The notes under the pieces were generated by a model. It did no database searches. It was not told the origin of the DNA and was given only the letters and a program-made list of their open reading frames with translations. This document shows positions 1 to 64,000 of a stretch of 64,000 nt of DNA, in pieces. Position 1 is the stretch's first letter; each line of letters opens with the position of its first letter. The DNA is taken from contig NC_091116.1 of the NCBI RefSeq assembly GCF_024713975.1, forward strand, positions 5,768,621-5,832,620, in the 5' to 3' direction. The translations under genes were made by a program, and so were the position numbers. Origin of the DNA: Paralichthys olivaceus. Lineage: Eukaryota; Chordata; Actinopteri; Pleuronectiformes; Paralichthyidae.

Positions 1-147
1 TGCAGACACTATCTTTTTTTTTTTTTTTTTTCATTTAATTTTTTTATGAACACACTGCTATTATTCTGAACACAACTCTACATCTCACATGGAACAAGCA
101 GCAATAGATCAAATACATTCAAACAATAACTGTTCAAATCTACTCAC

Positions 148-185
148 AAATCCAGCAGTGACACAATCCAGGTGCTTCAACAAAC
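148..185 (-). other. Putative mini-exon f in the array spacer (unit 1)
   Basis: Minus-strand acceptor CATGTGTTACAG, 38 nt, donor ATTT|GTGAGT. In phase after exon e it reads FVEAPGLCHCWI. Joining it to exon a of the next unit gives an immediate TAA, so an endless coding chain across units is not possible in this phase. Confidence 0.4.
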
Positions 186-274
186 CTGTAACACATGACA
201 TGGTTTACAAACACACATTCATATAAAGTCTCTTTTGATTTAATGAACAAACACTGAACTGTACAACCACTTAC

Positions 275-360
275 CACTGTTGATCCTCAGTAACACTGGT
301 GAAACAGCTTAGAGGTTTCTTAGGTCCACATGAAGTACAACCTGGTAGACACAATAACAT
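275..360 (-). other. Putative mini-exon e in the array spacer (unit 1)
   Basis: Minus-strand acceptor CATGTGTTTCAG, 86 nt, donor CAGTG|GTAAGT. One frame is open across it and runs on in frame into exon f, starting at MLLCLPG (VLLCLPG in units with the G variant). Present in all units except unit 24. Confidence 0.45.
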
Positions 361-405
361 CTGAAACACATGAAGGACATACAGTAACCAGGACTTATGG
401 CTCAC

Positions 406-431
406 CTGGAGGAACACATACCTACTTGCTG
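406..431 (-). other. Putative mini-exon d in the array spacer (unit 1)
   Basis: Minus-strand acceptor TTGTTGTTTAG, 26 nt, donor CCAG|GTGAGC. The smallest and least certain of the set. In short-type units this segment is altered and fused to the deletion junction. Confidence 0.3.
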
Positions 432-480
432 CTAAACAACAATCTTTAAAAGCTGATAATCTATTTTAGATCAAACTCAC

Positions 481-529
481 CATTTTCCATGTGGTTCCCT
501 CCCACCACCAAGGACTTTCAGTACAATGT
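481..529 (-). other. Putative mini-exon c in the array spacer (unit 1)
   Basis: Minus-strand acceptor CTTCCAG (CCCCTTTTAG in units 8, 20 and 23), 49 nt, donor ATG|GTGAGT. Spliced after exon b it meets TGA at the fourth codon, so a coding chain would end here. Another frame (IVLKVLGGGREPHGKW) is open but does not match the phase of exon b. Confidence 0.4.
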
Positions 530-619
530 CTGGAAGTGGACAGAAGTGGTCGTCTTTATTTTTAACAACGTCAGTGTGTACAGATTATTCAGACTATTTG
601 CTCTTAATACATTACTTAC

Positions 620-669
620 CTCAAACAACATCGCTCCACCTAACGAGTGAGCCGCTGTCCTCATCGGCC
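620..669 (-). other. Putative mini-exon b in the array spacer (unit 1)
   Basis: Acceptor TGTCATACAG, then 50 nt, then donor GAG|GTAAGT on the minus strand. It accepts phase 1 from exon a and stays open (PMRTAAHSLGGAMLFE), ending in phase 0; the other two frames contain stops. Missing from short-type units. Confidence 0.45.
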
Positions 670-826
670 CTGTATGACAGACAAAACAATCAAGGGTCTC
701 ATTTAGCATCACTGTGTGGCATTCATACAAAAACTAGACTTACACAAAACTAAATTACTATTTAGAAAACCATGCAGGTGCACCCAATAGATTTTTGAGA
801 AGAGAAAAGAATAGAAACATACTCAC

Positions 827-858
827 CTGGGACTTTTCCTGGCTGGACATTCACCTTT
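827..858 (-). other. Putative mini-exon a in the array spacer (unit 1)
   Basis: On the minus strand: acceptor ...CACAATAG, then 32 nt, then donor CCAG|GTGAGT. One frame reads KVNVQPGKVP in unit 1 and KVIVQPGKVP in other units, leaving phase 1. An alternative acceptor upstream (TTGTGTTAG) would extend this frame without a stop. Present in every unit, including short ones. The splice signals are seen; use as an exon is inferred. Confidence 0.45.
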
Positions 859-923
859 CTATTGTGACAGAGGCATGACAAGACAGAACCCTAACACAAT
901 TTCACCACTTTCAACAACAGTCA

Positions 924-1782
924 TTGTGTTCAAAATAACAGCAGTGTGGAGTTCTATTACTCAAGTCAAACAGGTGGCCCTCATTTAAGGACCAAGGCAG
1001 CAAATGTTCTACATGCTAGTTCTAGTGCATTTGTCTGAAAATCACTGGAACATGGGTCATTGTTCACAACAACAGCATACTTTGATTCAAAAGTATCAAG
1101 ACAACCAGAAAAGTACAAACCGCTCAACTACAATCATCTCAAATCCTTTAAAATAGCAACCAAAACCACAAAGACGTGGAAGACAACAGAACACTACCAT
1201 TCAGATGAATCAAACAATAACCTAAATGACACCTCTGCAAAGTCCCATTGTTGAAAAATTAACATGTGCTGAAGAGGTTACAATTTTCCTTAAAGGAAAA
1301 TACCACAACATTTTGTGGAGTGATGACATCACCACTGTTCAAACCACAGAACACGGTGAAGCATGGTAGCACAAGCACAATACTTCAAGACATTGTGTTG
1401 ACTTATGCCAAAGAGGAGACACCCTTCAAATGTGTCTTTCAACTAGACAACCACCCCAAACACACAAGTAAGCACGCAGCATCTTCAACATCCAACAACA
1501 CTAACATAATGGAGTGGCCACTCCGATCATCCTGGACTATAATACCTGTACACAGGTGACACAACTTGGTTGAGTCCATGCAACACACATGTGAAGCAGT
1601 TCTCAAACACACTGCTTGTACAACTAAATACAAGTTCAGTGATTCACAGACAAGACACATCTTCTAGCATTTTTCCCTTCATACAATAAATGTTTGACTT
1701 TGTAAACAACAATGCAGAAACTATCTTTTATTTATTATTAATTTTTTTATTTATTAACACACTGCTATTATTTTGAACACAA
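924..1782 (+). mobile_element. Tc1/mariner relic (unit 1), reference copy
   Basis: Both ends show inverted repeats. The 5' end reads ttgtgttcaaaataacagca, and the 3' end ctgctattattttgaaca then caa is its reverse complement apart from a base or two. Translated fragments in different frames match Tc1-family transposase: NILWSDD and FQQDNHPKHTSK carry the region of two of the catalytic acidic residues, followed by MEWPL where the family has its conserved EWP..SPDLNPIE segment. At about 860 bp, with internal deletions, frameshifts and stops, it cannot encode an active enzyme. Family knowledge: full Tc1 elements are about 1.3-1.6 kb. Confidence 0.85.
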
Positions 1783-2783
1783 CTCTACATCTCACATGGA
1801 ACAAGCAGCAATAGATCAACTACATTCAAACAATAACTGTTCAAATCTACTCACAAATCCAGCAGTGACACAATCCAGGTGCTTCAACAAACCTGTAACA
1901 CATAACATGGTTTACAAACACACATTCATATAAAGTCTCTTTTGATTTAATGAACAAACACTGAACTGTACAACCACTTACCACTGTTGATCCTCAGTAA
2001 CACTGGTGGAACAGCTTAGAGGTTTCTTAGGTCCACATGAAGTACAACCTGGTAGACACAATAACATCTGAAACACATGAAGGAAATGGAGTTATGGCTC
2101 ACATGGAGGGACACACACCTAGTTAGCAAGTGCAGCAAGTTTACCCAATAGATTTTTGAGAAGAGAAAAGAATAGAAACATACTCACCTGGGACTTTTCC
2201 TGGCTGAACAATCACCTTTCTATTGTGACAGAGGCATGACAAGACACAACCCTAACACAATTTCACCACTTTCAACAACAGTCATTGTGTTCAAAATAAC
2301 AGCAGTGTGGAGTTCTATTACTCAAGTCAAACAGGTGGCCCTCATTTAAGGACCAAGGCAGCAAATGTTCTACATGCTAGTTCTAGTGCATTTCTCTGAA
2401 AATCACTGGAACATGGGTCATTGTTCACAACAACAGCATACTTTGATTCAAAAGTATCAAGACAACCAGAAAAGTACAAACCGCTCAACTACAATCATCT
2501 CAAATCCTTTAAAATAGCAACCAAAACCACAAAGACATAGAAGCACGCAGCATCTTCAACATCCAACAACACTAACATAATGGAGTGGCCACTCCGATCA
2601 TCCTGGACTATAATACCTGTACACAGGTGACACAACTTGGTCAACTCCATGCAACACACATGTGAAGCAGTTCTCAAACACACTGCTTGTACAACTAAAT
2701 ACAAGTTCAGTGATTCACAGACAAGACACATCTTCTAGCATTTTTCACTTCTTACAATAAATGTTTGACTTTGTAAAGAACAA
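1713..2783. repeat. Array unit 2, short type (1071 bp)
   Basis: Lacks mini-exons b and c (deletion near 2125-2140) and lacks the transposase middle section (junction near 2540). Confidence 0.9.
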
Positions 2784-2858
2784 TGCAGATCCTATCTTTT
2801 TTTTTTTTTTTTTTCATTTAATTTTTTTATGAACACACTGCTATTATTCTGAACACAA
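2285..2858 (+). mobile_element. Tc1/mariner relic (unit 2), middle deleted
   Basis: Inverted-repeat ends present; the transposase middle between 'caaagacat' and 'agaagcacgcagc' is missing. Confidence 0.8.
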
Positions 2859-4495
2859 CTCTACATCTCACATGGAACAAGCAGCAATAGATCAAATACA
2901 TTCAAACAATAACTGTTCAAATCTACTCACAAATCCAGCAGTGACACAATCCAGGTGCTTCAACAAACCTGTAACACATGACATGGTTTACAAACACACA
3001 TTCATATAAAGTCTCTTTTGATTTAATGAACAAACACTGAACTGTACAACCACTTACCACTGTTGATCCTCAGTAACACTGGTGAAACAGCTTAGAGGTT
3101 TCTTAGGTCCACATGAAGTACAACCTGGTAGACACAATAACACCTGAAACACATGAAGGACATACAGTAACCAGGACTTATGGCTCACCTGGAGGAACAC
3201 ATACCTACTTGCTGCTAAACAACAATCTTTAAAAGCTGATAATCTATTTTAGATCAAACTCACCATTTTCCATGTGGTTCCCTCCCACCACCAAGGACTT
3301 TCAGTACAATGTCTGGAAGTGGACAGAAGTGGTCGTCTTTATTTTTAACAACGTCAGTGTGTACAGATTATTCAGACTATTTGCTCTTAATACATTACTT
3401 ACCTCAAACAACATCGCTCCACCTAACGAGTGAGCCGCTGTCCTCATCGGCCCTGTATGACAGACAAAACAATCAAGGGTCTCATTTAGCATCACTGTGT
3501 GGCATTCATACAAAAACTAGACTTACACAAAACTAAATTACTATTTAGAAAACCATGCAGGTGCACCCAATAGATTTTTGAGAAGAGAAAAGAATAGAAA
3601 CATACTCACCTGGGACTTTTCCTGGCTGGACATTCACCTTTCTATTGTGACAGAGGCATGACAAGACACAACCCTAACACAATTTCACCACTTTCAACAA
3701 CAGTCATTGTGTTCAAAATAACAGCAGTGTGGAGTTCTATTACTCAAGTCAAACAGGTGGCCCTCATTTAAGGACCAAGGCAGCAAATGTTCTACATGCT
3801 AGTTCTAGTGCATTTGTCTGAAAATCACTGGAACATGGGTCATTGTTCACAACAACAGCATACTTTGATTCAAAAGTATCAAGACAACCAGAAAACTACT
3901 AACTGCTCAACTACAATCATCTCAAATCCTTTAAAATAACAACCAAAACCACAAAGACGTGGAAGACAACAGAACACTACCATTCAGATGAATCAAACAA
4001 TAACCTAAATGACACCTCTGCAAAGTCCCATTGTTGAAAAATTAACATGTGCTGAAGAGGTTACAATTTTCCTTAAAGGAAAATACCACAACATTTTGTG
4101 GAGTGATGACATCACCACTGTTCAAACCACAGAACACGGTGAAGCATGGTAGCACAAGCACAATACTTCAAGACATTGTGTTGACTTATGCCAAAGAGGA
4201 GACACCCTTCAAATGTGTCTTTCAACAAGACAACCACCCCAAACACACAAGTAAGCACGCAGCATCTTCAACATCCAACAACACTAACATAATGGAGTGG
4301 CCACTCCGATCATCCTGGACTATAATACCTGTACACAGGTGACACAACTTGGTTGAGTCCATGCAACACACATGTGAAGCAGTTCTCAAACACACTGCTT
4401 GTACAACTAAATACAAGTTCAGTGATTCACAGACAAGACACATCTTCTAGAATTTTTCCCTTCATACAATAAATGTTTGACTTTGTAAACAACAA
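2784..4495. repeat. Array unit 3, full type (1712 bp)
   Basis: All mini-exon signals and the longer Tc1 relic are present. First unit of higher-order repeat copy 1. Confidence 0.9.
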
Positions 4496-4564
4496 TGCAG
4501 AAACTATCTTTTATTTATTATTAATTTTTTATTTATTAACACACTGCTATTATTCTGAACACAA
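3707..4564 (+). mobile_element. Tc1/mariner relic (unit 3)
   Basis: Long form with both inverted-repeat ends and the QQDNHPKHTSK fragment. Confidence 0.8.
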
Positions 4565-6201
4565 CTCTACATCTCACATGGAACAAGCAGCAATAGATCA
4601 ACTACATTCAAACAATAACTGTTCAAATCTACTCACAAATCCAGCAGTGACACAATCCAGGTGCTTCAACAAACCTGTAACACATGACATGGTTTACAAA
4701 CACACATTCATATAAAGTCTCTTTTGATTTAATGAACAAACACTGAACTGTACAACCACTTACCACTGTTGATCCTCAGTAACACTGGTGGAACAGCTTA
4801 GAGGTTTCTTAGGTCCACATGAAGTACAACCTGGTAGACACAATAACACCTGAAACACATGAAGGACATACAGTAACCAGGACTTATGGCTCACCTGGAG
4901 GAACACATACCTACTTGCTGCTAAACAACAATCTTTAAAAGCTGATAATCTATTTTAGATCAAACTCACCATTTTCCATGTGGTTCCCTCCCACCACCAA
5001 GGACTTTCAGTACAATGTCTGGAAGTGGACAGAAGTGGTCGTCTTTATTTTTAACAACGTCAGTGTGTACAGATTATTCAGACTATTTGCTCTTAATACA
5101 TTACTTACCTCAAACAACATCGCTCCACCTAACGAGTGAGCCGCTGTCCTCATCGGCCCTGTATGACAGACAAAACAATCAAGGGTCTCATTTAGCATCA
5201 CTGTGTGGCATTCATACAAAAACTAGACTTACACAAAACTAAATTACTATTTAGAAAACCATGCAGGTGCACCCAATAGATTTTTGAGAAGAGAAAAGAA
5301 TAGAAACATACTCACCTGGGACTTTTCCTGGCTGGACATTCACCTTTCTATTGTGACAGAGGCATGACAAGACACAACCCTAACACAATTTCACCACTTT
5401 CAACAACAGTCATTGTGTTCAAAATAACAGCAGTGTGGAGTTCTATTACTCAAGTCAAACAGGTGGCCCTCATTTAAGGACCAAGGCAGCAAATGTTCTA
5501 CATGCTAGTTCTAGTGCATTTGTCTGAAAATCACTGGAACATGGGTCATTGTTCACAACAACCGCATACTTTGATTCAAAAGTATCAAGACAACCAGAAA
5601 ACTACTAACTGCTCAACTACAATCATCTCAAATCCTTTAAAATAACAACCAAAACCACAAAGACGTGGAAGACAACAGAACACTACCATTCAGATGAATC
5701 AAACAATAACCTAAATGACACCTCTGCAAAGTCCCATTGTTGAAAAATTAACATGTGCTGAAGAGGTTACAATTTTCCTTAAAGGAAAATACCACAACAT
5801 TTTGTGGAGTGATGACATCACCACTGTTCAAACCACAGAACACGGTGAAGCATGGTAGCACAAGCACAATACTTCAAGACATTGTGTTGACTTATGCCAA
5901 AGAGGAGACACCCTTCAAATGTGTCTTTCAACAAGACAACCACCCCAAACACACAAGTAAGCACGCAGCATCTTCAACATCCAACAACACTAACATAATG
6001 GAGTGGCCACTCCGATCATCCTGGACTATAATACCTGTACACAGGTGACACAACTTGGTTGAGTCCATGCAACACACATGTGAAGCAGTTCTCAAACACA
6101 CTGCTTGTACAACTAAATACAAGTTCAGTGATTCACAGACAAGACACATCTTCTAGCATTTTTCCCTTCATACAATAAATGTTTGACTTTGTAAACAACA
6201 A
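4496..6201. repeat. Array unit 4, full type (1706 bp)
   Basis: Full type; the poly-T/TTTA tract in the Tc1 3' end is shorter than in unit 3. Confidence 0.9.
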
Positions 6202-6270
6202 TGCAGAAACTATCTTTTATTTATTATTAATTTTTTATTTATTAACACACTGCTATTATTTTGAACACAA
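5413..6270 (+). mobile_element. Tc1/mariner relic (unit 4)
   Basis: Long form, both inverted-repeat ends. Confidence 0.8.
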
Positions 6271-7271
6271 CTCTACATCTCACATGGAACAAGCAGCAAT
6301 AGATCAACTACATTCAAACAATAACTGTTCAAATCTACTCACAAATCCAGCAGTGACACAATCCAGGTGCTTCAACAAACCTGTAACACATGACATGGTT
6401 TACAAACACACATTCATATAAAGTCTCTTTTGATTTAATGAACAAACACTGAACTGTACAACCACTTACCACTGTTGATCCTCAGTAACACTGGTGGAAC
6501 AGCTTAGAGGTTTCTTAGGTCCACATGAAGTACAACCTGGTAGACACAATAACATCTGAAACACATGAAGGAAATGGAGTTATGGCTCACATGGAGGGAC
6601 ACACACCTAGTTAGCAAGTGCAGCAAGTTTACCCAATAGATTTTTGAGAAGAGAAAAGAATAGAAACATACTCACCTGGGACTTTTCCTGGCTGAACAAT
6701 CACCTTTCTATTGTGACAGAGGCATGACAAGACACAACCCTAACACAATTTCACCACTTTCAACAACAGTCATTGTGTTCAAAATAACAGCAGTGTGGAG
6801 TTCTATTACTCAAGTCAAACAGGTGGCCCTCATTTAAGGACCAAGGCAGCAAATGTTCTACATGCTAGTTCTAGTGCATTTCTCTGAAAATCACTGGAAC
6901 ATGGGTCATTGTTCACAACAACAGCATACTTTGATTCAAAAGTATCAAGACAACCAGAAAAGTACTAACCGCTCAACTACAATCATCTCAAATCCTTTAA
7001 AATAGCAACCAAAACCACAAAGACATAGAAGCACGCAGCATCTTCAACATCCAACAACACTAACATAATGGAGTGGCCACTCCGATCATCCTGGACTATA
7101 ATACCTGTACACAGGTGACGCAACTTGGTCAACTCCATGCAACACACATGTGAAGCAGTTCTCAAACACACTGCTTGTACAACTAAATACAAGTTCAGTG
7201 ATTCACAGACAAGACACATCTTCTAGCATTTTTCACTTCTTACAATAAATGTTTGACTTTGTAAAGAACAA
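6202..7271. repeat. Array unit 5, short type (1070 bp)
   Basis: Same two deletions as unit 2. Confidence 0.9.
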
Positions 7272-7346
7272 TGCAGACACTATCTTTTTTTTTTTTTTTT
7301 TTCATTTAATTTTTTTATGAACACACTGCTATTATTCTGAACACAA
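6773..7346 (+). mobile_element. Tc1/mariner relic (unit 5), middle deleted
   Basis: Short form, both ends present. Confidence 0.8.
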
Positions 7347-8693
7347 CTCTACATCTCACATGGAACAAGCAGCAATAGATCAAATACATTCAAACAATAA
7401 CTGTTCAAATCTACTCACAAATCCAGCAGTGACACAATCCAGGTGCTTCAACAAACCTGTAACACATGACATGGTTTACAAACACACATTCATATAAAGT
7501 CTCTTTTGATATAATGAACAAACACTGAACTGTACAACCACTTACCACTGTTGATCCTCAGTAACACTGGTGGAACAGCTTAGAGGTTTCTTAGGTCCAC
7601 ATGAAGTACAACCTGGTAGACACAATAACACCTGAAACACATGAAGGACATACAGTAACCAGGACTTATGGCTCACCTGGAGGAACACATACCTACTTGC
7701 TGCTAAACAACAATCTTTAAAAGCTGATAATCTATTTTAGATCAAACTCACCATTTTCCATGTGGTTCCCTCCCACCACCAAGGACTTTCAGTACAATGT
7801 CTGGAAGTGGACAGAAGTGGTCGTCTTTATTTTTAACAACGTCAGTGTGTACAGATTATTCAGACTATTTGCTCTTAATACATTACTTACCTCAAACAAC
7901 ATCGCTCCACCTAACGAGTGAGCCGCTGTCCTCATCGGCCCTGTATGACAGACAAAACAATCAAGGGTCTCATTTAGCATCACTGTGTGGCATTCATACA
8001 AAAACTAGACTTACACAAAACTAAATTACTATTTAGAAAACCATGCAGGTTCACCCAATAGATTTTTGAGAAGAGAAAAGAATAGAAACATACTCACCTG
8101 GGACTTTTCCTGGCTGAACAATCACCTTTCTATTGTGACAGAGGCATGACAAGACAGAACCCTAACACAATTTCACCACTTTCAACAACAGTCATTGTGT
8201 TCAAAATAACAGCAGTGTGGAGTTCTATTACTCAAGTCAAACAGGTGGCCCTCATTTAAGGACCAAGGCAGCAAATGTTCTACATGCTAGTTCTAGTGCA
8301 TTTGTCTGAAAATCACTGGAACATGGGTCATTGTTCACAACAACAGCATACTTTGATTCAAAAGTATCAAGACAACCAGAAAACTACTAACCGCTCAACT
8401 ACAATCATCTCAAATCCTTTAAAATAGCAACCAAAACCACAAAGACATAGAAGCACGCAGCATCTTCAACATCCAACAACACTAACATAATGGAGTGGCC
8501 ACTCCGATCATCCTGGACTATAATACCTGTACACAGGTGACACAACTTGGTCAACTCCATGCAACACACATGTGAAGCAGTTCTCAAACACACTGCTCGT
8601 ACAACTAAATACAAGTTCAGTGATTCACAGACAAGACACATCTTCTAGCATTTTTCACTTCTTACAATAAATGTTTGACTTTGTAAAGAACAA
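7272..8693. repeat. Array unit 6, type lacking the Tc1 middle (1422 bp)
   Basis: Keeps all six mini-exon signals but lacks the transposase middle section. Pairs with unit 18. Confidence 0.9.
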
Positions 8694-8767
8694 TGCAGAC
8701 ACTATCTTTATTTTTTTTTTTTTCATTTAATTTTTTTATGAACACACTGCTATTATTCTGAACACAA
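8195..8767 (+). mobile_element. Tc1/mariner relic (unit 6), middle deleted
   Basis: Short form, both ends present. Confidence 0.8.
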
Positions 8768-10296
8768 CTCTACATCTCACATGGAACAAGCAGCAATAGA
8801 TCAAATACATTCAAACAATAACTGTTCAAATCTACTCACAAATCCAGCAGTGACACAATCCAGGTGCTTCAACAAACCTGTAACACATGACATGGTTTAC
8901 AAACACACATTCATATAAAGTCTCTTTTGATTTAATGAACAAACACTGAACTGTACAACCACTTACCACTGTTGATCCTCAGTAACACTGGTGAAACAGC
9001 TTAGAGGTTTCTTAGGTCCACATGAAGTACAACCTGGTAGACACAATAACATCTGAAACACATGAAGGACATACAGTAACCAGGACTTATGGCTCACCTG
9101 GAGGAACACATACCTACTTGCTGCTAAACAACAATCTTTAAAAGCTGATAATCTATTTTAGATCAAACTCACCATTTTCCATGTGGTTCCCTCCCACCAC
9201 CAAGGACTTTCAGTACAATGTCTGGAAGTGGACAGAAGTGGTCGTCTTTATTTTTAACAACGTCAGTGTGTACAGATTATTCAGACTATTTGCTCTTAAT
9301 ACATTACTTACCTCAAACAACATCGCTCCACCTAACGAGTGAGCCGCTGTCCTCATCGGCCCTGTATGACAGACAAAACAATCAAGGGTCTCATTTAGCA
9401 TCACTGTGTGGCATTCATACAAAAACTAGACTTACACAAAACTAAATTACTATTTAGAAAACCATGCAGGTTCACCCAATAGATTTTTGAGAAGAGAAAA
9501 GAATAGAAACATACTCACCTGGGACTTTTCGTGGCTGAACAATCACCTTTCTATTGTGACAGAGGCATGACAAGACACAACCCTAACACAATTTCACCAC
9601 TTTCAACAACAGTCATTGTGTTCAAAATAACAGCAGTGTGGAGTTCTATTACTCAAGTCAAACAGCTGGCCCTCATTTAAGGACCAAGGCAGCAAATGTT
9701 CTACATGCTAGTTCTAGTGCATTTGTCTGAAAATCACTGGAACATGGGTCATTGTTCACAACAGCATACTTTGATTCAAAAGTATCAAGACAACTAGAAA
9801 AGTACAAACCGCTCAACTACAATCATCTCAAATCCTTTAAAATAGCAACCAAAACCACAAAGACGTGGGAGACAACAGAACACTACCATTCAGATGAATC
9901 AGACAATAACCTAAATGACACCTAAGCAAAGTCCCATTGTTGAAGCATGGTAGCACAAGCACAATACTTCAAGACATCATGTTGACTTATGCCAAAGAGG
10001 AGACACCCTTCAAATGTGTCTTTCAACTAGACAACCACCCCAAACACACAAGTAAGCATGCAGCATCTTCAACATCCAACAACACTAACATAATGGAGTG
10101 GCCACTCCGATCATCCTGGACTACAATACCTGTACACAGGTGACACAACTTGGTCGACTCCATGCAACACACATGTGAAGCAGTTCTCAAACACACTGCT
10201 TGTACAACTAAATACAAGTTCAGTGATTCACAGACAAGACACATCTTCTAGCATTTTTCACTTCATACAATAAATGTTTGACTTTGTAAAGAACAA
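8694..10296. repeat. Array unit 7, partial Tc1 deletion (1603 bp)
   Basis: Keeps all mini-exons. The Tc1 relic has its own smaller deletion at about 9940, where the segment following 'cccattgttgaa' in full units is missing. Pairs with unit 19. Confidence 0.9.
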
Positions 10297-10361
10297 TGCA
10301 GACACTGCTATCTTTTATTTATTTATTTTTTATTAACACACTGCTATTATTTTGAACACAA
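9616..10361 (+). mobile_element. Tc1/mariner relic (unit 7), partial deletion
   Basis: Intermediate form: lacks the NILWSDD segment but keeps the DNHPKHTSK segment. Confidence 0.8.
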
Positions 10362-11898
10362 CTCTACATCTCACATGGAACAAGCAGCAATAGATCAACT
10401 ACATTCAAACCAATAACTGTTCAAATCTACTCACAAATCCAGCAGTGACACAATCCAGGTGCTTCAACAAACCTGTAACACATGACATGGTTTACAAACA
10501 CACATTCATATAAAGTCTCTTTTGATTTAATGAACAAACACTGAACTGTACAACCACTTACCACTGTTGATCCTCAGTAACACTGGTGGAACAGCTTAGA
10601 GGTTTCTTAGGTCCACATGAAGTACAACCTGGTAGACACAATAACACCTGAAACACATGAAGGACATACAGTAACCAGGACTTATGGCTTACCTGGAGGA
10701 ACACATACCTACTTGCTGCTAAACAACAATCTTTAAAAGCTGATAATCTATTTTAGATCACACTCACCACTTTCCATGTGGTTCCCTCCCACCACCAAGG
10801 ACTTTCAGTACAATGTCTAAAAGGGGACAGAAGTGGTCGTCTTTATTTTTTTACAACTATAAACAACGTCAGTGTGTACAGATTATTCAGACTATTTGCT
10901 CTTAATACATTACTTACCTCAAACAACATCGCTCCACATAACGAGTGAGCCGCTGTCCTCATCGGCCCTGTATGACAAACAGAGAAAACATCAGGGGTCT
11001 CATTTAGCAAACACTGTGTGGCATTCATACAAAAACTGGACTTACACAAAACTAAATTACAAATTAGAAAACCATGCAGGTTCACCCAATAGATTTTTGA
11101 GAAGAATAGAAACACTCACCTGGGACTTTTCCTGGCTGAACAATCACCTCTCTATTGTGACAGAGGCATGACAAGACACAACCCTAACACAATTTCACCA
11201 CTTTCAACAACAGTCATTGTGTTCAAAATAACAGCAGTGTGGAGTTCTATTACTCAAGTCAAACAGGTGGCCGTCATTTAAGGACCAAGGCAGCAAATGT
11301 TCTACATGCTAGTTCTAGTGCATTTGTCTGAAAATCACTGGAACATGGGTCATTGTTCACAACAGCATACTTTGATTCAAAAGTATCAAGACAACCAGAA
11401 AAGTACAAACCGCTCAACTACAATCATCTCAAATCCTTTAAAATAACAACCAAAACCACAAAGACAAGGGAGACAACAGAACACTACCATTTAGATGAAT
11501 CAGACAATAACCTAAATGACACCTAAGCAAAGTCCCATTGTTGAAGCATGGTAGCACAAGCACAATACTTCAAGACATCGTGGTGACTTATGCCAAAGAG
11601 GAGACACCCTTCAAATGTGTCTTTCAACTAGACAACCACCCCAAACACACAAGTAAGCACGCAGCATCTTCAACATCCAACAACACTAACATAATGGAGT
11701 GGCCACTCCGATCATCCTGGACTACAATACCTGTACACAGGTGACACAACTTGGTCGACTCCATGCAACACACATGTGAAGCAGTTCTCAAACACACTGC
11801 TTGTACAACTAAATACAACTTCAGTGATTCACAGACAAGACACATCTTCAAGCATTTTTCCCTTCATACAATAAATGTTTGACTTTGTAAAGAACAAT
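10297..11898. repeat. Array unit 8, partial Tc1 deletion (1602 bp), edge unit
   Basis: Last unit of block 1. Its mini-exon c has a better acceptor (pyrimidine run CCCCTTTTAG on the minus strand) than most other units. The Tc1 3' inverted repeat is lost at the junction with the flank. Pairs with unit 20. Confidence 0.9.
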
Positions 11899-11910
11899 GC
11901 AGACACTGCT
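11217..11910 (+). mobile_element. Tc1/mariner relic (unit 8), 3' end lost
   Basis: Intermediate form. The 3' inverted repeat is missing; the element runs into a poly-T tract at the array/flank junction. Confidence 0.75.
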
Positions 11911-12133
11911 TTTTTTTCTTTTTTTTTTTTAAAAAACAGCCTCATTTTTAGATTTATTGACAGCTGCCATATCCCCCATACACAACATTTAACAATTATT
12001 ATGTGCTTGTGATAACTGGACTCATTATGTGGCCCTATGAGGCAAACAACATGTAAAATCACACCATTGATACAAATCATGATGAGAACAATACAATGTA
12101 TGAGGCCCAGCAGTCTCCACACTGGAAACCTAC

Positions 12134-12222
12134 CTTCTGATGCTAACACAGGAGTTTCCAAGAACCTCAGTCCACTGTCCAGATGCACCTCATTGATGAC
12201 TGATCAGTTAATCACAGTGGAG
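12134..12222 (-). other. Putative exon g upstream of array block 1 (minus strand)
   Basis: Donor CAGAAG|GTAGGT at 12134. Acceptor candidates lie at a pyrimidine-rich TCTCCTCTAG (12223-12224), giving an 89-nt exon, or at TGATCAG (12200-12201), giving 66 nt. The 66-nt version is open (NEVHLDSGLRFLETPVLASE) and in phase with the 133-nt exon upstream at 13535-13667. It leaves phase 1, which array exon b can accept. Whether it is transcribed is unknown. Confidence 0.4.
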
Positions 12223-12909
12223 CTAGAGGAGAGACGAGAGACAAACAGGGACACTACAGGAAACACCCCCACCCTTAAAACAATGATTCAACACTTACAT
12301 CACATTTCACTAACTAACAACTACAATCAGTGTATTCATTACAATGCATTTGCCAACTAATTACTGCTGCTGGATTCAAAGTGAGCGGCAGACACACAAG
12401 TTGTACCACAAGGGAATGTCACTTCATACAAAATGGCTGCCACCACGAGGTGGACAAATCAAACAACAGGTGTTACTCAAGCTACCTTCACGCAACACTC
12501 ACACAGGTGACCAACACAAACGTGGAGTGCAACACCCACCAAACCAAAAGAGTGACAATTACACCACCTACAAAGTTGCTGCCATTCACCAACACAACAT
12601 CAATTTCGATGACAAGTACTGCAGCAGTTGAGTCAATTTACTTGGTGACCTTCAACACTAACATTATTTCTGATTTCATTCACATCTCTACTCATTCTCA
12701 CATATCAACAACTGTTCACACCTTCAGCTTCCTGTTGTTTGTTTTGTGACTTCACAGAAAGTGAATCACTTCCTGTTTGCCAGGTTGTCTTCAAATTAAC
12801 ACTCAAGACATTAACTAGTACAATGGCATGAAACATTACACGTGTTTTAAGAATACCACACTGATTACTTACTTATATTTAGTAGCAGTCATGAGGTGAA
12901 GAACTTTCA

Positions 12910-13400
12910 CTTTACTTTTATTCATAATAGAGATGTCACAGTTACCCCTTTTTAAAATATATAAGGTACAGAGTGTAGAATTTAGTGATATCTACTGTTA
13001 AAGTTGCATGTTGCAGCTGAACACCTCTCACCTCACCCTCTCCTAAAACATGAAAATAACCTGTGGCAGCTTCAGTTACCTCAAAAGGGATTTAGTTTGT
13101 CCGGTCTGGACTACTGTAAAAAACAAGCAGCCTCCATAGAGAGCACCCCCTCGATGTAAATATGGTGTATTTAAATATTAATGGCCTTTTCAACAGTAAA
13201 TAAAACTATATTCATATAATTTAGATGAAGTGAACTAGTGAAAACATCATGAGGATTATCTGACATTCAATTTCTGCCAATAGATCCCTTTCACCTAAAT
13301 TTTACACAGTGAACCTTTAAGTGAGAAGATAACAAACAAGTAAATAGGTGGTTGCCACAAATTGGATCAAAAAATAGTAGCATCATCATATCGTGAGTTG
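12910..13400. other. Flank 1 interval with weak exon signals
   Basis: No convincing gene. A 34-nt minus-strand candidate exon lies between acceptor TTGTTTTTTACAG and donor GAG|GTAACT near 13082-13115. In flank 3 its acceptor AG is changed to AT, which argues against conserved use. The rest is AT-rich with no long frame. Confidence 0.3.
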
Positions 13401-13534
13401 CGCTTTTAAAGGGGCCTATTGTGAGATGTTACCTTGATCGCCCACACACGCACAGTAAAACTATCAAAGGGCCCAATCCAGGAATCCTGGACTTGGAGAA
13501 TTCCTCCCTCTGTCCAGAATTTACACCAACATAC

Positions 13535-13667
13535 CCAGGACACAAAAGCTTCCATCTTGTGCATTTGGAGCAAGAGTTTGCCACATCTTTTGGGGATCTA
13601 TCATCGTTTATCTCGTCGCTTTGTGCTGCTGTGAGAGGCCTTCAGCGTGACGCAGACAGCTGGAGAT
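13535..13667 (-). other. Conserved putative exon with start codon (minus strand), copy 1
   Basis: On the minus strand: acceptor TTATTTCCTGCAG, 133 nt, donor CCTGG|GTATGT. An ATG at 13604 in good context (A at -3) opens MIDPQKMWQTLAPNAQDGS, then FCVL, and leaves phase 1 for exon g. The block around it (about 13385-13680) is almost unchanged in diverged flank 3 (one substitution seen), while neighbouring sequence differs much more. A 102-codon plus-strand frame (13421-13729) overlaps, so the constrained strand is unresolved. Product not recognised. Confidence 0.4.
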
Positions 13668-13954
13668 CTGCAGGAAATAAGAGTCACAGTTACTCAGGGT
13701 TGTGTTCTCCATCAAATCCAACAGCTTAGTGTTTGGGAAATGTACAACTACAACTCACTGTGGATGTTTGGTGATTACTGATTTTGTTTTCAGTTTTATA
13801 TCAAATCAAATGTCCTTCTACTTATAAGGTCAAAAAAAAACTGAACAACATGGTAGGTAAAAATATAACATAATATATATGAATAGAAGTTCCTATAAAT
13901 GTTAATTAAACATTTGGAAGGGCCTTTTCGTGATGTCACGCTACATACATACAT

Positions 13955-13958
<4 letters not shown>

Positions 13959-14000
<42 letters not shown>
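13959..14000. repeat. (AT)n microsatellite
   Basis: About 42 bp of pure AT dinucleotide next to CATA repeats. The copy at 40258-40280 is about 20 bp shorter, one of the clearest differences between the two flank copies. Confidence 0.95.
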
Positions 14001-14003
<3 letters not shown>

Positions 14004-14115
14004 GGGTTTGGTAGGGCTGGGTGATACAACACTATTGATAAAATGTGTGGACTCTGCTGACATCTGGTGGTGAAGCTGTGTGTTGCAGCTTCTCCTTCCA
14101 AACATGAAAGAATAT

Positions 14116-14252
14116 GTTAGACGACATACTAACCTATGACTTTTTTTGTCATATTTTAGACGACATACTAACCTATGACTTTTTTTTCTTATTATTTTAG
14201 ACGACATGACATCCTAGAAAAAGTCATAGTATAATATGACGTCTGAAATTTA
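14116..14252. mobile_element. MITE-like palindromic repeat
   Basis: A tandemly repeated 'tagacgacatactaacctat' plus 'gactttttt' module is followed by its near reverse complement ('aaaaagtcatagtataatat' then 'gacgtctgaaa'). Inverted ends with no coding capacity suggest a small non-autonomous DNA transposon; the family is not identified. Confidence 0.5.
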
Positions 14253-14259
14253 AATGTAT

Positions 14260-14410
14260 CAAGAGTCGCAGCAGATTCCACTATTAACAAACATGTTAAC
14301 AATGGAAAAGCTGCAGCAACACGTCAAACACACAGAAGATCCAATAAATGTGTTGATATTTTAAGCAATAGTCACCAAATGATGGGTCTGTGGGCTCCTG
14401 GCATCTCCAG
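14260..14410 (-). repeat. Decayed fragment of the putative first-exon repeat
   Basis: Shares the order 'cagcaacacgtcaaacacac', 'agaagat', 'gtgttgatatt' and 'gggctcc' with 15415-15545, but the exon body and donor are eroded. Also present at 40540-40690. Confidence 0.45.
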
Positions 14411-14776
14411 CGTACTGGCTCCCTCTACCTCCATCCCTAGCTAATGACAGTAGCAAACATAGCAAACAAATGATACGAGCTTTCCTTAGGAACACACTTT
14501 AGTTCATATAAAATACATTTAAATGGAGCAGGGAGCTCAAACGGTGACATTAACATTTTAATAAAGGTCAAATCAGGGCTGAGCGATAAAAGAATATCAA
14601 TAATGATGTCCAATATATATCAATGTAATGATTATGCATTGTGAAAACAATGATGAGGTAGAGCACATGCAATAGATGCCACGTGTCTAGTGCAATTCTT
14701 TACTCATTCAACAGAGCAATAGTATTAAAACAATTAAAATGATCTAATCTGTTAAATAGAGATGAAACAATAAACC

Positions 14777-14930
14777 TGTTTCAATTCAATTTAATTTGTA
14801 TAGCACCAAATCATAATATACATTATCTCAAGGCACTTTAAAATCTCATTTAACATAGAGAAACCCAACAGTTCCCACAATGAGCAGCACTTTGGCGACT
14901 GTGGAGAGGAAAAACTCCCTCCCTCCCTGT
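14777..14930 (-). mobile_element. LINE 3'-end fragment
   Basis: Starts at a TTCAATTCAATTTAATTTG tail and shares 'cattatctcaaggcacttta' and 'gcgactgtggagaggaaaaa' with the 3' end of the long LINE at 18248. It is a severely 5'-truncated insertion of the same family. Repeated at 41057-41210. Confidence 0.7.
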
Positions 14931-15496
14931 TTATCGTCATGATCATTATTTTCCATGTATATTGATTTATGATGGTAAATTATATATAATTGGATGTTTT
15001 ACATGGCTGCAAAACACTATCAATACTTATTGCAATTTAATATTCATCATAAAGGTTATATATACGCATATACGTACCAAGGTTATTATAGTTTTGAAAT
15101 TGTCATTAGTTTTTATTTTTATTTAGTTTTTCAATTTGCATTTTTATTTCATATAATACACAATACAAATCTATGAAATCAACACGTATTGAACTTGTGT
15201 TACTTTGATATTGATGAAAATGAAAAGCTGATCATTATTCAAGTGGACGTACTTTAGTTAGTTTAGGACAAAAGAAGCGATCGAGTGTTTTACAAGAGAA
15301 TTCCACACGCGCTCAGGTGTGGTTAGCTTGGGATGCTAGCTTAGCTTAGCATCGACACGAGGAACTAATGAGACGAGTTTTGCTCGAAAACGCAAGTGAA
15401 CAATGAAAAATGTGCAGCGACACGTCAAACACACAGAAGATATAATAACTGTGTATAACTGTGTATAACTGTGTTGATATTTGAAACAGTATTCAC

Positions 15497-15610
15497 CTCG
15501 TGAAGATCTACGGGCTCCCGATCCAAGCAGTTCCGCATCCAAGCGGAAGTACCGACTGGCAAACAGGAAGTGGAGCACTCCAATGGGATATATGGAGAAG
15601 GGGAACTTCG
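15497..15610 (-). other. Putative first exon of a minus-strand transcription unit, copy 1
   Basis: Minus-strand donor TTCACGAG|GTGAAT at 15497. The preceding 110 nt or so are comparatively GC-rich with an ETS-like CACTTCCTG. In the flank 3 copy an ATG opens MDPELLGHGARRSSR; here that ATG is TTG. The element recurs at 41777, 56345 and 58286. The transcription start was not determined. Confidence 0.35.
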
Positions 15611-15719
15611 AATAGACCAAGTTACGTAGACTCGCGGGGGTGGAGTTTCTTTATCTAACTCAAACAATAAATATTGTAAACAATTTCCAAACATTCGTGG
15701 GCACGACTGATTTAAAAAA

Positions 15720-16286
15720 AATGTATAGCACATCATATGATATGATAATAAAATATCACAATCTGTTTATTTAATTTATTTTTAAATGTTATTCATCCCT
15801 CATGAGCACATCCATTGACAGGATGATATAAAGTTATTATAATTGATCTTCAGGGTTGTTACTACTCTGAAAAGTATGCACACTTACTGCACTTGGGCTT
15901 TTTAATATAATTTGTATACCTTACTATACAATGATTGGGTTTTTTGCATTCTTTTGCCTTAATATACAATTCATCTTGATGATATTATATATATATTATC
16001 AGAGAACTATGATGGGAAGAGGGCTGCATTGGACTGAATTATATATTTTCAGCCCCTGTGCCTAAGTACTGCTGTATGTGTATACATTGTAGCTTTAAAG
16101 CATGTTTACCTTTTTTTTTGGTTTCTTCCGCACACACACACAATCTCACATTACTTAGCCGAAGCAATATCCTTTAACTGCCCATGTTGGTTTATAGACT
16201 TGCTTGGTGAACTGAGCCAGCAGCAGGCAGCCTTGTGCCGTCCGTGCCATGTGGCGTGGCCTCAAATTCACCGTTTTCCTAATTAG
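15720..16286. other. AT-rich interval, no gene seen
   Basis: Contains short AT-rich runs, a (CA)n stretch near 16130-16142 and no convincing frame. Same content at 42000-42566. Confidence 0.6.
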
Positions 16287-16298
16287 GTGTCAGCAAGG

Positions 16299-16403
16299 AT
16301 GGCAGATGATGTCTCTTCTCTCCTCCTCAATGTGGACACCAATGTGCTGGGCCTTGGCAAGCAGGAAATCGAAGAGCGGAGGAAATGCGGGCAGCGTGAC
16401 TGA
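16299..16403 (+). pseudogene. Orphan exon-like frame starting MADDVSSLLLNVDTNVLGLG
   Basis: A plus-strand ATG in good context (AAGGATGGC) lies 12 nt after an acceptor-like ttttcctaattag. It opens 34 codons of protein-like sequence ending at TGA (16401-16403). No donor precedes the stop, so the exon looks broken or its right boundary is lost. Copy at 42579-42683. Product not recognised; it could be a captured gene fragment. Confidence 0.3.
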
Positions 16404-18140
16404 GTCGCACGTTTTTCTTTACCTTCCATTAACAGACATATCAGTGGTGACGCATACACCAAAAAGTGCCACGGTCCCAAATATTACTGGATCAATCTGG
16501 TCTGCCGATATCTTTGGTTTTAGCAATATGATTCACACTGAGCCATTTATTTGCATCCTTCTATCGTGGTTATTTTGTGGACACCAGGTGATCCCAGTGT
16601 GAACTCTGCAGGAACTATTCAACCCAGTTGCGAATTCCTGCTCAGAAAACAGACTTGACGTCAGAATAGGATGAAATTAGCTTCAGTTCCACGAATAACT
16701 TTGAAAAGCTTGCATTTGAATTTGGGAGCCACATACATCACACTCCTGCACACAGGGATTATTTACTAACAATTAAACAGAAGGTTATTTCACAAATGAG
16801 AGCACTGGTGCACTCCGTGTTGTCATTGTAATGATTACTGATGCTGAAAAGATGGAGTTAATGATGATGATGATGACACTCATTAGTTATTGAGATACCA
16901 CGAGCTCAAAAGTTCATCGTGGGTATCGATTCATTTGTCAGTGCCTGATAATTACTCGAGGGTTGTTCTGTGTCTTCCTTTCACTTCCTGTCTACAGTCC
17001 GAGGTAAACGTTTAAAAAACATGAAACACCAAAAAGAGCGATATTTTATGTGCGTGTTTTGGTTATATGCATATGAATGGAGATAAATTAAATGGCAGAC
17101 AGCAGATGTATTTCAGCCAATATGCTCCACTTCTTTTGCTCTACGCACCCACTGTTTACCTTCGGACCATTCTGTGTGGCATTTGCATTTTCCCCGTGTC
17201 TATGGAGGTTCGAGGAGAACAGTTTCAATCTGAAAAGTGGAATGATACCTTCTCTTACGGCAAAATCAGGGAGAGATTGAGAAAAAATAACACCCGAGGA
17301 GCTCCCTACATTTTTCTTTCAACCTTTTTTCTGTCTCCTGCCCCACAGTGCAGCTCTTAAACCCTGCACTACACTTCACTTTGCTCATCTGCAATTTTCT
17401 CATCCACCTGAAAACAAGGCATGAATTTCAACTGTGACAATGCACTGTAAAGAATACAGTACTGCACAAAATGTATTTCAATGTGGACTAAACATTCATT
17501 AATAGAAAATATGTTTTTTTTTTATCAAGATACAATTATTATTCTCTGAGAAATCACATATAATGTTAAAATATTTCACAATATTGAATAATTTGATTTG
17601 CCCCTGATCTGAAACAGGACCACAATGTAATTGGATCCTCACTGACCCATATCCCTCCACCTCCACAGAAATCCATCTGGTAATTTTAACATAATCCCTC
17701 AGTTAACACAGTTTATTTCTATAGTCACATTCTTTTTTATGGGTCTTAATCCTGTTTACGAACAAACAGACAGAGGGGTGACAACATAACTACCTTGGCA
17801 GAGGTAACTAAAGCAAAGTACCTCAAAACTTAAGTACAAAACACACAAGCTACTCCATATTGAATGCAGCGTGTGTATTTGACGGTGCGTTCCACTTATT
17901 CCTGTCTTGATGTTTTTCACCCCATTTCATTTATCTGTCAACTTTAGGAAAAGGTACTTTGCCGTTTCAGATTAAAACAAACATTTAGCAACAATTGAAT
18001 TGATTAGGAATTATGACGACAGATACATTTGTTTTAGCATCAGAGAACTTTATTGACTGCTTTGTGCTGTTTTTTTGGTTTGATTCGATTCATGTGTCAG
18101 AATCTGCCTCTGTGGATAATAAATACACGTGTGTGTTTGA
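16404..18140. other. Flank 1 interval without a recognisable gene
   Basis: Short chance frames only, including one of 97 codons at 17067-17360 with no recognisable domain. A short (ATG)n-type run lies at 16859-16875. Mirrored at 42684-44420. Confidence 0.5.
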
Positions 18141-18184
18141 GTGTTAAACCTCTCACTCCCATCTTCTCCTCTTCCTCCTCGCAG

Positions 18185-18247
18185 ACTTCAAGGTCACCAT
18201 GCGGCTATTTCCAGCTCGTCTTCGCTCTCATCCGTGTCGCAAAATGA
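18185..18247 (+). pseudogene. Exon-like segment cut off by the LINE 3' end
   Basis: A strong acceptor (tctcctcttcctcctcgcag) is followed by an open frame reading LQGHHAAISSSSSLSSVSQN, which stops abruptly where the LINE tail starts at 18248. The expected continuation is not found on the other side of the LINE, where the array begins. Copy at 44465-44527. It may belong with the orphan exon at 16299; this is inference. Confidence 0.3.
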
Positions 18248-20377
18248 CAATTCAATTCAATTCAATTTTATTTATATAGCGCCAATTCATAATTTACATT
18301 ATCTCAAGGCACTTTACATTTAAAGGTCAAGACCTTAAAACAATATTAACATAGAGAAACCCAACAGTTTCCACAATGAGCAAGCACAGGCGACTGTGGA
18401 GAGGAAAAACTCCCTTATTAACAGGGAGAAACCTCTGGCAGAACCAGGCTCAATGTGGGCGGTCATCTGCCTCAACCGGTTGGGGTGAGGAAAGAAAAGT
18501 AAGGGGGGAGGAAAGGAGAGATGGGTGGAAAGCGGGGGAGAGAAGAGAGAGATGAGGTGGAGAGAGAGAGACCGGGAACAATTTGGCACCATCAGTATCA
18601 AGGCTGACTATAACAATAACTAAATAAATAATGATGACAATGGTGATGGTAGTCGTTGTTGTCCTGCAGTCCCGGTGCCGGAGTTATCTGAAACGAGATA
18701 GAGAGAAGAGCCAGAGGGACTATGGGAGGACAAAGTGACACTTTGACATGATGACATGTTCAAACTAATAAATAAATAAATAAACAGGTGTGGGGGGGGC
18801 AGAGAGACAGAGGGAAGTGATGAAGTGCTCAATGCATGATGGGAGTTCCCCCAGCAGTCTAGACCTATAGCAGCACAACTAAGGGATGGTTCAGGACTCA
18901 CCTGATCCAGCCCTAACTATAGGCTTTGTCAAAGAGGAAGTTTTTTAATTTTACTTTAAATGCTGAGACACTGTCTGCCTCCCCAACCCAGAGTGGGAGC
19001 TGGTTCCACAGGACAGGGGCCTGATAGCTAAATGTTCTACCTCCTGCTCTACTCTTACAGACTCTTGGAACCACTAGAGAGCCTGTGTTTTGGGAACGAA
19101 TAAGGTGTTATCAGCTCTTTGATATATGAAGGGGCGTGATTGTTGAGGGCTTTAAAAGTGAGGAGCAGGATCTTGAATTCTATTCTAAATTTTACCGGGA
19201 GCCAATGTAAGGAAGCAAAGACAGGAGTGATATGATCTCTCCTTCTAGTTCCTGTCAGCACTCGTGCTGCAGCATTTTGGACCAACTGGAGACTTTTAAC
19301 AGTCTTCATGGAGCATCCTGCTAATAGAGAGTTGCAGTAATCTAATCTAGAGGTTACAAACGCGTGGACTGGTTTTTCAGCATCCTGCTTAGACAGGATG
19401 TTTCTAATTTTGGTAATATTGCGCAGATGGAAGAAAGCCGTCCTAGACACTAGTTTAATATGGGGGTCAAATGACATGTCTTGGTCGAACAACACTCCAA
19501 GGTTCCACACAGTGGAGCTGGAAGCCAGACTGACACCATCCAAAGTGACTATCTGGTCAGACAGTGTTTCTCTGAGATGTTTAGGGCCAATTACAACAAC
19601 CTCAGTTTTGTCTGAGTTTAAAAGTAGAACATTTTGGGTCATCCAGGCCTTGGTATCTTTGAGACATTCCTGAAGTTGAAATAGGCGATTAGATTCATCA
19701 TGCTTCATGGAAATATACAATTTGTTTAGACATAAATCTGGTGCTATGGTTTCAGGACCAGACAATGTATCAGTGTTATTCACTGGGAGGAGGTGGTGGA
19801 TTTTATCCCTGATGGTTGTAATTTCATTAGTGAAGAAGCTCATGAAGTCATTGCTTCTCACATCTAGAGGAATAGATGGGTCAGTAGAGGTGTGACTTTC
19901 TGTCAGCCTGGCTACAGTGCTGAAGAGGAACCTGGGGTTGTTCCTATTTTCTTCTATTAGTAATGAATAATAAGAGGTTTGGGCATTTCTAAGTGCTTTT
20001 TTGTCATTTATAAGGCTATTCTTCCAGGCTAGGTGGAAGTCTTGGCGATTGGTGGAACGCCACTTCCTTTCTAGCTTCCGCGATGTCTGTTTTAGAACGC
20101 GCGTTTGGGAATTATACCACGGAGCTAATCTCCTCTGACTTAGTTTCTTCTTTTTTAATGGGGCGACAGCTTCAAGTGCTGTTTTTAGTGAGGCTGCAGT
20201 ACTATTTACAAAGTTATCAACTAGTGTGGGAGTAAGGTTTTGATAATCTTCTTGTATTGTACTGAGACATGGCTGAGAGGGAAGTGAGGAGGGGAGCAGT
20301 TCTTTAAATTTGTGAACAGTTTTGTCGGATAAAAATCGACTGTAATAGAATTTCCGTCCAGAATTGACGTAATTAAG
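18248..20377 (-). mobile_element. 5'-truncated, internally deleted LINE (Rex1/L2/CR1-like), copy 1
   Basis: Read on the minus strand, an open frame enters from the truncated 5' end near 20370 and runs to a stop at 19055. In order it contains APWYNSQTR and LERKWR, typical of the linker before reverse transcriptase; then, after an internal junction, LYISMKHDE, LLLNSDKTEVVVIGPK, TSRLDYCNSLLAG, LQLVQNAAARVLTGTRRRDH and SLHWLPVKFRIEFKILLLTF, the usual C-terminal half. The palm motifs, including the catalytic Asp-Asp expected just before TQLYIS, are deleted (PDLCLNKLYIS). A frameshift near 19070 separates SGSKSL from CKSRAGGRTFSYQAPVLWNQ; the second part ends at a TAG at 18913-18915. The 3' tail is a TTGAA-type repeat. 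Non-functional. Confidence 0.85.
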
Positions 20378-20448
20378 AACAATGCAGACACTATCTTTTA
20401 TTTATTTATTTATTTTTTATTAACACACTGCTATTATTTTGAACACAA
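20378..20448 (+). mobile_element. Tc1 3'-end stub at the LINE/array junction (copy 1)
   Basis: Only the last 70 bp or so of the Tc1 relic, including the 3' inverted repeat, remain after the LINE 5' end. The truncation point reads 'aattaagaacaatgcag', against 'tttgtaaagaacaatgcag' in intact units. Confidence 0.75.
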
Positions 20449-21805
20449 CTCTACATCTCACATGGAACAAGCTGCAATAGATCAACTACATTCAAACAAT
20501 AACTGTTCAAATCTACTCACAAATCCAGCAGTGACACAATCCAGGTGCTTCAACAAACCTGTAACACATAACATGGTTTACAAACACACATTCATATAAA
20601 GTCTCTTTTGATTTAATGAACAAACACTGAACTGTACAACCACTTACCACTGTTGATCCTCAGTAACACTGGTGGAACAGCTTAGAGGTTTCTTAGGTCC
20701 ACATGAAGTACAACCTGGTAGACACAATAACACCTGAAACACATGAAGGACATACAGTAACCAGGACTTATGGCTCACCTGGAGGAACACATACCTACTT
20801 GCTGCTAAACAACAATCTTTAAAAGCTGATAATCTATTTTAGATCAAACTCACCATTTTCCATGTGGTTCCCTCCCACCACCAAGGACTTTCAGTACAAT
20901 GTCTGGAAGTGGACAGAAGTGGTCGTCTTTATTTTTTTACAACTTTAACAACGTCAGTGTGTACAGATTATTCAGACTATTTGCTCTTAATACATTACTT
21001 ACCTCAAACAACATCGCTCCACATAACGAGTGAGCCGCTGTCCTCATCGGCCCTGTATGACAGACAAAACAATCAAGGGTCTCATTTAGCATCACTGTGT
21101 GGCATTCATACAAAAACTAGACTTACACAAAACTAAATTACTATTTAGAAAACCATGCAGGTGCACCCAATAGATTTTTGAGAAGAGAAAAGAATAGAAA
21201 CATACTCACCTGGGACTTTTCCTGGCTGGACATTCACCTTTCTATTGTGACAGAGGCATGACAAGACAGAACCCTAACACAATTTCACCACTTTCAACAA
21301 CAGTCATTGTGTTCAAAATAACAGCAGTGTGGAGTTCTATTACTCAAGTCAAACAGGTGGCCCTCATTTAAGGACCAAGGCAGCAAATGTTCTACATGCT
21401 AGTTCTAGTGCATTTGTCTGAAAATCACTGGAACATTTGTCATTGTTCACAACAACAGCATACTTTGATTCAAAAGTATCAAGACAACCAGAAAACTACT
21501 AACCGCTCAACTACAATCATCTCAAATCCTTTAAAATAGCAACCAAAACCACAAAGACATAGAAGCACGCAGCATCTTCAACATCCAACAACACTAACAT
21601 AATGGAGTGGCCACTCCGATCATCCTGGACTATAATACCTGTACACAGGTGACGCAACTTGGTCAACTCCATGCAACACACATGTGAAGCAGTTCTCAAA
21701 CACACTGCTTGTACAACTAAATACAAGTTCAGTGATTCACAGACAAGACACATCTTCTAGCATTTTTCACTTCATACAATAAATGTTTGACTTTGTAAAG
21801 AACAA
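20383..21805. repeat. Array unit 9, type lacking the Tc1 middle (1423 bp)
   Basis: First unit after the LINE in copy 1; corresponds to unit 21 after the LINE in copy 2. Confidence 0.9.
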
Positions 21806-21874
21806 TGCAGACACTATCTTTTTTTTTTTTCATTTAATTTTTTTATGAACACACTGCTATTATTCTGAACACAA
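21307..21874 (+). mobile_element. Tc1/mariner relic (unit 9), middle deleted
   Basis: Short form, both ends present. Confidence 0.8.
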
Positions 21875-23521
21875 CTCTACATCTCACATGGAACAAGCAG
21901 CAATAGATCAAATACATTCAAACAATAACTGTTCAAATCTACTCACAAATCCAGCAGTGACACAATCCAGGTGCTTCAACAAACCTGTAACACATGACAT
22001 GGTTTACAAACACACATTCATATAAAGTCTCTTTTGATTTAATGAACAAACACTGAACTGTACAACCACTTACCACTGTTGATCCTCAGTAACACTGGTG
22101 GAACAGCTTAGAGGTTTCTTAGGTCCACATGAAGTACAACCTGGTAGACACAATAACATCTGAAACACATGAAGGACATACAGTAACCAGGACTTATGGC
22201 TCACCTGGAGGAACACATACCTACTTGCTGCTAAACAACAATCTTTAAAAGCTGATAATCTATTTTAGATCAAACTCACCATTTTCCATGTGGTTCCCTC
22301 CCACCACCAAGGACTTTCAGTACAATGTCTGGAAGTGGACAGAAGTGGTCGTCTTTATTTTTTTACAACTTTAACAACGTCAGTGTGTACAGATTATTCA
22401 GACTATTTGCTCTTAATACATTACTTACCTCAAACAACATCGCTCCACATAACGAGTGAGCCGCTGTCCTCATCGGCCCTGTATGACAGACAAAACAATC
22501 AAGGGTCTCATTTAGCATCACTGTGTGGCATTCATACAAAAACTAGACTTACACAAAACTAAATTACTATTTAGAAAACCATGCAGGTGCACCCAATAGA
22601 TTTTTGAGAAGAGAAAAGAATAGAAACATACTCACCTGGGACTTTTCCTGGCTGGACATTCACCTTTCTATTGTGACAGAGGCATGACAAGACACAACCC
22701 TAACACAATTTCACCACTTTCAACAACAGTCATTGTGTTCAAAATAACAGCAGTGTGGAGTTCTATTACTCAAGTCAAACAGGTGGCCCTCATTTAAGAA
22801 CCAAGGCAGCAAATGTTCTACATGCTAGTTCTAGTGCATTTGTCTGAAAATCACTGGAACATGGGTCATTGTTCACAACAACAGCATACTTTGATTCAAA
22901 AGTATCAAGACAACCAGAAAAGTACAAACCGCTCAACTACAATCATCTCAAATCCTTTAAAATAGCAACCAAAACCACAAAGACGTGGAAGACAACAGAA
23001 CACTACCATTCAGATGAATCAAACAATAACCTAAATGACACCTAAGCAAAGTCCCATTGTTGAAAAATTAACATGTGCTGAAGAGGTTACAATTTTCCTT
23101 AAAGGAAAATACCACAACATTTTGTGGAGTGATGACATCACCACTGTTCAAACCACAGAACACGGTGAAGCATGGTAGCACAAGCACAATACTTCAAGAC
23201 ATTGTGTTGACTTATGCCAAAGAGGAGACACCCTTCAAATGTGTCTTTCAACAAGACAACCACCCCAAACACACAAGTAAGCACGCAGCATCTTCAACAT
23301 CCAACAACACTAACATAATGGAGTGGCCACTCCGATCATCCTGGACTATAATACCTGTACACAGGTGACACAACTTGGTTGAGTCCATGCAACACACATG
23401 TGAAGCAGTTCTCAAACACACTGCTTGTACAACTAAATACAAGTTCAGTGATTCACAGACAAGACACATCTTCTAGCATTTTTCCCTTCATACAATAAAT
23501 GTTTGACTTTGTAAACAACAA
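21806..23521. repeat. Array unit 10, full type (1716 bp)
   Basis: All mini-exon signals and the long Tc1 relic are present. Confidence 0.9.
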
Positions 23522-23591
23522 TGCAGAAACTATCTTTTATTTATTATTAATTTTTTTATTTATTAACACACTGCTATTATTTTGAACACAA
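22733..23591 (+). mobile_element. Tc1/mariner relic (unit 10)
   Basis: Long form, both ends present. Confidence 0.8.
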
Positions 23592-24592
23592 CTCTACATC
23601 TCACATGGAACAAGCAGCAATAGATCAACTACATTCAAACAATAACTGTTCAAATCTACTCACAAATCCAGCAGTGACACAATCCAGGTGCTTCAACAAA
23701 CCTGTAACACATAACATGGTTTACAAACACACATTCATATAAAGTCTCTTTTGATTTAATGAACAAACACTGAACTGTACAACCACTTACCACTGTTGAT
23801 CCTCAGTAACACTGGTGGAACAGCTTAGAGGTTTCTTAGGTCCACATGAAGTACAACCTGGTAGACACAATAACATCTGAAACACATGAAGGAAATGGAG
23901 TTATGGCTCACATGGAGGGACACACACCTAGTTAGCAAGTGCAGCAAGTTTACCCAATAGATTTTTGAGAAGAGAAAAGAATAGAAACATACTCACCTGG
24001 GACTTTTCCTGGCTGAACAATCACCTTTCTATTGTGACAGAGGCATGACAAGACACAACCCTAACACAATTTCACCACTTTCAACAACAGTCATTGTGTT
24101 CAAAATAACAGCAGTGTGGAGTTCTATTACTCAAGTCAAACAGGTGGCCCTCATTTAAGGACCAAGGCAGCAAATGTTCTACATGCTAGTTCTAGTGCAT
24201 TTCTCTGAAAATCACTGGAACATGGGTCATTGTTCACAACAACAGCATACTTTGATTCAAAAGTATCAAGACAACCAGAAAAGTACAAACCGCTCAACTA
24301 CAATCATCTCAAATCCTTTAAAATAACAACCAAAACCACAAAGACATAGAAGCACGCAGCATCTTCAACATCCAACAACACTAACATAATGGAGTGGCCA
24401 CTCCGATCATCCTGGACTATAATACCTGTACACAGGTGACACAACTTGGTCAACTCCATGCAACACACATGTGAAGCAGTTCTCAAACACACTGCTTGTA
24501 CAACTAAATACAAGTTCAGTGATTCACAGACAAGACACATCTTCTAGCATTTTTCACTTCTTACAATAAATGTTTGACTTTGTAAAGAACAA
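23522..24592. repeat. Array unit 11, short type (1071 bp)
   Basis: Lacks mini-exons b and c and the Tc1 middle; equivalent to unit 2. Confidence 0.9.
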
Positions 24593-24667
24593 TGCAGATC
24601 CTATCTTTTTTTTTTTTTTTTTTCATTTAATTTTTTTATGAACACACTGCTATTATTCTGAACACAA
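24094..24667 (+). mobile_element. Tc1/mariner relic (unit 11), middle deleted
   Basis: Short form. Confidence 0.8.
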
Positions 24668-26304
24668 CTCTACATCTCACATGGAACAAGCAGCAATAGA
24701 TCAAATACATTCAAACAATAACTGTTCAAATCTACTCACAAATCCAGCAGTGACACAATCCAGGTGCTTCAACAAACCTGTAACACATGACATGGTTTAC
24801 AAACACACATTCATATAAAGTCTCTTTTGATTTAATGAACAAACACTGAACTGTACAACCACTTACCACTGTTGATCCTCAGTAACACTGGTGAAACAGC
24901 TTAGAGGTTTCTTAGGTCCACATGAAGTACAACCTGGTAGACACAATAACACCTGAAACACATGAAGGACATACAGTAACCAGGACTTATGGCTCACCTG
25001 GAGGAACACATACCTACTTGCTGCTAAACAACAATCTTTAAAAGCTGATAATCTATTTTAGATCAAACTCACCATTTTCCATGTGGTTCCCTCCCACCAC
25101 CAAGGACTTTCAGTACAATGTCTGGAAGTGGACAGAAGTGGTCGTCTTTATTTTTAACAACGTCAGTGTGTACAGATTATTCAGACTATTTGCTCTTAAT
25201 ACATTACTTACCTCAAACAACATCGCTCCACCTAACGAGTGAGCCGCTGTCCTCATCGGCCCTGTATGACAGACAAAACAATCAAGGGTCTCATTTAGCA
25301 TCACTGTGTGGCATTCATACAAAAACTAGACTTACACAAAACTAAATTACTATTTAGAAAACCATGCAGGTGCACCCAATAGATTTTTGAGAAGAGAAAA
25401 GAATAGAAACATACTCACCTGGGACTTTTCCTGGCTGGACATTCACCTTTCTATTGTGACAGAGGCATGACAAGACACAACCCTAACACAATTTCACCAC
25501 TTTCAACAACAGTCATTGTGTTCAAAATAACAGCAGTGTGGAGTTCTATTACTCAAGTCAAACAGGTGGCCCTCATTTAAGGACCAAGGCAGCAAATGTT
25601 CTACATGCTAGTTCTAGTGCATTTGTCTGAAAATCACTGGAACATGGGTCATTGTTCACAACAACAGCATACTTTGATTCAAAAGTATCAAGACAACCAG
25701 AAAAGTACAAACCGCTCAACTACAATCATCTCAAATCCTTTAAAATAGCAACCAAAACCACAAAGACGTGGAAGACAACAGAACACTACCATTCAGATGA
25801 ATCAAACAATAACCTAAATGACACCTCTGCAAAGTCCCATTGTTGAAAAATTAACATGTGCTGAAGAGGTTACAATTTTCCTTAAAGGAAAATACCACAA
25901 CATTTTGTGGAGTGATGACATCACCACTGTTCAAACCACAGAACACGGTGAAGCATGGTAGCACAAGCACAATACTTCAAGACATTGTGTTGACTTATGC
26001 CAAAGAGGAGACACCCTTCAAATGTGTCTTTCAACAAGACAACCACCCCAAACACACAAGTAAGCACGCAGCATCTTCAACATCCAACAACACTAACATA
26101 ATGGAGTGGCCACTCCGATCATCCTGGACTATAATACCTGTACACAGGTGACACAACTTGGTTGAGTCCATGCAACACACATGTGAAGCAGTTCTCAAAC
26201 ACACTGCTTGTACAACTAAATACAAGTTCAGTGATTCACAGACAAGACACATCTTCTAGAATTTTTCCCTTCATACAATAAATGTTTGACTTTGTAAACA
26301 ACAA
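24593..26304. repeat. Array unit 12, full type (1712 bp)
   Basis: First unit of higher-order repeat copy 2. Confidence 0.9.
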
Positions 26305-26373
26305 TGCAGAAACTATCTTTTATTTATTATTAATTTTTTATTTATTAACACACTGCTATTATTCTGAACACAA
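25516..26373 (+). mobile_element. Tc1/mariner relic (unit 12)
   Basis: Long form. Confidence 0.8.
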
Positions 26374-28010
26374 CTCTACATCTCACATGGAACAAGCAGC
26401 AATAGATCAACTACATTCAAACAATAACTGTTCAAATCTACTCACAAATCCAGCAGTGACACAATCCAGGTGCTTCAACAAACCTGTAACACATGACATG
26501 GTTTACAAACACACATTCATATAAAGTCTCTTTTGATTTAATGAACAAACACTGAACTGTACAACCACTTACCACTGTTGATCCTCAGTAACACTGGTGG
26601 AACAGCTTAGAGGTTTCTTAGGTCCACATGAAGTACAACCTGGTAGACACAATAACACCTGAAACACATGAAGGACATACAGTAACCAGGACTTATGGCT
26701 CACCTGGAGGAACACATACCTACTTGCTGCTAAACAACAATCTTTAAAAGCTGATAATCTATTTTAGATCAAACTCACCATTTTCCATGTGGTTCCCTCC
26801 CACCACCAAGGACTTTCAGTACAATGTCTGGAAGTGGACAGAAGTGGTCGTCTTTATTTTTAACAACGTCAGTGTGTACAGATTATTCAGACTATTTGCT
26901 CTTAATACATTACTTACCTCAAACAACATCGCTCCACCTAACGAGTGAGCCGCTGTCCTCATCGGCCCTGTATGACAGACAAAACAATCAAGGGTCTCAT
27001 TTAGCATCACTGTGTGGCATTCATACAAAAACTAGACTTACACAAAACTAAATTACTATTTAGAAAACCATGCAGGTGCACCCAATAGATTTTTGAGAAG
27101 AGAAAAGAATAGAAACATACTCACCTGGGACTTTTCCTGGCTGGACATTCACCTTTCTATTGTGACAGAGGCATGACAAGACACAACCCTAACACAATTT
27201 CACCACTTTCAACAACAGTCATTGTGTTCAAAATAACAGCAGTGTGGAGTTCTATTACTCAAGTCAAACAGGTGGCCCTCATTTAAGGACCAAGGCAGCA
27301 AATGTTCTACATGCTAGTTCTAGTGCATTTGTCTGAAAATCACTGGAACATGGGTCATTGTTCACAACAACCGCATACTTTGATTCAAAAGTATCAAGAC
27401 AACCAGAAAACTACTAACTGCTCAACTACAATCATCTCAAATCCTTTAAAATAACAACCAAAACCACAAAGACGTGGAAGACAACAGAACACTACCATTC
27501 AGATGAATCAAACAATAACCTAAATGACACCTCTGCAAAGTCCCATTGTTGAAAAATTAACATGTGCTGAAGAGGTTACAATTTTCCTTAAAGGAAAATA
27601 CCACAACATTTTGTGGAGTGATGACATCACCACTGTTCAAACCACAGAACACGGTGAAGCATGGTAGCACAAGCACAATACTTCAAGACATTGTGTTGAC
27701 TTATGCCAAAGAGGAGACACCCTTCAAATGTGTCTTTCAACAAGACAACCACCCCAAACACACAAGTAAGCACGCAGCATCTTCAACATCCAACAACACT
27801 AACATAATGGAGTGGCCACTCCGATCATCCTGGACTATAATACCTGTACACAGGTGACACAACTTGGTTGAGTCCATGCAACACACATGTGAAGCAGTTC
27901 TCAAACACACTGCTTGTACAACTAAATACAAGTTCAGTGATTCACAGACAAGACACATCTTCTAGCATTTTTCCCTTCATACAATAAATGTTTGACTTTG
28001 TAAACAACAA
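26305..28010. repeat. Array unit 13, full type (1706 bp)
   Basis: Second unit of higher-order repeat copy 2; same length as units 4 and 16. Confidence 0.9.
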
Positions 28011-28079
28011 TGCAGAAACTATCTTTTATTTATTATTAATTTTTTATTTATTAACACACTGCTATTATTTTGAACACAA
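27222..28079 (+). mobile_element. Tc1/mariner relic (unit 13)
   Basis: Long form. Confidence 0.8.
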
Positions 28080-29080
28080 CTCTACATCTCACATGGAACA
28101 AGCAGCAATAGATCAACTACATTCAAACAATAACTGTTCAAATCTACTCACAAATCCAGCAGTGACACAATCCAGGTGCTTCAACAAACCTGTAACACAT
28201 GACATGGTTTACAAACACACATTCATATAAAGTCTCTTTTGATTTAATGAACAAACACTGAACTGTACAACCACTTACCACTGTTGATCCTCAGTAACAC
28301 TGGTGGAACAGCTTAGAGGTTTCTTAGGTCCACATGAAGTACAACCTGGTAGACACAATAACATCTGAAACACATGAAGGAAATGGAGTTATGGCTCACA
28401 TGGAGGGACACACACCTAGTTAGCAAGTGCAGCAAGTTTACCCAATAGATTTTTGAGAAGAGAAAAGAATAGAAACATACTCACCTGGGACTTTTCCTGG
28501 CTGAACAATCACCTTTCTATTGTGACAGAGGCATGACAAGACACAACCCTAACACAATTTCACCACTTTCAACAACAGTCATTGTGTTCAAAATAACAGC
28601 AGTGTGGAGTTCTATTACTCAAGTCAAACAGGTGGCCCTCATTTAAGGACCAAGGCAGCAAATGTTCTACATGCTAGTTCTAGTGCATTTCTCTGAAAAT
28701 CACTGGAACATGGGTCATTGTTCACAACAACAGCATACTTTGATTCAAAAGTATCAAGACAACCAGAAAAGTACTAACCGCTCAACTACAATCATCTCAA
28801 ATCCTTTAAAATAGCAACCAAAACCACAAAGACATAGAAGCACGCAGCATCTTCAACATCCAACAACACTAACATAATGGAGTGGCCACTCCGATCATCC
28901 TGGACTATAATACCTGTACACAGGTGACGCAACTTGGTCAACTCCATGCAACACACATGTGAAGCAGTTCTCAAACACACTGCTTGTACAACTAAATACA
29001 AGTTCAGTGATTCACAGACAAGACACATCTTCTAGCATTTTTCACTTCTTACAATAAATGTTTGACTTTGTAAAGAACAA
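28011..29080. repeat. Array unit 14, short type (1070 bp)
   Basis: Third unit of higher-order repeat copy 2; same deletions as unit 5. Confidence 0.9.
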
Positions 29081-29155
29081 TGCAGACACTATCTTTTTTT
29101 TTTTTTTTTTTCATTTAATTTTTTTATGAACACACTGCTATTATTCTGAACACAA
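28582..29155 (+). mobile_element. Tc1/mariner relic (unit 14), middle deleted
   Basis: Short form. Confidence 0.8.
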
Positions 29156-30792
29156 CTCTACATCTCACATGGAACAAGCAGCAATAGATCAAATACATTC
29201 AAACAATAACTGTTCAAATCTACTCACAAATCCAGCAGTGACACAATCCAGGTGCTTCAACAAACCTGTAACACATGACATGGTTTACAAACACACATTC
29301 ATATAAAGTCTCTTTTGATTTAATGAACAAACACTGAACTGTACAACCACTTACCACTGTTGATCCTCAGTAACACTGGTGGAACAGCTTAGAGGTTTCT
29401 TAGGTCCACATGAAGTACAACCTGGTAGACACAATAACACCTGAAACACATGAAGGACATACAGTAACCAGGACTTATGGCTCACCTGGAGGAACACATA
29501 CCTACTTGCTGCTAAACAACAATCTTTAAAAGCTGATAATCTATTTTAGATCAAACTCACCATTTTCCATGTGGTTCCCTCCCACCACCAAGGACTTTCA
29601 GTACAATGTCTGGAAGTGGACAGAAGTGGTCGTCTTTATTTTTAACAACGTCAGTGTGTACAGATTATTCAGACTATTTGCTCTTAATACATTACTTACC
29701 TCAAACAACATCGCTCCACCTAACGAGTGAGCCGCTGTCCTCATCGGCCCTGTATGACAGACAAAACAATCAAGGGTCTCATTTAGCATCACTGTGTGGC
29801 ATTCATACAAAAACTAGACTTACACAAAACTAAATTACTATTTAGAAAACCATGCAGGTGCACCCAATAGATTTTTGAGAAGAGAAAAGAATAGAAACAT
29901 ACTCACCTGGGACTTTTCCTGGCTGGACATTCACCTTTCTATTGTGACAGAGGCATGACAAGACACAACCCTAACACAATTTCACCACTTTCAACAACAG
30001 TCATTGTGTTCAAAATAACAGCAGTGTGGAGTTCTATTACTCAAGTCAAACAGGTGGCCCTCATTTAAGGACCAAGGCAGCAAATGTTCTACATGCTAGT
30101 TCTAGTGCATTTGTCTGAAAATCACTGGAACATGGGTCATTGTTCACAACAACAGCATACTTTGATTCAAAAGTATCAAGACAACCAGAAAAGTACAAAC
30201 CGCTCAACTACAATCATCTCAAATCCTTTAAAATAGCAACCAAAACCACAAAGACGTGGAAGACAACAGAACACTACCATTCAGATGAATCAAACAATAA
30301 CCTAAATGACACCTCTGCAAAGTCCCATTGTTGAAAAATTAACATGTGCTGAAGAGGTTACAATTTTCCTTAAAGGAAAATACCACAACATTTTGTGGAG
30401 TGATGACATCACCACTGTTCAAACCACAGAACACGGTGAAGCATGGTAGCACAAGCACAATACTTCAAGACATTGTGTTGACTTATGCCAAAGAGGAGAC
30501 ACCCTTCAAATGTGTCTTTCAACAAGACAACCACCCCAAACACACAAGTAAGCACGCAGCATCTTCAACATCCAACAACACTAACATAATGGAGTGGCCA
30601 CTCCGATCATCCTGGACTATAATACCTGTACACAGGTGACACAACTTGGTTGAGTCCATGCAACACACATGTGAAGCAGTTCTCAAACACACTGCTTGTA
30701 CAACTAAATACAAGTTCAGTGATTCACAGACAAGACACATCTTCTAGAATTTTTCCCTTCATACAATAAATGTTTGACTTTGTAAACAACAA
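29081..30792. repeat. Array unit 15, full type (1712 bp)
   Basis: First unit of higher-order repeat copy 3. Confidence 0.9.
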
Positions 30793-30861
30793 TGCAGAAA
30801 CTATCTTTTATTTATTATTAATTTTTTATTTATTAACACACTGCTATTATTCTGAACACAA
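30004..30861 (+). mobile_element. Tc1/mariner relic (unit 15)
   Basis: Long form. Confidence 0.8.
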
Positions 30862-32498
30862 CTCTACATCTCACATGGAACAAGCAGCAATAGATCAACT
30901 ACATTCAAACAATAACTGTTCAAATCTACTCACAAATCCAGCAGTGACACAATCCAGGTGCTTCAACAAACCTGTAACACATGACATGGTTTACAAACAC
31001 ACATTCATATAAAGTCTCTTTTGATTTAATGAACAAACACTGAACTGTACAACCACTTACCACTGTTGATCCTCAGTAACACTGGTGGAACAGCTTAGAG
31101 GTTTCTTAGGTCCACATGAAGTACAACCTGGTAGACACAATAACACCTGAAACACATGAAGGACATACAGTAACCAGGACTTATGGCTCACCTGGAGGAA
31201 CACATACCTACTTGCTGCTAAACAACAATCTTTAAAAGCTGATAATCTATTTTAGATCAAACTCACCATTTTCCATGTGGTTCCCTCCCACCACCAAGGA
31301 CTTTCAGTACAATGTCTGGAAGTGGACAGAAGTGGTCGTCTTTATTTTTAACAACGTCAGTGTGTACAGATTATTCAGACTATTTGCTCTTAATACATTA
31401 CTTACCTCAAACAACATCGCTCCACCTAACGAGTGAGCCGCTGTCCTCATCGGCCCTGTATGACAGACAAAACAATCAAGGGTCTCATTTAGCATCACTG
31501 TGTGGCATTCATACAAAAACTAGACTTACACAAAACTAAATTACTATTTAGAAAACCATGCAGGTGCACCCAATAGATTTTTGAGAAGAGAAAAGAATAG
31601 AAACATACTCACCTGGGACTTTTCCTGGCTGGACATTCACCTTTCTATTGTGACAGAGGCATGACAAGACACAACCCTAACACAATTTCACCACTTTCAA
31701 CAACAGTCATTGTGTTCAAAATAACAGCAGTGTGGAGTTCTATTACTCAAGTCAAACAGGTGGCCCTCATTTAAGGACCAAGGCAGCAAATGTTCTACAT
31801 GCTAGTTCTAGTGCATTTGTCTGAAAATCACTGGAACATGGGTCATTGTTCACAACAACCGCATACTTTGATTCAAAAGTATCAAGACAACCAGAAAACT
31901 ACTAACTGCTCAACTACAATCATCTCAAATCCTTTAAAATAACAACCAAAACCACAAAGACGTGGAAGACAACAGAACACTACCATTCAGATGAATCAAA
32001 CAATAACCTAAATGACACCTCTGCAAAGTCCCATTGTTGAAAAATTAACATGTGCTGAAGAGGTTACAATTTTCCTTAAAGGAAAATACCACAACATTTT
32101 GTGGAGTGATGACATCACCACTGTTCAAACCACAGAACACGGTGAAGCATGGTAGCACAAGCACAATACTTCAAGACATTGTGTTGACTTATGCCAAAGA
32201 GGAGACACCCTTCAAATGTGTCTTTCAACAAGACAACCACCCCAAACACACAAGTAAGCACGCAGCATCTTCAACATCCAACAACACTAACATAATGGAG
32301 TGGCCACTCCGATCATCCTGGACTATAATACCTGTACACAGGTGACACAACTTGGTTGAGTCCATGCAACACACATGTGAAGCAGTTCTCAAACACACTG
32401 CTTGTACAACTAAATACAAGTTCAGTGATTCACAGACAAGACACATCTTCTAGCATTTTTCCCTTCATACAATAAATGTTTGACTTTGTAAACAACAA
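30793..32498. repeat. Array unit 16, full type (1706 bp)
   Basis: Second unit of higher-order repeat copy 3. Confidence 0.9.
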
Positions 32499-32567
32499 TG
32501 CAGAAACTATCTTTTATTTATTATTAATTTTTTATTTATTAACACACTGCTATTATTTTGAACACAA
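31710..32567 (+). mobile_element. Tc1/mariner relic (unit 16)
   Basis: Long form. Confidence 0.8.
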
Positions 32568-33568
32568 CTCTACATCTCACATGGAACAAGCAGCAATAGA
32601 TCAACTACATTCAAACAATAACTGTTCAAATCTACTCACAAATCCAGCAGTGACACAATCCAGGTGCTTCAACAAACCTGTAACACATGACATGGTTTAC
32701 AAACACACATTCATATAAAGTCTCTTTTGATTTAATGAACAAACACTGAACTGTACAACCACTTACCACTGTTGATCCTCAGTAACACTGGTGGAACAGC
32801 TTAGAGGTTTCTTAGGTCCACATGAAGTACAACCTGGTAGACACAATAACATCTGAAACACATGAAGGAAATGGAGTTATGGCTCACATGGAGGGACACA
32901 CACCTAGTTAGCAAGTGCAGCAAGTTTACCCAATAGATTTTTGAGAAGAGAAAAGAATAGAAACATACTCACCTGGGACTTTTCCTGGCTGAACAATCAC
33001 CTTTCTATTGTGACAGAGGCATGACAAGACACAACCCTAACACAATTTCACCACTTTCAACAACAGTCATTGTGTTCAAAATAACAGCAGTGTGGAGTTC
33101 TATTACTCAAGTCAAACAGGTGGCCCTCATTTAAGGACCAAGGCAGCAAATGTTCTACATGCTAGTTCTAGTGCATTTCTCTGAAAATCACTGGAACATG
33201 GGTCATTGTTCACAACAACAGCATACTTTGATTCAAAAGTATCAAGACAACCAGAAAAGTACTAACCGCTCAACTACAATCATCTCAAATCCTTTAAAAT
33301 AGCAACCAAAACCACAAAGACATAGAAGCACGCAGCATCTTCAACATCCAACAACACTAACATAATGGAGTGGCCACTCCGATCATCCTGGACTATAATA
33401 CCTGTACACAGGTGACGCAACTTGGTCAACTCCATGCAACACACATGTGAAGCAGTTCTCAAACACACTGCTTGTACAACTAAATACAAGTTCAGTGATT
33501 CACAGACAAGACACATCTTCTAGCATTTTTCACTTCTTACAATAAATGTTTGACTTTGTAAAGAACAA
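32499..33568. repeat. Array unit 17, short type (1070 bp)
   Basis: Third unit of higher-order repeat copy 3. Confidence 0.9.
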
Positions 33569-33643
33569 TGCAGACACTATCTTTTTTTTTTTTTTTTTTC
33601 ATTTAATTTTTTTATGAACACACTGCTATTATTCTGAACACAA
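33070..33643 (+). mobile_element. Tc1/mariner relic (unit 17), middle deleted
   Basis: Short form. Confidence 0.8.
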
Positions 33644-34990
33644 CTCTACATCTCACATGGAACAAGCAGCAATAGATCAAATACATTCAAACAATAACTG
33701 TTCAAATCTACTCACAAATCCAGCAGTGACACAATCCAGGTGCTTCAACAAACCTGTAACACATGACATGGTTTACAAACACACATTCATATAAAGTCTC
33801 TTTTGATATAATGAACAAACACTGAACTGTACAACCACTTACCACTGTTGATCCTCAGTAACACTGGTGGAACAGCTTAGAGGTTTCTTAGGTCCACATG
33901 AAGTACAACCTGGTAGACACAATAACATCTGAAACACATGAAGGACATACAGTAACCAGGACTTATGGCTCACCTGGAGGAACACATACCTACTTGCTGC
34001 TAAACAACAATCTTTAAAAGCTGATAATCTATTTTAGATCAAACTCACCATTTTCCATGTGGTTCCCTCCCACCACCAAGGACTTTCAGTACAATGTCTG
34101 GAAGTGGACAGAAGTGGTCGTCTTTATTTTTAACAACGTCAGTGTGTACAGATTATTCAGACTATTTGCTCTTAATACATTACTTACCTCAAACAACATC
34201 GCTCCACCTAACGAGTGAGCCGCTGTCCTCATCGGCCCTGTATGACAGACAAAACAATCAAGGGTCTCATTTAGCATCACTGTGTGGCATTCATACAAAA
34301 ACTAGACTTACACAAAACTAAATTACTATTTAGAAAACCATGCAGGTTCACCCAATAGATTTTTGAGAAGAGAAAAGAATAGAAACATACTCACCTGGGA
34401 CTTTTCCTGGCTGAACAATCACCTTTCTATTGTGACAGAGGCATGACAAGACAGAACCCTAACACAATTTCACCACTTTCAACAACAGTCATTGTGTTCA
34501 AAATAACAGCAGTGTGGAGTTCTATTACTCAAGTCAAACAGGTGGCCCTCATTTAAGGACCAAGGCAGCAAATGTTCTACATGCTAGTTCTAGTGCATTT
34601 GTCTGAAAATCACTGGAACATGGGTCATTGTTCACAACAACAGCATACTTTGATTCAAAAGTATCAAGACAACCAGAAAACTACTAACCGCTCAACTACA
34701 ATCATCTCAAATCCTTTAAAATAGCAACCAAAACCACAAAGACATAGAAGCACGCAGCATCTTCAACATCCAACAACACTAACATAATGGAGTGGCCACT
34801 CCGATCATCCTGGACTATAATACCTGTACACAGGTGACACAACTTGGTCAACTCCATGCAACACACATGTGAAGCAGTTCTCAAACACACTGCTCGTACA
34901 ACTAAATACAAGTTCAGTGATTCACAGACAAGACACATCTTCTAGCATTTTTCACTTCTTACAATAAATGTTTGACTTTGTAAAGAACAA
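33569..34990. repeat. Array unit 18, type lacking the Tc1 middle (1422 bp)
   Basis: Near-identical partner of unit 6, offset 26297. Confidence 0.9.
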
Positions 34991-35064
34991 TGCAGACACT
35001 ATCTTTATTTTTTTTTTTTTCATTTAATTTTTTTATGAACACACTGCTATTATTCTGAACACAA
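34492..35064 (+). mobile_element. Tc1/mariner relic (unit 18), middle deleted
   Basis: Short form. Confidence 0.8.
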
Positions 35065-36593
35065 CTCTACATCTCACATGGAACAAGCAGCAATAGATCA
35101 AATACATTCAAACAATAACTGTTCAAATCTACTCACAAATCCAGCAGTGACACAATCCAGGTGCTTCAACAAACCTGTAACACATGACATGGTTTACAAA
35201 CACACATTCATATAAAGTCTCTTTTGATTTAATGAACAAACACTGAACTGTACAACCACTTACCACTGTTGATCCTCAGTAACACTGGTGAAACAGCTTA
35301 GAGGTTTCTTAGGTCCACATGAAGTACAACCTGGTAGACACAATAACATCTGAAACACATGAAGGACATACAGTAACCAGGACTTATGGCTCACCTGGAG
35401 GAACACATACCTACTTGCTGCTAAACAACAATCTTTAAAAGCTGATAATCTATTTTAGATCAAACTCACCATTTTCCATGTGGTTCCCTCCCACCACCAA
35501 GGACTTTCAGTACAATGTCTGGAAGTGGACAGAAGTGGTCGTCTTTATTTTTAACAACGTCAGTGTGTACAGATTATTCAGACTATTTGCTCTTAATACA
35601 TTACTTACCTCAAACAACATCGCTCCACCTAACGAGTGAGCCGCTGTCCTCATCGGCCCTGTATGACAGACAAAACAATCAAGGGTCTCATTTAGCATCA
35701 CTGTGTGGCATTCATACAAAAACTAGACTTACACAAAACTAAATTACTATTTAGAAAACCATGCAGGTGCACCCAATAGATTTTTGAGAAGAGAAAAGAA
35801 TAGAAACATACTCACCTGGGACTTTTCGTGGCTGAACAATCACCTTTCTATTGTGACAGAGGCATGACAAGACACAACCCTAACACAATTTCACCACTTT
35901 CAACAACAGTCATTGTGTTCAAAATAACAGCAGTGTGGAGTTCTATTACTCAAGTCAAACAGCTGGCCCTCATTTAAGGACCAAGGCAGCAAATGTTCTA
36001 CATGCTAGTTCTAGTGCATTTGTCTGAAAATCACTGGAACATGGGTCATTGTTCACAACAGCATACTTTGATTCAAAAGTATCAAGACAACTAGAAAAGT
36101 ACAAACCGCTCAACTACAATCATCTCAAATCCTTTAAAATAGCAACCAAAACCACAAAGACGTGGGAGACAACAGAACACTACCATTCAGATGAATCAGA
36201 CAATAACCTAAATGACACCTAAGCAAAGTCCCATTGTTGAAGCATGGTAGCACAAGCACAATACTTCAAGACATCATGTTGACTTATGCCAAAGAGGAGA
36301 CACCCTTCAAATGTGTCTTTCAACTAGACAACCACCCCAAACACACAAGTAAGCATGCAGCATCTTCAACATCCAACAACACTAACATAATGGAGTGGCC
36401 ACTCCGATCATCCTGGACTACAATACCTGTACACAGGTGACACAACTTGGTCGACTCCATGCAACACACATGTGAAGCAGTTCTCAAACACACTGCTTGT
36501 ACAACTAAATACAAGTTCAGTGATTCACAGACAAGACACATCTTCTAGCATTTTTCACTTCATACAATAAATGTTTGACTTTGTAAAGAACAA
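34991..36593. repeat. Array unit 19, partial Tc1 deletion (1603 bp)
   Basis: Near-identical partner of unit 7. Confidence 0.9.
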
Positions 36594-36658
36594 TGCAGAC
36601 ACTGCTATCTTTTATTTATTTATTTTTTATTAACACACTGCTATTATTTTGAACACAA
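35913..36658 (+). mobile_element. Tc1/mariner relic (unit 19), partial deletion
   Basis: Intermediate form like unit 7. Confidence 0.8.
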
Positions 36659-38198
36659 CTCTACATCTCACATGGAACAAGCAGCAATAGATCAACTACA
36701 TTCAAACCAATAACTGTTCAAATCTACTCACAAATCCAGCAGTGACACAATCCAGGTGCTTCAACAAACCTGTAACACATGACATGGTTTACAAACACAC
36801 ATTCATATAAAGTCTCTTTTGATTTAATGAACAAACACTGAACTGTACAACCACTTACCACTGTTGATCCTCAGTAACACTGGTGGAACAGCTTAGAGGT
36901 TTCTTAGGTCCACATGAAGTACAACCTGGTAGACACAATAACACCTGAAACACATGAAGGACATACAGTAACCAGGACTTATGGCTCACCTGGAGGAACA
37001 CATACCTACTTGCTGCTAAACAACAATCTTTAAAAGCTGATAATCTATTTTAGATCACACTCACCACTTTCCATGTGGTTCCCTCCCACCACCAAGGACT
37101 TTCAGTACAATGTCTAAAAGGGGACAGAAGTGGTCGTCTTTATTTTTTTACAACTATAAACAACGTCAGTGTGTACAGATTATTCAGACTATTTGCTCTT
37201 AATACATTACTTACCTCAAACAACATCGCTCCACATAACGAGTGAGCCGCTGTCCTCATCGGCCCTGTATGACAAACAGAGAAAACATCAGGGGTCTCAT
37301 TTAGCAAACACTGTGTGGCATTCATACAAAAACTGGACTTACACAAAACTAAATTACAAATTAGAAAACCATGCAGGTTCACCCAATAGATTTTTGAGAA
37401 GAATAGAAACACTCACCTGGGACTTTTCCTGGCTGAACAATCACCTCTCTATTGTGACAGAGGCATGACAAGACACAACCCTAACACAATTTCACCACTT
37501 TCAACAACAGTCATTGTGTTCAAAATAACAGCAGTGTGGAGTTCTATTACTCAAGTCAAACAGGTGGCCGTCATTTAAGGACCAAGGCAGCAAATGTTCT
37601 ACATGCTAGTTCTAGTGCATTTGTCTGAAAATCACTGGAACATGGGTCATTGTTCACAACAGCATACTTTGATTCAAAAGTATCAAGACAACCAGAAAAG
37701 TACAAACCGCTCAACTACAATCATCTCAAATCCTTTAAAATAACAACCAAAACCACAAAGACAAGGGAGACAACAGAACACTACCATTTAGATGAATCAG
37801 ACAATAACCTAAATGACACCTAAGCAAAGTCCCATTGTTGAAGCATGGTAGCACAAGCACAATACTTCAAGACATCGTGGTGACTTATGCCAAAGAGGAG
37901 ACACCCTTCAAATGTGTCTTTCAACTAGACAACCACCCCAAACACACAAGTAAGCACGCAGCATCTTCAACATCCAACAACAACACTAACATAATGGAGT
38001 GGCCACTCCGATCATCCTGGACTACAATACCTGTACACAGGTGACACAACTTGGTCGACTCCATGCAACACACATGTGAAGCAGTTCTCAAACACACTGC
38101 TTGTACAACTAAATACAAGTTCAGTGATTCACAGACAAGACACATCTTCAAGCATTTTTCCCTTCATACAATAAATGTTTGACTTTGTAAAGAACAAT
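36594..38198. repeat. Array unit 20, partial Tc1 deletion (1605 bp), edge unit
   Basis: Partner of unit 8 with a private 3-bp insertion (one extra 'aac' near 37980). This shows the copies are not an exact sequence duplicate. Confidence 0.9.
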
Positions 38199-38210
38199 GC
38201 AGACACTGCT
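37514..38210 (+). mobile_element. Tc1/mariner relic (unit 20), 3' end lost
   Basis: Same truncated junction with the flank as unit 8. Confidence 0.75.
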
Positions 38211-38433
38211 TTTTTTTCTTTTTTTTTTAAAAAAAACAGCCTCATTTTTAGATTTATTGACAGCTGCCATATCCCCCATACACAACATTTAACAATTATT
38301 ATGTGCTTGTGATAACTGGACTCATTATGTGGCCCTATGAGGCAAACAACATGTAAAATCACACCATTGATACAAATCATGATGAGAACAATACAATGTA
38401 TGAGGCCCAGCAGTCTCCACACTGGAAACCTAC

Positions 38434-38522
38434 CTTCTGATGCTAACACAGGAGTTTCCAAGAACCTCAGTCCACTGTCCAGATGCACCTCATTGATGAC
38501 TGATCAGTTAATCACAGTGGAG
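38434..38522 (-). other. Putative exon g, copy 2
   Basis: Identical counterpart of 12134-12222 in flank 2. Confidence 0.4.
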
Positions 38523-39834
38523 CTAGAGGAGAGACGAGAGACAAACAGGGACACTACAGGAAACACCCCCACCCTTAAAACAATGATTCAACACTTACAT
38601 CACATTTCACTAACTAACAACTACAATCAGTGTATTCATTACAATGCATTTGCCAACTAATTACTGCTGCTGGATTCAAAGTGAGCGGCAGACACACAAG
38701 TTGTACCACAAGGGAATGTCACTTCATACAAAATGGCTGCCACCACGAGGTGGACAAATCAAACAACAGGTGTTACTCAAGCTACCTTCACGCAACACTC
38801 ACACAGGTGACCAACACAAACGTGGAGTGCAACACCCACCAAACCAAAAGAGTGACAATTACACCACCTACAAAGTTGCTGCCATTCACCAACACAACAT
38901 CAATTTCGATGACAAGTACTGCAGCAGTTGAGTCAATTTACTTGGTGACCTTCAACACTAACATTATTTCTGATTTCATTCACATCTCTACTCATTCTCA
39001 CATATCAACAACTGTTCACACCTTCAGCTTCCTGTTGTTTGTTTTGTGACTTCACAGAAAGTGAATCACTTCCTGTTTGCCAGGTTGTCTTCAAATTAAC
39101 ACTCAAGACATTAACTAGTACAATGGCATGAAACATTACACGTGTTTTAAGAATACCACACTGATTACTTACTTATATTTAGTAGCAGTCATGAGGTGAA
39201 GAACTTTCACTTTACTTTTATTCATAATAGAGATGTCACAGTTACCCCTTTTTAAAATATATAAGGTACAGAGTGTAGAATTTAGTGATATCTACTGTTA
39301 AAGTTGCATGTTGCAGCTGAACACCTCTCACCTCACCCTCTCCTAAAACATGAAAATAACCTGTGGCAGCTTCAGTTACCTCAAAAGGGATTTAGTTTGT
39401 CCGGTCTGGACTACTGTAAAAAACAAGCAGCCTCCATAGAGAGCACCCCCTCGATGTAAATATGGTGTATTTAAATATTAATGGCCTTTTCAACAGTAAA
39501 TAAAACTATATTCATATAATTTAGATGAAGTGAACTAGTGAAAACATCATGAGGATTATCTGACATTCAATTTCTGCCAATAGATCCCTTTCACCTAAAT
39601 TTTACACAGTGAACCTTTAAGTGAGAAGATAACAAACAAGTAAATAGGTGGTTGCCACAAATTGGATCAAAAAATAGTAGCATCATCATATCGTGAGTTG
39701 CGCTTTTAAAGGGGCCTATTGTGAGATGTTACCTTGATCGCCCACACACGCACAGTAAAACTATCAAAGGGCCCAATCCAGGAATCCTGGACTTGGAGAA
39801 TTCCTCCCTCTGTCCAGAATTTACACCAACATAC

Positions 39835-39967
39835 CCAGGACACAAAAGCTTCCATCTTGTGCATTTGGAGCAAGAGTTTGCCACATCTTTTGGGGATCTA
39901 TCATCGTTTATCTCGTCGCTTTGTGCTGCTGTGAGAGGCCTTCAGCGTGACGCAGACAGCTGGAGAT
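39835..39967 (-). other. Conserved putative exon, copy 2
   Basis: Counterpart of 13535-13667 in flank 2, no difference seen. Confidence 0.4.
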
Positions 39968-40244
39968 CTGCAGGAAATAAGAGTCACAGTTACTCAGGGT
40001 TGTGTTCTCCATCAAATCCAACAGCTTAGTGTTTGGGAAATGTACAACTACAACTCACTGTGGATGTTTGGTGATTACTGATTTTGTTTTCAGTTTTATA
40101 TCAAATCAAATGTCCTTCTACTTATAAGGTCAAAAAAAAACTGAACAACATGGTAGGTAAAAATATAACATAATATATATGAATAGAAGTTCCTATAAAT
40201 GTTAATTAAACATTTGGAAGGGCCTTTTCGTGATGTCACGCTAC

Positions 40245-40257
<13 letters not shown>

Positions 40258-40280
<23 letters not shown>
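40258..40280. repeat. (AT)n microsatellite, shorter copy
   Basis: Counterpart of 13959-14000 in flank 2. Confidence 0.95.
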
Positions 40281-40281
<1 letters not shown>

Positions 40282-40395
40282 TGGGGTTTGGTAGGGCTGG
40301 GTGATACAACACTATTGATAAAATGTGTGGACTCTGCTGACATCTGGTGGTGAAGCTGTGTGTTGCAGCTTCTCCTTCCAAACATGAAAGAATAT

Positions 40396-40532
40396 GTTAG
40401 ACGACATACTAACCTATGACTTTTTTTGTCATATTTTAGACGACATACTAACCTATGACTTTTTTTTCTTATTATTTTAGACGACATGACATCCTAGAAA
40501 AAGTCATAGTATAATATGACGTCTGAAATTTA
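40396..40532. mobile_element. MITE-like palindromic repeat, copy 2
   Basis: Counterpart of 14116-14252 in flank 2. Confidence 0.5.
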
Positions 40533-41056
40533 AATGTATCAAGAGTCGCAGCAGATTCCACTATTAACAAACATGTTAACAATGGAAAAGCTGCAGCAAC
40601 ACGTCAAACACACAGAAGATCCAATAAATGTGTTGATATTTTAAGCAATAGTCACCAAATGATGGGTCTGTGGGCTCCTGGCATCTCCAGCGTACTGGCT
40701 CCCTCTACCTCCATCCCTAGCTAATGACAGTAGCAAACATAGCAAACAAATGATACGAGCTTTCCTTAGGAACACACTTTAGTTCATATAAAATACATTT
40801 AAATGGAGCAGGGAGCTCAAACGGTGACATTAACATTTTAATAAAGGTCAAATCAGGGCTGAGCGATAAAAGAATATCAATAATGATGTCCAATATATAT
40901 CAATGTAATGATTATGCATTGTGAAAACAATGATGAGGTAGAGCACATGCAATAGATGCCACGTGTCTAGTGCAATTCTTTACTCATTCAACAGAGCAAT
41001 AGTATTAAAACAATTAAAATGATCTAATCTGTTAAATAGAGATGAAACAATAAACC

Positions 41057-41210
41057 TGTTTCAATTCAATTTAATTTGTATAGCACCAAATCATAATATA
41101 CATTATCTCAAGGCACTTTAAAATCTCATTTAACATAGAGAAACCCAACAGTTCCCACAATGAGCAGCACTTTGGCGACTGTGGAGAGGAAAAACTCCCT
41201 CCCTCCCTGT
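41057..41210 (-). mobile_element. LINE 3'-end fragment, copy 2
   Basis: Counterpart of 14777-14930. Confidence 0.7.
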
Positions 41211-41776
41211 TTATCGTCATGATCATTATTTTCCATGTATATTGATTTATGATGGTAAATTATATATAATTGGATGTTTTACATGGCTGCAAAACACTAT
41301 CAATACTTATTGCAATTTAATATTCATCATAAAGGTTATATATACGCATATACGTACCAAGGTTATTATAGTTTTGAAATTGTCATTAGTTTTTATTTTT
41401 ATTTAGTTTTTCAATTTGCATTTTTATTTCATATAATACACAATACAAATCTATGAAATCAACACGTATTGAACTTGTGTTACTTTGATATTGATGAAAA
41501 TGAAAAGCTGATCATTATTAAAGTGGACGTACTTTAGTTAGTTTAGGACAAAAGAAGCGATCGAGTGTTTTACAAGAGAATTCCACACGCGCTCAGGTGT
41601 GGTTAGCTTGGGATGCTAGCTTAGCTTAGCATCGACACGAGGAACTAATGAGACGAGTTTTGCTCGAAAACGCAAGTGAACAATGAAAAATGTGCAGCGA
41701 CACGTCAAACACACAGAAGATATAATAACTGTGTATAACTGTGTATAACTGTGTTGATATTTGAAACAGTATTCAC

Positions 41777-41890
41777 CTCGTGAAGATCTACGGGCTCCCG
41801 ATCCAAGCAGTTCCGCATCCAAGCGGAAGTACCGACTGGCAAACAGGAAGTGGAGCACTCCAATGGGATATATGGAGAAGGGGAACTTCG
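41777..41890 (-). other. Putative first exon, copy 2
   Basis: Identical counterpart of 15497-15610, also with TTG in place of the ATG. Confidence 0.35.
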
Positions 41891-42578
41891 AATAGACCAA
41901 GTTACGTAGACTCGCGGGGGTGGAGTTTCTTTATCTAACTCAAACAATAAATATTGTAAACAATTTCCAAACATTCGTGGGCACGACTGATTTAAAAAAA
42001 ATGTATAGCACATCATATGATATGATAATAAAATATCACAATCTGTTTATTTAATTTATTTTTAAATGTTATTCATCCCTCATGAGCACATCCATTGACA
42101 GGATGATATAAAGTTATTATAATTGATCTTCAGGGTTGTTACTACTCTGAAAAGTATGCACACTTACTGCACTTGGGCTTTTTAATATAATTTGTATACC
42201 TTACTATACAATGATTGGGTTTTTTGCATTCTTTTGCCTTAATATACAATTCATCTTGATGATATTATATATATATTATCAGAGAACTATGATGGGAAGA
42301 GGGCTGCATTGGACTGAATTATATATTTTCAGCCCCTGTGCCTAAGTACTGCTGTATGTGTATACATTGTAGCTTTAAAGCATGTTTACCTTTTTTTTTG
42401 GTTTCTTCCGCACACACACACAATCTCACATTACTTAGCCGAAGCAATATCCTTTAACTGCCCATGTTGGTTTATAGACTTGCTTGGTGAACTGAGCCAG
42501 CAGCAGGCAGCCTTGTGCCGTCCGTGCCATGTGGCGTGGCCTCAAATTCACCGTTTTCCTAATTAGGTGTCAGCAAGG

Positions 42579-42683
42579 ATGGCAGATGATGTCTCTTCTC
42601 TCCTCCTCAATGTGGACACCAATGTGCTGGGCCTTGGCAAGCAGGAAATCGAAGAGCGGAGGAAATGCGGGCAGCGTGACTGA
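42579..42683 (+). pseudogene. Orphan exon-like frame, copy 2
   Basis: Counterpart of 16299-16403. Confidence 0.3.
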
Positions 42684-44464
42684 GTCGCACGTTTTTCTTT
42701 ACCTTCCATTAACAGACATATCAGTGGTGACGCATACACCAAAAAGTGCCACGGTCCCAAATATTACTGGATCAATCTGGTCTGCCGATATCTTTGGTTT
42801 TAGCAATATGATTCACACTGAGCCATTTATTTGCATCCTTCTATCGTGGTTATTTTGTGGACACCAGGTGTTCCCAGTGTGAACTCTGCAGGAACTATTC
42901 AACCCAGTTGCGAATTCCTGCTCAGAAAACAGACTTGACGTCAGAATAGGATGAAATTAGCTTCAGTTCCACGAATAACTTTGAAAAGCTTGCATTTGAA
43001 TTTGGGAGCCACATACATCACACTCCTGCACACAGGGATTATTTACTAACAATTAAACAGAAGGTTATTTCACAAATGAGAGCACTGGTGCACTCCGTGT
43101 TGTCATTGTAATGATTACTGATGCTGAAAAGATGGAGTTAATGATGATGATGATGACACTCATTAGTTATTGAGATACCACGAGCTCAAAAGTTCATCGT
43201 GGGTATCGATTCATTTGTCAGTGCCTGATAATTACTCGAGGGTTGTTCTGTGTCTTCCTTTCACTTCCTGTCTACAGTCCGAGGTAAACGTTTAAAAAAC
43301 ATGAAACACCAAAAAGAGCGATATTTTATGTGCGTGTTTTGGTTATATGCATATGAATGGAGATAAATTAAATGGCAGACAGCAGATGTATTTCAGCCAA
43401 TATGCTCCACTTCTTTTGCTCTACGCACCCACTGTTTACCTTCGGACCATTCTGTGTGGCATTTGCATTTTCCCCGTGTCTATGGAGGTTCGAGGAGAAC
43501 AGTTTCAATCTGAAAAGTGGAATGATACCTTCTCTTACGGCAAAATCAGGGAGAGATTGAGAAAAAATAACACCCGAGGAGCTCCCTACATTTTTCTTTC
43601 AACCTTTTTTCTGTCTCCTGCCCCACAGTGCAGCTCTTAAACCCTGCACTACACTTCACTTTGCTCATCTGCAATTTTCTCATCCACCTGAAAACAAGGC
43701 ATGAATTTCAACTGTGACAATGCACTGTAAAGAATACAGTACTGCACAAAATGTATTTCAATGTGGACTAAACATTCATTAATAGAAAATATGTTTTTTT
43801 TTTATCAAGATACAATTATTATTCTCTGAGAAATCACATATAATGTTAAAATATTTCACAATATTGAATAATTTGATTTGCCCCTGATCTGAAACAGGAC
43901 CACAATGTAATTGGATCCTCACTGACCCATATCCCTCCACCTCCACAGAAATCCATCTGGTAATTTTAACATAATCCCTCAGTTAACACAGTTTATTTCT
44001 ATAGTCACATTCTTTTTTATGGGTCTTAATCCTGTTTACGAACAAACAGACAGAGGGGTGACAACATAACTACCTTGGCAGAGGTAACTAAAGCAAAGTA
44101 CCTCAAAACTTAAGTACAAAACACACAAGCTACTCCATATTGAATGCAGCGTGTGTATTTGACGGTGCGTTCCACTTATTCCTGTCTTGATGTTTTTCAC
44201 CCCATTTCATTTATCTGTCAACTTTAGGAAAAGGTACTTTGCCGTTTCAGATTAAAACAAACATTTAGCAACAATTGAATCGATTAGGAATTACGACGAC
44301 AGATACATTTGTTTTAGCATCAGAGAACTTTATTGACTGCTTTGTGCTGTTTTTTTGGTTTGATTCGATTCATGTGTCAGAATCTGCCTCTGTGGATAAT
44401 AAATACACGTGTGTGTTTGAGTGTTAAACCTCTCACTCCCATCTTCTCCTCTTCCTCCTCGCAG

Positions 44465-44527
44465 ACTTCAAGGTCACCATGCGGCTATTTCCAGCTCGTC
44501 TTCGCTCTCATCCGTGTCGCAAAATGA
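44465..44527 (+). pseudogene. Exon-like segment cut off by the LINE, copy 2
   Basis: Counterpart of 18185-18247. Confidence 0.3.
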
Positions 44528-46653
44528 CAATTCAATTCAATTCAATTTTATTTATATAGCGCCAATTCATAATTTACATTATCTCAAGGCACTTTACATT
44601 TAAAGGTCAAGACCTTAAAACAATATTAACATAGAGAAACCCAACAGTTTCCACAATGAGCAAGCACAGGCGACTGTGGAGAGGAAAAACTCCCTTATTA
44701 ACAGGGAGAAACCTCTGGCAGAACCAGGCTCAATGTGGGCGGTCATCTGCCTCGACCGGTTGGGGTGAGGAAAGAAAAGTAAGGGGGGAGGAAAGGAGAG
44801 ATGGGTGGAAAGCGGGGGAGAGAAGAGAGAGATGAGGTGGAGAGAGAGAGACCGGGAACAATTTGGCACCATCAGTATCAAGGCTGACTATAACAATAAC
44901 TAAATAAATAATGATGACAATGGTGATGGTAGTCGTTGTTGTCCTGCAGTCCCGGTGCCGGAGTTATCTGAAACGAGATAGAGAGAAGAGCCAGAGGGAC
45001 TATGGGAGGACAAAGTGACACTTTGACATGATGACATGTTCAAACTAATAAATAAATAAACAGGTGTGGGGGGGGCAGAGAGACAGAGGGAAGTGATGAA
45101 GTGCTCAATGCATGATGGGAGTTCCCCCAGCAGTCTAGACCTATAGCAGCACAACTAAGGGATGGTTCAAGACTCGCCTGATCCAGCCCTAACTATAGGC
45201 TTTGTCAAAGAAGAAGTTTTTTAATTTTACTTTAAATGCTGAGACACTGTCTGCCTCCCCAACCCAGAGTGGGAGCTGGTTCCACAGGACAGGAGCCTGA
45301 TAGCTAAATGTTCTACCTCCTGCTCTACTCTTACAGACTCTTGGAACCACTAGAGAGCCTGTGTTTTGGGAACGAATAAGGTGTTATCAGCTCTTTGATA
45401 TATGAAGGGGCATGATTGTTGAGGGCTTTAAAAGTGAGGAGCAGGATCTTGAATTCTATTCTAAATTTTACCGGGAGCCAATGTAAGGAAGCTAAGACAG
45501 GAGTGATATGATCTCTCCTTCTAGTTCCTGTCAGCACTCGTGCTGCAGCATTTTGGACCAACTGGAGACTTTTAACAGTCTTCATGGAGCATCCTGCTAA
45601 TAGAGAGTTGCAGTAATCTAATCTAGAGGTTACAAACGCGTGGACTGGTTTTTCAGCATCCTGCTTAGACAGGATGTTTCTAATTTTGGTAATATTGCGC
45701 AGATGGAAGAAAGCCGTCCTAGACACTAGTTTAATATGGGGGTCAAATGACATGTCTTGGTCGAACAACACTCCAAGGTTCCACACAGTGGAGCTGGAAG
45801 CCAGACTGACACCATCCAAAGTGACTATCTGGTCAGACAGTGTTTCTCTGAGATGTTTAGGGCCAATTACAACAACCTCAGTTTTGTCTGAGTTTAAAAG
45901 TAGAACATTTTGGGTCATCCAGGCCTTGGTATCTTTGAGACATTCCTGAAGTTGAAATAGGCGATTAGATTCATCATGCTTCATGGAAATATACAATTTG
46001 TTTAGACATAAATCTGGTGCTATGGTTTCAGGACCAGACAATGTATCAGTGTTATTCACTGGGAGGAGGTGGTGGATTTTATCCCTGATGGTTGTAATTT
46101 CATTAGTGAAGAAGCTCATGAAGTCATTGCTTCTCACATCTAGAGGAATAGATGGGTCAGTAGAGGTGTGACTTTCTGTCAGCCTGGCTACAGTGCTGAA
46201 GAGGAACCTGGGGTTGTTCCTATTTTCTTCTATTAGTAATGAATAATAAGAGGTTTGGGCATTTCTAAGTGCTTTTTTGTCATTTATAAGGCTATTCTTC
46301 CAGGCTAGGTGGAAGTCTTGGCGATTGGTGGAACGCCACTTCCTTTCTAGCTTCCGCGATGTCTGTTTTAGAACGCGCGTTTGGGAATTATACCACGGAG
46401 CTAATCTCCTCTGACTTAGTTTCTTCTTTTTTAATGGGGCGACAGCTTCAAGTGCTGTTTTTAGTGAGGCTGCAGTACTATTTACAAAGTTATCAACTAG
46501 TGTGGGAGTAAGGTTTTGATAATCTTCTTGTATTGTACTGAGACATGGCTGAGAGGGAAGTGAGGAGGGGAGCAGTTCTTTAAATTTGTGAACAGTTTTG
46601 TCGGATAAAAATCGACTGTAATAGAATTTCCGTCCAGAATTGACGTAATTAAG
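44528..46653 (-). mobile_element. 5'-truncated, internally deleted LINE, copy 2
   Basis: Same structure, deletion and 5' junction as 18248-20377, with scattered single-base changes (for example PVFASLHW becomes PVLASLHW) and one fewer AAAT repeats in the 3' region. The frame from 46137 to 45331 is intact, as in copy 1. Confidence 0.85.
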
Positions 46654-46724
46654 AACAATGCAGACACTATCTTTTATTTATTTATTTATTTTTTATTAAC
46701 ACACTGCTATTATTTTGAACACAA
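46654..46724 (+). mobile_element. Tc1 3'-end stub at the LINE/array junction (copy 2)
   Basis: Same truncated stub and same junction sequence as at 20378, so the junction formed once, before the large duplication. Confidence 0.75.
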
Positions 46725-48081
46725 CTCTACATCTCACATGGAACAAGCAGCAATAGATCAACTACATTCAAACAATAACTGTTCAAATCTACTCTCAAAT
46801 CCAGCAGTGACACAATCCAGGTGCTTCAACAAACCTGTAACACATGACATGGTTTACAAACACACATTAATATAAAGTCTCTTTTGATTTAATGAACAAA
46901 CACTGAACTGTACAACCACTTACCACTGTTGATCCTCAGTAACACTGGTGGAACAGCTTAGAGGTTTCTTAGGTCCACATGAAGTACAACCTGGTAGACA
47001 CAATAACACCTGAAACACATGAAGGACATACAGTAACCAGGACTTATGGCTCACCTGGAGGAACACATACCTACTTGCTGCTAAACAACAATCTTTAAAA
47101 GCTGATAATCTATTTTAGATCAAACTCACCATTTTCCATGTGGTTCCCTCCCACCACCAAGGACTTTCAGTACAATGTCTGGAAGGGGACAGAAGTGGTC
47201 GTCTTTATTTTTTTACAACTTTAACAACGTCAGTGTGTACAGATTATTCAGACTATTTGCTCTTAATACATTACTTACCTCAAACAACATCGCTCCACCT
47301 AACGAGTGAGCCGCTGTCCTCATCGGCCCTGTATGACAGACAAAACAATCAAGGGTCTCATTTAGCATCACTGTGTGGCATTCATACAAAAACTAGACTT
47401 ACACAAAACTAAATTACTATTTAGAAAACCATGCAGGTGCACCCAATAGATTTTTGAGAAGAGAAAAGAATAGAAACATACTCACCTGGGACTTTTCCTG
47501 GCTGGACATTCACCTTTCTATTGTGACAGAGGCATGACAAGACACAACCCTAACACAATTTCACCACTTTCAACAACAGTCATTGTGTTCAAAATAACAG
47601 CAGTGTGGAGTTCTATTACTCAAGTCAAACAGGTGGCCGTCATTTAAGGACCAAGGCAGCAAATGTTCTACATGCTAGTTCTAGTGCATTTCTCTGAAAA
47701 TCACTGGAACATGGGTCATTGTTCACAACAACAGCATACTTTGATTCAAAAGTATCAAGACAACCAGAAAAGTACAAACCGCTCAACTACAATCATCTCA
47801 AATCCTTTAAAATAACAACCAAAACCACAAAGACATAGAAGCACGCAGCATCTTCAACATCCAACAACACTAACATAATGGAGTGGCCACTCCGATCATC
47901 CTGGACTACAATACCTGTACACAGGTGACGCAACTTGGTCAAGTCCATGCAACACACATGTGAAGCAGTTCTCAAACACACTGCTCGTACAACTAAATAC
48001 AAGTTCAGTGATTCACAGACAAGACACATCTTCTAGCATTTTTCACTTCATACAATAAATGTTTGACTTTGTAAAGAGCAA
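46659..48081. repeat. Array unit 21, type lacking the Tc1 middle (1423 bp)
   Basis: Partner of unit 9. Follows LINE copy 2 through the same junction. Confidence 0.9.
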
Positions 48082-48147
48082 TGCAGACACTGCTATCTTT
48101 TATTTTATTTTATTGTTTATAACACACTGCTATTATTTTGAACACAA
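47583..48147 (+). mobile_element. Tc1/mariner relic (unit 21), middle deleted
   Basis: Short form. Confidence 0.8.
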
Positions 48148-49440
48148 CTCTACATCTCACATGGAACAAGCAGCAATAGATCAACTACATTCAAACAATA
48201 ACTGTTCAAATCTACTCACAAATCCAGCAGTGACACAATCCAGGTGCTTCAACAAACCTGTAACACATAACATGGTTTACAAACACACATTAATATAAAG
48301 TCTCTTTTGATTTAATGAACAAACACACTGAACTGTACAACCACTTACCACTGTTGATCCTCAGTAACACTGGTGGAACAGCTTAGAGGTTTCTTAGGTC
48401 CACATGAAGTACAACCTGGTAGACACAATAACATCTGAAACACATGAAGGAAATGGAGTTATGGCTCACATGGAGGGACACACACCTAGTTAGCAAGTGC
48501 AGCAAGTTTACCCAATAGATTTTTGAGATAAAACAAGAATAGAAACATACTCACCTGGGACTTTTCCTGGCTGGACATTCACCTTTCTATTGTGACAGAG
48601 GCATGACAAGACAGAACCCTAACACAATTTCACCACTTTCAACAACAGTCATTGTGTTCAAAATAACAGCAGTGTGGAGTTCTATTACTCAAGTCAAACA
48701 GGTGGCCGTCATTTAAGGACCAAGGCAGCAAATGTTCTACATGCTAGTTCTAGTGCATTTCTCTGAAAATCACTGGAACATGGGTCATTGTTCACAACAA
48801 CAGCATACTTTGATTCAAAAGTATCAAGACAACCAGAAAAGTACAAACCGCTCAACTACAATCATCTCAAATCCTTTAAAATAGCAACCAAAACCACAAA
48901 GACGTGGAAGACAACAGAACACTACCATTCAGATGAATCAAACAATAACCTAAATGACACCTCTGCAAAGTCCCATTGTTGAAAAATTAACATGTGCTGA
49001 AGAGGTTACAATTTTCCTTAAAGGAAAATACCACAACATTTTGTGGAGTGATGACATCACCACTGTTCAAACCACAGAACACGGTGAAGCATGGTAGCAC
49101 AAGCACAATACTTCAAGACATTGTGTTGACTTATGCCAAAGAGGAGACACCCTTCAAATGTGTCTTTCAACAAGACAACCACCCCAAACACACAAGTAAG
49201 CACGCAGCATCTTCAACATCCAACAACACTAACATAATAGAGTGGCCACTCCGATCATCCTGGACTATAATACCTGTACACAGGTGACACAACTTGGTTG
49301 AGTCCATGCAACACACATGTGAAGCAGTTCTCAAACACACTGCTTGTACAACTAAATACAAGTTCAGTGATTCACAAACAAGACACATCTTCTAGCATTT
49401 TTCACTCAATACAATAAATGTTTGACTTTGTAAAGAACAA
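48082..49440. repeat. Array unit 22, unique recombinant type (1359 bp)
   Basis: The only unit that lacks mini-exons b and c yet keeps the long Tc1 relic. It therefore combines features of the short and full types and could be a recombinant or an ancestral intermediate. Confidence 0.85.
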
Positions 49441-49510
49441 TGCAGACACTGCTATCTTTTATTTTATTTATTTATTTTTTATTAACACACTGCTATTATT
49501 TTGAACACAA
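48652..49510 (+). mobile_element. Tc1/mariner relic (unit 22)
   Basis: Long form inside an otherwise exon-deleted unit. Confidence 0.8.
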
Positions 49511-50855
49511 CTCTACATCTCACATGGAACAAGCAGCAATAGATCAACTACATTCAAACAATAACTGTTCAAATCTACTCACAAATCCAGCAGTGACACA
49601 ATCCAGGTGCTTCAACAAACCTGTAACACATGACATGGTTTACAAACACACATTCATATAAAGTCTCTTTTGATTTAATGAACAAACACTGAACTGTACA
49701 ACCACTTACCACTGTTGATCCTCAGTAACACTGGTGGAACAGCTTAGAGGTTTCTTAGGTCCACATGAAGTACAACCTGGTAGACACAATAACACCTGAA
49801 ACACATGAAGGACATACAGTAACCAGGACTTATGGCTCACCTGGAGGAACACATACCTACTTGCTGCTAAACAACAATCTTTAAAAGCTGATAATCTATT
49901 TTAGATCACACTCACCACTTTCCATGTGGTTCCCTCCCACCACCAAGGACTTTCAGTACAATGTCTAAAAGGGGACAGAAGTGGTCGTCTTTATTTTTTT
50001 TACAACTATAAACAACGTCAGTGTGTACAGATTATTCAGACTATTTGCTCTTAATACATTACTTACCTCAAACAACATCACTCCACATAACGAGTGAGCC
50101 GCTGTCCTCATCGGCCCTGTATGACAAACAGAGAAAACATCAGGGGTCTCATTTAGCAAACACTGTGTGGCATTCATACAAAAACTGGACTTACACAAAA
50201 CTAAATTACAAATTAGAAAACCATGCAGGTTCACCCAATAGATTTTTGAGAAGAATAGAAACACTCACCTGGGACTTTTCCTGGCTGAACAATCACCTTT
50301 CTATTGTGACAGAGGCATGACAAGACACAACCCTAACACAATTTCAACAACAGTCATTGTGTTCAAAATAACAGCAGTGTGGAGTTCTATTACTCAAGTC
50401 AAACAGGTGGCCCTCATTTAAGGACCAAGGCAGCAAATGTTCTACATGCTAGTTCTAGTGCATTTGTCTGAAAATCACTGGAACATGGGTCATTGTTCAC
50501 AACAACAGCATACTTTGATTCAAAAGTATCAAGACAACCAGAAAAGTACAAACTGCTCAACTACAATCATCTCAAATCCTTTAAAATAGCAACCAAAACC
50601 ACAAAGACATAGAAGCACGCAGCATCTTCAACATCCAACAACACTAACATAATGGAGTGGCCACTCCGATCACCCTGGACTACAATACGTGTACACAGGT
50701 GACACAACTTGGTCGAGCCCATGCAACACACATGTGAAGCAGTTCTCAAACACACTGCTTGTACAACTAAATACAAGTTCAGTGATTCACAGACAAGACA
50801 CATCTTCTAGCATTTTTCCCTTCATACAATAAATGTTTGACTTTGTAAACAACAA
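49441..50855. repeat. Array unit 23, type lacking the Tc1 middle (1415 bp)
   Basis: Keeps the mini-exons and lacks the Tc1 middle. Shares the CCCCTTTTAG acceptor of exon c with edge units 8 and 20, and has extra small deletions. Confidence 0.85.
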
Positions 50856-50923
50856 TGCAGACACTATCTTTTTTTTTTTTCATTATTATTTTTTTTTATT
50901 AACACTGCTATTATTTTGAACAA
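50357..50923 (+). mobile_element. Tc1/mariner relic (unit 23), middle deleted
   Basis: Short form; the 3' inverted repeat is partly eroded. Confidence 0.75.
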
Positions 50924-51930
50924 CTCTACTTCTCACATGGAACAAGCAGCAATAGATCAACTACATTGAAACAATAACTGTTCAAATCTTCTCACAAATC
51001 CAGCAGTGACACAATCCAGGTGCTTCAGCAAACCTGTAACACATGACATGGTTTACAAACACACATTATAAAGTCTCTTTTGATTTAATGAACAAACACT
51101 GAACTGTACAACTACTACTGGAGGGACACACACACAGGGTAAATACAAATATACTGGTGATAGAAGATAGAAAATAGGAACCATACTCACCTGGGCATTT
51201 TCCTGGCTGGACAATCACCTTTCTATTGTGACAGAGGCATGACAAGACACAACCCTAACACAAGTTCACCACCTTAAACAACAGTCATTGTGTTTATATT
51301 AAAAACAATATATATATATAAAATAGCAGTCCAACATCACTAACCACATCAATCACTATTTTTAGTAGGCAAATACTTTATGAGTAGATATAGTACACAT
51401 GCTGTTGATGCTATGTAATTGAAAAGGTTGTGTTCAAAATAACAGCAGTGTGGAGTTCTATTACTCAAGTCAAACAGGTGGCCCTCATTTAAGGACCAAG
51501 GCAGCAAATGTTCTACATGCTAGTTCTAGTGCATTTGTCTGAAAATCACTGGAACATGGGTCATTGTTCACAACAACAGCATACTTTGATTCAAAAGTAT
51601 CAAGACAACAAGAAAAGTACAAACCGCTCAACTTCAATCATCTCAAATCCTTTAAAATAACAACCAAAACCACAAAGACGTGGAAGCACACAGCATCTTC
51701 AACATCCAACAACACTAACATAATGGAGTGGCCACTCCGATCACCCTGGACTATAATACCTGTACACAGGTGACACAACTTGGTCGACTCCATGCAACAC
51801 ACATGTGAAGCAGTTCTCAAACAATTGCTAATACAACTAAATACAAGTTCAGTGATTCACAGACAAGACACATCTTCTAGCATTTTTTTTTTCACTTCAT
51901 ACAATAAATGTTTGACTTTGTAAAGAACAA
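50856..51930. repeat. Array unit 24, most diverged edge unit (1075 bp)
   Basis: Lacks the spacer from about 51112 (mini-exons b-e), keeps exons a and f, and lacks the Tc1 middle. It retains about 150 bp (51286-51430, with a short AT tract) before the Tc1 5' inverted repeat. In all other units the sequence jumps directly across a shared 'ttgtgtt'. Confidence 0.85.
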
Positions 51931-51942
51931 TGCAGACACTGC
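51428..51942 (+). mobile_element. Tc1/mariner relic (unit 24), 3' end lost
   Basis: The 5' inverted repeat here is preceded by non-array sequence, so this copy may show the true original left end of the element. The 3' inverted repeat is lost in the poly-T junction with flank 3. Confidence 0.75.
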
Positions 51943-52174
51943 TTTTTTTTTTTTTTTTTTTAATACAGCCTAATTTTTAGATTTATTGACAGCTGCCATA
52001 TCCCCCATACACAACATTTAACAATTGTTATTATGTGCTTGTGTTTGCACTGGACTGAGCACAAACATTACGTGGCCCTATGAGGCAAAACATGTAAAAA
52101 CAGCAGGACCATTGGATTTATTATCACCGTCAAACAATGTATGAGGCCCAGCAGTCTCCACACTGGAAACCTAC

Positions 52175-52263
52175 CTTCTGATGCTAACACAGGAGTTTCC
52201 AAGAACCTCAGTCCACCGGCCAGATGCACCTCATTGATGACTGATCAGTTAATCACAGTGGAG
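52175..52263 (-). other. Putative exon g, copy 3
   Basis: Diverged counterpart in flank 3; splice signals and open frame are kept (HLDSG becomes HLAGG). A second related segment with the same donor CAGAAG|GTAGG lies at 52806, an extra local duplication of this exon region. Confidence 0.4.
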
Positions 52264-52699
52264 CTAGAGGAGAGGCGAGAGACAAACGGGGACACTACAG
52301 GAAACACCCCCACCCTTAAAACAATGATTAAACATCACATCACATTTCACTAACTAACAACTACAATCAGTGTATTCATTACAATGCATTTGCCAACTAA
52401 TTACTGCTGCTGGATTCAAAGTGAGCAGCAGACACACAAGTTGTACCACAAGGGAATGTCACTTCACACAAAATGGCTGCCACCACGAGGTGGACAAATC
52501 AAACAACTGGTGTTACTCAAGCTACCTTCACGCAACACTCACACAGGTGACCAACACAAACGTGGAGTGCAACACCCACCAAACCAAAAGAGTGACGATT
52601 ACACCACCTACAAAGTTGCTGCCATTCACCAACACAACAAACACCCAACAAACGTGAGCGGACACATACACAGCTACTGATAGAGATCACGATCAGAAA

Positions 52700-52860
52700 G
52701 CCTTTAAAACAGCAGGACCATGGGATTTATTATCATCAACAACAACAAACGACACAATGTTAAAATGCCATGCTGAGTCCCAGCAGCCTCCACACTGAAA
52801 CCTACCTTCTGGTCCCGACACATGAGTGTCACGACCAACGCTGACGCCAGCGCTGGAGGA
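52700..52860 (-). repeat. Local duplicate of the exon g region inside flank 3
   Basis: The segment beginning 'aaacagcaggaccat' and including 'ctccacactg...cctaccttctg' repeats the stretch near 52097-52190. The donor AGAAG|GTAGG is conserved; the exon body has diverged (reads THVSGPE where exon g has TPVLASE). Confidence 0.6.
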
Positions 52861-53299
52861 ACTGACACCTTTTGTACTCCACCTCTTCCATTCACCTCCA
52901 CTAATCAGCCTTGCTTGGCCCCGCCTCCTGCTCATTCCACACACCTGCTCATTCCACACACCTGCTCAACACCTGTATAAACTCAGCACAGATCACAGAC
53001 ATCAAAGGACACGTGAGAGGTGAGTGAGTCAACACAGACTTCCTTCACTTCACACGTGCTGAATTGGGAGCTTTTATTTTGAACCTTCACACAATTAGAA
53101 TCACATTTCAACACTTTAACTTGAGCCGCTTCTCTTTTGCTCTAAAATACTTGATCCAAACAAATTGCTACCTCATGCAATTCATGGCCACACACAAACA
53201 AAGTGGCTTCATGTGGACACAGTCTATTTGGACTCAGAGGAATAACATTATTGTCTTTATATAGCACAGTATCACAACAAACAGTTGCCTCAGGGTGCT

Positions 53300-53470
53300 G
53301 CACAGTCTCATGGGCTTGAATCCAGCCCGGGAATCTCCACGTGTACATTTGCATGGTCTTCCAAAGGCGTGTTGGTCCCCCTCCCCCGGCACTCCTGCCT
53401 CCCTCATGGTGCAACTTGCGCAGCAGGTGTACCAATGACTCCAAAGGTGAGAGTGCTGAAGGTTGAGTGA
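53300..53470 (+). mobile_element. Degenerate fish SINE-like segment
   Basis: The order 'ttgaatccagcccggg', 'catttgcatggtcttcc', 'ggcactcctgcctccctc' and 'accaatgactccaaa' follows a widespread fish short-repeat pattern known to me from memory, heavily mutated. The family assignment is tentative. Confidence 0.35.
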
Positions 53471-54955
53471 CCCTCCACGTCAGCCCTGCGACAGATCATG
53501 ATGTCCACACTAACTACATGAAATAAACAGACCGAAACTTTGATGTCCCTCATTAATGTACCACATGATCTGAATTCATCTGAATCATTTGAAGTCGTCT
53601 GTTATTTTTATTGTCTTTTCATTCAAACACTTGTCAGAGATAGTTTGTGACAGAAGAACCTCCACTCTGGAACAGATCTATACAAGTGATAACCAACAAC
53701 TGGAACAAGCTCACATGTCGCAGTCCTTCCATATTGTTATGTTCATATTCTTTTTTTACTTTACCTGAAAAGTGACTTTATTTGAACTTTATTTGAACTT
53801 TATCTTATCTTTAACTTCACTGTATATTAACTCTATATGATCTTAATGGACTAACTAAAGCTGTGTGATGAGCCTGGTGCAGTACAAAAGTCATGTTGGG
53901 AGTTGCAAGTTGTACTCCAGTGTGACCTCTTGTTTCTCTGTAGCATCGACTCTGCTTCTGAGCCTCGTGTCAAATGTCTCTCGCTGTAAGAAAATGAAAA
54001 ACAAATGCAATAAACATCAATTTCGATGACAAGTACTGCAGCAGTTGAGTCAATTTACTTGGTGACCTTCAACACTAACATTATTTCTGATTTCATTCAC
54101 ATCTCTACTCATTCTCACATATCAACAACTGTTCACACCTTCAGCTTCCTGTCGTTTGTTTTGTGACTTCACAGAAAGTGAATCACTTCATTTTTGCCAG
54201 GTTGTCTTCAAATTAACACTCAAGACATTAACTAGTACAATGGCATGAAACATTACACGTGTTTTAAAAATGCCACACTGATTACTTACTTATATTTAGT
54301 AGCAGTCAAGAGGTGAAGAAGAACTTTCACTTTACTTTTATTCATAATAGAGATGTCACAGTTACCCCTTTTTAAAATATATAAGGTACAGAGTGTAGAA
54401 TTTAGTGATATCTAGTGTTGAAGTTGCATGTTGCAGCTGAACACCTCTCACCCTCTCCTTCTAAATCATGAAAAAAAACCTGTGGCAGCTTCAGTTACCT
54501 CAAAAGGTGTTTAGTTTTTTCAGTCTGGACTAATGTAAAAAACAAGCAGCCTCCGTAGAGAGCACCCCCTCGATGTAAATATGATGAATTTAAATATTAA
54601 TGGCCTTTTCAACAGTAAACAAAACTACATTCATATAATTTAGATGAAGTGAACTAGTGAAAACATCATGAGGATTATGTGACATTCAATTTCTGCCAAT
54701 AGATCCCTTTCACCTAAATTTTACACAGTGAACCTTTAAGTGAGAAGATAACACACAAGTAAATAGGTGGTTGCCACAAATTGGATCAAAAAATATCTTA
54801 ATAGTATCATATCGTGAGTTGCGCTTTTAAAGGGGCCTATTGTGAGATGTTACCTTGATCGCCCACACACGCACAGTAAAACTATCAAAGGGCCCAATCC
54901 AGGAATCCTGGACTTGGAGAATTCCTCCCTCTGTCCAGAATTTACACCAACATAC

Positions 54956-55088
54956 CCAGGACACAAAAGCTTCCATCTTGTGCATTTGGAGCAAGAGTTT
55001 GCCACATCTTTTGGGGATCTATCATCGTTTATCTCGTCGCTTTGTGCTACTGTGAGAGGCCTTCAGCGTGACGCAGACAGCTGGAGAT
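54956..55088 (-). other. Conserved putative exon, copy 3
   Basis: Counterpart in diverged flank 3. Acceptor, donor, ATG and frame are all kept; the one base change seen lies outside the ATG frame. Confidence 0.4.
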
Positions 55089-55299
55089 CTGCAGGAAATA
55101 AGAATCAGTTACTCAGGGTTGTGTTCTCCATCAAATCCAACAGCTTAGTGTTTGGGAAATGTACAACTACAACTCACTGTGGATATTTGGTGATTTTGTT
55201 TTCAGTTTTATATCAAATTAAATGTCCTTATACTTATAAGGTCAAAAAAAAAAAGAACTACATGCTAGGTAAAAAAATAACATAATATATATTAATAGA

Positions 55300-55970
55300 A
55301 GTTCCTATGAATGTTCATTAACCATTTGTAAGGTCCTATTCGTGATGTCACGCTACACACATATGTTTATATATTTGTATATATTTTATAAATCTGTATA
55401 TATAACAGAGGTCCTGCTCTTGCTTTCTACTTCACACACATATTTTTAAATATTATAATATATTTACAGTTTTACCTGGGTTGTACAACCTGAGGTGGAA
55501 AGTGTAGCAGCCTACAGATGAGTTGACTCAGTCATTTTTATCGCTATTTATAAAACTTAGTCATTAAGGTCACTTTACTTTTTCCAGCAGCTTTAAAAGT
55601 AATGTGATTTGAATCAAATGGATTATCTGAAACATTTCAAATATTAAATAAAGCCAGCGGATTTTATTTGGAATTGATTGTCATTACAGTAAAATGTTCA
55701 TACTTTTCTTAGAGAAGCCAAAAAAACAAAATAGTATTATTATTTGAATGTAGAGAAATTGTGAATAACTAAACTTCTTTGATAGAATCTATCTGTCATG
55801 AACACATTGAATTCTTTAGACAATGTGAAGTTGTTCAGTCACATGTCTGAAACATTTCAAGTTAGTTGATATCAAATTTTAGAAATACATTTACAAACGT
55901 ATAAAATCACCTCAAGATGAAAAACTATTCACATCAGTTGATGATCACAATAAAAGTCACATTATTATTT
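55300..55970. other. AT-rich interval in flank 3
   Basis: No gene or recognisable repeat; it replaces the MITE-like and LINE-fragment region seen in flanks 1 and 2. Confidence 0.5.
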
Positions 55971-56344
55971 ATTATAAGTTGAAATCCTCTTTTTCCAAAG
56001 GTAAAGCAAGTTTAGCTCCGGACAAAAGACGTGCTCAAGTGTTTCACATGAGAATTTCAAACACGCTCACTTTTCTTGGTTCATGTTTAAAAGGTGAAAC
56101 GTTTAGAAACAGCTTCTTTCTGCTCCAAACACAAGTTTCTCTCTTTTACTTCCCATCACTGAGCAACCGGTGCCAGGTGTGGTTAGCTTGGGGTGCTAGC
56201 TTAGCTTAGCATTGACACGAGAAACTAATGACACGAGTTTTGCTCTAAAACACGAGTGAACAATGAGAAATCTGCAGCGACACGTCAAACACACAGAAGA
56301 TCGAATAACTGTGTATAACTGTTGATATTTGAAACAGAATTCAC

Positions 56345-56460
56345 CTCGTGAAGATCTACGGGCTCCGTGTCCAAGCAGCTCCGGGTCCATGCGGAAGTAC
56401 CGACTGGCAAACAGGAAGTGGTGGAGTCCAATGGAATATATGGAGAAAGAGAGGAGACAC
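56345..56460 (-). other. Putative first exon, copy 3
   Basis: Diverged copy that keeps the ATG, the open frame (MDPELLGHGARRSSR) and the donor TTCACGAG|GTGAAT. Possibly the ancestral or functional version. Confidence 0.4.
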
Positions 56461-56540
56461 CTGGAATATACCAAGTCAGGCCGACTCCCGGGGGTGTATA
56501 TGTTATTAGTAGTAATTCTATTTTTAAAGTTTGAATGAGG

Positions 56541-56877
56541 GATTTGTTATTTTAAAGATGTTTTTATAAATCAAATTAAAACCACACTAGACTTTTTAGT
56601 ACAGTCCTCTGACTTTAAACATAAAATCTAAAGGATGATGGAGAAAAGCTAAATCAGCTGTGGTCAGATTTGAACTGACAAGTAGAGAATAGTGTCTCCA
56701 CATCTCTATTGGAGATCTACCTCATTTGTGACATGTTGTGAATACAAAATTACTCCAGAATGAATTTGACCCAAGAACCATTCTGGTTTGAACCTATGTC
56801 CTCAGAACTGCCAGGCAGTCTCCTCACAGAGTGGGCTCCTTGGTCCAAGTCTCCCGTTTGACTCTTCGACTGCTTGC
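56541..56877. other. Interval with no gene seen
   Basis: Low-complexity AT-rich DNA between flank 3 and the n6amt1 partial duplicate; no supported feature. Confidence 0.5.
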
Positions 56878-57105
56878 ATTGGACAGCGAGGACGAGAAGT
56901 GACGGACAGGTTCCTCCCCTCAGTGGCACAGCTGCTGTCCTCTACGGGGTTGTTTTACCTCATCGCCGTCCTTGAGAATGATCCAGGTGAGTTTTTAATG
57001 TCTGAAGCCATTTCCATTGCGATTAAGAGGCTTCTCGACACGTCTCCCTCTTTCTCAACAGAGGACATCATCCGCTTCCTGGGGAAACATGGCTTGGAGG
57101 ACTCA
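56878..57105 (+). pseudogene. Partial duplicate of n6amt1 (end of exon 5, intron, start of exon 6)
   Basis: Matches 60110-60338 of n6amt1 almost base for base. It covers the part of exon 5 from GQRGREVTDRFLPSVAQLL onward with its donor GTGAGT, the short intron and acceptor, and exon 6 as far as EDIIRFLGKHGLE, where similarity ends. Exons 1-4 with the SAM-binding and NPPY motifs are absent, as is the true C-terminus, so it cannot make an enzyme. Changes such as EKRG to GKHG show it has diverged. It lies about 2.3 kb upstream of the intact gene in the same orientation. Confidence 0.85.
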
Positions 57106-57109
57106 GCCA

Positions 57110-57900
57110 CACAATGCCATTGCTATGCCATTTCCCCTTTGTGGATTATAAAACTATGATTAAAATATTCTACAGATTATAGGGTGTTTGCATTGGGGGC
57201 TGGACCTTACAGAAGAAGCTTCTAAGAAAGAAACAGTAGGTGTCTGACCACATGACTCAGTCTGTTGGCGGTCACTGGTTCGATTCTTATGACAGTCCAT
57301 CTGCTAAGACCACTTTTCATTCCGTGTCCACCCTCAGCTGTGCGACCGTACATGTGGAACAACATTTCACATACGTTCTTTTTTTCAAGAACAATACAAT
57401 CTGGATGTGAACCATGTGAATTTTCTTTCCCAGTCCGGTGGTATTTCCTCTAAACTGTGGCACACAGACAGAAATATTCCAACTCACTTGGATCTTGAAT
57501 GTTGTGATGTACACTATGGTGTGTTGAACACGAATCATTCCATTACCTTTTTATTAAATACAACATATTAATGACGAGATGATCATTTACCATACTGTGA
57601 TGAGGTTCACCGCTTGATGAGGAGAGAGGAGAGAAACTGAAATCTGGTTGATAAACAAGTGTGTAGATACAAGATAAGGAAGGAATACAAATGTATGTGG
57701 ACACAACATTAGACCCATGAATTCTGACAAATAACATTCACAAATACTGTTTACAAATCATCACAGAGCTACAAGTTGCTTATTTTAATTTCATGGTAGA
57801 ATCAAGCAACTTTGCAGGAAATATTGAGAACAATTTGGGTTTCAAAATAACCTTTAAATCTGACATGTATTTATTATTTGTCAACATTAATCAGTATATG
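57110..57900. other. Interval with no gene seen
   Basis: No supported gene; short chance frames only. Unlike the surrounding DNA it has no counterpart downstream of n6amt1. Confidence 0.5.
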
Positions 57901-57924
57901 TAGTAGTATATTATGATTTGGCAC

Positions 57925-58730
57925 TATACAAACAAAATTGATTTGAATGATATATTACTTGAATATACTGCTATATTTATAACATTCAGACTTTCTGTGC
58001 CTTCTGATATCAAATTGCTTCTCTTTCATTTTTGTTACAGTTCAGACGAGTTTCACTATGTTTGACATTTTCATGGTTCAGTGAACTGAGGTGAGTTTCA
58101 TTTGTAGAAGATATTTTTTAGTTATTGTTTCTTGGCACGTTCCCCAATGTTGACAGAGGAGGCGCTGTCTTCTCACAGGCTACAACAGCATTCACATGAG
58201 AAACTAATAAGACGAGTGTTCCTCTAAAACACAAATGAACAGCAGAAGATTTAATAACTGTGTTGATATTTGAAACAGGATTCACCTCATGATGGATCTA
58301 TGGGCTCCGGCTCCACACGGAAGCACCGACTGACAAACTTTAGAATTGTGATCGCAGTCTTGCAACAATTGCTGACATTATTTTCAACATTTACTAATTA
58401 TGGGACTTATGGGTTAACAAGGGCTTTTTCTTTCACTGTTGTACAAATTTCATCCAAGTTATAATGTCATCATTTGTCCTGTTGAAAATAGGACTGGCTT
58501 TGGTTTGTGTTGTTTTATTATTATTGATCATGTTCAGAAATCAGATCATCACATCATTTTATTTCTAACTCTTTTACACTTTTTTACTTACGCATTACAT
58601 TACACTTACAATCTTCTTCCAGTTCCCCCATGATGTGTTTTCACATCGTCAGTACAGCCAATAATTAAGTACAGACAGATAAACTCAACACTTTTAACGT
58701 CTTCATGGACAGAGTGATGGCACCAATCAC
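57925..58730 (+). repeat. Duplicate of the n6amt1 downstream region
   Basis: Matches 60597-61240 in two parts: 57925-58200 with 60600-60860, and 58410-58730 with 60865-61240. The decayed first-exon repeat interrupts this copy. Together with the fragment at 56878-57105 it shows the n6amt1 3' end was duplicated with its downstream DNA. Confidence 0.8.
58286..58345 (-). other. Putative first exon, decayed copy 4
   Basis: Keeps the donor ATCATGAG|GTGAAT and partial exon similarity. It sits inside the duplicated n6amt1 downstream region and is absent from the matching place near 60870. Confidence 0.35.
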
Positions 58731-59059
58731 ACGTTGTTGATCTGCTTAACTTTTACACATGTTCTACTTTATACACAGATTATACTGCGACTTAATAGAT
58801 CTAAAATGTAATATCATTTTAACAGTTGCCCTTAAATGCTTTAATGCTGCTTCATTTGCAATTTTACAATATTTCTTTTATGAGAGAATTTTTATTTCTT
58901 TGCTCTGTCTGAGAATTCGTCTTGTTTCTATTATTATTAGCAATAAAACTAACAAGACGATTATAAATGAAATTATATATGAAACATGACCTGACAGCAA
59001 TTCTGTCAACACCATTAGAATTCGAACAGTTGTTGATTATTTCTTTTCAGGTGGTTGAG

Positions 59060-59354
59060 ACATTCATGTTTAAATCAACTGATCCACACTCCAGTCCACA
59101 AGGTGGCGATAATGCGCAGGGAACGACTCCTGGTTTGCCAACCGCCAATACACACTACGAGAAGAAGATGTCAACTTACGTCATAGTGACGTAGATTGCA
59201 CGAGGAAGTGGATTGTAAACACTGCATGAACACTGGCGGTGTTCAGAGTGTAAAACGGACTCGATCGTGAAACAACCACGCTGTGCGAAACCTCCGCTAA
59301 CATCTACGTGCTAATATTTACGCGGTGGACGCTGGAGCGAGCCGTGGAGGAGAC
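59060..59354 (+). promoter_or_regulatory. n6amt1 promoter and 5' leader region
   Basis: GC and CpG content rise sharply relative to the AT-rich upstream DNA. A palindromic CRE-like pair (ttacgtcatagtgacgtaga, around 59176-59195) and an ETS-like gaggaagtg follow. A CTCF-like 'ccacaaggtggcgataatgc' lies near 59097-59116. These fit a TATA-less housekeeping promoter. The start site was not determined. Confidence 0.5.
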
Positions 59355-60407
59355 ATGTGCGCCGGTTTCCACACTCCCGTTTACTCCCACGCTGGACGGG
59401 GACACTTCCAGGACGTGTACGAGCCCGCGGAGGACTCGTTCCTTCTCATGGACGCGCTGGAGAAAGACGCGCAGCGGCTGCACGACATCAGGTCAGACGC
59501 ACGTTTCCCTGCGACTCACCCGGAAATGACCCCTGACCCTCACACCAGGCGTCTCTCTCTCCGCTGTCTGCAGCCCGGCTGTGTGCGTGGAGGTCGGCAG
59601 CGGCTCCGGAGCGGTGTCTGCGTTCCTGGCGTCTGTGGTCGGACCTTCAGCTTTGTACATGTGAGCCACTCATCGCACTTACAGTGGAATACGCTCGTGC
59701 ATTGGCACCGTCTCATCCTCAGTGTGTCTCTCTCCCAGGTGCACTGATGTGAACCCTGCAGCGGCGCAGTGCACAGAGAGGACGGCCTCCTGCAACAGTG
59801 TTTCACTACAACCTGTCATCACAGACCTGGTGAGACTTGTACACGCACATGTAAAGATTTTCAACGACCCCTCCATGCATATTCAAATGTTGTCCTTCCT
59901 TTAGGTGGAGTGTCTTCTTCCCCGGCTCAGTGGAAAAGTGGATGTCCTCCTCTTCAATCCTCCCTACGTGGTGACGCCGTCAGAAGAGGTGATTCTCCTC
60001 AGCCCGGCAGATTCTCTACAGGGGGGGAACACCTGGAGCGTTTTAACTGTGGAAGGTTTCCTTGTGTCCTCTTCAGGTTGGGACCAGAGGTATAGAGGCC
60101 GCCTGGGCAGGTGGACAGCGAGGACGAGAAGTGACGGACAGGTTCCTCCCCTCGGTGGCACAGCTGCTGTCCTCTACGGGGTTGTTTTACCTCATCGCCG
60201 TCCTTGAGAATGATCCAGGTGAGTTTTTTAACGTCTGAAGCCATTTCCATTGCGATTAAGAGGTTTCTCGACACGTCTCCCTCTTTCTCAACAGAGGACA
60301 TCATCCGCTTCCTGGAGAAACGTGGCTTGGAGGGACAGTCGTGCTTGTCCACAAGAGCTGGAAACGAGAGACTGTCCATGCTTCGCTTTCACAGGAGACA
60401 AACGTGA
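59355..60407 (+). CDS. n6amt1: N6AMT1/HemK2 methyltransferase (eRF1 glutamine methyltransferase catalytic subunit), six exons
   Basis: Exons 59355-59491, 59574-59660, 59739-59829, 59905-59988, 60077-60218 and 60295-60407 join through GT..AG sites with matching phases into 217 codons; the human protein has 214. The SAM-binding motif I EVGSGSG lies at residues 52-58 and the substrate-amide motif NPPY at 123-126, followed by VVTPSEEV and GIEAAWAGGQRGREV. The N-terminal DVYEPAEDSFLL is typical. In the family this subunit pairs with TRMT112 and methylates the GGQ glutamine of release factor eRF1; other substrates (histone H4 lysine, DNA) have been proposed. All introns are short (about 75-90 bp). 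The start was chosen as the first ATG in frame with the family's N-terminus, just after the CpG-rich leader. No broken residues seen. Confidence 0.95.
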
Positions 60408-60596
60408 GCTGACTCCTGTGAAAGGAAGAATCTTGAGCTGACATACACGGGATGAGTCTTGGATTTTAAAAGAACTAATGTTCCAGTTTCAGACTGAGTG
60501 GGGGGGGGGCTTCTGCTGACATGAAAACTGTATGCAACACTGCAACAGAGACATTTTATTAATGATGGACAAGAGGTCATTAAGCCAACAGCATCA

Positions 60597-61240
60597 CAAG
60601 CAGCATTGATTTGAATATATTGATATATTACTTGAATATACTGCTATATTTATAACATTCAGACTTTCTGTGCCTTCTGATATCAAATTGCTTCTCTTTC
60701 ATTTCTGTTGCAGTTCAGACGAGTTTCACCATGTTTGACATTTTCATGGTTCAGTGAACTGAGGTGAGTTTCATTTGTAGAAGATATTTTTTAGTTATTT
60801 TTTCTTGGCACGTGCCCCAATGTTGCCAGAGGAGGCGCTGTCTTCTCACAGGCTGTCTGATCTATGGGTTAAAAAGGGCTTTTTCTTTCACTGTTGTACA
60901 TTTTTAATCCAAGTTATAATGTCATCATTTGTCCTGTTGAAAATAGGACTGGCTTTGTTTTGTTTTGTTATTATTGATCATGTTCAGAAATCTGATAATC
61001 ACATCATTTTATTTCTCGTGGGGTGAGCCATCATGTGTGGATAACTCTTTTACACTTTTTTACTTACGCATTACATTACACTTACAATCTTCTTCCATTT
61101 CCCCCATGATGTGTTTTCACATCATCAGTACAGCCAATAATTAAGTACAGACAGATAAACTCAACACTTTTAACGTCTTGTGAATCATGAAATGCCAGTT
61201 GGATTGGATTCATGGACAGAGTGATGGCAGCAGTCACACG
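60597..61240 (+). repeat. n6amt1 downstream region, partner of 57925-58730
   Basis: Both copies contain an exon-like 50-nt segment with a pyrimidine-rich acceptor (ttctcttt..gttgcag) and donor GAG|GTGAGT on the plus strand: 58041-58090 here-upstream and about 60714-60763 in this copy. Confidence 0.75.
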
Positions 61241-61366
61241 CTGTCCAAGAACTAATCAAACAAGTGTCAAATATAAATCCAGAAAAAGTTTGCAAAGGAC
61301 AACTTTACATTTGGGAGTCTCGGTTAGTCTTATTCTTGGTTGGTTCAATCCACACCTTCACTGAAC

Positions 61367-62214
<848 letters not shown>

Positions 62215-62792
62215 CTAACATGAAACATGATTACAGTATTGGGTAAAAGAAAAGACTGGTGATAATCTAAGGCGTGATATTAAAAAAAGAAAGAATATAG
62301 AGATAATCGCTTCACTAGTTAGGACATTAGACTAAGGCTACCGATCCCATATGGAAGCAATATCACAGTCACATTTACACAAAGATGAGGGTGTGCAAAT
62401 TGTGACTTCTCCACATGACAGACGTAAACAAACGTTCCTGGCAGAAGATCACACGAACAGCTCCTGACTAGAAGACCCACCATTCATATAAAACTCTCTC
62501 GTGTCATATTTAAGCTGACGTTTCAGTTTACTCGCCACTTTATCGTCAAGTAAAGCTGACATTAGTCGTAAACACGTCACCGCGGCCGGAGCTTGAGCTG
62601 CGCTTTAAGAGCAGGTGTTAAAAGTCCTTTAAAAGAAGCAGGGAGGACAAAATACAGGCCAGCTACCAGGCTAATGCCGGCTACATGCTAACTGTTAGCT
62701 AACGTAGGTCGTACATATAAAGCGTCGGCTCGGTTCATGTGTCATTACACGAGCACGCAGACAAAGTTATTAGATATTGGATGAACACTTAC

Positions 62793-62880
62793 TTTGTGTG
62801 TGGTTGTGCTCACGAAACAAAGAAAGCTGCATTAACGTTTGCTAACAGGCAAAGTGACGCTAGCTCACTGCGTCCATGCC
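62793..62880 (-). other. jagn1: jagn1 5' leader exon and promoter region
   Basis: A strong minus-strand donor (CACAAA|GTAAGT at 62793/62792) is followed about 630 bp downstream by acceptor TTTGTTTTCAG, 9 nt before the jagn1 ATG, so coding exon 1 begins at 62157. CpG-rich sequence extends from about 62560, and ETS-like 'gaggaagcggaagtggaag' lies at about 62883-62901. The exact start site is not determined. Confidence 0.6.
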
Positions 62881-62989
62881 TAGAGGAAGCGGAAGTGGAA
62901 GAGTGACACCTCAAACTCTGATTGGTCAGAATGGCTCTCATTCAATTCAGCTTTATTGACAAAGGAAAGACGACAGTAATAAAATCGAT

Positions 62990-62995
62990 TTTATT
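62990..62995 (-). terminator. Poly(A) signal AATAAA for an upstream minus-strand gene
   Basis: AATAAA on the minus strand about 125 bp after the stop codon of the terminal-exon candidate at 63119. It leaves roughly 100 bp before the jagn1 promoter, so the two genes would lie head to tail. Confidence 0.5.
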
Positions 62996-63118
62996 TTTCT
63001 ATGGCCTTAATGTGAAACGCAATGAAAATAGTTTGTTTTGCAAACACTTGAGAAATTATGAGGAATTGTTTTCCATCTCAGGGGATTTTTGTTTTTCTTC
63101 TTGGCTGCATTTGTCATT

Positions 63119-63332
63119 TTACTTCTCCATTTCTCTTGTGTGATGAGTTTGCATTGTTTTGGCTCTGTTTGTATCCATTTCATCATCTGCAACCACGCTC
63201 TCCACCTCTTCGTATTTCTCCAGGTTGACATTGTTGTCTGCGCAAACCAGATATCTTGCACTTCTTCTCGTCCGTTTGCTGAAAATTGGCGTGGAGTCTT
63301 CCTTACCGGATGTCGAGTTGTCTACGTACACG
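63119..63332 (-). CDS. Putative last coding exon of an unrecognised minus-strand gene (partial)
   Basis: Acceptor GAATATTTAG at 63334-63333, then an open frame of 70 codons to TAA at 63121-63119, with AATAAA downstream. The sequence is charged and protein-like: it has a basic stretch FSKRTRRSARYL near its start, then an acidic stretch (NLEKYEEVESVVADDEMDTN). No transmembrane segment or catalytic motif is seen and I do not recognise the family. The upstream exons would lie right of the window. Alternatively it is a chance frame, but the acceptor, stop and poly(A) signal in order make a real exon likelier. Confidence 0.5.
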
Positions 63333-64000
63333 CTAAATATTCAGTGCATTCAGGTAAAAGTGTAAAGCAGACGATAAAACAGTCAAGACAAGAGTTTTTA
63401 TTTTATTTAAAGTCACCAGCAACAGCAACGCAGGCCAAAATTCGCACAGTTTTTTATTTGCTCATGCTGTGCACCATTGTCCAAAGAGAAAGAAATGAAC
63501 AAAAGGGAGGAACAATGGTTTTTAAGTACTTCATTCCAAAATGGCACATCCACCGTTTAAACAGCTGTACTAAAAATAACAAATGTAAACCACTGATGCA
63601 AAAAGATATTAATGGGTATGTGTTGTTTTTTGACAGAACGTGTTCCAATTCCCCCTAATTACTGCAATAAACAATCCTTGGTAATCAGTAGTCAAACAAA
63701 TAAATTACAGAGAATTCTGACAAACTGACCAAAAAAATCAATATCTAATACAAACAAAACCAATTCTAATGGTCATTAAGAAAAATCTGCCAAATTTCAG
63801 GCATGGTTTTATTTCGTTCTGAACTGAAATACAAGGTAAAACAACAATAACTTAACAACTACATGCTGACCCCAAATACCTAACCCGACCCGGTCACTGT
63901 ATGTTACGATCACAGAGTAAATGCATTGTACGATTGTATGTGCCCAGTGTACAGTTTATAACTGTAAAGCAAATGAACGCGAGTGAAAAGTGAATACGAT
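63333..64000. other. AT-rich end region
   Basis: No recognisable coding exon. Minus-strand AATAAA motifs (around 63399-63404 and near 63810) and the base composition would suit an intron or an untranslated region of the minus-strand gene at 63119 or of a neighbour; this cannot be decided here. Confidence 0.4.

Follow-up and report, generated by a model that had tools for sequence, protein, structure and literature searches.

Tandem arrays that supply exons and tandem arrays that contain transposons have both been described. In the extracts of PMC3491370, the transcripts of the mouse Dxz4 array start at an exon just under 2.2 kb outside the array and are spliced to one 163-nt exon that recurs in every 3.8-kb monomer, as demonstrated by ESTs and laddered RT-PCR products. 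Satellites with Tc1/mariner elements include, in the excerpted account of PMC9659126, a mariner inside the satellite DNA of Messor and miDNA4, a Tc1-mariner MITE of Xenopus tropicalis. A further system is flamenco, a unistrand piRNA cluster (PMC10643416).

The locus described here occupies most of a window of 64,000 nucleotides of flounder DNA (the whole stretch analysed). The window is teleost DNA and its ordinary genes lie on the right. The minus-strand open frame at 61367-61918 is Jagunal (Pfam, E 1.1e-36), and the three-exon JAGN1 protein has its top match, among the best 120 of 300, in jagunal homolog 1-B of Embiotoca jacksoni (97% identity). Similarity to solved structures of N6AMT1 (E 7.1e-54) places this gene at about 59.3-60.4 kb on the plus strand. 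A second, partial copy of the end of N6AMT1 and its downstream sequence lies between the gene and the array flank, at a distance of 3 kb, in the pieces 56880-57100/60112-60333 (97.3%), 57948-58181/60621-60854 (97.4%) and 58408-58703/60863-61179 (86%).

Tandem array and Tc1 relic

A BLASTN comparison with the first unit places 24 tandem units within 1-51924, about 35 kb in total, distributed over three blocks. Block 1 (1..11891) contains eight units, and the window begins inside the array or at its edge. Block 2 (20383..38191) contains 12 units and block 3 (46659..51924) four, the last of which is the most reduced. Blocks 1 and 2 are separated by an insert of about 8.5 kb (11892..20382), and blocks 2 and 3 by a second insert of about 8.5 kb (38192..46658). 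Because the two inserts are 99.56% identical, the locus has a higher-order repeat of 26.28 kb. The preliminary description had treated 1..51930 as one tandem array; the repetition is real, but the continuity is lost at the two inserts.

Each full unit (about 1.7 kb) is composed of a decayed Tc1 element of 859 bp and a spacer of 853 nt, the latter in agreement with the roughly 850 bp given before. The eight full units measure 1706-1716 bases each, and recurrent deletions, at about 427-774 in the spacer and about 1182-1436 and 1255-1357 in Tc1, extend the length range to 1.07-1.72 kb. The array has the large and homogeneous tandem units of a macrosatellite, its eight full units out of 24 being 98.9-100% alike, although its unit length falls below the 2 kb that most macrosatellite units exceed according to the extracts of PMC3491370. 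The CpG observed/expected ratio is 0.10-0.24 in the 2-kb bins wholly within the array and 0.27-0.84 in the bins at 12-20 kb and from 52 kb onward.

The Tc1 relic of the first unit (924..1782) has its transposase sense on the plus strand. Its inverted repeats, 924-948 and 1758-1782, are 25 nt long and 96% complementary, and its plus-strand frame, with stops written as X, matches the Sleeping Beauty SB100X transposase (E 9.4e-5 for the whole frame and 0.0028 for the best stretch). Both features bear out the Tc1 remnant proposed earlier. The copy is decayed and dead. The three plus frames of the Tc1 half match no Pfam model. As judged by eye from the sequence, neither inverted repeat is directly adjoined by TA. 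Transcription of the minus strand would yield RNA antisense to the transposase, whose coding strand is the plus strand. A reading in which two Tc1 elements carry the spacer between them as cargo was rejected, since the inverted repeats leave it outside both. The exact pattern of the Tc1 end gave no matches in viral contigs or genome contigs, two collections that hold no fish genomes.

The sequence GAACAATGCAGACACT is present at 14 places in all, five of them array edges (11892, 20377, 38192, 46653 and 51925), where it may be a trace of the cutting or invasion of the blocks. The 8.5-kb inserts may be retro-insertions with GAACAATGCAGACACT as a 16-nt target duplication at these edges, but it also stands at nine inner junctions. 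Both inserts contain an open frame of 448 residues (19055-20401 and 45331-46677), with no match in Pfam or among solved structures, which presumably resembles the terminal part of a LINE reverse-transcriptase protein. In the last unit, spacer and Tc1 are separated by about 125 additional bases (51303-51427), perhaps from an older unit arrangement. Scans of the window with Rfam and for tRNA gave no matches.

Splice-like signals of the spacer

The spacer of the first unit (71..923) carries a series of candidate exons on its minus strand. They were scored with splice matrices that are vertebrate averages and not trained on fish, with which the own splice sites of JAGN1 score 4.2 to 9.7. Candidates b (620..669, 50 nt; donor 7.7, acceptor 4.6), c (481..529, 49 nt; donor 5.7, acceptor 6.6) and e (275..360, 86 nt; donor 5.6, acceptor 4.7) are credible at both ends, as far as the scores of their sites indicate. 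Candidate a (827..858, 32 nt; donor 8.6), with its poor acceptor of -0.3, and candidate f (148..185, 38 nt; donor 0.4, acceptor 2.4) are weak as exons. Candidate d, despite a good donor (7.7), is doubtful for want of an acceptor, which scores -4.0 when the segment is cut at 16 nt (406..421) and -4.4 in the 26-nt cut of the preliminary description. The putative introns a-b, b-c, c-d, d-e and e-f, calculated from the coordinates, measure 157, 90, 59, 45 and 89 nt. Introns of 59 and 45 nt are very short for a vertebrate, and the introns c-d and d-e look too short. The chain score favours, over separate c and d, an alternative exon of 124 nt (406..529) from the acceptor of c to the donor of d.

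Six segments of 32, 50, 49, 26, 86 and 38 nt had been listed, each preceded by a pyrimidine-rich AG. Their positions hold, as do the donors quoted for a, b, c, e and f, with d admitting either cut; the AG is confirmed for b, c and e, weakly for f, but not for a and d. The minus strand of the spacer holds seven GTRAGY (three GTGAGT, three GTAAGT and one GTGAGC) rather than the six donors counted before, and the additional GTAAGT, near 743, falls short of a donor score of 5. The plus strand, held to be free of these hexamers, has indeed no GTRAGT but does have one GTGAGC. The full set had been assigned to every full unit. All six segments are found in 17 of the 24 units, six short units lacking b and c and the last one lacking b to e, and GT and AG are intact in the full-length copies listed, except for one f donor of 24; the exact set of six exons, however, is not supported, the acceptors of a and d and the donor of f being poor. 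The exact pattern of exon b has no matches in the viral contigs, a collection without fish genomes.

Fewer than one GTRAGT per strand had been expected by chance, an estimate that is too low, as dinucleotide shuffling gives 1.89. Six are observed (P 0.010), and seven GTRAGY against 2.27 expected (P 0.0065), in 40,000 shuffles and uncorrected for the choice of segment. The complete donor score, in which the matrix includes the last exon bases, is more discriminating: five donors exceed 5.5 where 0.40 would be expected (P 5e-5), and the donor-score sum of 10.3 is reached by none of 20,000 shuffles, whose maximum is 8.0. The acceptors, pooled against 2000 shuffles, are modestly enriched (P 0.037 for the sum and 0.11 for the count).

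Acceptors and donors were also combined in an exon-chain score, in which acceptor-donor pairs are linked over introns no shorter than 60 nt. On its minus strand the spacer scores 8.5, above all 3000 shuffles, and the score is matched by five of 252 outside segments of 853 nt, all within 59.45-60.9 kb, in the N6AMT1 region. When the strand's own composition is the background, the chain exceeds 2000 of 2000 shuffles whichever of five penalties is applied. With a penalty of 7 the spacer reaches 17.1, a value attained by three of the 252 outside segments, again only in the N6AMT1 region, and the highest score elsewhere is 11.2. A score of 0 is obtained for the opposite strand of the spacer and for Tc1 on either strand. 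The segments of JAGN1 fall below the spacer, which shows that some real genes escape the method. The fully scored splice-like pattern of the minus strand is clearly non-random.

Over all copies, the exons vary at 15 of 271 sites, the splice sites at 4 of 54, the introns at 42 of 528 and Tc1 at 47 of 776. These counts leave out unit u50856 at 272-800 and the six short units at 422-780, where alignments are forced across deletions, as well as positions 1-70 and 1700-1712; the raw exon count before these exclusions was 25 of 271. Purifying selection on the exons, compared with the introns, was not detected (P 0.25). In the most divergent full-spacer units, the exons differ at 5 of 271 positions and the introns at 21 of 519, which is suggestive but was chosen post hoc.

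The donor-like sites could also be a by-product of a minus strand rich in T (34.8%) and G (24.5%), in such a way that one chance segment was copied 24 times and a spliced RNA never existed. This explanation carries a real though clearly minor share of the probability. It agrees with a GTRAGT count that reaches only P 0.01 before any correction for segment choice, with the modest acceptor enrichment and with the lack of detectable exon constraint. On the other hand, the shuffles that never reach the donor sum or the chain score keep the dinucleotides, and the reversed spacer, under its own composition, scores 1.9-5.9 against 10.4-26.2 for the spacer itself. On balance, the pattern is better read, with a confidence slightly above even, as an amplified spliced unit, probably non-coding or decayed, that was copied together with the Tc1 relic. 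The earlier proposal that exons of a real spliced transcript were amplified with a transposon remnant is retained in its core, the splice-like signals of one strand co-amplified with Tc1, but not in its exact six-exon set.

A former protein-coding gene, now a pseudogene whose exons were amplified with Tc1, would explain why a to f, joined with the 16-nt d, give 90 codons with a single stop, and exon b keeps four of the six CpGs of the spacer (chance 1.6e-4, for a feature picked post hoc). Shuffled exons, however, equal this frame in 13% of trials (P 0.13), and the coding reading of the joined frame was rejected. The first stops of the three joined frames fall in b, c and a, ahead of d, and omitting d consequently does not rescue the frame. 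Two joined frames match no Pfam model and no transposase, the joined exons match nothing significant among solved structures (best E 1.2), and neither the one-stop frame nor the three frames together have a protein relative in a fish-rich protein database, in a search that relatives of very different length would escape. The junction from f to a across units yields TAA, as had been noted and as follows from the segment sequences. A pseudogene origin is judged improbable, and the coding product formerly entertained is not supported in view of the stops, of the failure to find a homologue and of the lack of detectable constraint. It is rated as quite improbable that the spacer belongs to a transposon, described or undescribed, whose internal introns or chance sites make the pattern. 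The surroundings are rich in mobile-element debris, but only the inverted repeats of Tc1 exceed 14 nt within 800-2600 and the two joined frames resemble no transposase.

Right flank and possible leftward transcription

The right flank of the array contains, on its minus strand, an exon-like segment of 89 nt (52175..52263; acceptor 7.5, donor 6.0), which is the sole segment of the flank chain and recurs in insert 1 (acceptor 12222, donor 12133). A possible 3' exon is located between this segment and the array (51943..52077, minus strand), with an acceptor at 52077 (4.5), AATAAA near 51987-51982 and an A-run at the array edge. Further minus-strand donors lie at 52805, 52944 and 52961. Strong donors within 52000-53500 number four on the minus strand and two on the plus strand, and the stretch 52148-53000 on the minus strand, adjoining the array, is the richest in strong donors (four) among 378 outside segments.

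Throughout the array the plus strand has more C than G and more A than T. In the right flank, the GC skew persists as far as about 53.4 kb and reappears at 54.0 kb, and the AT skew runs only to about 52.8 kb. On the non-template strand of stickleback and medaka introns, C to T changes exceed G to A, and A to G changes are below T to C, in the extracts of PMC2927911. The first asymmetry would give the GC skew of the array under minus-strand transcription, but the second would oppose such a reading of the skew. The substitutions between copies show no significant transcription asymmetry (30 A/G to 19 C/T, P 0.15). The skew and the exon-like segment beside the array fit leftward transcription, as far as base composition and site scores can tell. 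Such a transcript could have its start beyond the array edge, but it might just as well terminate at the A-run without entering the array.

A part of the right flank of 1.37 kb (52640-54012) is missing from the related stretch in both inserts; its reading as a spliced-out intron was rejected, the ends not being GT-AG. The flank also contains a tandem duplication (52097-52199/52706-52830, spacing 609-632 nt) in which minus-strand motifs are repeated, namely an exon-end-like AGAAG followed by GTAGGT, and AATAAATCC.

Origin of the array and known systems

The favoured course of events begins with a fragment of a spliced transcription unit of the minus strand, either non-coding or decayed by that time, which would have landed beside a Tc1 deletion relic. 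Through unequal exchange, the pair would then have been amplified to a macrosatellite-like array. The splice signals would be real in origin for b, c (or the 124-nt exon from c to d) and e, and less surely so for a and f. If the array is transcribed now, polymerase would most likely enter leftward from the right flank, at about 52-53 kb. The RNA would then join exons of successive units, and the Tc1 copies would stay intronic and antisense to the transposase. A much bolder version, in which one long minus-strand unit from the right flank, with dozens of repeated exons and antisense Tc1 in its introns, is a piRNA-precursor-like macrosatellite RNA that silences teleost transposons and was built from host exons amplified with their antisense target, is regarded as highly improbable.

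If the RNA is real, the locus would be a fish example of a macrosatellite whose monomers provide exons. It would also indicate that an arrangement of the Dxz4 type can arise via transposon-anchored duplication, and that a long array antisense to the Tc1 transposase has been placed under a single promoter. If untranscribed, the array would be a clear case of debris of a transcription unit and a transposon homogenised into a satellite.

Among the literature matches listed, no precedent was found for an array of Tc1 plus exons, which does not prove its absence from print. The closest precedent appears to be mouse Dxz4, as described in the extracts of PMC3491370, and by analogy the flounder array would work likewise if transcribed. 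In both, a tandem array is placed beside ordinary genes with an exon (Dxz4) or an exon-like segment (flounder) outside it; a 3.8-kb Dxz4 monomer, however, has one exon, whereas a 1.7-kb flounder unit, characterized from its DNA, has several candidate exons and a Tc1 copy. With the Tc1/mariner satellites, in the excerpts of PMC9659126, the locus shares a Tc1-type element amplified within the tandem unit and homogenised, but half of its unit is non-Tc1 sequence with candidate exons. Flamenco (PMC10643416) is comparable in that RNA transcribed leftward through the array would run antisense to the transposase of each unit; the flounder locus, seen at the level of DNA, differs in being a homogeneous array of one element.
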